In this document: piece by piece, positions 1 through 64,000 of the stretch
Layout: each line of letters starts with the position of its first letter
Position numbering within the stretch: position 1 is the stretch's first letter
Assembly (NCBI GenBank): GCA_015143295.1
Contig: CM026551.1
Span: forward strand, 13,627,827 to 13,691,826
From: Tetracentron sinense
Taxonomy: Eukaryota; Streptophyta; Magnoliopsida; Trochodendrales; Trochodendraceae
Direction of reading: 5' to 3'
Length of the DNA stretch: 64,000 bases
Notes under the pieces: model-generated
What the model was told of the DNA's origin: nothing
Seen by the model: the letters and a program-made list of their open reading frames with translations, nothing else
The model's database searches: none
Made by a program: the position numbers and the translations under genes

Positions 1-139
1 TTAACTGTGAGGAAGCTTATAAATCAGGCCATCATTGTCAAAAGCCACAACTTTTATTGTTGGATGGGACACTTCGATGAGGTTGATTCTGTGTTCCCAC
101 AATTGTCAATTCATTCTGCCGGATAGGATTCTTTGCCCT

Positions 140-249
140 TGGAAAGATCACTCGATTGAGGAAGCGACTTGGGAGGACTACCAGACTTTTCGCGTTCGCT
201 TTCCAAAATTTTAGGCTTGAGGACAAGCCCTATTTCAAGAGGCGTAGGA
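140..249 (+). pseudogene. Ty3/gypsy polyprotein C-terminus (chromodomain), broken
   Basis: Reading from 140, the frame gives the typical end of a chromovirus integrase: a WKDHSIEEATWED block followed by RVRFPKF. In this family the chromodomain tethers integrase to histone marks and steers insertion. The frame hits TAG at 212-214. One extra T in a TTTT run explains this, because the next frame continues with the expected LEDK-type tail up to the LTR. Upstream of 140 I cannot follow the protein, and the window starts there, so only the last few dozen codons are visible. The purine-rich bases just before 250 fit a polypurine tract. Family assignment is secure from the motif; the element is dead at this point. 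Confidence 0.8.
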
Positions 250-496
250 TGTTAGGAAACTGTTCTACTATTAGCAAGTCCCTTATTTTAGTAAGAGTTG
301 TTTGCTTATTTTAGGATGTTCTATTTTCTTATTTAGTAAGAGTTGTATGCTCATAGTCCTATAAAAGGATTCCATTGTAATCGTTGAAGGTATCAATCAA
401 AATACTCAATTCGTTGGTGGCTAATCCCCAATCAAAGGATTTCTTGGTGGTTGATCTCCAATCAAAATATCGTGAATTAGGTTCAGGACCCTATCA
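250..496 (+). repeat. 3' LTR of the Ty3/gypsy element
   Basis: The sequence begins TGTTAGGAAAC directly after the chromodomain tail and ends GGACCCTATCA, so it has TG...CA termini over 247 bp. A TATA-like TATAAAAGG lies near 360, where an LTR promoter would sit. A short motif (TTGGTGGCTAAT / TTGGTGGTTGAT followed by CCAATCAAA) is duplicated inside the LTR at about 413-470. The 5' LTR and most of the internal region lie outside the window. Confidence 0.75.
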
Positions 497-893
497 GAAG
501 GATAGTCATGAAAAGTTCAAGAGGTTCTCTTGTAGAAGGAGAAAACACGCATAGTGGCTAATTTCTTGGCAACTCGAACTAACTAGAACCATAAATTATT
601 GCAAAAGTTTAAATCTTCAAAAGCTAAAAGCAACCCAAACTTTCAAAATGAACCCCAGACGGGTAGGAAGGTGATTTGACTCAGATTTTGATTTGCTTGA
701 CTTGGCACGGTGGAGCCCGCCCAACAAACAAAGACACCCAGAATCTTTGTCGAAAAACTAGCTCTCCCTCCTCCTTGTAAGGAACACGTTGTGAGATTTC
801 CTCTCCAATGTTTCCTCATAGTCCTCCTTTTGTTAATATCAAAGGAATTTTCACAATCCAAGGATGAATTTCCTCTCCAATGTTTTTTTTCTT

Positions 894-991
894 GCCATTA
901 AAAACACATTTTCTTTATTTGGAAACCTCTTCTCTAGATGATAAGAAAAGTTAGACATGGCCATTAAAAACACATTTTCTTTATTTGGAAA
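894..991. repeat. Tandem duplication, period 66 bp
   Basis: A 32-bp segment beginning GCCATTAAAAACACATTTTC occurs at 894-925 and again at 960-991. Just upstream, TTTCCTCTCCAATGTTT is also present twice (about 794 and 868), and GCCCCATTGGTAAT is doubled near 1003-1029. Three local duplications within 250 bp suggest repeated slippage or small unequal exchanges. Confidence 0.85.
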
Positions 992-1702
992 GCAATGCTT
1001 GCCCCATTGGTAATGCCCCATTGGTAATCTTGCAAGCAACCTCAACAGGAGCATCTTCTTGTTATGCAGCATCTCTCCTATGTTTACTACTACACACTAG
1101 ACACTTCTTCTTCCCCCGTGTCTCCGCCCAAAGATTCCAACGATCACTACTGGTCAAAAACTTTAACAACACCATCCCACATTACGCCCCACAGATAACT
1201 TGAAACTTAGAATGAAACATGTCATTGCCACAACATTGCTTTCTCATGAGATCCTCTTCTCCTTAGATAACACGGAGAGCGGAGCGGCAATAGTAGAGAT
1301 TGGCTGAAAATTATCAAAGAAAGGGAACGTGCATGAGAAGTTTCCAGGCTTTCTCATTCTTTATTTAGGGGGGTGTACAACATATAGAAGAAGTGCACAT
1401 AAAGATCATGTGCATGCCTGTGTGTGGTGGGATACATGTTGAACCAATGCTTTGTGTTTATAGTATGGACTTGTAATGAGTGAAAAGGTTTGTGCTGCAC
1501 CGACTGTTTATTTAAGATTTGATCTTCAATCAAAGACCTAATTTGTGAGACAGTGGATTACGGAATAAACATGGTTTTTAGGGAATGAACTTGGTTTTTA
1601 AGGAATGAACTTGGTTTTTCAGAAGGTTTCGGATACAATCTTGAGGGATGTGATTAATAGGAACTTGAGTGAAGAGAAGAGCGGGTTTTTGGATTCAAGG
1701 AT

Positions 1703-1843
1703 GTGGAGTTCAATAATCTACTAAGCAATTTTGAGGATGAATCGGGAGAGCCTTATGTATTTGTTCTAAAGATTGTTTTGAGTCGTCGGGGCAAAGTCAT
1801 AGGATCCTTTGGCTCGAGATGGAGGAAGAAGTTTGGTGTATAG
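1703..1843 (+). CDS. Unassigned open-frame tail (47 codons)
   Basis: This frame reads cleanly to TAG at 1841-1843 with a protein-like composition (acidic, then a basic RRGK...RWRKKFG end). Upstream the reading continues only by changing frame. I do not recognise the family. It may be the decayed 3' end of a captured gene or transposon ORF; it could also be chance. Confidence 0.2.
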   Translation: MEFNNLLSNFEDESGEPYVFVLKIVLSRRGKVIGSFGSRWRKKFGV

Positions 1844-1971
1844 CTAAAAACGTATAAATAATTTTTTTTTGCTTTTTGGTGTGCTCTTAGAGTATGCTAC
1901 ATTTAATGGTTTATAATCAGTAAATTTTAAATTTGGTGTGCAGGAAGAAAATGTTGGTGTGCTCGTAGTAC

Positions 1972-1990
1972 CATATATATATATATATAT
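1972..1990. repeat. (AT)n microsatellite
   Basis: An uninterrupted run of AT dinucleotides, bounded as CCATAT...ATATGG, so it forms a perfect palindrome. Confidence 0.9.
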
Positions 1991-2073
1991 GGTGTTTTTT
2001 TGGGTAGATACACAAACACACCCTACAGACACTCAATCCAGCCAAGGCCTAAGTGCACCCACACAATCCTCTC

Positions 2074-2171
2074 GAAAAAGCAAGATAAAGACATCAACAA
2101 AGCCTACAATGTGAGTCTCTTTGAAAAAGCAAGATAAAGACATCAACAAAGTCTACAATGTGAGTCTCTTC
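2074..2171. repeat. Tandem duplication, period 49 bp
   Basis: Two adjacent copies (2074-2122 and 2123-2171) begin GAAAAAGCAAGATAAAGACA and end with GTGAGTCTCTT; they differ at about one internal position (GCCTAC versus GTCTAC) and at the junction. This is a recent duplication in non-coding DNA. Confidence 0.9.
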
Positions 2172-3369
2172 GAGGAATGCAACTTTTGCATATAATTAGA
2201 GGTCACCATAACTTAGTTATGGTAGTTGAGCATCACAAGGGATTTAAACACTTTTTTTTTCATCAGACCTAAGATTAGAACACATTAGCTACTCTTACAT
2301 AAGAACATGGTCTCACTTACATCTACTAAGACATTCCAAGCAGCTTCTTACCATCATTGGATTATACATGATCTTTCCACGATATATATATAAGCATGCC
2401 ATTACTATAGTCTAGGTGGGAAGCAATGTTTGCCCTATTGGGAGTGTGTGCATGACACCACTCGTGAGATCTAGGATCATTTTAATATTGTGAACAATGA
2501 ACTCAGAGAAGAACTGTTTTCAGCAACTCTACCTTAATATTTCTCGTTTGCATGCTTACTTTTCACTAGTTTTGGATTCTGCACGATTTTGTGGCCCCAT
2601 GGATGGTCATGTAAGATACCATAAAACTTTATACCTGGGCAAGAGCGTGTATATATATATATATAGCTAGATAGGGCGAGTGCTAAAAGCCCTCTCCCGC
2701 TACTGAATATTCCAATAATGGAGAGGTCGGTTAGGTCTACAATTGACGTCGTAAGTAGTCGTCTTTGGTCTAGGGCATATCAGTGGTTAGATGATGTCTG
2801 AATACAATTGAAGAGTGCCTAGCTAAGAGAGTGGAAAGATTGAGCTTTCTTTGTGAGGTCTATTAGACTGTAAGCGCACATGAATGCCTTGTCCCGTGAT
2901 AATACGAATGATGGGTAATACCGTCCGGAGGGATATATTGATAGATAGGAAATACATAGAAAATTCTTTTGTTTTGTTGATGTTAACAACACCAACTGTT
3001 CAATTTATATTCCACTAATAACTCTTATTTAGATTGCTCAGACAGCGATACCAAAAAAAAAAAGAGGATTGCTCAGACAAGATCCTAAATGCTTGAGAAA
3101 ATCTTTTTTTGGGGCAGTTACCCTATATTGCCTTTTGCAGTTACAATTATATTAAGAAGCTCCACAGCTAATAAACTCCTTTTTGGGGTTGATGATCATA
3201 TGAAGAAACCAACCAATCACTTACGAATAATGAAAAAGAACGGAAAAGGGTTAAGATTCACCTGTTTGATTGCTCAATTTCTGCAGTGATCCAAAATTAA
3301 CCTTTGATTGAGATTTACATGTGTCACTACATAAACAAATTAAAGCTCAGTCAATCTAATTTTGTGCAA

Positions 3370-3600
3370 AATTGATAGAGATAGAGAGAGACACATAGAA
3401 CTAGAGAGAGAGAGCTTTCTAGGGTGAGAGACGAAAAGAGAGAGAGAGAGAGGGAGAGAGAACATAGAGCGACAAAGCGAGAGAGAACAGAGAGCGAGAG
3501 ATAGAGAGAAATCAACTTACCAATGGAAGCTACGGCGGTTCCGGAGTGAGCAATGCCGGTGGGAGGTCGTTGGTGAATAGAGAGAGAGAGAGAGAGAACA
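3370..3600. repeat. GA-rich microsatellite
   Basis: Imperfect (GA)n / GAGAGA-rich DNA with interspersed GCGAGAGA and ACATAGA blocks. The long reverse-strand open frame here is only Leu/Ser-rich low complexity. Homologous tracts sit at about 10270-10480 and 21666-21890. Confidence 0.85.
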
Positions 3601-3671
3601 GGGAGAGCTAGGTTTGATTTCAGGAGGGAAAGAGTGGTTTTCCGGGCTGTAATGGTTTTATATACCATTTT

Positions 3672-4070
3672 TACTGACGGAATTATTTCCGTCACTAATA
3701 TTATTTAATATTAGAGATGGAAATATTACTGTGTCTAATGCTCTTTCAATATTAGATATAAAAATAAGTATGTCTCTAATTCTATTTAGCATTAGAGAGA
3801 GACAGTTTCCGTCATAAAATTTTGAATACCGTCCCTAAAACCATTAATAACGGATATTTTTCCATCCTTTATAAAAAAAAATTTAGTGACGGAAGATTTC
3901 CGTCTCTATAGACTATTTTTTATTTTCAAAAATTGAATAAATATCTCAATACTAATTAGAGAAGAAATATTACTGACGATAGTAGTTTCTATCTTTAAAA
4001 GTGGTGTATTAGAGACGGAAATATTTCCATCACTGAAATTCCGTCACTGCTTGACTATTTTCTTGTAGTG
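3672..4070 (-). mobile_element. CACTA (En/Spm-type) terminus with subterminal repeats, copy A
   Basis: Read on the minus strand from 4070 the sequence is CACTACAAGAAAATAGTC followed by GTGACGGAA, the typical plant CACTA terminal inverted repeat. Across 3672-4070 short motifs of the type GACGGAA...TTCCGTC and TTAGAGACGGAAAT recur in both orientations, as expected of subterminal transposase-binding repeats. I could not find the opposite CACTA end, so this is a remnant or an element whose left end was lost or diverged. Confidence 0.7.
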
Positions 4071-4184
4071 GATATTGGATTTTATTTAAATAACTTTTAG
4101 GTTTACTTTTATGGTTGGGGATTTTGGATGATTCAGATATTACAAACCTAGCTATTAGTTAGATTTTCATGGAAATTAATTAGA

Positions 4185-4300
4185 GACAGAATATTAGTGA
4201 TGGTACTAGTTTTCGTCTCTAAAAGTGGTGTATTAGAAACGGAAATATTTCGATCACTAATATTTTGTCAATGTTTGGTAGTTTTCTTGTAATGGATACT
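4185..4300 (-). mobile_element. Degenerate second CACTA-like terminus
   Basis: About 230 bp after the first terminus the same order recurs (AATATTAGTGATGGTACTAG, AAAGTGGTGTATTAGAAACGG, then TTTTCTTGTAATGGATACTGG), with the CACTA bases mutated to CATTA. The following GACTTTTAGGTTTACTTTTA block is duplicated too, so this is a tandem duplication of terminus plus flank. Confidence 0.6.
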
Positions 4301-4538
4301 GGATTTATTTAAATGACTTTTAGGTTTACTTTTATGGTTGGGAATCATGTTTGGATGGTTCAGATATTATAAACTCAACTATTAGTTAGATTTGATATGG
4401 AAATTAATTGATTAATGTTAAGAAAATTTTGAGTTTGTTTCTAGCATGCCTTGTATGTTCTAAGGTAAATTCAAGATAAGCAGTGTCTTAGGTCCAAAGT
4501 TTCATTTTAGCTTAGATGAGATTTTGGGGGGTGACACT

Positions 4539-4543
4539 GTGAT
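4539..4543 (+). other. Empty copia insertion site (GTGAT)
   Basis: In copy A the sequence ACTGTGATTTTAATTAAG is continuous. In copy C the same position carries the copia element between two GTGAT copies, so this is the pre-insertion state of the repeat. Confidence 0.85.
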
Positions 4544-6321
4544 TTTAATTAAGATTGTGAGTTTAAGGGGTTGGGGAGGAGCAGTTTATACTAAAATGGT
4601 TTGGATATGAGGTCGGAGAGTGGGATTGGTGTTAACTATGATTAAAGAGTTTCAATTAATCATGATTAGTATTAAGTAGTAGATGTTCATATGTTAGTAC
4701 AAAGTCATGGAATTAAGATAAGAATATTTGGGTATAATTAATGTAGAGAGTTGAGGACTATCCCTATTATTAATTTTCCTTATTTTACTGTAATATAGTT
4801 AATTTTGGTGTCTTATTATATTGTTATTTACATTTCTTTAACATTTTCGTAAGCTTAAGTCTTTTTTAATTTTACTTGAAAGTTTCATTGCAAGTTGATT
4901 AGAAAGTTTTTTTTTGTACATATTATAATAGGCAATTTTTTGATAGTTGGTAAGAGATAATCTAAACACACACACACATGATTAGATATAGGGTAACCGT
5001 TGAGGTGTCATAAGAGTAAACTCATACTCACTCCAAAATGGCCATAAATTACAGTAGGCCTTAAGAGTAAATATATATTTTTACATTATTATTATTATCA
5101 TAATTTATTCAAGGCATTTCAGTGTTTAATTTAGTAACCCTGCATCGCACATGCTGCTCAGTAGTTTACAAATAAAATCGTATAAGAATCATTTTTTTTT
5201 TTTTTTTAAAGTTCATCAAAACAGAGGAGGGATAAAGTTGAGATCTTGGGATGTTCTACAAATGAGAAATCTAGGATGGTTTTTAAAAAAAGGTTGTAAT
5301 TGGTGCTTTGAAACCCGTAACCATGGAATTATGAAATTACTATTAGTTTTTGTCCGATTAAAAGATAGGATTAAACAACTGTAAGACAAAAACTTATCCC
5401 GTAAAGAGCTGATACACCCTGGATAGCCCAGGCCTTGGGGATAGACCAGCAGTTGTGCATCCCCCTCCTTTGTGCATTTGATTTGTTTTTTTAAAAAAAA
5501 ATTGATATGACTTTTATTTTTTTTCATTGTTTATAATTTGCAGTGACTAGTCTCAGCATTAGTATTTCAATGGGCCCTTAATTCTTATTTTCCGTTGCAT
5601 TTCTATGAACTTTTTTTTCATTTTATTTATTTTATGGTTTATTTTTATATTCTTATTAATCTGTTTAATTTGTAGTTTATCATATAATGTGTACTTCTTC
5701 TTTAGAATTACCCCTGCATCCCACGGGCTATTTATTAGCTTACATGAATTTTAGGTGATTGAAGATGAGAGATATTGTAGGGATGTGTTGGTCGGAGCAT
5801 TATCATTATGTATTTGAAAAAAAAAATTGAGAAATAGGAGGGTACGAAATCCCAACGTCCTTCGATTTGATGGCTATTGAGATGATAAGTATAGTTCAAA
5901 ATTAATGTGTCCTTCCAGTTGGTGATGACAATGTTACATATCTCGTTATCAGTTTTTTATCGGTCGAAGTTTTTCTTAGGAGATTTTCAAATCTGAATAT
6001 TTTTCGAGTATTTCTAGCCTAAATCTCGACAATGATTAAAAATATATATTGAAATTATAAAATATAATAATAAATATCACCAAGTTATAAATTCAAAAAA
6101 CCAATAACATTGTGTTTTTCTCATAATATTTTTTAAATCTTGGTTAAATCTCGCTATATATACGAGATAACAAGAGAAAATTATATTGCTCGTGATATTT
6201 TTAAAATATCGTGATAAAAATGGAGTTTTAAACTTTAGATGATTTTCTCAAGAGAAATTTGATATATCTCAGGAGATTTGTAACAGTGGATGACGGTATC
6301 GGATTGTCTTAGGCAATGGTC

Positions 6322-6450
6322 TCAGGCTTCCACACATCATCCGACATGTGACGATAAAAATGGAGATAAGTGATTTGATTTTCTCCCCATGTTTTTGACT
6401 TCTCCCCACTTGATTTTATCGCCACATGTTGGATGATGTGTGGAGCCTGA
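6322..6450. mobile_element. Foldback MITE, copy A
   Basis: The left end CAGGCTTCCACACATCATCC and the reverse complement of the right end CAGGCTCCACACATCATCC match for about 36 bp, with a short AT-rich centre (total about 129 bp). No coding capacity. The same element sits at equivalent positions in copies B and C, so it was present before the unit was duplicated. I could not define a target-site duplication. Confidence 0.75.
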
Positions 6451-7204
6451 AACTATTTTTCTAACATATGCCAGATAGATGTCGTTGAGGACTATTGCAA
6501 TGCGGCCATGTCTATTAAATCTGAAAACAACCATTCTGAAAACAATATATGACGAAAGTTTACAGGTCTCCCAACATGGCCTCAAACTTCCTGATTTCCT
6601 ACTCTAGCTAAGGTTGTCTTTATGAAGGCCCAACAAGATATATTCATTTAAAAAAGAAAGGGATAAAAGGGAGCATTATCACAAATTTATTTTAAAGTTG
6701 GAGTCTGTTTTGAAAACACCCTGTACGTTTCTATAAGATCAAAAGTTTGAAAATTTAAATTAGATTTTTTGCATATCAACTGCTGAGTTTTGCACAGTTT
6801 GCAAATACACTATTATGCATAATAGATTTGCAAATTAACTCAACATTTTTCCTACTGTTAGCAACGAACCTCAAACCTTAGTTCCGTTATATTTTTGGTA
6901 TATTTTTTAGTAATTTATGACTATTATACACTTGTGATGTTTCATAACCCCACAAAGCCCTCTTTAACTAGCTTTGAACTATGGTTAACAAGTCTTAACT
7001 TATATGATTAATTTTTTTTCTAAAAACTAAGGTCAGATGCTTTTAAGCCTTTAATCCTAAGGGTTAGTGAATCTTAACCAAAGTTAAAAGCAATGTTACT
7101 TGGTTCGCTGGTTCGGTCGGTTCGAATTCGGGTTTGCAATTCGCTACTCTAGAGTGAACCCGGTTCGCTAGGGGTAGGTTGAGATAATTCGTTTTTTGGT
7201 TCGC

Positions 7205-9185
7205 CATAATACATATCAAGTGCAAAGACGTGTGCGCATTACATCATATCATCAACCTGATCTTATACTGTGAGAATCTTAGACTTAGAAGACAATACCT
7301 TATGAGCCGCTTATGCGTTCAAAAAATGAATACCACGTGCCTTGTTAGACGCTATGCTTATGTGCCTGATTCAGATCATACATGTTGTACATGCCATTCT
7401 TGGCGGATACGAACCATGTCTACCAGAATCATATGGTTGTCAGAGTGCCGTTCTTGACGGTACGGACCATGCTTAGATCCAAATAGTTTGACATGTGCCG
7501 TTCTACGGATACGGACCATGCTATGCTCAAATGTAATTGACATGCCGTCTTGCCGGATACGAACGATGCCTATGCTTATGCTTACATCAAATGCCATAAA
7601 CGTTATGCCATGCTTCCTGCTTGTGGTCCCATGTGTGACTATGGAGATTCGTATCTTAACATACACGAGACATATTGCTTAATTGTCGAAAAAATTAACA
7701 TTCGAGTTGGGTAATTGCGTAGATCTGATCTCCCCATCATATAAACTCACTATACTGTCTTCATACCAAATAGTTGAGAATTCCCCCCGGTTTGAGGGCA
7801 TGTTCCTCTAAGTTCTTACCTTCCCGACTATCAATTCCAGGCAAGTAATTAGACCAATAACTTAACGAACAATCGCATCTACATATCTTATCGAAATTCC
7901 ATAATCATTTACCAACCGTTTCATAACAGTATGATAGCATTTTCCCTCAGCATTTTAAACCCCTTGGGTACGCATATTATGAATCCCTTGCCCTTCTACA
8001 TTCCAACATTCCTCCAGCCATAACCCAGCTATACAATCCAAATGTCGTCACATCCACATATTAACCCATCCTCCTACATTCCTAATCCACATTCTAATCC
8101 CATTTCCATCCTCATTAGGCTTACTTCATAAAAATTTGAGAAATGCATCTAACCTATTCTATTACATTCCTATCATATTAACCTCCACAATCATTAAAAT
8201 AGAGTTGATAGGGATATTATAATCGACCTTAGGAATCCCTTCCCTTAGATTTCCAACACAACTCCCGAGGTAATTTTGGGGAAGCTTTCCACTCTCCCTT
8301 CAAAATCCAAGCTATCCGGCCTCTTCTCAAAGCAATCTCTCTCCTCAAATCCCTAGGTTTTCTCCTCCTTTTTGCCAAATTGGTTAGAAATAGTAGAGTA
8401 TCGAATTACCTCCACCCCGAAATAGGATCCCTATTATCGCCCAAGGTTTGAGAACCAAAAGACAAAAGCTCCTTACTAAAATTCTCAAAAACACAAAGAT
8501 CGAGCGATCGGTTTGGGACCGCCGATCGGTCGCCTACCGATCGCACCGGTGCTCTTGCTTGAGCTCTCGGTAAAAACACACTCTGAAATTTTTCCCTACA
8601 AATTTTGGACCAGTCGAAGATCAGATCGATCGAGTTTGGACCGATCGCTCGCTACTTTTGAACCGAGGCGTCATCGGTTTGGTCAACCGATCGATCTCTA
8701 AGCGATCGGTGTTTGTCTGACAGATTTTGACCTATTAACCGTTTCGGCCTAACTTTGACTCATATCTTGGTCGGATTTCGACATTACTGTGTTGGATTCG
8801 TCTTTCAAAAAGGAACATTGCCGTGTTTTATAATTTTTTACAATTCCTCTTAATTTATGACTCAAATTGTCCCCCAAGTTGACTGACCTGCAATTTACAG
8901 ACAAACACGGAAACGACCACTTTTTTTGACTTAGCTTAGATAAAAAATAATTAAATACTATAACATGACCTCGAGAGGGTTCCAATTACCTTCCAAGGTT
9001 CAGAATCATCATTCCAATAACGGTGCCAACTAAGAGCTTCCTAAAGTTCAGGTGTGGTTGACTCCCTCCGCTTAAGTTTTGACTCACTCCTTAATCACAC
9101 TATACTAATTAGATTATATACAACATTAAAACTCCAAGAATTATAATACCCAATACCTGCAATAACAAACATGAAAAATTTCAGG
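7205..9185 (-). repeat. Ty3/gypsy 3' LTR plus flank, noisy copy
   Basis: Homologous over its whole length to 18605-20595 but with very many one-base gains and losses, e.g. the 50-bp sub-repeats that are regular near 18792-18990 are disrupted near 7391-7580. On the minus strand the LTR starts near 9061, next to a purine-rich tract. The abrupt start of noise at 7205 coincides with the unit boundary; see the finding on sequence quality. Confidence 0.65.
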
Positions 9186-11428
9186 TCTCTAAACAGTCCT
9201 TCCAACATGGCCCTCAAACTTCCCGATTTCCTACTACTATCTAAGGTTGTCTTTACGAACGACAAGATATATTCATTTAAAAAGAAGGGTAAATGGGAGC
9301 CTTAACCTATTATACCTTGTATGTTCGAACCTCCCCCAACCTTGGTTTCAGTGTTTTTTAAGAATTTTTTTTTTTGGATATTTGTTAGTAATTTCTGAAC
9401 TTATACCTTGTGATGTTTCATACCCCACAAGCCCCCTTTTAACTAGCTTTGCACTATGGTTTATACAAGTCGTAACTTATATGATTAAATTTTTTCTAAA
9501 ACTAAGGTTCGATTGCTTTTAAGTTTAAGCCTTTAATCCTAAGGGTTTAGTGAATCTAACCAAAGTTAAAAGCATGTTACTTGTTCTTGTTTCGATCGTT
9601 CGCATTCGGGTTCGCAATTCTCTACTCTAGAAGGACCGCGTTTCGCTAGGGGTAGGTTGAGCTAATTCGTTTTTTTTTTTTTCTTTTTCGGTTTGCTTAG
9701 TTTTTGTTTGTTCCCTTTGGTTCGCTAGTTGAATTTGCTTAGGGCCCACTACCTACGTTACCATGTTCCCTCGTTAAGCTTACTAAATTAACAGTAAGAT
9801 TTTATTTTTTTTTTCAAAAAACTAGGTTGGAGTGCTTACCCCTAGGGGTGAGTGAATATTAACCCACAATTGTGAATATTAGTGGGCCGTAAACCAATGG
9901 GATGCAAACTCAGTAAGATGAAGTGTTTTCATTAAAAAATGAGTAAGAGAGATTAATCCTGTTGCAATAAAACATATATGTGATTTTTTTTTTTTTTACC
10001 TGATGTATAAAAAATTGACGCAGGGAGACGAGAAGCTGAGAGAGAATAATCCTTGAAAAGTTGAAAGGGGGGGGAAGATAACTTTCTCAACTAACTTTCC
10101 CAATTTTATTATTTGACAATGAAATTACATATTTGCCTCCAGACATATATGCCCCACCTACCTTCTGAAAATTGAATTGGTGTGTCCCACTACATATTAC
10201 AACTTTGATTGAGATTTACATCATTGTCACTACATAAACCAATTGAAGTCTCATCTAATTTTTGTGCAAATTGAAGGAGATAGAGAGGAGACACATAGAA
10301 CTAGAGGAGAGAGCTTTCTAGGGTGTAGACGAAAAGATAGAGAGAGAGGGAAGAGAACATAGAGGACAAAGCGAGGAGAAAGAGAGCGAGAGCTAGAGAG
10401 AAAACTTCACCTTACCCGATGGAAGTACGCAGTTCCGGAGAGCAATGCCGTGGGAGGTCGTTGGTGGAATGAGAGAGCCATAGAGAGAAAGGGAGAGCTA
10501 GGTTTGATTTCAGGAGGGAAAGTATGGTTTCCGTGCTGTAATGGTTTATATCCATTTTTTAACTAACAATTTTTCCTTCACTAATATTTTTTAATATTAG
10601 AGATGGAATATATTACTGTGTCTCATGCTCATTTCATTATTAGATATGAAAATAAGTAGTCCTCTCTACATTCTATTTAGGCAGTAGAGCGAGCGTTTCC
10701 GTCATAAAATTTGAATACCGTCCCTAAAACCCATTATACCGGATATTTTTCCATCCTTTATATAAAAAAATTTAGTGCGGAATATTTCCGTCTCTATAGA
10801 CTATTTTTTTTTCCCAAAGGAATAATAATCTCAATACTGAATTAGAGAAGGAATATTAGTGACGATCTAGTCTTCTGTCTTAAAAGGGTGTATTATAATG
10901 GAAAATTTCCATCACTAAATTCCGTCACTGCTTGACTATTTTTCCTTGTAGTGGGGAACGTGGATTTTATTTAAATCACTTTTAGGTTTACTTTTATGTT
11001 GGGGACATGTTGGATGATTCAGATATTACACCTAGTTAATTAGATTAGATTCTCAGGAATTAATTAAGACGGCATTTCGAATGATGGGTACTAGTTTTCA
11101 TCTCTAAAAGTGGTGTATTAGAAACGGAAATATTTTCCATCACTAATATTTTTGTCAATGTTGTTAGTTTATTCCTTGTAATGGTACTGGATTTATTAAA
11201 TGACTTTTAGTTTCTTTTATGGTTGGGGGATCATGTTTGGATGGTTAGATAACTTATAAACTCAACTATTAGTTAGTTTGATAGGAAATTAATTGATTAA
11301 TGTTAGAAAATTTTGAGTTTGTTTCTAGCATGCCTTGTAATGTTTCTAATGTAATTCAAGCTAAGCAGTGTCTTAGTCCAAAGTTTTCATTTTAGCTTAG
11401 TGAGAATTTTGGGGGGTGACACTGTGAT

Positions 11429-14400
11429 TATAGAGATAGCTACAAATCAGGCACAAAATCATCCTTAGGATTGTAACGGTTTACTAAAATCGAGCTTTAT
11501 AACTCATTTGAATCCTTCCTTATTTGTTAATTTGTCACTCTTACGTATCAGATCCTCGTTTACCCGTTTTTTCAAACTTTTGAATCATTCCTTTTGTTAA
11601 TTTTACAGCTCAACATTAATCAAGAATGCTGTTTTCCTCAAAACTTGTATATATTTGTCCAATCCTCTAATATGAAATGTGTGACCTACTTTCAAATTCT
11701 GTGTAGTTCCTATATGGTATCCAGTCTAAAAGCCAACCAAACCTCACCCCGAGTATTTTTCTGTTCTTCTCCCTATCCGCTAAAAAATCACCATGGCCCA
11801 CTCTTCTTCGAAACACCCCCTAGCCATCACATGCTACCAGCAAATGCCCCCTTGCAAGGCCTCACACAACAAGTTTCCTTCGTGGCAATGCTCATTTGAG
11901 TCACTCCTCCTTGTTATAACCTCTATGGTTACCGTCGATGGCAACTTATACATGTCCACCTCACCAACGCCAACTGATGCACTGGCTACACAGCTTATCA
12001 GCTTTGGTTTCGTCAGGATAACTTATCTCAGTGCTATCCTAGACCTCTATCTCTCCAGCTGTGATACCGCTCAAGCAACATCGCAGAACATCGCATCAAG
12101 CTTGACTAAACTCACCAAGCTCTATGCCAGCCGATCAGGACTCGTGTGAGGACAGCTCAAAGAGGATCTACCCTCACACCACGACCGCGTGGCACTCCGC
12201 ACAATCACAAGTATCTACCTCGGTCAAAACATGCTGATGAACTTGCACTACTTGTGCTCCTCTATCTTAGATGCATATCACCTATATGTTTTGCATGGAT
12301 TAGGCCTGAATACCGTGCTTGTTGTCCCACCCATTCGCCTGAGAACCTCTCTCCTCTCTCTTGAAGAGTTACATGATCTTTATTTGGTCATGATGCATAT
12401 CTCAAAAGACTTGAATTCAACTTCACAACCTTGGTGCTACCAGCAAAACCTACTCAACGTCGAGACTCTCGTGCTTCAAACCAAGAACTTGCAATCATCA
12501 AAGAATGACTCCATTTCAAACTCGACAGTTCAAGCATATAAATACCCACCAAAATGTCCAGTTCTGTGATCAATCAAGGGCTATTGCAAAAATATGCCGC
12601 AGCTACAAGCAACCCAACCACATGTTAACTGCACTACTGCTGGTCTAACGCCCAGACAAGCGTGGCTCCTGCATCAGCAGCCATCCCATAACATCACCTC
12701 TCAAGTTTTCAAATCTCCAACTTCACTCGGAATATATTGTGACTGGATGAGGTTTATTATGGAGATGGATCAGTTGCCAATTACTCACGCTGGTCCCTTC
12801 CGTTGTCTTTTTCCCAAAAGAAATTTTCAAGTTCAAGATCCCTTTGTTGTGCCTGATTAAATAAGACCATGATCTCTGTTCACTCACTTCACACCCAGCA
12901 AAATACTGTTTTACTGGAATTTCACCCCCAAATTTTCCTTGTGAGGATCGGAGAACGGGGAGATAATCTTCAAGACCGTGTGCCTGCATAGTATCCGCTC
13001 CGCCTTCATCTCTTGCTCTACAACCTGTTGCACTCATCATGAGAATTCAGCACTTTGGCAACCAGACTAGCCACACCCATCTCAAAAGTTTGTCAACAGA
13101 TTAATTAGTTGTTTTTCTCTTCCAACTAGTTCTTGTGCTTCAAATTCCACTCATTGTCATTCGTGTCTCCATTTAAAGCTCAATCAGTTGCCTTCCATAA
13201 GCATTGTTAAACTAGTAAGCTCCATTTGTTTGATCTCCACGGATGGATGGGACCTTCACCCCACTGCCAGCCCCTCAATGTCCATCGTTTTTTTATTGTC
13301 ATTTTTGTAGATCATTCACAAAAAGCGTGTGTTCTTTCCATTGCTAAAAAAGATCTGATGTGAAAAAATAGATTTCATCCTTTTCTACAAAATGATGCAA
13401 CGAGATTCTGAATGAAAATTAAAGGGGTGTATTCTGACAATGGGGGAGATTTGTTGCTGCTATGAGATCATTCTTCATTGAGATGGCTTAGCCCTATACC
13501 AACTCCCCCCATACACCCCAACACAATGGAGTTTTCCGAGCGTAGACATATGCATATTGTCGAGACAGCAAAAACCCTTCTCACTCCTGCATCTCTCTTT
13601 CCTCAGAATATTGGCCTATGGCATTTGATGCAAACAGCCATATTTGATTATAGGTTTCCTCTCCCTGTTCTTCAACATAAACACCCTTGAAACTCTTTTT
13701 TAATCAAAAACCTCGGTATAACCTAGATCTTTTGGAATGCCTATTTTTTTCCATGGCTAAGCCTTATAACACCAACAACTTCAGCTAATCCTGTCCCCAT
13801 GATTTTTTGGTTGGCTACGCACTAGTCAAAGTGCCTACTGGGTCTTCATCTCCCAACTCGCGCCTCTATACTTCTAGGCAGGTCATTTTTGATGAAAATG
13901 TCCTCTTCCTTTAAAAGAGGCGCTCCCCCCCCAATATATCATCCATTTCGAAAAGATTCCATCTCAGGACCAATTTTGCAGCCGCTTGTCCAACGGATAG
14001 CACCATGTCTCACCACGCCATCAGAAGAACCATTTCTCACCTGCTTTCTATCTCTTCAACTTCAACGAATCCAGACGCAACATTCCAGTTCCAATCAGGT
14101 AACTCCAGAACCTACTTATTTCATTACCCACAGAGCCAACAGCACCATCATCACAGGTCAATGAAAATAATATTTTTTCGGCCTAAACAATTTCACGATC
14201 ACCACACCTCTAAGCATCCAATATCCCATCCTAGAAACCTACATGGTGTAGTCAAGTCTAAAGGATCCAACCTGTCGAAAGGCAATTTCCGATGAAGTCA
14301 CAGCACTTCTTCACCATGGACTTGGGATGATTCCTCCTGCTCAAGATCAAAATCTGGTTGGCTGTAAATTTGTGTTTTCGGATTAAGAGAAATCTGATTG

Positions 14401-15961
14401 CACATACATCGTTCAAAAGCTCGCTTGTTTGCGAAAGGCTTTCAGCAAAGACCTTGGATTGACTTAATCTCAAACATTCATTCCTGTGAAACCGCCACAT
14501 TAGGCTTATCTAACCATTGCTGTCATGCATGGATGGTCAATTGCGACAACTGGACTCAACAACCGCATTTCTACATGGTTCTCTTGAGACTTGTTTTCAT
14601 GCTCAACCCCCGGGTTTGAGGACTCACTAAACCTCACCATGTCTGCAAGTTCAAAGAGTATATATGGCTAAAGCAGACCACGGCAGTGTAACAAGGCCTC
14701 TAAGGGATGCACTACTCCGTTTTTGGTTTCAAAATCCACTCGCCACTGACAACTCCTGTTCTTTTTTAAACTAATGACTTTTGGTGTTATTGCCTTGTTT
14801 ATGTTGATGATTTTTGTCACAGGCACAACAACAAATTTGCAAATGAGATCATTACAAGCTCAGGCTTTGCTTTTCTCATCCAAGATATGGGCAATTGAAC
14901 TTCTTCTTGGGCATAAGGTCTTCAACACAGCACAAGGACTCTCTTGAATCTCAACACAAAATTTTCGGGATCTGTAACACAAACATCAATGGTAGTGCAA
15001 AGGAAGTCCAACTTCCAATGTCCCCACAGCTAAGCTAACAAATACACAAGGCTCTGAAGATGCGATGGAGTTGAGTACAGAAAGTAATTGGAGCCCTTCA
15101 ATATTTTGGGACTCACCCGCCCAGACATTTCTTTTTCGTCAATAGATTAGCTCAGGTTCATGCAAATCCAAAATCAATATTGGGCCGCAGCAAAACGACT
15201 TCCTAAGGTACCTCCAAACAACCTGTTTTATGGTATTTCTGTTACCGAAAAACGCAAAAATAATTCGAATTGAAGACATATAGTGATGCGGAACGGGGCA
15301 TCAAATACAGACATTCGGTGTCTACAACTGCTTTCATCACTTTCCTTGGTTCAATCCAATTTCATGGTCAGCAAGAAAACAAAGAGCAGTCTCAAGGTCC
15401 AACTGAGCAAATTTATCGACACTTGCCCACTGCTACATCAAAAACAATTTGGCTCCACTCCTCATATCAAGAACTTGGTCTCAACTTCAACAACAGCCTC
15501 AACTGTTCTGTGCACATTGAGCAATCAATTTTAGTCCTGAATCCGTTCAACATCAAGGGTGAAACACATTGAAATTGAATCTGCTATTTGTTCGAGACCA
15601 TCATCAAGAAAGGGAAATTAAGTGCATTCATATTCTACTTTGATCAACTACTACCTCCTACCAAAGCACTACCAAGACAAAGATTTCAAATATTAGGTCC
15701 AAGATTGTTTTGCATATGGCGCCATCCCTCTTGAGGGGCATATAGAGATAGCTACAAATTCATGCACAAAATCATCCTTAGGATTGTAAACTGTTATACT
15801 AAAGCGTAGCGGTATAAACTCATTGAATTCATTCCTTATTTGTTACTTTGTACAGCTCATACAGTATCAAGAATGCTGTTTCTCAACTTTGTATAATTTG
15901 TATCCCATCTCTAATGAAAGTGTGTGATCCTACTTTCAAATTCTTTGTATTTTCTCCTATA
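11429..15961 (+). mobile_element. Ty1/copia element, copy B (all frames broken)
   Basis: Starts TATAGAGATAGC after GTGAT, has a 5' LTR to about 11714, primer-binding site TGGTATCC at 11715, a gag start near 11793 and a 3' LTR from about 15741. It is collinear with the element at 22834-27499 but split into short open frames by many small indels. It shares that copy's lesions: the stop after the gag segment SVKTIADELAL, the CCTGAG stop, and the TTGTGAGG junction between gag-protease and pol. It also has the same GTGAT flank. It is therefore a duplicate of that insertion and not an independent event. Confidence 0.8.
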
Positions 15962-17730
15962 GTGGGATTTCAATTAAGATGTGAGTTTAAGGGGTTGGAG
16001 AGCAGTTTATACTACTAAACTGGTTTTGGATATGAGTCGGAGAGTGGGATTGGTTTAACTATGATTAAAGAGTTTCAATTAATCGTGATTAGTATTAAGT
16101 AGTAGATGTTCATATGTTAGTACAAAGTCATGGAATTAAGATAAGAATATTTGGGTATAATTAATGTAGAGAGTTGAGGACTATCCCTATTATTAATTTT
16201 CCTTATTTTACTGTAATATAGTTAATTTTGGTGTCTTATTATAATGGTTATTCAACATTTCTTTTACATTTTCGTAAGCTTAAGCTTTTTTAATTTTACT
16301 TGAAAGTTTTCATTGCAATTGTGGAAGTGTTTTTTTGACATATTCTATAGCCATTTTTATGATAGTTGGTAAGAGATATCTAACACACACCACTGATTAG
16401 ATATAGGGTAACCGTTAGGTGTCTAAAGTAAACTCATACTCACTCCAATGGCCATATATTACAGTAGGCCTTAAGAGTAAATATATATTTTTACATTATT
16501 ATTATTATCATAATTTATTCAAGGCATTTCAGTGTTTAATTTAGTAACCCTGCATCGCACAGGCTGCTCAGTAGTTTACAAATAAAATCGTATAAGAATC
16601 ATTTTTTTTTTTTTTTTTAAAGTTCCTCAAAACAGAGGAGGGATAAAGTTGAGATCTTGGGATGTGCTCAAATGAGAAATCTAGGATGGTTTTAAAACAA
16701 AGTTTGTAATCGTGCTTGAAACCCTAACCTGGACTTATGACAATTACTATTATTTTTGTCCGAGTAAAGATGGATTAAACAACTGTAGACAAAAAATTCC
16801 TTATCCCGTAAGAGCTGATAACCCTTGATAGCCCAGGCCGTGGGGATAGACCAGCAGTTGTATATCCCCCTCCTTTGTGCATTTGATTTGTTTTTTAAAA
16901 AAAAATTGATATGACTTTTATTTTTTTTCATTGTTTATAATTTGCAGTGACTAGTCTCAGCTTTAGTATTTCACTGGGCCCTTATCTTATTTTCCCATTT
17001 TCCGTTGCTTTTCAATGACCGTTTTTTTCATTTTACAGTATAGTATGTTTATTTTTATATTCTTATTAATCTGTTTAAATTTGTAGTTTATCTATATGTG
17101 TACTTCTTTAGAATTACCCCTGCATCCCCGGAGCTATGTATTAGCTTCATGAATGTTAGGTGATTGAAGTATGAGAGATTTGTAGGGCTGTGTTGGTCGG
17201 ATCATTATCATTATGTTTTGAAAAAAAAATTTTGAGAATAGGAAGGTACGAAATCCCAATGTCCTTCGATTTGATGGCTTAAGTGAGATGATTAAGTATA
17301 GTTTCAACTTAATGTGTCCTTCCAGTTGTGTGAGACAATGTACATAATCTCCGTTATCATTTTTTTAATCGTCGAAGTTTTTTCCTCAGGAGATTTTCAA
17401 ATCTGAAATTTTTGAGTATTTCATACCTTAAATCTCGCCATGATTAAACTATATTTGAACTTATAAATATAAATAATAATTAATCTCACCAAGGTTTAAA
17501 TTCAAAAAAACCAATAACATTGTGTTTTTCCCCTCATATATTTTAAATCTTGTTAGTCTCGCTATATATCCGAGATAACAGAGAAAATTATATGGCTCTC
17601 GTCTCGCCATATTTTTTAAAATATCGCTCTAAAAACGGAGTTATAACTTTAGATGATTTTCTCAAGAGAAATTTGATATTCTCCGGAGATTGTAACAGTG
17701 GATGACGTAATCGGATTGTCTAAGCATGGT

Positions 17731-17863
17731 CTAGGCTTCACACATCATCCGACATGTGACGATAAAATGGAAATAAGTGATTTGATTTTCTTCCCCCTGT
17801 TTTTTGACTTCTCCCCACTTGATTTTATATCGCCACAATTTGGGATGATGTGTGGAGCACCTA
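17731..17863. mobile_element. Foldback MITE, copy B
   Basis: The same about 130-bp element as at 6322-6450 and 29287-29415, with small indels in both arms. Confidence 0.65.
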
Positions 17864-18791
17864 AATCTATTTTCTAGCATATGCCAGTAGATTCGTTGGA
17901 GGACATTGCAATGCGGCCATGTCTAATTAATCTGAAAACACCCATTCTGAAAACATATATTACGAAGTTTCCAGGTCTCCCACATGGCCTCAACTTCCTT
18001 CCCGATTTCCTACTGCTAGCTAAGGTTTTCTTTATGAAGGCCCAACAAGATATTTCATTTAACAAAGAAAGGGATAAAAGGGAGCATTATTCCCAAATTT
18101 ATTTTAAAGTTGGAGTCTATTTTTGAAAACCCCCTTTAGTCTCATACGATCAAAGTTTGAAAATTTAAAATAGTTTTTGCATATCACTGCTGAGTTTTGC
18201 ACAGTTTTGCAAATACACTATTCTGCATAATATTTTGCAATTAACTCACTTTTTCCTACGGTTGCACGAACCTCAAACCTTAGTTTCTTCCGTTAGATTT
18301 TTGTATTTTTTTAGGTAATTTAATGCCTATATCCACTTTGTGAGTTTCATAACCCCACAAAGCCCTCTTTAACTAGCTTTGAACATGGTTCACCAGTCTT
18401 AACTTATAGGAGTAATTTTTTTTCTAAAACTAAGGTCAATGCTTTAAGCCTGTAATCCTAAGGTTGTTGAATCTTAACACAAAGTTAAAGCATGGTACTT
18501 GTTCGCTGGTTCGGATTCGTTCGAATTCGGGTTTGCAATTCGCTACTTCTAAGTGAACCCGGTTCGCTAGGGGTAGGTTGAGATAATTCCGTTTTTTTGT
18601 TCGCTATAATAACATAATCAGAGTGCGAAAGAACGTGTGCGCATATACATCATATCATCACCTTGACTCGTGTACTTGTGAGAATCTTAGACTTAGAAGA
18701 CAATACACTTATGAGCTGCTTATGCTTATGAGACCACGTGCTTGTGAGACGCTTATGCTTATGCACTTATTCAGATCATACAATGTTGTAA

Positions 18792-18990
18792 CATGCCATT
18801 CTTGGCGGATACGAACCATGTCTAAGAAATCATATGGTTGGCATGCCGTTCTTGACGGATACGGACCATGCTTAAGAATCAAATAGTTGACATGCCGTTC
18901 TTAGCGGATACGGACCATGCCTATGAATCAAATGTAATTGACATGCCGTTCTTGCCGGATACGAACCATGCCTATGCTTATGCTTATTCA
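18792..18990. repeat. Four tandem 50-bp sub-repeats inside the LTR
   Basis: Each unit begins CATGCCGTTCTTGNCGGATA, with starts at 18792, 18842, 18891 and 18942. The second half of each unit (CCATGC...AATCAAAT) is less conserved. They are part of the LTR and most likely regulatory or slippage-derived. Confidence 0.85.
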
Positions 18991-19821
18991 GAATGCCATA
19001 CGTATGCCATGCTCATGCTTGTGGTCCACATGTGTGACTTGTGAGATTCTTATCTTAACATACACGTGCATATGTGCTTAAGTGTCGAAATTAACATTCG
19101 AGTTGGTAATTGCTTAGATTCCGATCTCCCATCATAGAAACTCCACTATACTATCTCATACCAAATAGTTAGAGAATTCCCGGTTTGAGGGATGTTCCTC
19201 TAAGTTCTTATCTTCCCGACTATCAATTTCCATGCAAGTAATTAGACATACTTAACGAACAATCGCATATACATATCTTATCATAATTCATAATCAATTT
19301 ACCACCGTTTCATAAAAGTATGATAGCATTTATCCTCTCAAGCATTTTCACAAACACCTTGGGTACGCATATTATGAATCCATTGCCCTTCTACATTTCC
19401 AACATTCCATCAAGCCATAAACCATCTATACAATCCAAATGTCGTCTACATCCACATATTAATCCCATCCTCCATACATTCTATCCACATTCTAATCCAC
19501 ATTTCCATCCATAATTAGCTTACTTCATAGAAAATTTGAGAAAAATGCATCTAATCTCTATTCTATCATTCCTATCATATTAACACTCACAAAACATTAA
19601 AATAGAGTTGATTAGGATAGTATATCGACCTTAGGAATCCTTCCCTTAGATTCAAAACACTCCCGAGGTAATTTGGGGAAGCTTTCCAAGCTCTCCTTAC
19701 AAAATCCAAGCTATCTCCTTCTTCTCAAAGAAATCTCTCTCTAAAAACCCTAGGTTTTCTCTCATTTTTTGCCAAATTAGGTTAGAAATAGGTAGAGTAT
19801 TCTAATATCCCGAAATAGGAT

Positions 19822-19836
19822 CCCTATTTATAGCCC
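19822..19836 (-). promoter_or_regulatory. LTR TATA box (minus strand)
   Basis: The minus strand reads GGCTATAAATAGGGA, a strong plant TATA match, about 630 bp into the LTR from its TG end. This is a sensible U3/R position. Confidence 0.6.
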
Positions 19837-19894
19837 CAAGGTTTGAGAACCAAAAGACCAAAAAGCTCTTACTAAAATTCTGCAAAAACACAAA

Positions 19895-20106
19895 AGATCG
19901 AGCGATCGGTGGGACCGAGCGATCGGTCGCCTACCGATCGACCGGTGCTCTTGATTGAGCTCTTGGTCAAAAACACACTCTGAAAATTTTTCCCATACAA
20001 AATTTTGGACCAGTCGATAGATACAGATCGATCGGTTTTGGACTGATCGATCGCTACTTTTGACCGAGCGATCGGTTGTCAACCGATCGATCTCTAGCGA
20101 TCGGTG
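19895..20106. repeat. CGATCG-rich palindromic block in the LTR
   Basis: Within about 210 bp the motif CGATCG or GATCGATCGG recurs roughly a dozen times, e.g. in GAGCGATCGGT and ACCGATCGATC. It is far richer in CG than its surroundings. The block lies between the LTR start and the TATA box, so it may be a U3 enhancer-type region. Confidence 0.7.
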
Positions 20107-20468
20107 TTCTGCAGATTTTTGACCTATTAAACCGTTTCGGCCATAACTTTTGACTCGATCGTCGGATTTCGACGATTCAACTTGTGTTGGATTCGTCTTT
20201 CAAAAAGGAACATTTCCGGTGTTTTATAATTTTTAAATTCCTCTTTATTTATGGACCAAATTATCCCCCAAAGTTGACTGATTTGCAATTCTATCAGACA
20301 AAACATTGGAAAACCCACTTTTGACTTAGCTTAGACTAAAAATATGAAATAACATTAAACATGAACCTCGAAGAGGGTTCCAATACCTTTCCAAAGGTTC
20401 AAGAATCACTCAATTCCAATAAACGGTGCCAAACTAGAGCTTCCTAAAGTTCAGGGTGTGATATGACA

Positions 20469-20485
20469 TCCCTCCGCTTACAAGT
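20469..20485 (-). other. Polypurine tract of the gypsy element
   Basis: The minus strand reads TAAGCGGAGGGA immediately before the LTR start TGTCATATC. This marks the LTR as a 3' LTR, with about 110 bp of internal sequence left up to 20595. Confidence 0.55.
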
Positions 20486-21665
20486 TTGACTAAGCCTTAA
20501 TCACACTATACTAATTAGATATAAATACATAAACATTAAAATACCACAAGAATTATAATACCCCTAATACCTGCAATAAAAACATGAAAAAGATTCAGGT
20601 CTCTACAACAGGTCTTCCAACATGGCCCCAAACTTCCCGATTTCCTACTCTAGCTAAGGTTGTCTTTACGAAGACAAGATATATTCATTTAAAAAAGAAA
20701 GGGATAAAATGGAGCCTTAACTATTATACACTTGTGATGTTTCATAACCCCAAACCTTGGTTCAGTTAGATTTTTTGGTATATTTGTTAGTAATTTATGA
20801 CTATTATACACTTGTGATGTTTCATAACCCCACAAAGCCCCCTTTAACTAGCTTTGAACTATGGTTAACAAGTCTTAACTTAAATGATTAAATTTTTTTC
20901 TAAAAACTAAGGTTAGATGCTTTTAAGCCTTTAATCCTAAGGGTTAGTGAATCTTAACCAAAGTTAAAAGCAATGTTACTTGGTTCGTTGGTTCGATCGG
21001 TTCGAATTCGGGTTCGCAATTCGCTACTCTAGAATGAACCCGGTTCGCTAGGGGTAGGTTGAGATAATTCGTTTTTCGGTTTGCTTAGGTTTTTTGTTTG
21101 GTTCACTTTGGTTCGCTAGTTGAATTTGCTTAGGGGCCCACTACCTAACTTACCATGTGTCCCTAGTTAAGCTTAACTAAATTAAAGTTAAGATTTTATT
21201 TTTTTTCAAAAAAACTAAGGTTGGAGTGCTTAACCTAGGGGTGAGTGAATATTAACCACAATTGGTGAATATTAGTGGGCGTAAACCAATGAGGATGCAA
21301 ACTCAAGTATGTGAAGTGTTTTCTATTAAAAATGAGTAAGAGAGAGTAATCATGTTGAAATAAAACATGATGTGATTTTTTTTTTGTTAACGTGATGTAA
21401 TAAAAAAAATTGTACAGAAGGGAGACGAGAGATGAGAGAGAGTAATTTCCTTGAAAAGTTGAAAAGATAACTTTCTCAAACTACTTTCACAATTTTATTA
21501 GTTGACATGAAATTACATATTTGCCCCAAGACATATATGCCCCCATCCTACCTATCGAAAATCGAATTGGTGTGTCACTACATAAATTAACCTTTGATTG
21601 AGATTTACATGTGTCACTACATAAACAAATTGAAGCTCAGTCAATCTAATTTTGTGCAAAATTGA

Positions 21666-21890
21666 TAGAGATAGAGAGAGACACATAGAACTAGAGAGAG
21701 AGAGCTTTCTAGGGTGAGAGACGAAAAGAGAGAGAGAGAGGGAGAGAGAACATAGAGCGACAAAGCGAGAGAGAACAGAGAGCGAGAGATAGAGAGAAAT
21801 CAACTTACCGATGGAAGCTACGGCAGTTCCGGAGTGAGCAATGCCGGTGGGAGGTCGTTGGTGAATAGAGAGAGAGAGAGAGAACAGGGA
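21666..21890. repeat. GA-rich microsatellite, copy C
   Basis: Same GA-rich tract as at 3370-3600 with small differences in repeat number. Confidence 0.85.
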
Positions 21891-21959
21891 GAGCTAGGTT
21901 TGATTTCAGGAGGGAAAGAGTGGTTTTCCGGGCTGTAATGGTTTTATATACCATTTTTA

Positions 21960-22356
21960 CTAACGGAATTATTTCCGTCACTAATATTTTTTAATATTAG
22001 AGATGGAAATATTACTGTGTCTAATGCTCTTTCAATATTAGATATGAAAATAAGTATGTCTCTAATTCTATTTAGCATTAGAGAGAGACAGTTTCCGTCA
22101 TAAAATTTTGAATACCGTCCCTAAAACCAATAATAACGGATATTTTTCCATCCTTTATATAAAAAAATTTAGTGACGGAAGATTTCCGTCTCTATAGACT
22201 ATTTTTTATTTTCAAAAATTGAATAAATATCTCAATACTAATTAGAGAAGGAATATTAGTGACGATACTAGTTTCTGTCTTTAAAAGTGGTGTATTAGAG
22301 ATGGAAATATTTCCATCACTAAAATTCCGTCACTGCTTGACTATTTTCTTGTAGTG
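21960..22356 (-). mobile_element. CACTA terminus with subterminal repeats, copy C
   Basis: The minus strand from 22356 reads CACTACAAGAAAATAGTC and is followed by repeated GTGACGGAA / TTCCGTCAC motifs. It is collinear with 3672-4070 and again lacks a recognisable partner end. Confidence 0.7.
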
Positions 22357-22828
22357 GATATTGGATTTTATTTAAATAACTTTTAGGTTTACTTTTATGG
22401 TTGGGGATCATGTTTGGATGATTCAGATATTAAAAACCTAGTTATTAGTTAGATTTACATGGAAATTAATTAGAGACGGAATATTAGTGATGGTACTAGT
22501 TTTCGTCTCTAAAAGTGGTGTATTAGAAACGGAAATATTTCCATCACTAATATTTTGTCAATGTTTGGTAGTTTTCTTGTAATGGATACTGGATTTATTT
22601 AAATGACTTTTAGGTTTACTTTTATGGTTGGGAATCATGTTTGGATGGTTCAGATATTATAAACTCAACTATTAGTTAGATTTGATATGGAAATTAATTG
22701 ATTAATGTTAAGAAAATTTTGAGTTTGTTTCTAGCATGCCTTGTATGTTCTAAGGTAAATTCAAGATAAGCAGTGTCTTAGGTCCAAAGTTTCATTTTAG
22801 CTTAGATGAGATTTTGGGGGGTGACACT

Positions 22829-22833
22829 GTGAT
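22829..22833 (+). other. Left target-site duplication GTGAT of copia
   Basis: GTGAT precedes the 5' LTR here and follows the 3' LTR at 27500-27504. The 5-bp length is usual for copia integrases, and the match to the empty site in copy A confirms the borders. Confidence 0.9.
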
Positions 22834-23132
22834 TATAGAGATAGCTACAAATCATGCACAAAATCATCCTTAGGATTGTAACTGTTATACTAAAATCGTA
22901 GCTGTTATAACTCATTTGAATTCATTCCTTATTTGTTAATTTGTACAGCTCATACAGTATCAAGAATACTGTTACTCTGTTTTTTCAAACTTTTGAATTC
23001 ATTCCTTATTTGTTAATTTGTACAGCTCATACAGTATCAAGAATGCTGTTTCTCAAACTTGTATATATTTGTAATCCCATCTCTAATGAAAGTGTGTGAA
23101 CCTACTTTCAAATTCTGTGTATTTTCTCTATA
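22834..23132 (+). repeat. copia 5' LTR
   Basis: Begins TATAGAGATAGC and ends TTTTCTCTATA. It contains an internal tandem duplication with period 77 (starting near 22916 and 22993), each copy carrying TTGTACAGCTCATACAGTAT. The same duplication is in the 3' LTR and in copy B. Confidence 0.9.
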
Positions 23133-23150
23133 TGGTATCAGTCTAAAAGC
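23133..23150 (+). other. Primer-binding site
   Basis: TGGTATCAG directly after the 5' LTR matches the 3' end of plant initiator tRNA-Met, the usual copia primer. It fixes the LTR end at 23132. Confidence 0.85.
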
Positions 23151-23206
23151 CACCAAACCTCCACCGAGTATTTTTCCTGGTTCTTCCCTTCCCTTCCGCT
23201 CTCACC

Positions 23207-24364
23207 ATGGCCAACTCTTCTTCTGAAAACACCCCCATAGCCATCAATGCTACTCAGCAAATCACTGCAAGGCTCACACCAACCAATTTTCCTTCGTGGC
23301 ATGCTCAGTTTGAGTCACTCCTCCTTGGTTATAACCTCTATGGTTACGTCGATGGCACTTATACATGTCCACCTCAACCAACGACAACTGATGCAACTGC
23401 TACTACAGCTTATCAGCTTTGGTTTCGTCAGGATAAACTTATCCTAAGTGCTATCCTAACCTCTATCTCTCCAGCTGTGATACCGCTCATAGCAACATCG
23501 AAGACATCTCATCAAGCTTGGACTAAACTCACCAAGCTCTATGCCAGCCGATCAAGGACTCGTGTGATGCAGCTCAAAGAGGATCTCACCCTCACACAGC
23601 GTGGCACTCGCACAATAACAGAGTATCTACACTCTGTCAAAACAATTGCTGATGAACTTGCACTAATTGATGCTCCTCTATCTTAAGATGATATCACCTT
23701 ATATGTTTTGCATGGATTAGGCTCTGAATACCGTGACATTGTTGCCCCCATTCGAGCCTGAGAATCCTCTCTCTCCTTTGAAGAGTTACATGATCTTTTA
23801 ATTGGTCATGAGGCATATCTCAAAAGACTTGATTCAACTGCACAATCCTTGGTGCTAACAGCAAACACTACTCAACGTCGAGACTCTCGTGCTTCAAAAC
23901 CACAGAACTTGCAATCATCAAAGAATGACTCCAAGTTCAAAACTCGACAGTTCAAGCAGTATAAATACCCACCAAAATGTCAGTTCTGTGATCAACAAGG
24001 GCATATTGCAAAATACTGCCCCAAGCTACAGCAACCAGAACCACATGTGAACTGCACTACTGCTGCTCTAAGCCCAGACAAGCGTTGGCTCCTTGACTCA
24101 GTAGCCTCCCATAACATCACCTCTCAAGTTTCAAATCTCCAACTTCACTCTGAATATGATGGTACTGATGAGGTTATTATTGGAGATGGATCAGGTTTGC
24201 CAATTACTCACTCTGGCTCCCTTACTTTGTCTTTCCCAAAAAGAAATTTTCAAGTTCAAGATACCCTTTGTGTGCCTGATATAAATAAGAACCTGATCTC
24301 TGTTCATCACTTCACCAAGCAAAATAATGTTTTACTGGAATTTCACCCCAACTTTTTCTTGTGA
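23207..24364 (+). pseudogene. copia gag-protease region, two stops and a frameshift
   Basis: The ATG at 23207 opens a copia-type gag (UBN2-like, with a LTPTNFPSWHAQFESLL start). The frame is stopped by TAA at 23684-23686 and TGA at 23759-23761, then runs open to TGA at 24362-24364. A CCHC zinc knuckle (CQFCDQQGHIAKYC) lies at 23978-24019. The protease motif near 24095 reads LLDSVAS where the family has DSGA, so the active-site glycine is valine. At the end, a missing G after TTCTTG moves pol into another frame. The two stops look like single-base changes (GAA to TAA, CGA to TGA). The product would assemble nucleocapsid and cut the polyprotein; here it cannot be made whole. Confidence 0.85.
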
Positions 24365-27240
24365 AGGATCGGAGAACGGGGGAGATAATTCTTCAAGGAC
24401 CGTGTGAGCATGGCATATATCCTCTACCTTCATCATCTGCTGCTACACCTGTTGCACTCATTCATGAAAGAACTTCAGCAACTGGTTGGCACCAAAGACT
24501 AGGCCACCCATCTTCAAAAGTTGTCAACAGAATTATTAGTTGTTTTTCTCTTCCAACTAGTTCTTGTGCTTCAAATTCCACTCATTGTCATTCGTGTCTC
24601 ATTAATAAAGCTCATCAGTTGCCTTTCCATAAGCATGGTTTAACTAGTAAAGCTCCATTTGATTTGATCTACACGGATGTATGGGGACCTTCACCCACTG
24701 CCAGCCTCAATGGTCATCGGTTTTATGTCATTTTTGTAGATCATTTCACAAAATACGTGTGGTTCTTTCCATTGCATAAAAAATCTGATGTGAAAAATAT
24801 ATTTCATCATTTCTACAAAATGATTGAAACGAGATTTGAAATGAAAATTAAAGGGGTGTATTCTGACAATGGGGGAGAATTTGTTGCTATGAGATCATTC
24901 TTCATTGAGAATGGCATTAGCCATTACACAACAGCCCCCCATACACCCCAACAAAATGGAGTTTCCGAGCGTAGACATAGGCATATTGTCGAGACAGGCA
25001 AAACCCTTCTCACTCATGCATCTCTTCCCTCAGAATATTGGGCCTATGCATTTGCAACAGCCACATATTTGATTAATAGGCTTCCTTCACCTGTTCTTCA
25101 ACATAAAACACCACTTGAAACTCTTTTTAATCAAAAACCTCGGTATGAGAAACTGAGATCTTTTGGATGCCTATGTTTTCCATGGCTTAAGCCTTATAAC
25201 ACCAACAAGCTTCAAGATAAATCTGTCCCATGCATTTTTGTTGGCTACTCAACTAGTCAAAGTGCCTACTTGTGTCTTCATCTCCCAACTCAGCGCCTCT
25301 ATACTTCTAGGCATGTCATTTTTGATGAAAATGTCTATCCTTTCAAAAAAGAGGCAGCTCCCACACCCAATATATCATCCATTTCAGAAAATGAATTCAT
25401 CTCAGGACCAATTTTGCAGCTTGTCTCAAAGGATAGCATACATGTCTCACGGCCTCAAGAAGACATTTCTCCTGCTTCTTCAACTTCAACTGAAGTCCAA
25501 GAGCCAACAATTCCAGTTTCCAATCAGGTAACTCCAGAAAACCTACTTATTTCATTACCACAGCCAACACGCACCATCATCACAAGGTCAATGAATAATA
25601 TTTTTCAGCCTAAACAAATTCACCACACCTCTAAGCATCCAATATCCGAATCCCAAGAACCTACATGTGTTAGTCAAGCTCTAAAGGATCCAAACTGGCG
25701 AAAGGCAATGTCAGATGAAGTCACAGCACTTCTTCACCATGGGACTTGGGAATTGATTCCTCCTGCTCAAGATCAAAATCTGGTTGGCTGTAAATTTGTG
25801 TTTCAGATTAAGAGGAATCCTGATGGCACAATAAATCGTTACAAAGCTCGACTTGTTGCGAAAGGCTTTCATCAAAGACCTGGGATTGACTACTCTCAAA
25901 CATTCAGTCCAGTGGTGAAACCAGCCACAATTAGGCTTATTCTAACCATTGCTGTCATGCATGGATGGTCAATGCGACAACTGGACATCAACAACGCATT
26001 TCTACATGGTTCTCTTGAAGAAACTGTTTTCATGCATCAACCCCCAGGGTTTGAGGACTCATCTAAACCTCACCATGTCTGCAAGTTAAAAAAGAGTATA
26101 TATGGGCTAAAGCAAGCACCACGGCAGTGGTACAAGGCTCTAAGGGATGCACTACTCAGTTTTGGTTTCATCCACTCGGCCACTGACAACTCCTTGTTCA
26201 TTTTTAAAACTAATGACATTTTGTGTTATTGCCTTGTTTATGTTGATGATATAATTGTCACAGGCAACAACAACAAATTTGCAAATGAGATCATTAAAAA
26301 GCTCAGCATTGCTTTCTCAGTCAAAGATATGGGCAATTTGAACTTCTTCTTGGGCATAGAGGTCCTTCACACAGCAAAAGGACTCTTCTTGTCTCAACAC
26401 AAATATGTTCGGGAGCTGTTAACAAAAACATCAATGGATAGTGCAAAGGAAGTCCAAACTCCAATGTCCACTACAGCTAAGCTAACAAATACACAAGCTT
26501 CTGAAGATGCCGATGGAGTTGAGTACAGAAAAGTAATTGGAGCCCTTCAATATTTGGGACTCACACGCCCAGACATTGCTTTTTCTGTCAATAGATTAGC
26601 TCAGTTCATGCAAAATCCAAAATCAAATCATTGGGCAGCAGCAAAACGACTTCTAAGGTACCTCAAACAAACAATGTTTTATGGTATTCTGTTACAGAAA
26701 AACGCAAAATTCGAATTGAAGACATATAGTGATGCAGACTGGGCATCAAATACAGACACTCGAGTGTCTACAACTGCTTTCATCACATTCCTTGGTTCAA
26801 ATCCAATTTCATGGTCAGCAAGAAAACAAAGAGCAGTCTCAAGGTCATCAACTGAAGCAGAATTTCGAGCACTTGCCACTGCTACATCAGAAACAATTTG
26901 GCTCCACTCCCTCATTCAAGAACTTGGTCTCAAACTTCAACAACAGCCTCAACTGTTCTGTGACAACATTGGAGCAAATCAATTTAGTCTGAATCCAGTT
27001 CAACATACAAGGATGAAACACACTGAAATTGATCTGCTATTTGTTCGAGACCTCATCAAGAAAGGGAAAATTAAAGTGCATCATATTCATACTTTGGATC
27101 AACTAGCTGACCTCCTGACCAAAGCACTACCAAGACAAAGATTTCAAATATTAAGGTCCAAGATTGGTGTTGCAGATGGCACCTCCATCTTGAGGGGGCA
27201 TATAGAGATAGCTACAAATCATGCACAAAATCATCCTTAG
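24361..27240 (+). CDS. copia pol: integrase, reverse transcriptase, RNase H
   Basis: Open for 959 codons. Residue positions are from the GTG at 24361, which is the frame entry and not a true start. Pre-integrase zinc region: HQRLGH at 44-49 and CHSC near 76-79. Integrase core: acidic residues near D106, D169 and E203 (NGVSERRH). Reverse transcriptase: LDINNAFLHG with D542 and the YVDD box at 627-630. RNase H: YSDADW (D791), STEAEF (E832/E834) and CDN (D868). It ends with the usual ADLLTKALPRQRF segment; the stop lies 40 bp inside the 3' LTR. All catalytic residues I can check are present. Expression would need a bypass of the upstream stops and frameshift. Confidence 0.92.
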   Translation: MKDRRTGEIILQGPCEHGIYPLPSSSAATPVALIHERTSATGWHQRLGHPSSKVVNRIISCFSLPTSSCASNSTHCHSCLINKAHQLPFHKHGLTSKAPFDLIYTDVWGPSPTASLNGHRFYVIFVDHFTKYVWFFPLHKKSDVKNIFHHFYKMIETRFEMKIKGVYSDNGGEFVAMRSFFIENGISHYTTAPHTPQQNGVSERRHRHIVETGKTLLTHASLPSEYWAYAFATATYLINRLPSPVLQHKTPLETLFNQKPRYEKLRSFGCLCFPWLKPYNTNKLQDKSVPCIFVGYSTSQSAYLCLHLPTQRLYTSRHVIFDENVYPFKKEAAPTPNISSISENEFISGPILQLVSKDSIHVSRPQEDISPASSTSTEVQEPTIPVSNQVTPENLLISLPQPTRTIITRSMNNIFQPKQIHHTSKHPISESQEPTCVSQALKDPNWRKAMSDEVTALLHHGTWELIPPAQDQNLVGCKFVFQIKRNPDGTINRYKARLVAKGFHQRPGIDYSQTFSPVVKPATIRLILTIAVMHGWSMRQLDINNAFLHGSLEETVFMHQPPGFEDSSKPHHVCKLKKSIYGLKQAPRQWYKALRDALLSFGFIHSATDNSLFIFKTNDILCYCLVYVDDIIVTGNNNKFANEIIKKLSIAFSVKDMGNLNFFLGIEVLHTAKGLFLSQHKYVRELLTKTSMDSAKEVQTPMSTTAKLTNTQASEDADGVEYRKVIGALQYLGLTRPDIAFSVNRLAQFMQNPKSNHWAAAKRLLRYLKQTMFYGILLQKNAKFELKTYSDADWASNTDTRVSTTAFITFLGSNPISWSARKQRAVSRSSTEAEFRALATATSETIWLHSLIQELGLKLQQQPQLFCDNIGANQFSLNPVQHTRMKHTEIDLLFVRDLIKKGKIKVHHIHTLDQLADLLTKALPRQRFQILRSKIGVADGTSILRGHIEIATNHAQNHP
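27190..27200 (+). other. copia polypurine tract
   Basis: TTGAGGGGGCA directly before the 3' LTR start (TATAGAG) is the expected plus-strand priming site. Confidence 0.8.
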
Positions 27241-27499
27241 GATTGTAACTGTTATACTAAAATCGTAGCTGTTATAACTCATTTGAATTCATTCCTAATT
27301 TGTTAATTTGTACAGCTCATACAGTATCAAGAATACTGTTACTCTGTTTTTTCAAACTTTTGAATTCATTCCTTATTTGTTAATTTGTACAGCTCATACA
27401 GTATCAAGAATGCTGTTTCTCAAACTTGTATATATTTGTAATCCCATCTCTAATGAAAGTGTGTGAACCTACTTTCAAATTCTGTGTATTTTCTCTATA
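27201..27499 (+). repeat. copia 3' LTR
   Basis: 299 bp, one mismatch to the 5' LTR by eye. It is followed by GTGAT (27500-27504) and then by the unit sequence TTCAATTAAG that continues copy A's 4544 onward. Confidence 0.92.
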
Positions 27500-27504
27500 G
27501 TGAT

Positions 27505-29286
27505 TTCAATTAAGATTGTGAGTTTAAGGGGTTGGGGAGGAGCAGTTTATACTAAAATGGTTTGGATATGAGGTCGGAGAGTGGGATTGGTGTTAACTAT
27601 GATTAAAGAGTTTCAATTAATCGTGATTAGTATTAAGTAGTAGATGTTCATATGTTAGTACAAAGTCATGGAATTAAGATAAGAATATTTGGGTATAATT
27701 AATGTAGAGAGTTTAGGACTATCCCTATTATTAATTTTCCTTATTTTACTGTAATATAGTTAATTTTGGTGTCTTATTATATTGTTATTCACATTTCTTT
27801 AACATTTTCGTAAGCTTAAGTCTTTTTTAATTTTACTTGAAAGTTTCATTGCAAGTTGATTAGGAAGTTTTTTTTTGTACATATTATAATAGGCCATTTT
27901 TTGATAGTTGGTAAGAGATAATCTAAACACACACACACATGATTAGATATAGGGTAACCGTTGAGGTGTCATAAGAGTAAACTCATACTCACTCCAAAAT
28001 GGCCATAAATTATAGTAGGCCTTAAGAGTAAATATATATTTTTACATTATTATTATTATCATAATTTATTCAAGGCATTTCAGTGTTTAATTTAGTAACC
28101 CTGCATCGCACAGGCTGCTCAGTAGTTTACAAATAAAATCGTATAAGAATCATTTTTTTTTTTTTTTTTTTAAAGTTCATCAAAACAGAGGAGGGATAAA
28201 GTTGAGATCTTGGGATGTTCTACAAATGAGAAATCTAGGATGGTTTTAAAAAAAAGGTTGTAATTGGTGCTTTGAAACCCGTAACCATGGAATTATGAAA
28301 TTACTATTAGTTTTTGTCCGAGTAAAAGATAGGATTAAACAACTGTAAGACAAAAACTTATCCCGTAAAGAGCTGATACACCCTGGATAGCCCAGGCCGT
28401 GGGGATAGACCAGCAGTTGTGTATCCCCCTCCTTTGTGCATTTGATTTGTTTTTAAAAAAAAAAATTGATATGACTTTTATTTTTTTTCATTGTTTATAA
28501 TTTGCAGTGACTAGTCTCAGCATTAGTATTTCAATGGGCCCTTAATTCTTATTTTCCGTTGCATTTCAATGAACTTTTTTTTCATTTTACATATATTATG
28601 GTTTATTTTTATATTCTTATTAATCTGTTTAATTTGTAGTTTATCATATTATGTGTACTTCTTCTTTAGAATTACCCTTGCATCCCACGGGCTATTTATT
28701 AGCTTACATGAATTTTAGGTGATTGAAGATGAGAGATATTGTAGGGATGTGTTGGTCGGAGCATTATCATTATGTATTTGAAAAAAAAAAATTGAGAAAT
28801 AGGAGGGTACGAAATCCCAACGTCCTTCGATTTGATGGCTATTGAGATGATAAGTATAGTTCAAAATTAATGTGTCCTTCCAGTTGGTGATGACAATGTT
28901 ACATATCTCGTTATCAGTTTTTTATCGGTCGAAGTTTTTCTCAGGAGATTTTCAAATCTGAATATTTTTCGAGTATTTCTAACTTAAATCTCGACAATGA
29001 TTAAAAATATATATTGAAATTATAAAATATAATAATAAATATCACCAAGTTATAAATTCAAAAAACCAATAACATTGTGTTTTTCTCATAATATTTTTTA
29101 AATCTTGGTTAAGTCTCGCTATATATACGAGATAACAAGAGAAAATTATATTGCTCGCGATATTTTTAAAATATCGCGATAAAAACGGAGTTTTAAACTT
29201 TAGATGATTTTCTCAAGAGAAATTTGATATATCTCAGGAGATTTGTAACAGTGGATGACGGTATCGGATTGTCTTAAGCAATGGTC
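27505..29286. other. AT-rich internal DNA of the repeat unit, no gene
   Basis: Collinear with 4544-6320. Contains poly-A/T runs, a CACACACACA tract and a short GC-richer block near 28375-28430 (GATAGCCCAGGCC, GACCAGCAG). Nothing coding. Confidence 0.6.
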
Positions 29287-29415
29287 TCAGGCTTCCACAC
29301 ATCATCCGACATGTGACGATAAAAATGGAGATAAGTGATTTGATTTTCTCCCCATGTTTTTGACTTCTCCCCACTTGATTTTATCGCCACATGTTGGATG
29401 ATGTGTGGAGCCCGA
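29287..29415. mobile_element. Foldback MITE, copy C
   Basis: Ends CAGGCTTCCACACATC and (reverse) CGGGCTCCACACATC, with arms of about 36 bp. Same position in the unit as in copies A and B. Confidence 0.75.
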
Positions 29416-29879
29416 AACTATTTTTCTAGCATATGCCAGATAGATGTCGTTGAGGACTATTGCAATGCGGCCATGTCTATTAAATCTGAAAACAACCATT
29501 CTGAAAACAATATATGACGAAAGTTTCCAGGTCTCCCAACATGGCCTCAAACTTCCCGATTTCCTACTCTAGCTAAGGTTGTCTTTATGAAGGCCCAACA
29601 AGATATATTCATTTAAAAAAGAAAGGGATAAAAGGGAGCATTATCACAAATTTATTTTAAAGTTGGAGTCTATTTTGAAAACACCCTGTACGTCTCTATA
29701 AGATCAAAAGTTTGAAAATTTAAATTAGAGTTTTTGCATATCAACTGCTGAGTTTTGCACAGTTTGCAAATACACTATTATGCATAATAGATTTGCAAAT
29801 TAACTCAACATTTTTCCTACTGTTAGCAACGAACCTCAAACCTTAGTTCCGTTAGATTTTTTGGTATATTTTTTAGTAA

Positions 29880-30990
29880 TTTATGACTATTATACACTTG
29901 TGATGTTTCATAACCCCACAAAGCCCTCTTTAACTAGCTTTGAACTATGGTTAACAAGTCTTAACTTATATGATTAATTTTTTTTCTAAAAACTAAGGTT
30001 AGATGCTTTTAAGCCTTTAATCCTAAGGGTTAGTGAATCTTAACCAAAGTTAAAAGCAATGTTACTTGGTTCGCTGGTTCGGTCGGTTCGAATTCGGGTT
30101 TGCAATTCGCTACTCTAGAGTGAACCCGGTTCGCTAGGGGTAGGTTGAGATAATTCGTTTTTTGGTTCGCTTAGGTTTTTTGTTTGGTTCGCTAGTTGAA
30201 TTCGCTTAGGGGCCCGCTACCTAACTTACCATGTGTCCTTGTGTCCCTAGTTAAGATTAACTAAATTAAAGTTAAGATTTTATTTAAAAAAAAAAAACTA
30301 AGGTTGGAGTGCTTAACCTAGGGGTGAGTGAATATTAACCACAATTGGTATATATCAGTGGGCATAAACCAATGAGGATGCAAACTCAAGTATGTGAAGT
30401 GTTTTCCATTAAAAATGAGTAAGAGAGAGTAATCATGTTGAAATAAAACATGATGTGATTTTTTTTTTGTCAATGTGATGTAATAAAAAAAATTGTATAG
30501 AAGGGAGACGAGAGATAGTAGTTTCTCTGAAAAGTTGAAAAGATAACTTTCTCAAAGTACTTTCACAATTTTATTAGTTGACATGAAATTACATATTTGC
30601 CCCAAGACATATATGCCCCCATCCTACCTATCGAAAATCGAATTGGTGTCGTACGAATCCTCCTATACCCAATTCACTCACCACCGAACTGGACCGAACC
30701 GAACCGCGAACTGGTTCGCTTCGAATTAGTACTGAGCGAACTAGGTAACATTGGTTAAAAGTGTCCTCTCTTAACTCCCTTTGACTGTGGTTAATATTCA
30801 CTAACCCTTCAGGTTAAAACATTTAATTTTGGTTTTTAGAAATTAAAAAAAATTAAAATTTACCTTGTAAACTCCCTTTAATTGTGGTTAAGATTCATTA
30901 ATCCTTAAGGTTAAAGCATTTTATATTTGGTTTTTAGAAATTAAAAAAAATTAACATCTCACCTTCTAACTCCCTTAAATATCTTAAGGG
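29880..30990. mobile_element. Mutator-like inverted-repeat element at the unit end
   Basis: The left arm (about 29880-30110) contains CTAAAAACTAAGGTTAGATG, GGGTTAGTGAATCTTAACC and CAATGTTACTTGGTTCGC. The same motifs return in reverse complement in 30680-30990 (e.g. GGTTAATATTCACTAACCC, GCGAACTAGGTAACATTG). The right arm has two ~100-bp tandem versions of the motif, the left arm about two. Outer borders read AATGACTATTGTACCC-like on the right (minus strand) and ATGACTATTATACACT on the left. Long internally repeated terminal inverted repeats suggest a MULE or foldback element; there is no transposase. Borders are approximate. Confidence 0.5.
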
Positions 30991-31084
30991 TACAATAGTC
31001 ATTTTATTGACATATATAAATGAAAGTCCAACGAAATTTAAATGGGATTTTTAGATTTAAATAAAAATCCCCATTCAAATTTAC

Positions 31085-31803
31085 ATATGTAGAAAGGAGA
31101 CGTTTCGATTTTATGTTCTAATTACCAAAAAAGAAAAAAAAAAGATTTTACGTTCCAACTCTTCCAACGGCCAAAGACGATGCGTCAGCGTATCGGTTCA
31201 AATATTCTCTCCATCACTCGACGACCGTTAATTTTCTTAGAATTTAGAAACCAACGCTTTCCCTTCTCTCAAGAAAAAGAAAACCCCCTTCCCTCTCTAG
31301 TTCTTGAACGCGCTTTCCCTTCTATCTTCATCTTCATCACTTCTTCCTGAAGAGAGAAAGAAAGGGTTTTCAGATTTATTTCATCTTCTCATCTCCTGTT
31401 TTTTTTTTTCTATTTAAACCTAGGTTTAAGTTTTTCTTCAGCTTAAGTTTAACAATTTAAGCTCCTTAACCCTCACCTTTTCTCACTTACAGTTGACCCT
31501 TCAATCTCTCTCTCTCTCCCTCTGAAACTCAATCGATGACACAAATGAAACCCTAAAATAATCACTCATTTGTTTCTCCATTTCAGATATTTAACTGTTC
31601 GATTCTTCATCTCTGGAATCGAGTTTTAGGGATTCTTGATCGGGGTTGGAGTTTGCAAGGGATTTTCTAGGGTTCTTAAATTTTAATCAAAGTTACTGAA
31701 AGATCTGTTTCAAACATTGTTTCCGTTGGAGAAGAAAACTGAGGTTAGGGTTTGATGCTTTGGCGGAGCTCGGACTGGAGAACGGTTTCGTTCCGGGCCT
31801 GCG
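31085..31803 (+). promoter_or_regulatory. Promoter and 5' leader of a plant gene fragment
   Basis: The composition changes from AT-rich repeat to a typical plant leader: CT-rich tracts (31262-31340, 31505-31525), repeated upstream ACCCTA/AGGGTTT motifs and a probable leader intron (31560-31590, TTTCAG near 31587). The first good ATG is at 31804. I cannot pinpoint the transcription start. The inverted repeat ending near 30990 lies just upstream. Confidence 0.45.
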
Positions 31804-31968
31804 ATGGCCAATCCCGGTGTCGGAAGCAAGTTCGTTTCCGTGAATCTGAATAAATCGTATGGGCAGCCTCCGAGATCTTTGGGAAATGCCGGAGGAAGCC
31901 GAATCCGGACTGCTAGTAATGGTAGCAGTGGTGGGATGGTGGTTTTTTTTTCGTCTTCTTCTTCTTAA
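31804..31968 (+). pseudogene. First exon of a PRRC2/BAT2-like plant protein, truncated
   Basis: The ATG opens a frame whose first ~47 residues (MANPGVGSKFVSVNLNKSYG, then a Gly/Ser/Arg-rich stretch ending GGMVV) match my memory of the conserved N-terminus of large plant proteins annotated as BAT2/PRRC2-like. In those, GGMVV is followed by a SRPR-type segment; here it runs into a T-rich and TTC-repeat tract and stops at TAA (31966-31968), giving 54 codons. The downstream 31969-32428 has short open stretches but no recognisable continuation. It is either a gene start cut off by rearrangement or a fragment captured by a transposon. The family call is from memory and needs a database search. Confidence 0.5.
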
Positions 31969-32428
31969 TTTCAGGAAATGCAGTTCTCCAGAGCTGGGAT
32001 CCAACACTGGTTAATCCGTCTGGGAACAAGAGCTCTCGATCTCTACTTCTCCTTCTCTTGAATCCCTTTGATTTGGCTCTCGCATTCTACAATGCTGGGA
32101 TTCGAGCTCTGGTTTAGGGATTCGATTGCGTCTGAAGCATCTCAAATTCCGGTTTTCTTCGTTTCCGGAGGATTATTTCTCGAATCTATTGTTCCTGCTT
32201 CATTTGTTTCTTTGATTTCATCGAGGAATTCTTCATTTGGGGTTTCGAGCTCGTTTTGTGAATCATCGTCTCCGATTTTTCGGAACCAACTTGTATTTGG
32301 GGTTTCCCGGCGAGAAAAGAGGGGTTCAAATGCAGTGGGCGGTGGCTTTTTCTCTGTTTCCCAATCTTTACAAAACCCTAATTGAGTTTTTCTTTTTGGT
32401 TCGATCGGAGGAGGAGAAGAGATGAAGA

Positions 32429-34985
32429 TCGAAGAACAAGCAACGTCATTGTCTCTTTTTGGGATCTTTCTTTCTGATAGACCCATACGTATGGCAGCAG
32501 TTCTGGTTTCTTCTTTTCAGTTACCTCAGTTCAATCGCAAGATCCTTTTTCCTCCCGTTGCCAAGGTATGACACTGGATTACTATCCCCTTTTCGGTTCC
32601 ACTGTTTGCTCCTGCTAAGCTGCAAGCATGGCGAGTTACTCATCTTTATATAATGGTTGTAATTGACCTTGAAGTAATGCACTAGTCTCAAATTCTTCCC
32701 ATCCCTGTCCTTAAACCAGAGATTCTCTGTAGCTTCCTTGGCTAAACCATAAACTCCATACCCCTGATCAATTTTCTATGGCACACATGTACCCTGATGT
32801 TCTTCAATGCCTTCTATTATCTCTGGTGGCTCAAGTAGCCGGGGGGAGTAATATGTTCCAACTTTACTCTTTGGATAGTGCACATTGGAATTTTTGGATT
32901 GCTTGACAGTTATATTTCACATATGTTCGTCATAGCATTATTTTTCTGATTTTCCAGATTCAAATTAGCTGCTCCTTTATCTTTTAAACTCTAATTTTTG
33001 CTATGTTTTTCATGTATGATTGGACCAATTTTACATCAATTCATCTAATGTTAGCAGGCTATAACAGTGGCTTCCTCTATTATTTGTAATTGAGTTATTA
33101 GCCTCCTCTAATTTTTTTTTAAGCCATTTGATCTTATTATTTCTAATATAGTATATTTCTGATATATATTATAGATTACAATTTCATGGAGTCCTTAGCT
33201 TTGCTCTTATTTAAGAATTATACTCTCGAGGACACATAAAGTAAAGCATGTATTATATATGTATGGTTATAATTTAAAACCTTCTACAATGTAATTTCCT
33301 GAAAAACGAAAGTAGGGCCTCAAGTATGTTTATGTTTTGTGAACTTGGTCACTGTAAAGTAAGTGGACTTTTATGGAATTTAATGACTTTCTGAACAAGA
33401 GAAGAATAAACGAAGATGTTTGTAACTTTTATTATTCTCTCTCTATAGATCTTCAAATTATGGTGTACAATTAGTTTAGCTCTTTTGACATATATACAAA
33501 TTATTCACCATCTTACATTGTTGCTTAATTAATTAGAATGCGGTTTCCATAAAATTTATTCTTATTTGAGGTCCCTTATCATGGGAGGCATATGCAAGTA
33601 TGCAACATAGTTCCAAACAGCCTTGATGCACTATTTAACAAGAACTGATATGTTATTTGGATCTTTGATAGATTTCAAATATATTCTTATCATTCGGTAA
33701 ATTCTGTAAAACTTCTTCATGCTTCCACAACTGCTCTCTTATTGAAACTATGAGCTATTGAAGTATGCATGTTTCTTAATTTTTTCTTATGTTTGTTTTA
33801 TTGTTTGAATAAGATCAATGTATTTGATTTGATAAAGCATGAAAAAAATATATTAGTATGAACTATTGAAGTATGTATTTATTTTTGCTTTTTGTTTCTT
33901 CCACTTGTTTGTCTTTTTTTTTATATGTATTTTAAAATAAGATCATCTGATTCTTCAGATAATGAGAAAAAAGGTTTAGAGTTGAGCCTTCAATTGCTTT
34001 CCTTTCCTTCCTCTTTCTTAAGTATGCGATTTTTCAATGCTATTTCCTTTTTAAATTTTACTATTGATGTAATTTTTTCATTGGACAATGTACTTTCATG
34101 CTTTCTTTTTAATGGAATATGCAAGAATGTCTAAAATGATAAATTGGTTTTATTATTTAGTTATTTTCTGTTTTTGTTAATTTATATATGTCATAAAGTA
34201 CTTTCGGTACATGATTGTTCTTGCATATCAAAACAAATATTAAAAATTAGAAATGATATTCTACAAAATTCATACTTTTAGAGCTCCAAAAATGTATGGG
34301 ACCACACGTTACTCCCTCTATTCTCTCACCCATTGTAATATATTTAAATCTTAACAATTCATCTTATAGCTAAAGTGTCTTTTAACTCTCTCTTTCATAT
34401 TTCTCTCCTTTTAGAAACTAAAATGCTTCTTTCTGTCCTATTAAAAATCTGATATTTTCTCTTTCCTCTTTTTATTTAAACCTCTTTAACTCCATACTAT
34501 TCCTCTCTCCCAGAAATTACCCTTTTTTTTTTACTGGAATTATAATTGACCCACTGTTAGCATCAATCATCGACTAGTTGTGAGTGGCGGGGAGTGACAC
34601 TCTTGTAAGACATCACAATTGGGATTAGGTCCCACGACCTCTCTTATAAGAAAGGTCACACCATACCATCATATCCATTCATACCTTGAGATATCGTGTG
34701 AGCCATCATGATATTTGTTTGCCTGCTTGCTTTTGAACTACGACAATTTGATTCCAATCTTACGAGATACATAGGCAATCCTCGAAGGTGTGACCCCCAC
34801 AACTAAAAAGTCATTTTTTATTCTTTTGCATGCTTGATTGTTGTCTTTCTTTAACATGGTTTCTTATTTGAATTTGAGATGTTTCTAATTCCAATTGATG
34901 CATGATAGTTGCTTGTTTGCTTACTTTTATATTTCTTATTTGATGCTTGTTTATAACTTGATTTGATTATCTATTTAGCATATTA
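32429..34985. repeat. Repeat block 'a', first copy
   Basis: Begins GAAGAACAAGCAACGTCATT and is collinear with 39636-42488 (about 95% by eye). It lacks a 427-bp tandem duplication present in the second copy. AT-rich and intron-like, with no sustained coding. Its 3' end (34665-34985) contains a module with CCATTCATACCTTGAGATAT and TCTTACGAGATACATAGGCA that recurs across the right half in both orientations. Confidence 0.8.
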
Positions 34986-35426
34986 TACTACATTAAAGCC
35001 ATGGAAGGGGGAGATATGTGGCAGCTTGGGAGGGGTTTATGTGTATTATTACACATGTCCTATTATTGGTGGTTGGAAAAGAAGGTGGAAGAGAATGTAT
35101 AAGAAATGAGTGTGAGAATATGGTTCAAATCATTGCAACCTTTGCCTTGGCGGGGTTTTCACTTAATTGGATACAAGAAGGTGAGAGAGAGACCGTGAGA
35201 AGACGTATCCCTTGAAAGCTTTTTAACGCTTTGCCTTGGATGATGGGTTTTAGACTTTTAGTTGGTTGTTAGAGGAGGGTGAGAAAAGGGGGAGTGAGGA
35301 GATGGGTCCAATAAGCTAATACTGCTATTATGGAGCTATTCATTAAATTGCCATTTCAAAAATCGAATTGCCAAGCTCATTAATTATACTTATTTTATAT
35401 ACTCTCTTACAATTGTTAAATTGCAG

Positions 35427-35919
35427 GAATTTGGTTCTGTTGGTGTTATAGGTAATCCTATGGGATTTACAAGGAATGTTGGGATCGACATCAAAGATTT
35501 CTTATCAGTTACTGCCAAGGGTATTTTGCGGGTGCACAATATCCATAATATCAAAGCTTGCCAGCAGGATCATGAGACAATCATGCCAGAATTTTGAAAT
35601 TAACTTCTGTTTTGTGGAAACCCTATTGGACTCATTACAAGAATGGCACCAGGGACCACAAGTCTTCTTAGTAATACAATTTATGCCACAAGTGATGCTG
35701 CTGCTCAAGGTAATTCAGTAAAGCTGCACACAAGGTTGTTACATGTCTAATGGCATTGAGGCATCCTCTGGGTGAATTGTAACGGTTGATATTAAGAGAG
35801 GTTTCTACTTTTAGAGTATTGTTGCATTTACTTTTGACGACTAGGCTGTTGCAAAAATGGAGATACAACAGAAGGATATAGCTTCACACAGTAACGGTGT
35901 ATTAAATGAATTTTTAGAG
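35427..35919 (+). pseudogene. VPS13: VPS13-like C-terminal exons (F1)
   Basis: VPS13 proteins are very large bridge-like lipid-transfer proteins at membrane contact sites. Exon 35427-35531 (after TTGCAG) encodes GNPMGFTRNVGIDIKDFLSV, the conserved C-terminal VPS13 segment. Exon 35619-35708 encodes TRMAPGTTSLLSNTIYATSD. Exon 35815-35919 (after TTTTAG, before GTATAT) encodes VAFTFDD, then stop, then AVAKMEIQQKD and GVLNEFLE. The TAG at 35842-35844 replaces a CAG that is intact in the reverse copy at 61651-61755. The acceptor before 35619 reads GTGG, not AG. It cannot make a normal product. Family recognition is strong; the donor gene is not in the window. Confidence 0.85.
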
Positions 35920-36079
35920 GTATATCATCTTCCCATTCAGTAGTTCTCCTCACTTAAGTTCCCTTTACAGTTTTTAACAATCTTTAACCTCTTTACAGTT
36001 TTTAACAATCTTTAACCTCTCTACATCGAAGCTTCACACAACTTATTGATTCTTTGAGTAAATTTAATGCGAAAAATTA

Positions 36080-36375
36080 AAATGTTGTACCTCTAAGAAC
36101 CGTGTCGACATTCATGATCTCTGCTTGTCTGCTTGGTTTTGAAGTATGACAGTTTGATTCCAATCATACGAGATACGAGGCAATAGTCTGTGGTGCAACC
36201 TTCACACAGAAAGGTAAAAAGGCAATTTTTTTTTCTTTTACAGGATTTCTTATTGGAATTTAAAACGTTTCTAGTTTCAAGTGATGCATGATAATTGCTT
36301 GTTTGCCTATTTTTATATTTTTTATTTGACGGTTGTTTACAACTTGATTTGATTATCTCTTTAGCATATTTATGT
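36080..36375 (+). repeat. Dispersed module M (second forward copy)
   Basis: Shares with 34665-34985 and 42180-42488 the order: GATTCCAATCATACGAGATA, AAGTGATGCATGATAATTGC, TTGATTTGATTATCT. The reverse complement of the same module forms part of every 540-bp array unit and recurs at about 54790-54920 and 61340-61480. The style (GAGATACNNAGGCAAT next to a GTGNGACC motif) recalls non-coding parts of Ogre/Tat-type gypsy elements, but that is a weak impression. Confidence 0.55.
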
Positions 36376-37681
36376 TTAAGTCATGGTTTGTTAATACCAT
36401 TTCTCATTAAGAATTATAATTTTTTTTGCAAATTTGTTTAAGGTGAGTTTAGAGAATAGATGACCTCATTTGGGAGGTGTTTATGTGTGCCATGTGTGCC
36501 TAATACCTTCCCTTAGCTCAATCAAATATCTCATCCAAATTTCTATTTTTATCAATCTTATTATTTAACAGATTAGGGTTATTATTCTCCTTCAAAATTA
36601 GAATAAGTGATGGCTCTGTTTTAGTTACTTTCCATTATTTTTTTATTAGGTTTTCTGAATTTTGAATGATGCTAAATCTCATGTCCACGATATGTGTACC
36701 AAAAATGTTTACCTTGATATAAATTTTCTAACTATGTTACCAAAATAAAAAATATGCTATTTAGTTATTATATGGATCGACTCTGAGGTTAAGTTGCATT
36801 ATCTCAAAAAAAAAAAAAACTTATATTAGTTTATTCCTAAGATCATTATTTGCAATTCTTTTTGTGGATCTGTTTTTTTAGATAACTATTTCGTTCATCT
36901 GCAATTCTTTGTTGGTAGTTTTTCTATATATTTCGTTAGCATTATTTGTGTTGCATTTTTTCACTTTTTGGGCCTATTTGTTAATCATTTTCTTCTTCTT
37001 TCTTGTGCTTTTATGTTGCCATTCATTCCTTTGTTGTTTCAAAAGAAGGGTTAATATGTAGGGTGTGTGCTCATATGTTTCATTAAATTTACATTGTGAA
37101 GTATTTTCTTATAGGCACTTGGTGAAGTCGATTGTACTCATATTGATTATTATATTTTTACTTCCTATCTCTTTCTTCAAAATTGCCTATGTAAAATGCT
37201 AATTTTCTTTGAACCTGTTTTTTATGTATTAATGCACTTTAAAACTGCACCATGGGATCTATCTAGAAACTGCGAGGCGGGATTAATCAACTTCTTAAAA
37301 GGGGGTATAAGAATATTCTTGCTATCATTTGAGAAAAGGTTTGTTTTTTAATTTTTTTTTTATTCTTTTCAACAATATTTAATGTCAACCAAAATTTTGA
37401 ATTCTCTACTTACACATAGCTTGTGAAATTTATTAATTTTTATATGTTTTTATTTTCGACAAAAGTGAATCAGAATTAGGAGTTTCAGTTGAAGTTTAAG
37501 AGACGAATGAATTATCAATATAGATACAATCCAACAAAACAAATGAGAAGAGGGTTAGAATCTTTTCATTGCTTTTAACCATTTAACCTTCTTGCATTTA
37601 TCGTGTCTTTTTTTTCTTCTTTTATATTTCATTTTTAGGGTCTTACTTGAAACTTGAAATCAAAGCCTTATAAATTTTTTC

Positions 37682-38130
37682 ATCTTGCTCTTGGCTGCCT
37701 TTCTCTTGTCTATGCTGTTGTGGATGGCTGCACCTTGCTCCTGGCATCACTCACGGTAAGAATTACCCTTTAATTTTATTTCTTTTGTTATCATATGTAT
37801 TTTACTTAGTATTAGATTAGATGTTGGTCTATAAATTAGTTAATTAAAATGTTTGTTAAATCAATATTAATGTGTTTGTCTTTGAATTAGATAAACAGTA
37901 TGTTATCTTGCTCTTGGCTGCCATTCTCTTGTCTATGCTGTTGTGGATGGCTGCACCTTGCTCCTATCATCACTCACGGTAAGAATTACCCTTTTATTTT
38001 ATTTCTTTTGTTATCATATGTATTTTACTTAGTATTAGATTAGATGTTGGTCTATAAATTAGTTAATTAAATGTTTGTTAAATCAATATTAATGTGTTTG
38101 TCTTTAAATTAGATAAATAGTATGTGATGT
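37682..38130. repeat. Tandem duplication, period 233 bp (F1)
   Basis: Copies start at 37682 and 37915 with ATCTTGCTCTTGGCTGCC; each includes an exon-like open stretch (CLSLVYAVVDGCTLLLASL) ending at a donor-like ACGGTAAGA. R1 has the same duplication (59585-59890, period about 223) but R2 has one copy only (53220-53310). Confidence 0.85.
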
Positions 38131-38699
38131 TTGTTAATCTAGATTTTTGATTCGTTATAAGTTAGTGAATAATGTAGCTTTAAGTTAATATATATGTTTT
38201 TTAATTAATAATCTATTTTGATTAATTAGTAATCTGATTATTGTTTATATTACTGATTAATCTGAAGATACGCGCCTGTCCTCCTCTCTAAATGTGCCCC
38301 CCCCTCCACATACCCCCACCCCCAAATAAACTTGCCCTTTCAGTCAGTCCAATCAGATGTTTCTCTTGTTGTTGATTAGAGAGAATAGATTCCGAATCCC
38401 ATCAAAGGATTTTTACTTGGGTTTTTTTTTATCTCTACGTCGTCTTTGATGAAGATTACTGCTCCGCTAATAACCTCATTAAGATGTTCCCCATGAGTAC
38501 CATTTTTATATAATGTTTGGTTTTGCAACTTACACTTATTTCTCTTTTCAAAAGCCTGAAAGAAGATTATTTTTCTCCATCCATACTGACGGAGCAATTA
38601 AGGTGCTTTCTTATGGTTAGTCTTGTGTAGCAGAATAAAATAGTTCAGCTCCGGTTTGCTTAGAAAAAAACTTTTTTTTTTTATATACTTATTTTTCAG

Positions 38700-39635
38700 G
38701 TGCTCAACATCATAGATTCAATTTACCATCTTCTGAATGCTACGAAGGATACAAGTTTTCTTGGCTTCAAAGAAAAAAAAGGAACTTAACCTGAAAAAGG
38801 AGAAAATTCTCAATTACAAGGAGAGAATTTTGGTTCATGTCATTTATTAGAAATTCCTTAATTAATTCTTTACCCACAGGTGTGTAGAATTTTTTTTTTC
38901 ATTTCGCATGTCATCAAATCCAATATGGTAGATTCTGTTTAGTTCAATATAACTAACACATATATGCTTTTTGTAGAGCAAAGGATGGCAAGATTGATGT
39001 GCTGCAGAGTGTGTATCAACAAAAATTTTCCTTCCAAATCCCGTCTTTGCAAATTGATGATTAGTTGTGCAATACACCATATCCTATTATCATGTTCTTT
39101 GATCATGGATGCAGAACCAATTCAACAGGCCATTTGAAAAATGTGGACAATATCTAGAAGATGAAGAATGCAAGTATGATGCACGTTGCTTCTGACAGGT
39201 CAAGTGAACCTATATTCTGCTTAGCTACAGCAAATGGAGGAATAAGGATATCTCATTGGTTTCCTTTGAAAATATAATTATAAGGTGTCCATTCCTATAT
39301 CAAGTGGTTAATTTCATAAGTTTTAGTTAATAATCTTAATAATAATATATTATATTGAATGCTCGCAGATTTGCAACTCTGTGTCTTGACCTTGATGAAG
39401 AAATGATTGTAAGCTTCTTTGACTTTATTAGAAATGTGCTTTCAAGGTTATAGAGCGGAGCCTTATAATGTCTAGATTCCACACTATCCAATGTCTATGG
39501 TGTGGGATTTTTAAAAGAAAGCTTTACTTGTTTCGAATTATAACTGTGTGAACAAAATGAGGCCAACTTATCCCCTAAATGTTTGCATGTTGCTAGAAGA
39601 TCACAGTAGCAGTCCAGCACTGCCTTTAGTAGTTT
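38700..39635 (+). pseudogene. VPS13: VPS13-like upstream exon group (F1), frameshifted
   Basis: Exon 38700-38879 (after TTTCAG, before GTGTGT) encodes VLNIIDSIYHLLNATKDTSF, then loses frame in an A run; it is one base longer than the same exon in R1 and R2 (179 bp). Exon 38977-39284 encodes KIDVLQSVYQQKFSFQIPSL, then a stop, NTPYPI and, after a frame change, WRNKDISLVSFE. Exon 39369-39455 encodes LDLDEEMIVSFFDFIRNVL, then stop. Exon ~39548-39633 encodes PTYPLNVCMLLEDHSSSPAL and is cut at the junction with block a. In plant VPS13 these exons precede the C-terminal group, yet here they lie 3' of it. Stops and frameshifts make it a pseudogene. Confidence 0.75.
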
Positions 39636-42488
39636 CGAAGAACAAGCAATGTCATTGTGTCTTTTTCGGATCTTTCTTTCTGATAGACCCATACATATGG
39701 CAACAATTCTGGTTTCTTCTTTTCGGTTACCTCGTTAATGGCATCTGCGAGGTTTGTTTCTTGGTTAAACCAGAGATTCTCAAATTCTTCCCATCCCTAT
39801 CCTTAAACTAGATATTCTCTGTAGCTTCCTTGGTTAAACCATAAACTCCATACCCCTGATCAAATTTCTATGACACACATGTACCTTGATGTTCTTCAAT
39901 GCCTTCTATTATCTGGCGGCTCAAGAAGGGGGGGGGGGGTAATATGTTCTAACTTTACTCTTTGGATCGTGCACATTGGAATTTTTGGATAGCTTGACAG
40001 TTATATTTCACATATGTTCGTCATAGCATTATTTTTCTGATTTTCCAGATTCAAATTAGCTGCTCCTTTATCTTTTATACTCTAATTTTTGCTATGTTTT
40101 TCAGTGTATGATTGGACCAATTTTACATCAAGTCATCTAATGTTAGCAGGCTATAACAGTGGCTTTCTCTATTATTTGTAATTGAGTTATTAGCCTCCTC
40201 TAATTTTTTTTAAGTCATTTGATCTTATAATTTCTAATATAGTATATTTCTGATATATATTATAGTTTACAATTTCATGGAGTCCTTAGCTTTGCTCTGA
40301 TTTAAGAATTATACTCTCGAGGAAACATAAAGTAAACCACGTATTATATATGCATGGTTATAATTTAAAACCTTCTACAATGTAATATCCTGAAAAACAA
40401 AAGTAGGGCCTCAAGTATGTTTATGTTTTGTGAACTTGGTCATTGTAAAGTAAGTGGACTTTTATGGAATTTAATGACTTTCTGAACAAGAGTAGAACAA
40501 ACGAAGATGTTTGTAACTTTTAGTATTCTCTCTCTATAGATCTTCAAATTCTGGTGTACAATTAGTTTAGCTCTTTTGACATGTATACAAATTATTCACC
40601 ATCTTATATTGTTGCTTAATTAATTAGAATGCAATTTCCATAAAATTTATTCTTATTTGAGGTCCCTTATCATGGGAGGCATATGCAAGTATGCAACATA
40701 GTTCTAAACAGCCTTGATGCACTATTTAACAAGAACTGATATGTTATTTGGATCTTTGATAGATTTCAAATATATTCTTATCATTGGGTAAATTCTGTAA
40801 AACTTCTTCACGCTTCCACAACTGCTCTCTTATTGAAACTATGAGCTAATGAAGTATGCATGTTTCTTAATTTTTTCTTATGTTTGTTTTATTGTTTGAA
40901 TAAGATCAATGTATTTGATTTGATAAAGCATGAAAAAAATATATTAGTATGAACGATTAAAGTATGTATTTACTTTTGCTTTATGTTTCTTCCACTTATA
41001 TTGAAGTATGAACTATGTTGCCTCACCATCTTTTATTGTTGCTTAATTAATTAGAATGCAATTTCCATAAAATTTATTCTTATTTGAGGTCCCTTATCAT
41101 GGGAGGCATATGCAAGTATGCAACATAGTTCTAAACAGCCTTGATGCACTATTTAACAAGAACTGATATGTTATTTGGATCTTTGATAGATTTCAAATAT
41201 ATTCTTATCATTGGGTAAAATCTGTAAAACTTCTTCACGCTTCCACAACTGCTCTCTTATTGAAACTATGAGCTAATGAAGTATGCATGTTTCTTAATTT
41301 TTTCTTATGTTTGTTTTATTGTTTGAATAAGATCAATGTATTTGATTTGATAAAGGATGAAAAAAATATATTAGTATGAACGATTGAAGTATGTATTTAC
41401 TTTTGCTTTATGTTTCTTCCACTTGTTTGTCTTTTTTTTATATGTATTTTAAAATAAGATCATTTGATTCTTTAGATAATGAGAAAAAAAGGTTTAGAGT
41501 TGAGCCTTCAATTGCTTTCCTTTCCTTCCTCTTTCTTAAGTATGCAATTTTTCAATGCTATTTCCTTTTTAAATTTTACTGTTGATGTAATTTTTTTATT
41601 AGACAATGTACTTTCATGCTTTCTTTTTAATGGAATATGCAAGAATGTCTAAAATGATAAATTGGATTTATTATTTAGTTATTTTCTATTTTTTTTAATT
41701 TATATATGTCATGAAGTACTTTCGGTACATGTTTGTTCTTGCATTTCAAAACAAATATTAAAAATTAGAAATGACATTCTACAAAATTCATACTTTTAGA
41801 GCTCCAAAAATGTATGGGACCACACGTTACTCCCTCTATTCTCTCACCCATTGTAATTTATTTAAATCTTAACTATTCATCTTATAGCTAAAGTGTCTTT
41901 TAACTCTCTTTCATATTTCTCTCCTTTTAGAAACTAAAATTCTTCTTTCTGTCCTATTAAAAATCGGATATTTTCTCTTTCTTCTTTTTATTTAAACCTC
42001 TTTAACTCCATACTATTCCTCTCTCCAAGAAATTACCTTTTTTTTTTGCTGGAATTATAATTGACTTACTGTTAGCATCAATCATCGACTAGTTGTGAGT
42101 GGCGGGGAGTGACACTCTTGTAAGACATCACAATTGGGATTAGGTCCCACAACCTCTCTCATAAGAGAGGTCACACCATACCATCATATCCATTCATACC
42201 TTGGGATATCATGTGAGCCATTATGATATTTGTTTGCCTGTTTTCTTTTGACCTACGACAATTTCATTTCAATCTTACGAGATACATAGGCAATCCTCGA
42301 AGGTGTGACCCCCACAACTAAAAAGTCATTTTTTATTCTTTTGCATGCTTGATTGTTGTCTTTCTTTAACATGGTTTCTTATTTGAATTTGAGATGTTTC
42401 TAATTCCAATTGATGCATGATAGTTGCTTGTTTGCTTACTTTTATATTTCTTATTTGATGCTTGTTTTAATTTGATTTGATTATCTAT
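39636..42488. repeat. Repeat block 'a', second copy
   Basis: Collinear with 32429-34985. It starts exactly where the VPS13 exon breaks off (GTAGTT followed by TCGAAGAACAAGC). It contains a 10-G run near 39930 and the 427-bp duplication. The last 60 bp reappear inverted at about 43080-43140. Confidence 0.8.
40597..41410. repeat. Tandem duplication, period 427 bp
   Basis: CACCATCTTNTATTGTTGCT starts at 40597 and again at 41024, followed by near-identical sequence through ATGTATTTACTTTTGC. The first copy of block a has one version only, so this arose after the block was duplicated. Confidence 0.9.
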
Positions 42489-43148
42489 AAACAATAGTTT
42501 CTACGATAAATATCCCTCAAAAGTTGGTCATTTGTTCGACTAAGGTTAATCAGCTCTTTGTAGTCCTAATGTCGACAATCTTCTCCCTTAATCTTGTCAT
42601 TGCCTCCATCATTACTGTAATTTCAACAACCGAATTTAGTTAAAACGAGAACATAGATTAACATGAGAAATTTCAGTTGTAAGGAAGGTACAAATACAAA
42701 CCTTATAAGGCCCATTACCTGTAAAACATTCAAATTCAAATGAGCATTCAACAAAGCTTTAAAAATTATTGAATGATGCGGAGTTGGGATCCGTATATCG
42801 CTCATTGCTTGAAAGCTTCTCCTAGAATAGGAAGCATCTGCCTTCTCCGCCGAAAGATGCTCATAAAAAATAGGTTATGGAATTGAAAGATTACAAATAT
42901 TGACAAACAATCGAAGATTAAGAATTCGCTTGGATTCCAAAGGCAGATTGGGAAGTAAAGGGGTTCTAAGCATTGAGCATGACCCTAAGTTGTTGGTCTA
43001 CACAAATTTGGAATCCAAACTATAAATCTTAATTTGAGACATGGTATTATCAAATGATGCCTTCAAACATAAATATGCTGAATAGAAAATCAAATCGAGT
43101 TATAAGCAAGCATCAAATAAGAAATATAAAATAAGCAAACAACCAACT
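42489..43148. other. Spacer between inverted modules
   Basis: About 530 bp of unrelated AT-rich DNA (42489-43020) separates block a from its own inverted end (43020-43148). Short open frames only. A hairpin with a ~60-bp stem (42430-42488 and 43080-43140) is possible. Confidence 0.5.
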
Positions 43149-43324
43149 GTAATTTTTTGGGTAAACAACAGTGTGTCCCAAATCTTTCAAGACAAGGACT
43201 AGTCCCTTCGGGTGTCCGCACCGATCCATTCAACATTTTCTCTACAGACACCAGGGTAAGTCGAGTGGGAGTTGAACACACAACCACAACGAGCAAACCC
43301 GGGATGGTGGGTGCAGTTAGCTAG
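43149..43324 (-). mobile_element. tRNA-derived SINE, 176 bp
   Basis: Interrupts a module whose uninterrupted form is seen at about 62650 (GCAAACAAGCAACTATCATG). It is flanked by CAACT on both sides (43144-43148 and 43325-43329). On the minus strand it starts CTAGCTAACTGCACCC, has GTGTTCAACTCCCA resembling a pol III B box, and ends GTTTACCCAAAAAATTAC, a plant SINE-type 3' end. Non-coding; needs LINE reverse transcriptase to move. Confidence 0.7.
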
Positions 43325-43529
43325 CAACTATCATGCATCACTTGAAATTGGAAACATTTTAAATTCAAATAAGAAATATGCAAAACAAAGAAAATGACTT
43401 TTTGGTGTGAGGGTCACACCCTTGAGGATTGCCTACATATCTCGTAAGATTGGAATCAAACCGTCGTATTCAAAACCAAGTAGGCAAGCAAAGATCATGA
43501 ATCTTGACATGATATCTCAAGGTATGAAT

Positions 43530-46255
43530 GGATATGATGGTGTTAATGTATAGATAAGACTAAGAATGTTGTCCCATTAATTTTGTCCGGCAACTTGAGA
43601 AATGAATTGAGTATAATTTTGTGGAAGCATGAAGTCGGATTTGACACATAAAAGCATGAATGAGAATGTCGTTGTATGAAGCCTAACACGACACCCTAAA
43701 GGGATGGGATCAATGAAGAGTGATGTCTATCACCGGACACACACGACTCCTTGAACTCGGTTGAGACTGTTGTTGCATGAAGTCTGACGAAACATCTCGA
43801 CATATGAGAATACTACTGCATGAAGCTTGATGTAACACATCGGGATATATGACAATATAATTAGAAACATCTGACATTCAAACAAGTAATTACGAAAAAT
43901 AAAGTCAGCAACCTACTATACAAAAGGGAAAAAAATGATTTTCTAGTTATTGGTGTCAAACCCGTGAGGATTGCCTACATATCCCATAAGATTGGAATCA
44001 AATCATCATAGTTCAAAAACAAACAAGCAAGTAGGGATAATAAATCCTGTCAAGATATGTCAATGTAGGAATGAATATGATGGTGTTAATGTATGGATAA
44101 GACTGGAAATGTCATTACAAGAAGACTATTTGACACCTTGAGATACGAACGAGTATAATTTTGTTGAAGCATGGATCTAATTCGACACATAAAAGAATGG
44201 ATGGGAATGTCGTTGCATGATGCTTGACACGACACCCTAAAGGAATGGGATCAATGAAGAGTGATGCCTATCAACGGACAGACACGAAAAGCATGGATGA
44301 GAATGTTGTTACATGAAGTCTGACGCAACATCTTGACATATGAGAATAGTACTGCATGAAACCTGATGTAGCACATCGGGATATAAGAGAATGTAAGTAG
44401 AAAATCAAGTATGCAAAGGGAAAAAAATTATTTTCTAGCTGTTAGTGTCGCACCCGTGAGGATTGGCTATGTATCCCAATTCCCATAAGATTGGAATCAA
44501 ACCATCCTAGATAAAATTTTTTTAAAAAAAGCAAGCAAAGATCATGAAGCCTAGTGCAACATCTCAAGCTATGAATTGATGTGAAGGGTTAATATATCAT
44601 TAAGAGTGAGAATATCATTGCCTGAAGACTGACGTGATTACCTTGAGATTGAACGAGTATGTTGTGTCCAAGAATCATGTCTAATACGACACATAAAAAC
44701 ATTGATGAGAATCTCGTTGCATGAAGCCTGACAAGATACCCCAAAGGGAAGGGATCGATGAAAAGTGATCCTTACCTCCGACTCATACGACTCCCCAGAG
44801 TTAGACGAGAATGTTGTAGCATGAAAACTGACACAACATCTCGACATATGAGAATACTACTGCACGAAGCCTGATGTAGCAAATCAAGATATAGGAGAAT
44901 GTAATTTAAAACATCTCAAATACAAACAAGCAATAACAAGACAGAAAATCAACAATCACCTATACAAAAGGAAAACATTCATTTTCTAGTTGTTAGTATC
45001 GCACCCGTGAGGATTGGCTACGTATCCCATAAGATTAATATCAAACCATTATAGTTCAAAAACAAACAAGCAAGCAGAGATCATCCTTATGCAACATCAC
45101 AAGCTATGAATGGATGTGATGGGTTAACATATGGATAATAGTGAGATTATCGTTGCATGAAGACAGGTGTGACACATTGATATTGAACAAGTATGTATGT
45201 TGTGTCAAAGCATCATGTCTGATACTACACATAAAAGTATGGATGAGAATGTCGTTGCATGAAGCCTGACACGACACCCCAAAGGGAAGGGATCGATGAA
45301 AAGTGATCCCTCTCACCAGACTCACACGACTCCCCAAAATCCGGATGAGAATGTTGTTGCATGAAGTCTGAAGCAACATCTTGACATATGAGAATAGTAC
45401 TGCATAAAGTCTGATGAAGTACATCAGGATATAGGAGAATGTAATTAGAAACATCTCAAATTCAAACAAGCAATCACGAGACAGAAAGTCAACAATCAAG
45501 TATACAAAGGGAAAAAAATGATTTTCTAGTTGTTTTTTTCTAGTTGTTAGTGTCGCACCTATGAGAATTGGCTACGTAACCCGTAAGATTAGAATCAAAC
45601 CATCGTAGATAAAAAACAAACAAACAAGCAAGCAGAGATCATGAAGCCTAGTGCAACATCTCAAACTATGAATGGATGTGATGGGTCAATATATGAATAA
45701 GAGTGAGAATATCGTTGCATGAAGATTGACGTGATACCTTGAGATTGAACGAGTATGTTGTGTCCAAGCATAAGTCCGATACGACACATAAAAGCATTGA
45801 TGAGAATGTCGTTGCATGAAACTTGATACGATACCCCAAAGGGAAGGGATCGATGAAAATGACCCCTACCCCCGACTCATACGACTCCCCAGAATCCATA
45901 TGAGAATGTGATTGTATGAAATCTGACACAACATCTCAACATATGAGAACACTACTGCATGAAGCCTGATGTAGCACCTTAGGATATATGAGGATGTAAT
46001 TAAAAACAACTCAAATTCAAACAAGCAATAATGAGACAGAAAGTCAACAATCAAATATATAAAAGTAAAAAAAAATGATTTTCTAGTTGTTAATATCGCA
46101 CCCGTGAGGATTGGCTACGTATCTCGTAAGATTGAAATCAAACCACCGTAGTTCAAAAACAAACAGGCCAGCAGAGATCATCCTTATGCAACATCTCAAG
46201 CTATGAATGGATGTGATGGTTAATATATGGATAAGAGTGAGATTATCATTGCATG
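43530..46255. repeat. ~540-bp tandem array, first block
   Basis: The landmark GACACATAAAA (or close variants) occurs at 43643, 44184, 44688, 45226 and 45783: spacings 541, 504, 538, 557. Each unit has one half related to module M (CGTGAGGATTGGCTACGTAT, GTAAGATTGGAATCAAACCA) and one half made of about four diverged ~35-bp sub-repeats of the type GAGAATGTCGTTGCATGAAG + CCTGACACGACA. Some units hold modest reverse-strand open frames (up to 131 codons) with no recognised protein. Confidence 0.85.
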
Positions 46256-48249
46256 ATGCTAATAAAAAAGCATATATAATAGAATCTGCAATTGTTGAGG
46301 AATGGCCCAAATCGGTGTTTTGAGGAAGATAATTGCCGTGGAAGCTAAGACGTTTGAGTTTACCAGCTCGGTGGGATATTTTCCAAGCTCTAGGGGGTTG
46401 AGGCAAGGGGACCCTCTCTCCCCTTTCCTTTTTGTGATGGTTTCGGAAGCATTAAGCAGAATGGTGTCCAAAGCAGAGGGGACCTTGTTTGAAGGTTTTC
46501 GGATTGGTAGTCACGGTCCTAGGATTTCGCGTCTACAGTTTGCAGAAGACACTGTTATCTTCAGTCGGGCATCGAGAAAGGACCTCCTAAATGTCAGGTG
46601 TATTCTTCGTTGTTTTGAGGCCGTTTCAGGACTCCGAATAAATTTGGCGAAGTCTGAGATTGTTAAGGTGGGGGAGGTCCCTATTTTGAATCACTTGGCG
46701 GCATGTCTTGGGTGTAGGGTGGGTTCCCTGCCTTCGGTTTATTTAGGGATACCTCTGGGAGCTAGCTACAAGATGAAATCAGTGTGGAATCCAGTTCTTG
46801 ACCGTGTTGAGAGACGATTATCAGGGTGGAGGTTCGCTTATTTATCAAAAGGAGGGAAAATGACTTTGATTCGACATACGCTACAAAGTCTTCCTACTTA
46901 TTTTTTGTCTATTCTTACCATTCCTCGCTCAGTTGCAACCATAATTGAGAGGAGGCAGAGAGATTTTCTTTGGAATGGTAGGAGAGAAAAAGCTAAGTAC
47001 CATTTCGTGGCATGGTCCCAGATGTGTCGTCTTAAGGAAGAGGGAGGATTGAGTTTGAAGCAGTTAACCCAAATGAATAAAGCTTTGTTAGGTAAGTGGG
47101 TGTGGCGATTTGGAGAGGATAGAGGTAGCCTTTGGCGGGAGGTGATAGTAGCTAAGTACGGGGAGAGTTGTTGTTGGATCCCTTGGGAGGTTAGAGGCCC
47201 TCATGGATTGGGTTTTTGGAAGGGGATTATGGCCACGGCGGGTTTGGTTCCATATTTTCGTTTCCGGGTAGGAAGAGGGTCGAAAATAAGGTTCTGGAAG
47301 GATGTTTGGTTAGGAACGTCGAGGCTCATGGATGACTTTGACAATCTCTTCAGCATAGCATTAGACAGGGAGGCAAGGGTGGCAGATGTCTATGAGAGGG
47401 ATGCATCGGGGGTGGTTTGGTGTCCAAGGTTAAGAAGGGATCTTAATGACTGGGAATGGGACAACTTATTTAGACTCTTGGAGCGATTATCCTCATCTGT
47501 GATTTTGCCGGAGGTTAGGGACTGTCGGTTGTGGAGCAAGGATAGTGGAGGGAGGTTTTCAGTGAAAGCGTTGTATCATGCTCTTCAAGCTTCGGATGGG
47601 AGGTTGTTTCCCTTTAGGGTTGTTTGGAATCCAGGGTTACCATCTAAGGTCTCTTTCTTCTTATGGACTGCGGTACTAGATAAAACTCTAACTGTAGATA
47701 ATATGAAGGCTCGGGGGTAGAGTTTGCCTAATAGGTGTTTTATGTGCTTCCAAGAGGAAGAAACGGTGGACCATCTTCTTCTTCATTGTCCGGTAGCGGT
47801 TGGGGTGTGGATTTTCTTCCTATCTCGTTTGAGAGTGGCTTGGGTATTCCCCTTGTCCTTGTGGAATTTGCTAGATAATTGGATATGGGATAGAGGAGAA
47901 CAGATTTGGGCGATGGCTTAGGGTGTCCTCCCTGGGGCAATTTTATGGCTATTGTGGAAAGAGAGGAATAGGCGAGTGTTTGAAGATGTTACTTCCACAG
48001 TGGCTCGATTATGTAATCACATCCGTATGACTGTTTTGGAATGGGTGAGGGTACTTTGCCCTAGGGAGGATATGCAAAATTTTATATTGTAGCTTTTGGA
48101 AGATGTAGAGGGGTGGGGTGGTTGTTTGTGGTTTTAGTTGCTGTTGAGTTTACTTGCTTGTAAACTCGGGCTTTGTTTGGTTGTTTCCTTTCCTGTTTTG
48201 TTGTTTATTTCCTTCTTTAATAAAAGGTGCGATTGATCCAAAAAAAAAC
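46256..48249 (+). mobile_element. 5'-truncated L1-type LINE
   Basis: Inserted inside an array unit: array sequence ends near GCATGA at about 46255 and resumes with ACTGACGTGACACC after the A run at 48241-48248. The element keeps only the 3' half of ORF2, a 150-bp 3' UTR with AATAAAA and a short poly(A). No clean target-site duplication is visible; the first ~60 bp (46256-46310) match neither array nor LINE and may be filler. Confidence 0.85.
46302..48092 (+). pseudogene. LINE ORF2 C-terminal part (RT plus zf-RVT), two stops
   Basis: One frame runs from 46302 to TAG at 48090-48092 with two internal TAG codons (47718-47720 and 47919-47921), both where related LINEs have tryptophan (TGG). Reverse transcriptase motifs: GLRQGDPLSPFLF at residues 32-44, then LQFAEDTVIF at 79-88. 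The catalytic box is normally ADD; here residue 82 is Glu (GAA), so activity is likely lost. The zf-RVT domain follows (WNPGLPSKVSFFLW, then a CXXC...HLLLHCP zinc pattern after the first stop) and the C-terminal LLWKERNRRVF. The endonuclease and the start of RT are missing. Apart from the stops there is no frameshift, so decay is mild. Confidence 0.9.
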
Positions 48250-48307
48250 TGACGTGACACCTTCAGATTAAATGAGTATGTATGTTGTGTCAAAGCATAA
48301 TGTCTGA
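48250..48307. repeat. Array unit fragment between LINE and Helitron
   Basis: GACGTGACACCTTCAGATTA through CATAATGTCTGA is the standard array sequence. It is the 58-bp sliver left between the two insertions in one unit. Confidence 0.85.
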
Positions 48308-48742
48308 CTAGTAAGAAGCCCGTGCAATGCATGGAAATTTCAAGAAGGAGAAAAATGTGTATCAATAATAGGACATAGCAATTAGCAAGAGATATTTGAC
48401 AATAATTAAATATTCTTTGAAAAGGAGTCACCAAAATTACGGGTATATGTAAAAGTTAATGTATGTTAAGCCATTCTAAGCAAAAATGAATTCCTAAGTG
48501 ACACAATAAGTTGACTCCCCCGCTCATCCTTTCAAATGTAGATCTACCTACATGTCTTGTTTTTGCTCATATATTGGGATTTTCTCCACGTATTGGCGTA
48601 AAGCCTATCTACGGTACAATAGTATTTTTTATTGGACAAAGCTCCAATTTAAGAGATTACCATAACCATCAAAATATGTTTTATGAAGTTATTTTAGAAA
48701 TATAGTTATTGAAAAAGAGAATATTTTATGTATATTTAAGGA

Positions 48743-48905
48743 ATGCTAGCCCTACTCTCAGTCAAACTCTACTCTCAGTCTCTACCAACCACTTGTCTAT
48801 TCTTGATGAGAGATAGTGTTTTAACCACCATAACTGATTTGATAATGGATAGGTGGTTGGTGGAGGTTGAGAGTAGAGTTTGACCGAGAGTAGGGCTAGC
48901 ATGCC
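48743..48905. mobile_element. Foldback MITE inside the Helitron
   Basis: The left arm ATGCTAGCCCTACTCTCAGT and the reverse complement of the right arm ATGCTAGCCCTACTCTCGGT match for about 60 bp, including ACTCTACTCTCA and CACCAACCAC segments, with a ~40-bp loop. About 163 bp long. No target duplication defined. Confidence 0.8.
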
Positions 48906-50105
48906 TCATATTTATAACTACCTTACCCCTTAGTTAAAATGAATGGCTCTAATTAAGAGGTTAATTTTTGGTCGAGGGTGTGCGTTTGCCTCTCATAAAG
49001 CTATACTCAAAAGAACACCAAATGTTTTAATCCATGTAACCAACTGAACGTTATAATTAAATGAAAAGTAGAAACGTTCAAAATTTTGTCAGCTCTAAAT
49101 GCAAATTACTTCCTACTTTAAATACCTCAACAAAATGAGAAATGTATGGTAGGCTATGTCCGCATACAAATACATTGTTTTTTAATTTCATAGCCATCCA
49201 AACTGATTGAAAGATGATGCTCACGGAAGCCACTGCTTATTACAGTTTATTACAGTCCTTGGAAAAAATGAAAGAAGAAATCAAAGAGAGGTGAATGAAG
49301 GGAGAATACGATAGCAACAAATACATTCTGTGGTGTAGGCAGATTAAAGATAGTTCTTACCAATTCCAAACATTTAGCTACAAAGTGGATCCCCAATCTA
49401 ATCTATCTAAAAAAGTCATCTAGTGGTGAGCAATCCCTTGCACAGATTTATTTTCACATCTGGGAGATAATCAACAATTTGATGTTGAAGAACATAAATC
49501 ATGGCGAAGGTCGACCAATCCCTTGACAATCTCGACTCAAAATAATCGGGGCAACTCTTGGGGTTGATTTGGAACAGCCTCCAGAACTTTTTTCAATCCA
49601 AGCGACATTCTCCTTGTTTTTTAAACAACTTATATATGGATCTTCGTTTATGGAGTCATTCTATCCTAAGTATTCATCTACTTTTTAATGTACAGAAAAG
49701 ATTAGTAATTAAATGATTCAGATTCTAAGGGCCAAACCACTGCACTAAGAGAGAGAGAGAGAGTACCCAAGGCCCGAGCTGAGTTGGATCCAACCTGATG
49801 TGTTGTTGGATGCCTATCACGCTGAAATAATAGAAACAACAGGGCAAGAAATCAAAATAACAGCAAACGACAAAGAAAAAATAATAATTGAATGAAAGAA
49901 AAAAAAAAGTAAGCCCTAAAAAATTGGAGAGAAATAAAATTTTTATAATAAAAAAGCATCTTCAATAGAATCTATAACCGGTATCAATAGAGTTTGAAAG
50001 AACTTCTTACATATAACCAAACAAACAATATTAACTAAAATATAGCATATCTCATTATTATAGACATCTTGAGTTGAAGTTCTGATCAACCCATACCCAA
50101 ACCCC

Positions 50106-50634
50106 CGATGTCACAACCGATAATGAACACAACTCTATTAAACATTGTATCATCCCTTTGGGTTGCTAGAGAAAGGTCATCCAACAACTTAATTTGCTGG
50201 TGAAATCTTTAACGGGGAAGTTCTTCCTTGCTATCGGTATATAGGGGCTTATCAAACCAACAAATCCCCGTGAGATCTTTGATGGGGGAAATAATTCCTC
50301 GCTATATGTATGTACAGCCTTAGCTAACCAAACAATTCCCATCATTTCGTCGATGTAAATATTCCTCTCATCCCATAACCTTGACAATGCTGCCTTGCAG
50401 AAGACAATCCAAACTTGTTTTGTCATCCAATAACCTCTGCTCCCATATATATATGTTGTGTGGATAAGAGAGAAGACTGCGACCTATTTAATAGAGAGGA
50501 AGAGGATGGAAGGAGGGTATCACTAAAGATGCAAAACGAACCAGTGTGTTGGTTGCGGGAGGATGATAAACTCGGGGTGCAGTTTGAAGGGTAGTGAGAA
50601 ATAGAGGTGTGTTCATTATCGGTTGTGATGTCGG
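50106..50634. mobile_element. Small inverted-repeat element inside the Helitron
   Basis: TCACAACCGATAATGAACAC at the left (near 50110) returns in reverse complement near 50610-50630, extending to an imperfect ~34-bp terminal inverted repeat. The interior holds a minus-strand open frame of 86 codons (50166-50426) that I do not recognise and that contains a diverged direct repeat (GTGAAATCTTTAACGGGGAA / GTGAGATCTTTGATGGGGGA). Superfamily unknown. Confidence 0.55.
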
Positions 50635-51510
50635 TTACATCAAATCACGCCTATTCATCTCCAATAACTTAACCCCTTGAAGATTTGCGTCCCTAATCGT
50701 CAAAGAGGTGTGTCCCCTATAATGGTTCACAATTCAAAATCACACCGCATAAGCATCCAGACATATCGAAATGGTAATTTGAAGAGGTGCATCTCTAAAA
50801 GAGCAATTAAGAAAAACCAAAGCCGCCACCGTGAAATAATACCCCTAAAAAACAGAAAAGTTGCTTCCCAAAAAATATGAATGGTTGCGTCCAAGTGTCA
50901 ACTTTGAAGAGTTGTGTCCCCTGCCAAAAACAGAGTTTGTAAAATTAGCATTAGCAGGTGTTAAAAATTTTAAAAAAATGTAAACGGATGAATTGAATCA
51001 ATTGACAGAATCTATAAGGGAAACAACACCACCAAGTAAAGCAGAACTGACATGGAAGCGAATATAATTTATTAAGTGAAAGCTTTCCGTTTGTCTTCGC
51101 ACACTCTATTTTTTTCTTTTGGTAGACTCACACTCTAGTTAGTAGGTGTTAGTTCACTATGATGATATATCGGAATGGTTTGCATAAGTATAGGTTAAAT
51201 AGCAGGATATTGTGTTCAGATTTGGGGGATTAAGAGAAGAAGAAAGATTAATGGTAGTTAGTTCTAGTAGTAGAGACGGTTAATTCAGGAAAACAGTTGC
51301 AACTCTTCGTAGGCGTCCAATGGACCCACTTATAGGAATTCGAAAAGTTGAAACGTCACGTGTGGCCAGAAAAAGAGGGGTGTGTTTCCCTAAAAATGCT
51401 TTGGGAATGCCACGTAGATTGAGATGTTTCGTGCATAAGTAGAATCATTCCTTAAAACCCTCCTGGGATGCCACGTGGACCTCCCAAGGTCCAGTTTTAA
51501 TTAGTAGTAA

Positions 51511-51895
51511 TATGACACATAAAAGGATGGATGAGAATGTCATTGCATGAAGCCTGACACGACACCCCAAAGGGAAGTAATCGATGAAAAGTGATCTCAC
51601 TCACACGACTCCCCAGAATCCATATGAGAATATTGTTGCATGAAGTCTAACATAACGTCTCGACATATGATAATACTACTACATGAAGTCTAATGTAGCA
51701 CCTCAGGATATAAGAAAATGTAATTAAAAAACATCTCAAATTCAAACAAGCAGTCATGACAAAAAAGGTCAACAATCAAGTATACAAAGGAAAAAATGAT
51801 TCTTTTGTTGTTAGCGTCGCACCTGTGATTGCCTATGTATCCCGTAAGATGGGAATAAACCGTCATAGTTCAATAGCATACCAGCAAGCAGATTT
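51511..51895. repeat. 540-bp array, continuation after the Helitron
   Basis: Landmark GACACATAAAA at 51514. The distance from the previous landmark (45783) minus the LINE and the Helitron is about 536 bp, restoring the period. The array ends at GCAGATTTCGTA, the same join to the VPS13 block as at 57300. Confidence 0.85.
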
Positions 51896-52074
51896 CGTAA
51901 CTATGTAACATATTAATAAGGGAGATGGTTTGTGGAGCACCAAGTGATAGAAAATATATTCTTCCCAAAGATTGAATTTCTCATTTCTCCTAAAATTATG
52001 GTATCGTGAATAAAGACATTAATTAAGTTCCATGTCAATGAATCACATACCCTCATTGGGTATGCAGTTCAAAT

Positions 52075-52508
52075 GGCCTGCTGAATTGCTTCTGCATTCA
52101 TGATCAAAGAACAGGATAATAGGATATGGTGTATTGCGCAACTGATTATCAATTTGCAAAGACGGGATTTGGAAGTAAAAATTTTTTTGATACATAATCT
52201 GCAGCACATCAATCTTGGTGTCCTTTGCTCATGCAAAAAGTATAAATGTGTTTGTTATATTGAACTAAACATAATCTACCATATTGGATTTGATGACATG
52301 CGAAATAAAAAATAATATTTTGTACACACCTGTGTGTAAAGAATTGATTAAGGAAATTCTGATAAATGACATGAACCAAAATTCTCCCGCGGTAATTGAG
52401 AATTTTCTCCTTTTTCTGGTTAAGCTCCTTTTTTTCTCTAAAGCCAAGAATACATGTATCCTTGGTAGCATTCAAAAGATGGTAACTCGAATCTATTATG
52501 TTGAGCAC
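52075..52508 (-). pseudogene. VPS13: VPS13-like upstream exons (R2)
   Basis: Reading leftwards from 52508 the exon (52330-52508, 179 bp, splice signals TTTTCAG and GTGTGT) encodes LNIIDSSYHLLNATKDTCIL and KKELNQKKEKILNYRGRILV, the best-kept version of this exon in the window. The frame is lost near its end. The next exon (about 52231 down to 52075) keeps the segment ending in SLIMNAEAIQQAI-type sequence but is cut by the deletion junction TTCAAAT at about 52068. Role as in F1; not functional. Confidence 0.75.
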
Positions 52509-54991
52509 CTGAAAAATAAGTATATAAAAAAAACTATTTTTTTTATTAGCAAACCGGAGCTGAAATATTTTATTCTGCTACACAAGACTAACCATAAGAA
52601 AGCACCTTAATTGCTCCTTCAAAATGGATGACAAAAAATAATCTTCTTTCAAGCTTCTGAAAAGAGAAATAAGTGTAAGTTGCAAAACCAAACATTGTAT
52701 AAAAATGGTACACATGGGGAACATCTGAATGAGGTCATTCGTGGAGCAGTAATCTTCATCAAAGACGACATAGAGATGAACAAAATCCAAGTGAAATTCC
52801 TTTGATGGGATTCTGAATCTATACTCTCAAATCAGCAACCAAAGGAACATCGGAATGGACTGACTAAAAGGGGAAGTTTATTTGGGGTTGGGGGGATGGG
52901 GGGGCATTTAGAGAGGAGGAGAGGCGCATATCTTCAGATTAATCAGTAATATAAACAATAATCAGATTACTAATTAAACATAATAGATTATTAATTAAAA
53001 AAAATCCATATTAACTTAAAGCTACATTATTCACTAACTTATAACTAATCTAAAATCTGGATTAACAAACCTAACAAACTGTTTATCTAATTTATAGACA
53101 AACACATTAATATTGATTTAACAAACATTTTAATTAACTAATTTATAGACCAACATCTAATCTAATACTAAGTAAAATACATATGATAACAAAAGAAATA
53201 GAATAAAAGGGAAAGACTTTCTGTGAGTGAAGCCAGGAGCAAGGTGCAGCTATCCACAACAGCATAGACAAGAGAAAGGCAGCCGAGAGTAAGATAAAAA
53301 AAATTATAAGGCTTTGATTTCAAGTAAGACCCTAAAAATGTAATATTAATAAAGAAACAAGATAAACGCCGGAAGATTAAAAGCATTGAAAAGATTCTAA
53401 CCCTGTTCTCATTTATTTTGTTGGATTGTTTCTATATTGATAAGTCATTCGTCTCTTAAACTTTGACTGAAACTCCTACTTCTGATTCACATTTGTCGAA
53501 ACTAAAAACAAATAGAAATAAATAAATTTCAAAACCCTTGTAAAAAGAGAATTCAAAATTTTGATTAACATTAAATATTCTCGAAAAGAATAATAAAAAA
53601 AATTCAAAAACAAACCTTCTCTCAAATGATAGCGAGAATAATCATATATTAATGGCCCCTTTTAAGAAATTTATTAATCCTGCCTCGAAGTTTCCAGATA
53701 GATCCCATGGTGCAGTTTTAAAGTGCATGAGTGCATATAAAATAGGTTCAAAGAAAATAAGCATTTTACATAGGCAATTTTGAAGAAAGAGATAGGAAGT
53801 AAAAATATAATAATCAATATGAGTACAATCGACTTCACCAAGTGCCTATAAGAAAATACTTCACAAAGTATATTTAATGAAACATATAAGCACACACCCT
53901 ACTTAATACTAATTAACCATCCTTTTGAAACAACAAAGGAATAAATGAAAGCATATAAGCACAAGAAAGAAGAAGAAATAGAAGAGCAAATAAATAGATG
54001 AACAAACTAAGACCACTATACATGAACAGGCCCAAGAAGTGAAAAAATTGCAACACAACTGATGCTAACGAAATGTATAGAAAAACTACCAACAAAGAAT
54101 TGCAGATGAACAAAAAAGTTATTTAAAAAAACAGATCAACAAAAAGGGTTGCAAATAATGAACTTAGAAATAAACTACTATAAGTTTTTTTCTTTTTTTT
54201 GAGATAATGCAACTTAAACTCAGAGTCGATCCATATACTAACTAAAAAGCGTACTTTTTTTTTGGTAACATAGTTAAAAATTTATATCAAAGTAAACATT
54301 TTTGATACACATATATTGTGGACATGAGATTTAGCATCATTCAAAGTTGGGAAACCCTAATAAAAAAATAACGGAAAGTAACTAAAAATATGCTTATTCT
54401 AATTTTAAGGGAGAATAATAACCCAATCTTTTAAATAATTAGATTGATAAAAATAGAAATTTGGGTAAGAAATTTGATTGAGCTAAGGGAAGGTGTTAGG
54501 CACCCATAAACACCTACCAAAGGAGGTCATCTATTCTTTAAACTCACCTTACACAAATTTGCAAGCAAAATTATAATTCTTAATTTGAGAAATGGTATTA
54601 ACAAACCATGACTTAAACAGAAATATGCTAAAGAGATAATCAAATCAAGTTGTAAGCAAACATCAAATAAGAAATATAAAAATAGGCAAACAAGAAACTA
54701 TCATGCACCACTTGAAATTAAAAACATTTTAAATTCAAATAAGAAATCATGCAACCGAAAAGAAAAAAAAATTGGCTTTTTACTTTTTTGTGTGAAGGTC
54801 GCACCATTGACTATTGCCTCGTATCTCGTATGATTGGGATTAAACTGTTGTACTTCAAAACCAAGCAGGCAAGCAGAGATGATAAATGTTGATACAATAT
54901 CTCAAGGTATGAATGGATTGTAAGGATAAGATTGAGAATGTCCGGCTCCCCGCACTTGAATTTAAACTTTGATATTATGGATATTGTGCAC

Positions 54992-55096
54992 CTGCAAAAT
55001 ACCCTTGGCAGGAACTGATAAGAAATCTTTGATGTCCAGCCCAACATTCCTTGCAAATCCCATAAGATTACCTATAACACCAGCAGAACCAAATTC
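54992..55096 (-). pseudogene. VPS13: VPS13-like C-terminal exon (R2)
   Basis: A 105-bp exon encoding EFGSAGVIGNLMGFARNVGL and DIKDFLSVPAKGILQ, closest of the three copies to the VPS13 consensus (SVPAKGILQ). Acceptor TTTCAG and donor CAG/GTGCAC are intact. The following exons present in F1 and R1 are deleted here. Confidence 0.85.
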
Positions 55097-55232
55097 CTGA
55101 AATTTAACAATTGTAAGAGAGTACATAAAAGAAGTATATATTAATGAGCTTGGCAATACGATTTTTGAAATGGAAACTTAATGAATAGCTCCATAATAGC
55201 AGTATTAGCTTATTGGACCCATTGCAACTTCA

Positions 55233-56087
55233 GATCTTCTTAAATGTTTGATCTTGCCACCATCCACTTCTACGATTTATTGATTTAAATAAAAATTACG
55301 AATTTTAAGTTTGTTCTACCTCTAATTCTGGGTTTTTGAAACTCTCCATTATAGCATGCAATCTCCACTATCGAATTCACCTGTCTTAAGGCAAATTTCT
55401 CTGTCATTAATAGATGAGGATGGAAATTTTGTTTGCTAGAGAAAGAAGAATGGTTGGAAATTAAACTATAACAGCTTTGAAGGCCTGTGCCTGGGTTCTT
55501 ACTCCTCATTAGACAACATTGGAATTGAACCACCATTGATACTTAGTCCTATTACTACACTCATGCTACCCATTTCACCAATTTTTTTGGACGAGACAGA
55601 TGCCGATGTGTGAGGACATCAAAAAAACAAAATCCTATATACCCTATTTTGCAAAAACAACACCACCAAAATTTATGCCTGCTGATCCATAGCTTGATGG
55701 GCTCTAATTTCCTCATGAAATCCCGCAAGATTCTTACCTGAAGATAAAAACAGATCCATTGTAGATCTCATTATATTATCGTCTAGCATAGCAACATAAT
55801 TATAAATTCTCTAATTCCTCTCCTTCTAAATGATCCAAAAAATGGCCCCTGGAATCAACAGCCAAAGATTTAACTTATGGTAGTTCCAAGGACGAAACTT
55901 CCAACTCCAAAGAATATCAATGAAAGCCAAGAGAAACACCCAGTTCGTTGCAAAGTTCAATTTCCCTCTACGCTTATCGCATGATTGTGATAAGGTATAA
56001 CACTTCAAGGAATGAGCACATGAAAAACTCAATTTGCATGAATAAATAAAAACAATTTTGGGGCCAACACTAGCAAGTAGCGATAAT
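55233..56087 (-). other. Insert between R2 and the next array, partly LINE-derived
   Basis: Unrelated to the flanking repeats. On the minus strand 56040-55800 encodes NFATNWVFLLAFIDILWSWK and LLIPGAIFWII, then a stop and KERN, which resembles the end of the LINE zf-RVT region (compare GAILWLLWKERN near 47940). As in the other LINE, the tryptophan before KERN is TAG. The remainder (55233-55790) has an 83-codon minus-strand frame (55285-55536) of unknown kind. The LINE call is moderate. Confidence 0.5.
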
Positions 56088-57300
56088 TTGACAGAAAGTC
56101 AACAATAAAGTATACAAAGGGAAAATATGATTTTCTAGTAGTTAGTGTCGCACTTGTGAGGATTGGCTACGTATCCCGTAATATTGGAATCACACCACCG
56201 TAGATAAAAAACAAAAAGGCAAGCAGAGATCATGAAGCTTAGTACAACATCTCAAGCGATGAATGGATGTGATGGGTTAATATATGAATAAGAGTGAGAA
56301 TATCGTTGCATGATGACTAACGCGATACCTTGAGATTGAACGAGAATGTTGTGTGCAAGCATCAAATCTGATATGACACATAAAAGCATTGATGAGAATG
56401 TTGTTGCATGAAGAATGACACGACACTCCAAAGGGAAGGGATTGATGAAAAGCGATCCCTACCCCCAACTAATATGACTCCCCAAAATCCATATGAGAAT
56501 GTTGTTACATGAAGTCTGACACAACATCTCAACATATGAGGATCCTACTGCATGAAGTCTGATGCAGTGCCTCTGGATATAAGAGAATGTAATTAAAAAC
56601 ATCTCAAATTCAAACAGACAATAATAAGATAGAAAGTCAACCATCAAGTATATAAAAGGAAAAAAAATGATTTTTAGTTGTTAGTATCGCACCCATGAGG
56701 ATTGGTTATATATCTCGTAAGATTGAAATCAAACCATCGTAGTTCAAAAACAAACAAGCAAGCAAAGATTAGCCTTACGCAACATCTCAAGCTATGAATT
56801 GATGTGATGGGTTAATATATAGATAAGATTGAGATTATCGTTGCTTGAAGAATGACGCGACACCTTCAGATTGAACGAGTATGTATGTTGTGTCAAAGCA
56901 TCATGTCTAATACGACACATAAAAGCATGGATGAGAATGTCGTTGCATGAAGGCTAACACGACACCCCAAAGGGAAGTAATCGATGAAAAGTGATCTCAC
57001 TCACACGACTCCCCATAATTAATATGAGAATGTTGTTGCATGAAGTCTAACGCAACATCTCGGCATATGAGAATACATCAACATGAAGTCTAATGTAGCA
57101 CCTCGGGATATAAGAGAATGTAATTAATAATATCTCAAATTCAAACAAGCAATTATGACAAAAAAGGTCAACAATCAAGTATACAAAAGGAAAATATGAT
57201 TCTCTTTTTGTTAGTGTTGCACCTGTGAGGATTGCCTATGTATCCCAAAAGATAGGAATAAACAGTCATAGTTCAATAGCATACAAGCAAGCAGATTTCG
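56088..57300. repeat. 540-bp tandem array, second block
   Basis: Landmarks at 56375 and 56914 (spacing 539). Starts at CAGAAAGTCAACAATAAAGT and ends at GCAGATTTCGTAATAAGGGA, joining R1. About two and a quarter units. Confidence 0.85.
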
Positions 57301-57318
57301 TAATAAGGGAGATGGTTT

Positions 57319-57555
57319 GTGGAGCACCAAGTGATAGAAAATATATTGTTCACAAAGATGGAATTTCTCATTTCTCCTAAAGTTATGGTATCACGAAACA
57401 AGAGATTATTTAAGTTCCATGTCAATGAATCACATACCCTCATTGGGTATGCCGTTCAAATCATTGATGGGAATCCCTCAGCAATTCATTGTGAGCTCAT
57501 ATACAGCATGAAGCCTGTTCTCCAGCTATCATGCATGCAGCTAATGGGCTACTAA
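57319..57555 (+). CDS. Unassigned open frame at the array/VPS13 join
   Basis: 78 codons with protein-like composition (FKFHVNESHTLIGYAVQIID and GNPSAIHCELIYSMKP). R2 has the related sequence at 51930-52070 but with stops and then the deletion. It is on the strand opposite to the VPS13 exons, so it may be chance or a piece of another gene. I do not recognise it. Confidence 0.2.
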   Translation: MEHQVIENILFTKMEFLISPKVMVSRNKRLFKFHVNESHTLIGYAVQIIDGNPSAIHCELIYSMKPVLQLSCMQLMGY

Positions 57556-57854
57556 AACCAATCTGCTCATGTTACATATTCCAGAGATTGGAGGTTGACA
57601 CCATGTACTGGTTGTTTCTATGGAAGTTGTATAGATAGGAACTCAAAGTTTACCTAGAGTAATAGATCGAATTAACCCAATTATAATTGTTGGGGCACAA
57701 TCACATCTTTCACTCACAATCACATCTTAAATCAAGTATTATGATAGTATAATCCTTTAAGACAGTAAAAATGGAACAGACAGCTTCTAGATTACTGATT
57801 GATCTCTACAAAGTTAAGGGATCTGAAAGACTAACAAAACAGTTACTATTCACC

Positions 57855-58891
57855 TTAAAGTCAACTTGATGGGGCCAAATCAAATACTTTGACATATATC
57901 TTCTTTTGCCTTCTTGCTAAAAGGAAAACTTGTTGCCAAGGAGCTCCAATCGGAACTATTGAAGGTAGTGCTGGACTGTTGCTGTGATCTTCTAGCAACA
58001 TGCAAACATTTAGGGGATAAGTTGGCATCAATTTTGTTCATATAGTTATAATTCTAAACAAGTAAAGCTTTCTTTTAAAAATCCCATACCATAGACAATG
58101 GGCAGTGCAGAATCTGGACATGATAAAGCTCCGCTCTATAACCTTGAAATCATAGTTTTAATAAAGTCAAAGAAGCTTACAATCATTTCTTCATCAAAAT
58201 CAAGACGCAGAGCTGCTAATTTACGAGCATTCAATATAATATATTACCATTAAGATTATTAACTAATACTTATGAAGATAAACACTTGATGTAGGAATGG
58301 ACACCTTATAATTATATTTTCAAAGGAAACCAATGAGATATCCTTATTCCTCCAGTTGTTGTAGCTATGCAGAATATAGATTCACTTGAGCTGTCAGAAG
58401 CAACGTGCATCATACTTGCATTCTTGATCTTCTAGATATTGTCCTTATTTTTCAAATGGCCTGTTGAATTGGTTCTGCATTCATGATCAAAGAACATGAT
58501 AATAGGATATGGTGTATTGCACAACTAATCATCAATTTGCAAAGACGGGATTTGGAAGTAAAATTTTTGTTGATACACACTTTGCAGCACATCAATCTTG
58601 GCATCCTATGCTCATGTAAAAAGTATATATGGGTTTGTTATATTGAACTAAACAGAATCTACCATATTGGATTTGATGACATGCGAAATGAAAAAAAAAA
58701 ATTTGTACACACCTGTGGGTAAGAATTAGTTAAGGAATGTCAGATAAATGACATGAACCAAAATTCTCTCCCTATAATTGAGAATTTACTCCTTTTTCTA
58801 GTTAAGTTCCTCTTTTTTCTCTGAAGCCAAGAAAACTTCTATCCTTCATAGCATTCAGAAGATGGTAAATTGAATCTACGATGTTGTGCAC
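57855..58891 (-). pseudogene. VPS13: VPS13-like upstream exon group (R1)
   Basis: Minus-strand exons in order: 58891-58713 (YHLL segment, 179 bp), about 58613-58305 (QQKFSF segment region, decayed), about 58226-58141 (KLAALRLDFDEEMIVS) and about 58040-57855. The last encodes PTYPLNVCMLLEDHSNSPAL, then VPIGAPWQQVFLLARRQKKI and YVKVFDLAP, a well-conserved VPS13 stretch that F1 has lost. One missing A after GCCCC shifts the frame before the donor AAG/GTGAAT. Stops in the second exon make it a pseudogene. Confidence 0.75.
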
Positions 58892-59584
58892 CTGAAAAAT
58901 AAGTATATAAAAAAAAAAAGTTTTTTTATTAGCAAACCGGTGCTGAACTATTTTATTTTGCTACACAAGACTAACCATAAGAAAGCACCTTAATTGCTCC
59001 TTCAGTATTGATAGAGAAAAATAATCTTCTTTCAGGCTTCTGAAAACAGAAATAAGTGTAAGTTGCAAAACCAAACATTATAAAAAAATGGTACTCATGG
59101 GGAACATCTAAATGAGGTCATTAACGGAGCAGTAATCTTCATCAAAGACGACATAGAGACAAACAAAACCCAAGTAAAAATCCATTGATGGGATTCTGAA
59201 TCTATTCTCTCTAATCAACAATAAGAGGAACATCTGATTGGACTGACTGAAAGGGGAAGTTTATTTGGGGGGGGCGCATTTAGAGAGGATGAGACATGCG
59301 TATCTTCAGATTAATCAGTAATATAAACAATAATCAGACTACTAATAAATCAAAATAGATTATTAATTAAAATCTATATATATTAACTTAAAGCAACATT
59401 ATTCACTAACTTATAACGAATCAAAAATCTAGATTAACAAACATAACATACTGTTTATCTAATTTAAAGACAAACACATTAATATTAATTTAACAAACAT
59501 TTAATTAACTAATTTATAGACCAACATCTAATCTAATACTAAGTAAAATACAAACGATAACAAAAGAAAAAAATAAAAGGGTAA

Positions 59585-59890
59585 TTCTTACCGTGAGTGA
59601 TGCCAGGAGCAAGGTGCAGCCATCCACAACAGCATAGACAAGAGAAAGGCAGCCGAGAGCAAGATAACATACATTTTATCTAATTTAAAGACAAACACAT
59701 TAATATTGATTTAACGAACATTTTAATTAACTAATTTATAGACCAACATCTAATCTAATACTAAGTAAAATATATATGATAACAAAAGAAATAAAATAAA
59801 CAGGTAATTCTTACCGTGAGTGATGCCAGAAACAAGGTGCAGCCATCCACAACAGCATAGATAAGAGAAAGGCAGCCGAGAGCAAGATAA
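59585..59890. repeat. Tandem duplication, period about 223 bp (R1)
   Basis: Reverse-complement equivalent of 37682-38130: GTGAGTGATGCCAG starts at about 59593 and 59816, and the copies end AGCAAGATAA at about 59666 and 59890. Confidence 0.85.
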
Positions 59891-61650
59891 AAAAAATTAT
59901 AAGTTTTAAGTTTGAAGTAAGACGCTAAAAATGAAATATAAAAGAAGAAAAAAAAGAAACAAGATAAACGCAAGAAGGTTAAATGGTTAAAAGCAATGAA
60001 AAGATTTTAACCCTCTTCTCATTTGTTTTGTTGGATTGTATCTATATTGATAATTCATTCGTCTCTTAAACTTCGACTGAAACTCCTAATTCTGATTCAC
60101 TTTTGTTGAAACTAAAAACATATAAAAGTAAATAAATTTCAAAAGCTATGTGTAAGTAGAGAATTCAAAATTCTGATTGACATTAAATATTCTTGAAAAG
60201 AATAATAAAAAATTCAAAAACAAACCCTTTCTCAAATGATAGCAAGAATATTTTTATATCCCCTTCTAAGAAGTTGATTAATCCCGCCTCGCAGTTTCCA
60301 GATAGATCCCATGGTGTAGTTTTAAAGTGCATGAGTACATATAAAATAGGGTCAAAGAAAATTAGCATTTTACATAGGCAATTTTGAAGAAAAAGATAGG
60401 AAGTAAAAATGTAATAATCAATATGAGTACAATCGACTTCACCAAGTGCCTGTAAGAAAATACTTCACAATGTAAATTTAATGAAATATAAGCACACACC
60501 CTACATATTAACCGTTCTTTTAAAACAACAAAGGAATGAATGAAAGCATATAAGCACAAGAAAGAAGAAGAAAAGGAATAACAAATAGGCCCAAAAAGTG
60601 AAAAAATGCAACACAAATGATGCTAACGATATGTATAGAAAAACTACCAACAAAGAATTACAGATGAACAAAATAGTTATTTAAAAAAACCGATCTAGAA
60701 AAAGAATTGCAAATAATGATCATAGGAATAAACTAATATAAGTTTTTTTTTTTTTTGAGATAATGCAACTTAAACTCAGAGTCAATCCATATACTAACTA
60801 AATAACATATTTTCTTTATTTTGGTAACATAGTTAGAAAATTTATATCAAGGTAAACATTTTTGGTACACATATATTGTGGACATGAGATTTAGCATCAT
60901 TCAAAATTCAGAAAACCTAATAAAAAAATAATGGAAAGTAACTAAAACAGAGCCGTCACTTATTCTAATTTTGAGGGAGAATAATAACCCTAATCTTTTA
61001 AATAATAAGATTGATAAAAATAGAAATTTGGGTGAGATATTTGATTGAGCTAAGGGAAGGTATTAGGCACACATAAACACCTACCAAATGAGGTCATCTA
61101 TTCTCTAAACTCACCCTACACCAATTTGCAAACAAAATTATAATTCTTAATTTGAGAAATGATATTAACAAACCATGACTTAAACATAAATATGCTAAAG
61201 AGATAATCAAATCAAGTTGTAAACAAGCATCAACTAAAAGATATAAAAATAAGCAAACAAGCAATTATCATGCATCACTTGAAACTAGAAACGTTTTAAA
61301 TTCAAATAATAAATCCTGTAAAAGAAAAAAAATTGGCTTTTTACCTTTTTGTGTGAAGGTTGCACCGCGGACTATTGCCTCATATCTCGTATGATTGGAA
61401 TCAAACTGTCGTACTTCAAAACCAAGCAAGCAAGGAGAGATCATGAATGTCGAGACGATATCTCAAGGTATGAATGGAATGTAAGGATAAGATTGAGAAT
61501 GTCCTGCTCCTCGCATTTTAATTTTTCGCATTAAATTTACTCAAAGAATCAATAAGTTGTGTGAAGCTTCGATGTAGAGAGGTTAAAGATTGTTAAAAAC
61601 TGTAAAGGGAACTTAAGTGAGGAGAACTACTGGATGGGAAGATGATGCAC

Positions 61651-62137
61651 CTCTAAGCATTCATTTAATACACCATTGCTGTGTGAAGCGATACCCTTCT
61701 GTTGTATCTCCATTTTTGCAACAGCCTGGTCGTCGAATGTAAATGCAACAATACTCTAAAAGTAGAAACCTCTCTTAATATCAACCGTTAGAATTCACCC
61801 AATGCCATTAGACATTTAAACAACCTTGTGTGCAGCTTTACTGAATTACCTTGAGCGGCAGCAACACTTATGGCATAGACTGTATTACTAAGAAGACTAG
61901 TGGTGGTCCCTGGTGCCATTCTTGTAATGAGTCCAGTAGGGTTTTGACAAAACAGAAGTTAATTTCAATATTGTGACATATGATTGTCTCATCATCCTGC
62001 TAGCAAGCTTTGATATTATGGATATTGTGCACCCGCAAAATACCCTTCGCAGTAACTAATAAGAAATCTTTGATGTCGATCCCAACATTCCTTGCAAATC
62101 CCATAGGATTACCTATAACACCAGCATAACCAAATTC
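61651..62137 (-). pseudogene. VPS13: VPS13-like C-terminal exons (R1)
   Basis: Minus-strand exons: 62137-62033 (GVIGNPMGFARNVGIDIKDF, 105 bp), about 61942-61853 (APGTTSLLSN region) and 61755-61651 (105 bp; VAFTFDDQAVAKMEIQQKG, GVLNECLE). The last keeps the CAG codon that is TAG in F1. As in F1 the acceptor of the middle exon is damaged (GTCAAAAC). The linking intron-like DNA matches F1. Confidence 0.85.
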
Positions 62138-62619
62138 CTGCAATTTAAGAATTGTAAGAGAGTATATAAAACAAGTATAATTAATGAGCTTGGCAATACG
62201 ATTTTTGAAATGGAAATTTAATGAATAGCTCCATAATAGCAGTATTAGCTTATTGGACCCATTCTCCTCACTCTCCCTTTTCTCACCCTCCTCTAACAAC
62301 CAACTAAAAGTCTAAAACCCATAATCCAAGGCAAAGCGTTAAAATGCTTTCAAGGGATACGTCTTCTCACGGTCTCTCTCTCACCTTGTTGTATCTAATT
62401 AAGTGAAAACCCCGCCAAGGCAAAGGTTGCAATGATTTGAACCATATTGTCACACTCATTTCTTATACGTTCTCTTTCACCTTCTTCTCCAACCACCAAT
62501 AATAGGACTTGTGTAATAATACACATAAACCCCGCCCAAGCCGCCACATATCCTCCCCCTTCCATGGCTCTAATGTAGTATAATATGCTAAATAGATAAT
62601 CAAATGAAGTTATAAACAA

Positions 62620-63181
62620 GCATCAAATAAGAAATATAAAAGTAAGCAAACAAGCAACTATCATGCATCAATTGGAATTAGAAACATCTCAAATTAAAAT
62701 AAGAAACCATGCTAAAGAAAGACAACAATCAAGCATGCAAAAGAAAAAAAAAAGACTTTTTAGTTGTGAGGGTCACACCTTCGAGGATTGCCTATGTATC
62801 TCGTAAGATTGGAATCAAGTTGTCATAGTTCAAAAGCAAGCAGGCAAGCAAAAATCATGATGGCTCACACGATATCTCAAGGTATGAATGCATATGATGG
62901 TATGGTGTGACCTCTCTTATGAGAGAGGTCGTGGGACCTAATCCCAATTGTCATGTCTTACAAGAGTGTCACTCCCCGCCACTCACAACTAGTCGATGAT
63001 TGATGCTAACAGTAGGTCAATTATAATTCCAGCAAAAAAAAAGGCAATTTCTGGGAGAGAGGAATAGTATGGAGTTAAAGAGGTTTAAATAAAAAGAGGA
63101 AAGAGAAAATATCAGATTTTAAATAGGACAGAAAGAAGCATTTTAGTTTCTAAAAGGAGAGAAATATGAAAGAGAGAGTAA
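62620..63181 (-). repeat. Inverted 3' part of block a (R1 end)
   Basis: Reverse complement of about 34985 down to 34400, including GAGTGTCACTCCCCGCCACT. It ends abruptly at GAGAGAGTAA, where R3 begins. Confidence 0.8.
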
Positions 63182-64000
63182 ATTAATCCCGCCTCGCAGT
63201 TTCTAGATAGATCCCATGGTGCAATTTTAAAGTACATGAGTACATATAAAACAGGTTCAAAGAATATTAGCATTTTACATAGGCAATTTTGAAGAAAGAG
63301 ATAGGAAGTAAAAATATAATGATCAATATGAGTACAATCGACTTCACCAAGTGCCTGTAAGAAAATACTTCACGATGTAAATTTAATTAAACATATAAGC
63401 ACACACCCTACATATTAACCCTTCTTTGGAAACAACAAAGGAATGAATGAAAGCATAAAAGCACAAGAAAGAAGGAGAAAAGGAATAACAAATAGGCCAC
63501 AAAAGTGAAAAAATGAAACACAAATGATGCTAACGAAATGTATAGAAAAACTACCAACAAAGAATTGCAGATGAACGAAATAGTTACTTAAAAAAACAGA
63601 TCCACAAAAAGAATTGCAAATAATGATCTTAGGAATAAACCAATATAAGTTTTTTTTTTCTTGAGATAATGCAACTTAAGCTCAGTGTCGATCCATATAA
63701 TAACTAAATAGCATATTTTTTATTTTGGTAACATAGTTGGAAAATTTATATCACGGTAAACATTTTTGGTACACATATATTGTGGACATGAGATTTAGCA
63801 TCATTCAAAATTCAGAAACACTAAAAAAAAATAATGCAAAGTAACTAAAACAGAGCCATCACTTATTCTAATTTTGAGGGAGAATAATACCCCAAATCTT
63901 TTAAATAATAAGATTGATAAAAATAGAAATTTGGGTGAGATATTTGATTGAGCTAAGGGAAGGTATTAGGCACACATAAACACCTACCAAATAAGGTCAT
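63182..64000 (-). repeat. Reverse copy R3, continues past the window
   Basis: Direct repeat of 60277-61100 in R1 (starting ATTAATCCCGCCTCGCAG) and reverse complement of about 37290-36470 in F1. The join to the preceding segment has ATTAA in common with the R1 source. Confidence 0.8.

Follow-up and report, generated by a model that had tools for sequence, protein, structure and literature searches.

How can the exons of one gene come to stand in the wrong order, in several copies and on both strands? The question is raised by a 64,000-nucleotide stretch of the genome of the tree Tetracentron sinense (C1:13627827-13691826, hereafter the window; one assembly was searched), in which VPS13 fragments form one copy on the plus strand (F1) and two on the minus strand (R1 and, beside it, a third copy, R2). 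Very probably, a VPS13 piece was fused to non-VPS13 blocks, copied head to tail in tandem, trimmed and then amplified. In what follows, block C holds the VPS13 exons GFARN, TTSLLSN and FDDQ plus Ctail, block B the exons KPERR, YHLL, QQK and LDEE, block P the PIGAPWQQ exon, and block D the intron lying ahead of GFARN in the parent gene; A-Au-Cup and the linker LinkU-B5-Bm are the non-VPS13 blocks.

Exon order in the window

The window was scanned by tblastn with intact plant VPS13, and an exon-by-exon alignment was added. As the initial annotation had claimed for F1 and R1, exons of the C-terminal end (Nelumbo residues 3149-3257) come 5' of exons that belong upstream of them (from residue 2794), and this also holds for R2. 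Sum E-values reach 5e-57, so that the matches are not due to chance. Read along the minus strand, they come in the order C3 (62134-61651, residues 3152-3257 of Nelumbo P0121), B3 (59042-58357, matches of P0133 and P0150), P3 (58016-57870, residues 3019-3067), C2 (55102-54992, residues 3149-3185) and B2 (52659-52070, residues 2794-2930); on the plus strand, block C1 (P0133 matches at 35430-35919) lies ahead of B1.

F1 is preceded by a chimeric plus-strand segment (31040-32428), in which 31458-31948 corresponds to C5:41916446-41916926 and 32019-32357 to C24:18103964-18104302, both at 98%, with a scrap of a SERK-like exon at 31977-32021. Block A1 (32429-34660) begins inside an exon (32422-32565) common to several T. 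sinense gene models, and is followed by the array-like unit Au and Cup (34661-35301), fused directly to block C1 (35302-36087; exons GFARN 35430-35531, TTSLLSN 35619-35708 and FDDQ 35818-35919, then Ctail). The linker at the tandem joint (36088-38318) consists of LinkU, array-like and here partly deleted, B5, and a Bm with an internal 223-bp duplication; nothing in the 10 kb of parent gene compared matches it. B1 (38319-39638), whose homology to the parent begins at about 38497, contains KPERR, YHLL, QQK and LDEE pieces and breaks off at the start of PIGAPWQQ, where it is fused at 39635-39638 to a second plus-strand copy of block A (A2, 39635-42488); this joint recurs in four of the ten B loci fetched, the window locus counted. 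The motifs listed by the initial annotation thus need two amendments: the FDDQ exon of F1 reads FDD-stop-AVAKME, and, F1 being cut where PIGAPWQQ begins, that motif is found among F1 and R1 in R1 only. Stops occur in exon pieces of all three copies.

The minus strand carries, in reading order, the B5 of a further unit (B4, 63182-64000), fused to A3 at 63182 by a joint unlike that at 39638; the end of A3 with Au and Cup (62264-63182); C3 with the GFARN, TTSLLSN and FDDQ exons of R1 (61514-62263); the linker LinkU, B5 and Bm with B3 (58016-61513); P3 with the intron Pd (57461-58016); about 2.2 array units (56090-57295) where the parent has the exon for residues 3102-3151; D (55223-56078); C2, the GFARN exon of R2, the remainder of C being missing (54964-55223); and B2 with its linker (52068-54963). 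The chain C3-B3-P3-D-C2-B2, that is C-[B-P-D-C]-B, therefore holds two C-B blocks, and B3-P3-C2 between them are in native order. B2 then joins an array (51512-52074, minus strand) through a shared 7-bp ATTTGAA, with the LDEE and P of R1 missing there. The minus-strand array of ~540-555 bp units beside F1 (42999-46256) runs opposite to F1; it and the array after R2 read as one, split by a LINE and a Helitron-like insert. Hence the array beside F1 is not a separate one flanking that copy, which corrects the initial annotation. Rfam at gathering scores gave no matches, Pfam searches with the typed VPS13 and upstream fragments gave nothing above curated cut-offs, and PDB searches with P0042 and P0040 gave none.

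A likely parent in normal order and a native-order copy

The parent of the fragments is likely the VPS13 gene on C17 (about 1.0695-1.0773 Mb). In the 10 kb read, it has the normal order B-L-P-D-C, in detail B, L, P, exon 3102-3151, D, C and then exons 3256 and 3280, and no stop interrupts any of the 13 exon pieces tested, all of which align there. The proposed alignment of an intact VPS13 was thus carried out, and the window's exon order was sought in these 10 kb and not found. In the window, D and Pd are 75-88% matches to parent introns, and the copy on contig C1196 likewise keeps parent introns, which rules out a processed (retro-) pseudogene. With introns, head-to-tail units sharing a joint, and a reading frame disabled in the copies while 13 exon pieces are intact in about 10 kb of the parent, the fragments are a tandemly duplicated unprocessed pseudogene.

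C1196 (19.9 kb fetched, minus strand read) starts with A-Au-Cup, followed by a copy that spans B to C and, apart from gaps and an insertion, is colinear with parent positions 897-7185. Then come LinkU-B5-Bm, a truncated second B, another LinkU-B5-Bm and finally exon 3102-3151, D and a C that continues into parent 7351 and 8220-8677. Together with the chain of R1 and R2, this native unit followed by the joint indicates that the permutation is a tandem duplication trimmed by deletions, one of the two origins initially put forward. The other, in which a circular DNA with the VPS13 piece was reopened elsewhere and reintegrated, is very improbable. An isolated C-linker-B block such as F1 would look alike under it, and it allows a linker at the joint; yet the chains in C1196 and the window, the two places where whole units were read, mix native and permuted steps as tandem units would, and along the genome clusters C-B neighbours take turns with B-C ones. 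A single circular permutation of the source was not what we found, and with tandem units side by side nothing requires a circle.

A plain tandem duplication leaves the linker unexplained. Left of the first C1196 unit lie A-Au-Cup and ~400 bp, not B5-Bm, so that an insertion at the joint or the loss of one flank is needed. Array-mediated exchange was an attractive source of the first joint because LinkU is array-like, but to the right of the last C1196 unit lies VPS13 intron instead of array; such exchange would thus explain only later copying.

One joint across the genome

For C, the best 40 of 46 candidates were scored, and for B the best 40 of 168, so that counts are lower bounds. All 44 C rows entered the count, giving 40 places after merging; 17 of 61 B rows were left out (fifteen ~225-bp internal-duplication rows and two of 135 and 50 bases), and the remainder merged to 40 places. 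Loci were fetched for the best 30 C and the best 10 B rows.

The junction was sought in the genome by way of the fetched C loci: in 24 of these 30, C gives way to LinkU and/or B5, LinkU coming next in 21 and B5 directly in three; LinkU continues into B5 within the locus in 20 of the 21, L008 being the exception. In a tree built on 411-505 bases with the parent as outgroup, these 24 loci form one clade (ultrafast bootstrap 100), and five loci without the linker form its sister (support 99). The C-to-linker joint thus most likely arose once, and the proposal that the composite was amplified as a unit is borne out. Differing break points among copies had been named as counter-evidence; they do differ on the outside (A-C versus D-C; B-A at 39638 versus 63182), whereas the inner C-to-linker joint is common to F1, R1 and R2. 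A-Au-Cup lies upstream of C in 17 of the 30 loci and D in 13, the parent included. The D-type loci L005 and L009 sit nested within A-types, so that losses, conversion or re-joining must have occurred as well. The Cup|C joint was among those compared with both unjoined versions; at the two joints that allowed comparison with both parents, 1 and 7 bases are shared. The A-C join of F1, common to the 17 loci, fits a separate deletion.

Among the best 40 places each, the next same-strand block within 20 kb is B after C in at least 24 (22 of these at 1.27-1.98 kb) and C after B in at least 26 (2.1-18.4 kb); B-to-B neighbours number six and C-to-C three, while 13 C and eight B places stand alone on their strand within that distance. 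Among the 40 of 46 candidates scored, C matches cluster at C1 13.66-13.84 and 56.9-58.1 Mb, C7 12.52-12.58 Mb, C17 and three small contigs. A scrambling of a normal gene by collapsed or chimeric contigs, as the highly repetitive region and the single assembly might invite, is hardly credible: the joint occurs on C1, C7 and two small contigs, at 24 of 30 loci that are mostly several per cent apart, and the C17 parent stretch is in normal order.

Over the tree region, the nearest copies of F1 are L002, L011 and L003 (K2P 0.031-0.035) and that of R1 is L018 (0.021), whereas F1 and R1 are 0.065 apart; contrary to that distance, blocks C1 and C3 differ by only 0.036 over a shorter stretch of 258 bases. 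Window 29424-40997 pairs with C1:13705925-13694421 as inverted arms of about 11.5 kb at 96-98%, so that the closest inverted arm of F1 is just outside the window. Units of the F1 type thus occur in both orientations, as initially seen, here as arms of a large inverted repeat, but judging by these distances R1 is probably a more distant relative of F1, not its direct inverted partner.

Discussion

We propose that an unprocessed, intron-bearing piece of the C17 VPS13 was joined to blocks A-Au-Cup and LinkU-B5-Bm. The pieces stand head to tail, the Ctail of one leading through LinkU-B5-Bm to the B of the next, and segments are missing in some copies: everything from B to D between Cup and C, from P onward ahead of A, and LDEE and P ahead of the array. 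It is these missing segments that put C before B in F1. They would be deletions, the joints would be end-joining events, and later copies may have come about by unequal exchange and segmental duplication. No function is necessary to explain stop-bearing copies.

Alternatively, a Helitron- or Pack-type transposon might have taken up VPS13, SERK and other pieces independently, in arbitrary order, its transposition making the copies. Pieces of several genes do lie together (the SERK-like scrap and the C5 and C24 matches at 98%), a sister gene model has an alpha-tubulin scrap, and a piece on C16 (21.08 Mb) carries block A at 96-99% and no VPS13 block. We consider this unlikely, because C and B derive from one contiguous parent stretch that is in native order on C1196, and C matches are confined to few places instead of being scattered (40 of 46 candidates scored). 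Hairpin-CTRR candidates in block A (34625, 42140 and 62941) are internal to longer similarity among the three copies, in a weak window scan that overlooked the imperfect hairpin in the 48308-51510 insert; the scan for CACTA termini consisted of a listing of CACTAC and GTAGTG strings in the window. These limited tests identified no mobile vehicle for the VPS13 blocks, neither element ends nor a transposase link.

The structure is of a known kind, and its documentation is unusually good. Maize P1-wr comprises eleven nearly perfect 12-kb repeats, built from one gene, in one head-to-tail array; transposition events are described for the region, and chimeric genes at the array's edges are ascribed to non-homologous end joining (PMC2686159). 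The VPS13 composite resembles it in being a head-to-tail array of gene-derived repeats; its copies differ in that they are broken, diverged by several per cent, and spread over several clusters and both orientations. Transduplication by Helitrons, Pack-MULEs and Pack-CACTAs similarly unites fragments of several host genes and multiplies them (PMC13317346). The VPS13 unit departs from that outline in being clustered, with no element ends, transposase link or scattered insertions found in the limited tests.

Primate core duplicons form mosaic segmental duplications, with nested, inverted and interspersed blocks from repeatedly duplicated composites. The VPS13 blocks resemble such mosaics but, unlike them, are not known to surround a core element under selection. 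By analogy, the VPS13-linker composite, or an older VPS13-free B5-Bm-A-Au relative (C1:60.39 Mb), might itself be a duplication-prone 'core' in a plant genome, though we think this quite improbable. Such a core would keep recruiting unrelated gene fragments (VPS13, SERK, the C5 and C24 matches), which is equally doubtful, and it is no more probable that it would seed clustered, inverted and interchromosomal duplications without a transposase, as primate core duplicons do.

Among the annotated T. sinense proteins, at least 16 (13 of 46 matches in one search, three more among 40 in another) look like chimeric models of such fragments, and all 16 match window blocks; Pfam searches with ten of them gave nothing above curated cut-offs. 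Counting them uncritically as genes, or as an expanded VPS13 family, would be a mistake. In summary, the case shows step by step how a scrambled exon order can arise from ordinary tandem duplication and deletion, and a single genome contains the likely parent, the derived states and, between them, an early colinear state. If the composite were a duplication-prone core, plants would gain a testable counterpart of primate core duplicons.

Results

Set against intact plant VPS13 from Nelumbo (P0121), Macadamia (P0133) and Macleaya (P0150), the exon blocks in the window span residues ~2794-2960 (pieces of block B), 3019-3067 (P) and 3149-3257 (C) in Nelumbo numbering. In the plus-strand copy F1, C (35302..36087) comes first and B (38319..39638) follows, and the minus-strand copies R1 and R2, together R, read C3-B3-P3-C2-B2. 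Hence the permuted exon order proposed in the initial annotation, with C ahead of B in F1 and in R, is real; missing from that annotation is the native step B3-P3-C2 in R. By genome search, the window lies at C1:13627827-13691826 in an assembly of 1.16 Gb. Annotated T. sinense proteins (genome papers: PMC7709256, PMC8810787) align exon by exon to the window: HHK36_000656 (P0002) has minus-strand matches at R1, R2 and 42616-42569 (100%), and its first exon additionally matches 32422-32565 (+), at 100%.

A 10-kb stretch of contig C17 (L041) is likely the VPS13 parent of the copies. It carries the normal exon order KPERR, YHLL, next piece, QQK, RNKD, LDEE, PIGAP, 3102-3150, GFARN, TTSLL, FDDQ, GLTG, 3281, and all 13 exon pieces align free of stops. 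Block D of the window is the parent intron preceding GFARN, and Pd that following PIGAP; since these introns are retained, the copies are not retro-copies. Neither the linker blocks (LinkU, B5, Bm) nor the blocks upstream of C (A, Au, Cup) match the 10-kb parent stretch (E 1e-5).

The aligned joints between C and the linker have an identical crossover in F1, R1 and R2, past AAATTNAANTG and the following bases, with ~60 bp of linker missing from F1 and the remainder of C missing from R2. In the unit on the small contig C1196 that continues into VPS13 intron, ~12 further bases past the shared joint sequence are still parent-like, which places the break directly after them. Genome-wide, block C has at least 44 matches, merged to at least 40 places (best 40 of 46 candidates). 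Among the 30 fetched C loci, parent included, C is followed by LinkU in 21 and directly by B5 in 3 more (24/30 in total); B5 is present inside 23 of these 24, L008 being without it. The other six are the parent and five loci with upstream D and no linker. In a maximum-likelihood tree (411-505 bases per row, parent as outgroup), the 24 linker-bearing loci form one clade (UFboot 100) and the five linker-free loci a separate one (UFboot 99). On this phylogeny, the C-to-linker joint most likely arose once.

Block spacing, counted on the same strand within 20 kb over at least 40 C and at least 40 B places, fits one inherited joint, being tight from C to B and loose from B to C. The next block past C is B in 24/40 places (C in 3, none in 13), at 1.27-1.98 kb in 22 of those 24, while past B it is C in 26/40 (B in 6, none in 8). 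On its minus strand, C1196 has a unit in native order next to the permuted joint and to parts of further units, which points to a tandem origin. A-Au-Cup leads into a unit (B, P, Pd, exon 3102-3151, D and C) that is colinear, apart from gaps and one insertion, with parent 897-7185, then LinkU-B5-Bm, a second B truncated after its first exons, another LinkU-B5-Bm, and finally exon 3102-3151, D and C, continuing into parent 7351 and 8220-8677.

The outer joints are more varied and suggest trimming. A-Au-Cup directly abuts C in F1, an arrangement found in 17/30 fetched C loci, with D in 13/30. C1196 has both unjoined forms, Cup continuing (GAGGAGA-CGTGC) and D into C (TTGCA-ATGGGTCC), and the Cup-C joint of F1, GAGGAGATGGGTCC, has one shared base relative to them. 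D-type loci are mostly basal in the tree, but two of them, L005 and L009, branch within the A-types; conversion or re-joining must therefore have taken place too. In B1 the 161-base P block breaks off after 61 bases, at the start of PIGAPWQQ, and is joined there to A2, a joint shared by 4/10 fetched B loci, the window's own included. The B4-A3 joint at 63182 differs from it, and the junction of B2 with the array has a 7-bp ATTTGAA in common with the sequence following P3. A2 contains a recent-looking internal direct duplication of 427 bp (40596-41424, 99% identity) that is not in A1.

K2P distances over whole blocks are 0.049 for C1 versus C3 (0.036 over one 258-base stretch) and 0.064 for B1 versus B3; R2 is more distant (0.075-0.104 in B). 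In the tree region, F1 and R1 differ by 0.065, F1 being closest to L002, L011 (C7) and L003 (C794) at 0.031-0.035, and R1 to L018 at 0.021. The F arm has an inverted partner at C1:13705925-13694421, which matches window 29424-40997, reversed, at 96.0-98.4% in three overlapping pieces. The inverted copies described initially thus reflect a real inversion, but a larger one whose second arm lies outside the window.

Among the best 40 of 291 candidates, B5 matches only VPS13-fragment clusters and C1:60.39 Mb (75%). The latter locus (L044, C1:60390000-60396999), a relative in which no match to VPS13 is seen, carries two B5-Bm-like stretches followed by the final portion of block A and some of Au; this suggests that the blocks flanking the VPS13 pieces represent an older repeat, which possibly gave rise to the linker. 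Stretch 31040-32560 recurs at C1:13702785 and C16:21086753 (99%), giving three near-complete matches in the genome search with the window's own. The 10 kb examined around the C16 copy include block A as far as ~window 34387 and no VPS13 match. Within 31040-32560, 31458-31948 and 32019-32357 have 98% matches to places on C5 and C24, and the whole looks like a recent chimera of stretches matching these loci. At 31977-32021 lies NAVLQSWDPTLVNPS, as in SERK kinases, near-exact despite a weak E (0.03-0.07), and sister gene model P0007 has an alpha-tubulin scrap (E 0.003).

The tandem array (43000-46256, 51512-52074 and 56090-57295) has a unit of 540-555 bp with degenerate shorter repeats inside, and part of this unit appears to resemble Ogre/Tat retrotransposon sequences. 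The array is interrupted by a plus-strand LINE piece (46262-48250) that includes both a reverse transcriptase and a zf-RVT domain as well as a short A tail, and by a minus-strand Helitron-like insert (48308-51510). The insert lies between A and T, starts with TTACTACTAATT (the usual TC is absent) and ends in an imperfect hairpin plus CTAG; once rejoined, its flanks align straight across to array units that are intact, at up to 89.7% over 184 bp. Within 4538-30171, Ty1/copia coding sequence is surrounded by large direct duplications, one of 11.4 kb (88%) and another of 2.7 kb (98%).

Discussion

In the open-access literature, we found no paper on VPS13 together with Tetracentron, and the only hit on VPS13 with gene fragments, plants and tandem duplication concerns leukaemia, judging by its title. 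Head-to-tail amplification with end-joined chimeras is already known, for instance in maize P1-wr (PMC2686159). We regard the amplification of VPS13 fragments in T. sinense as a new case of this known kind of event.
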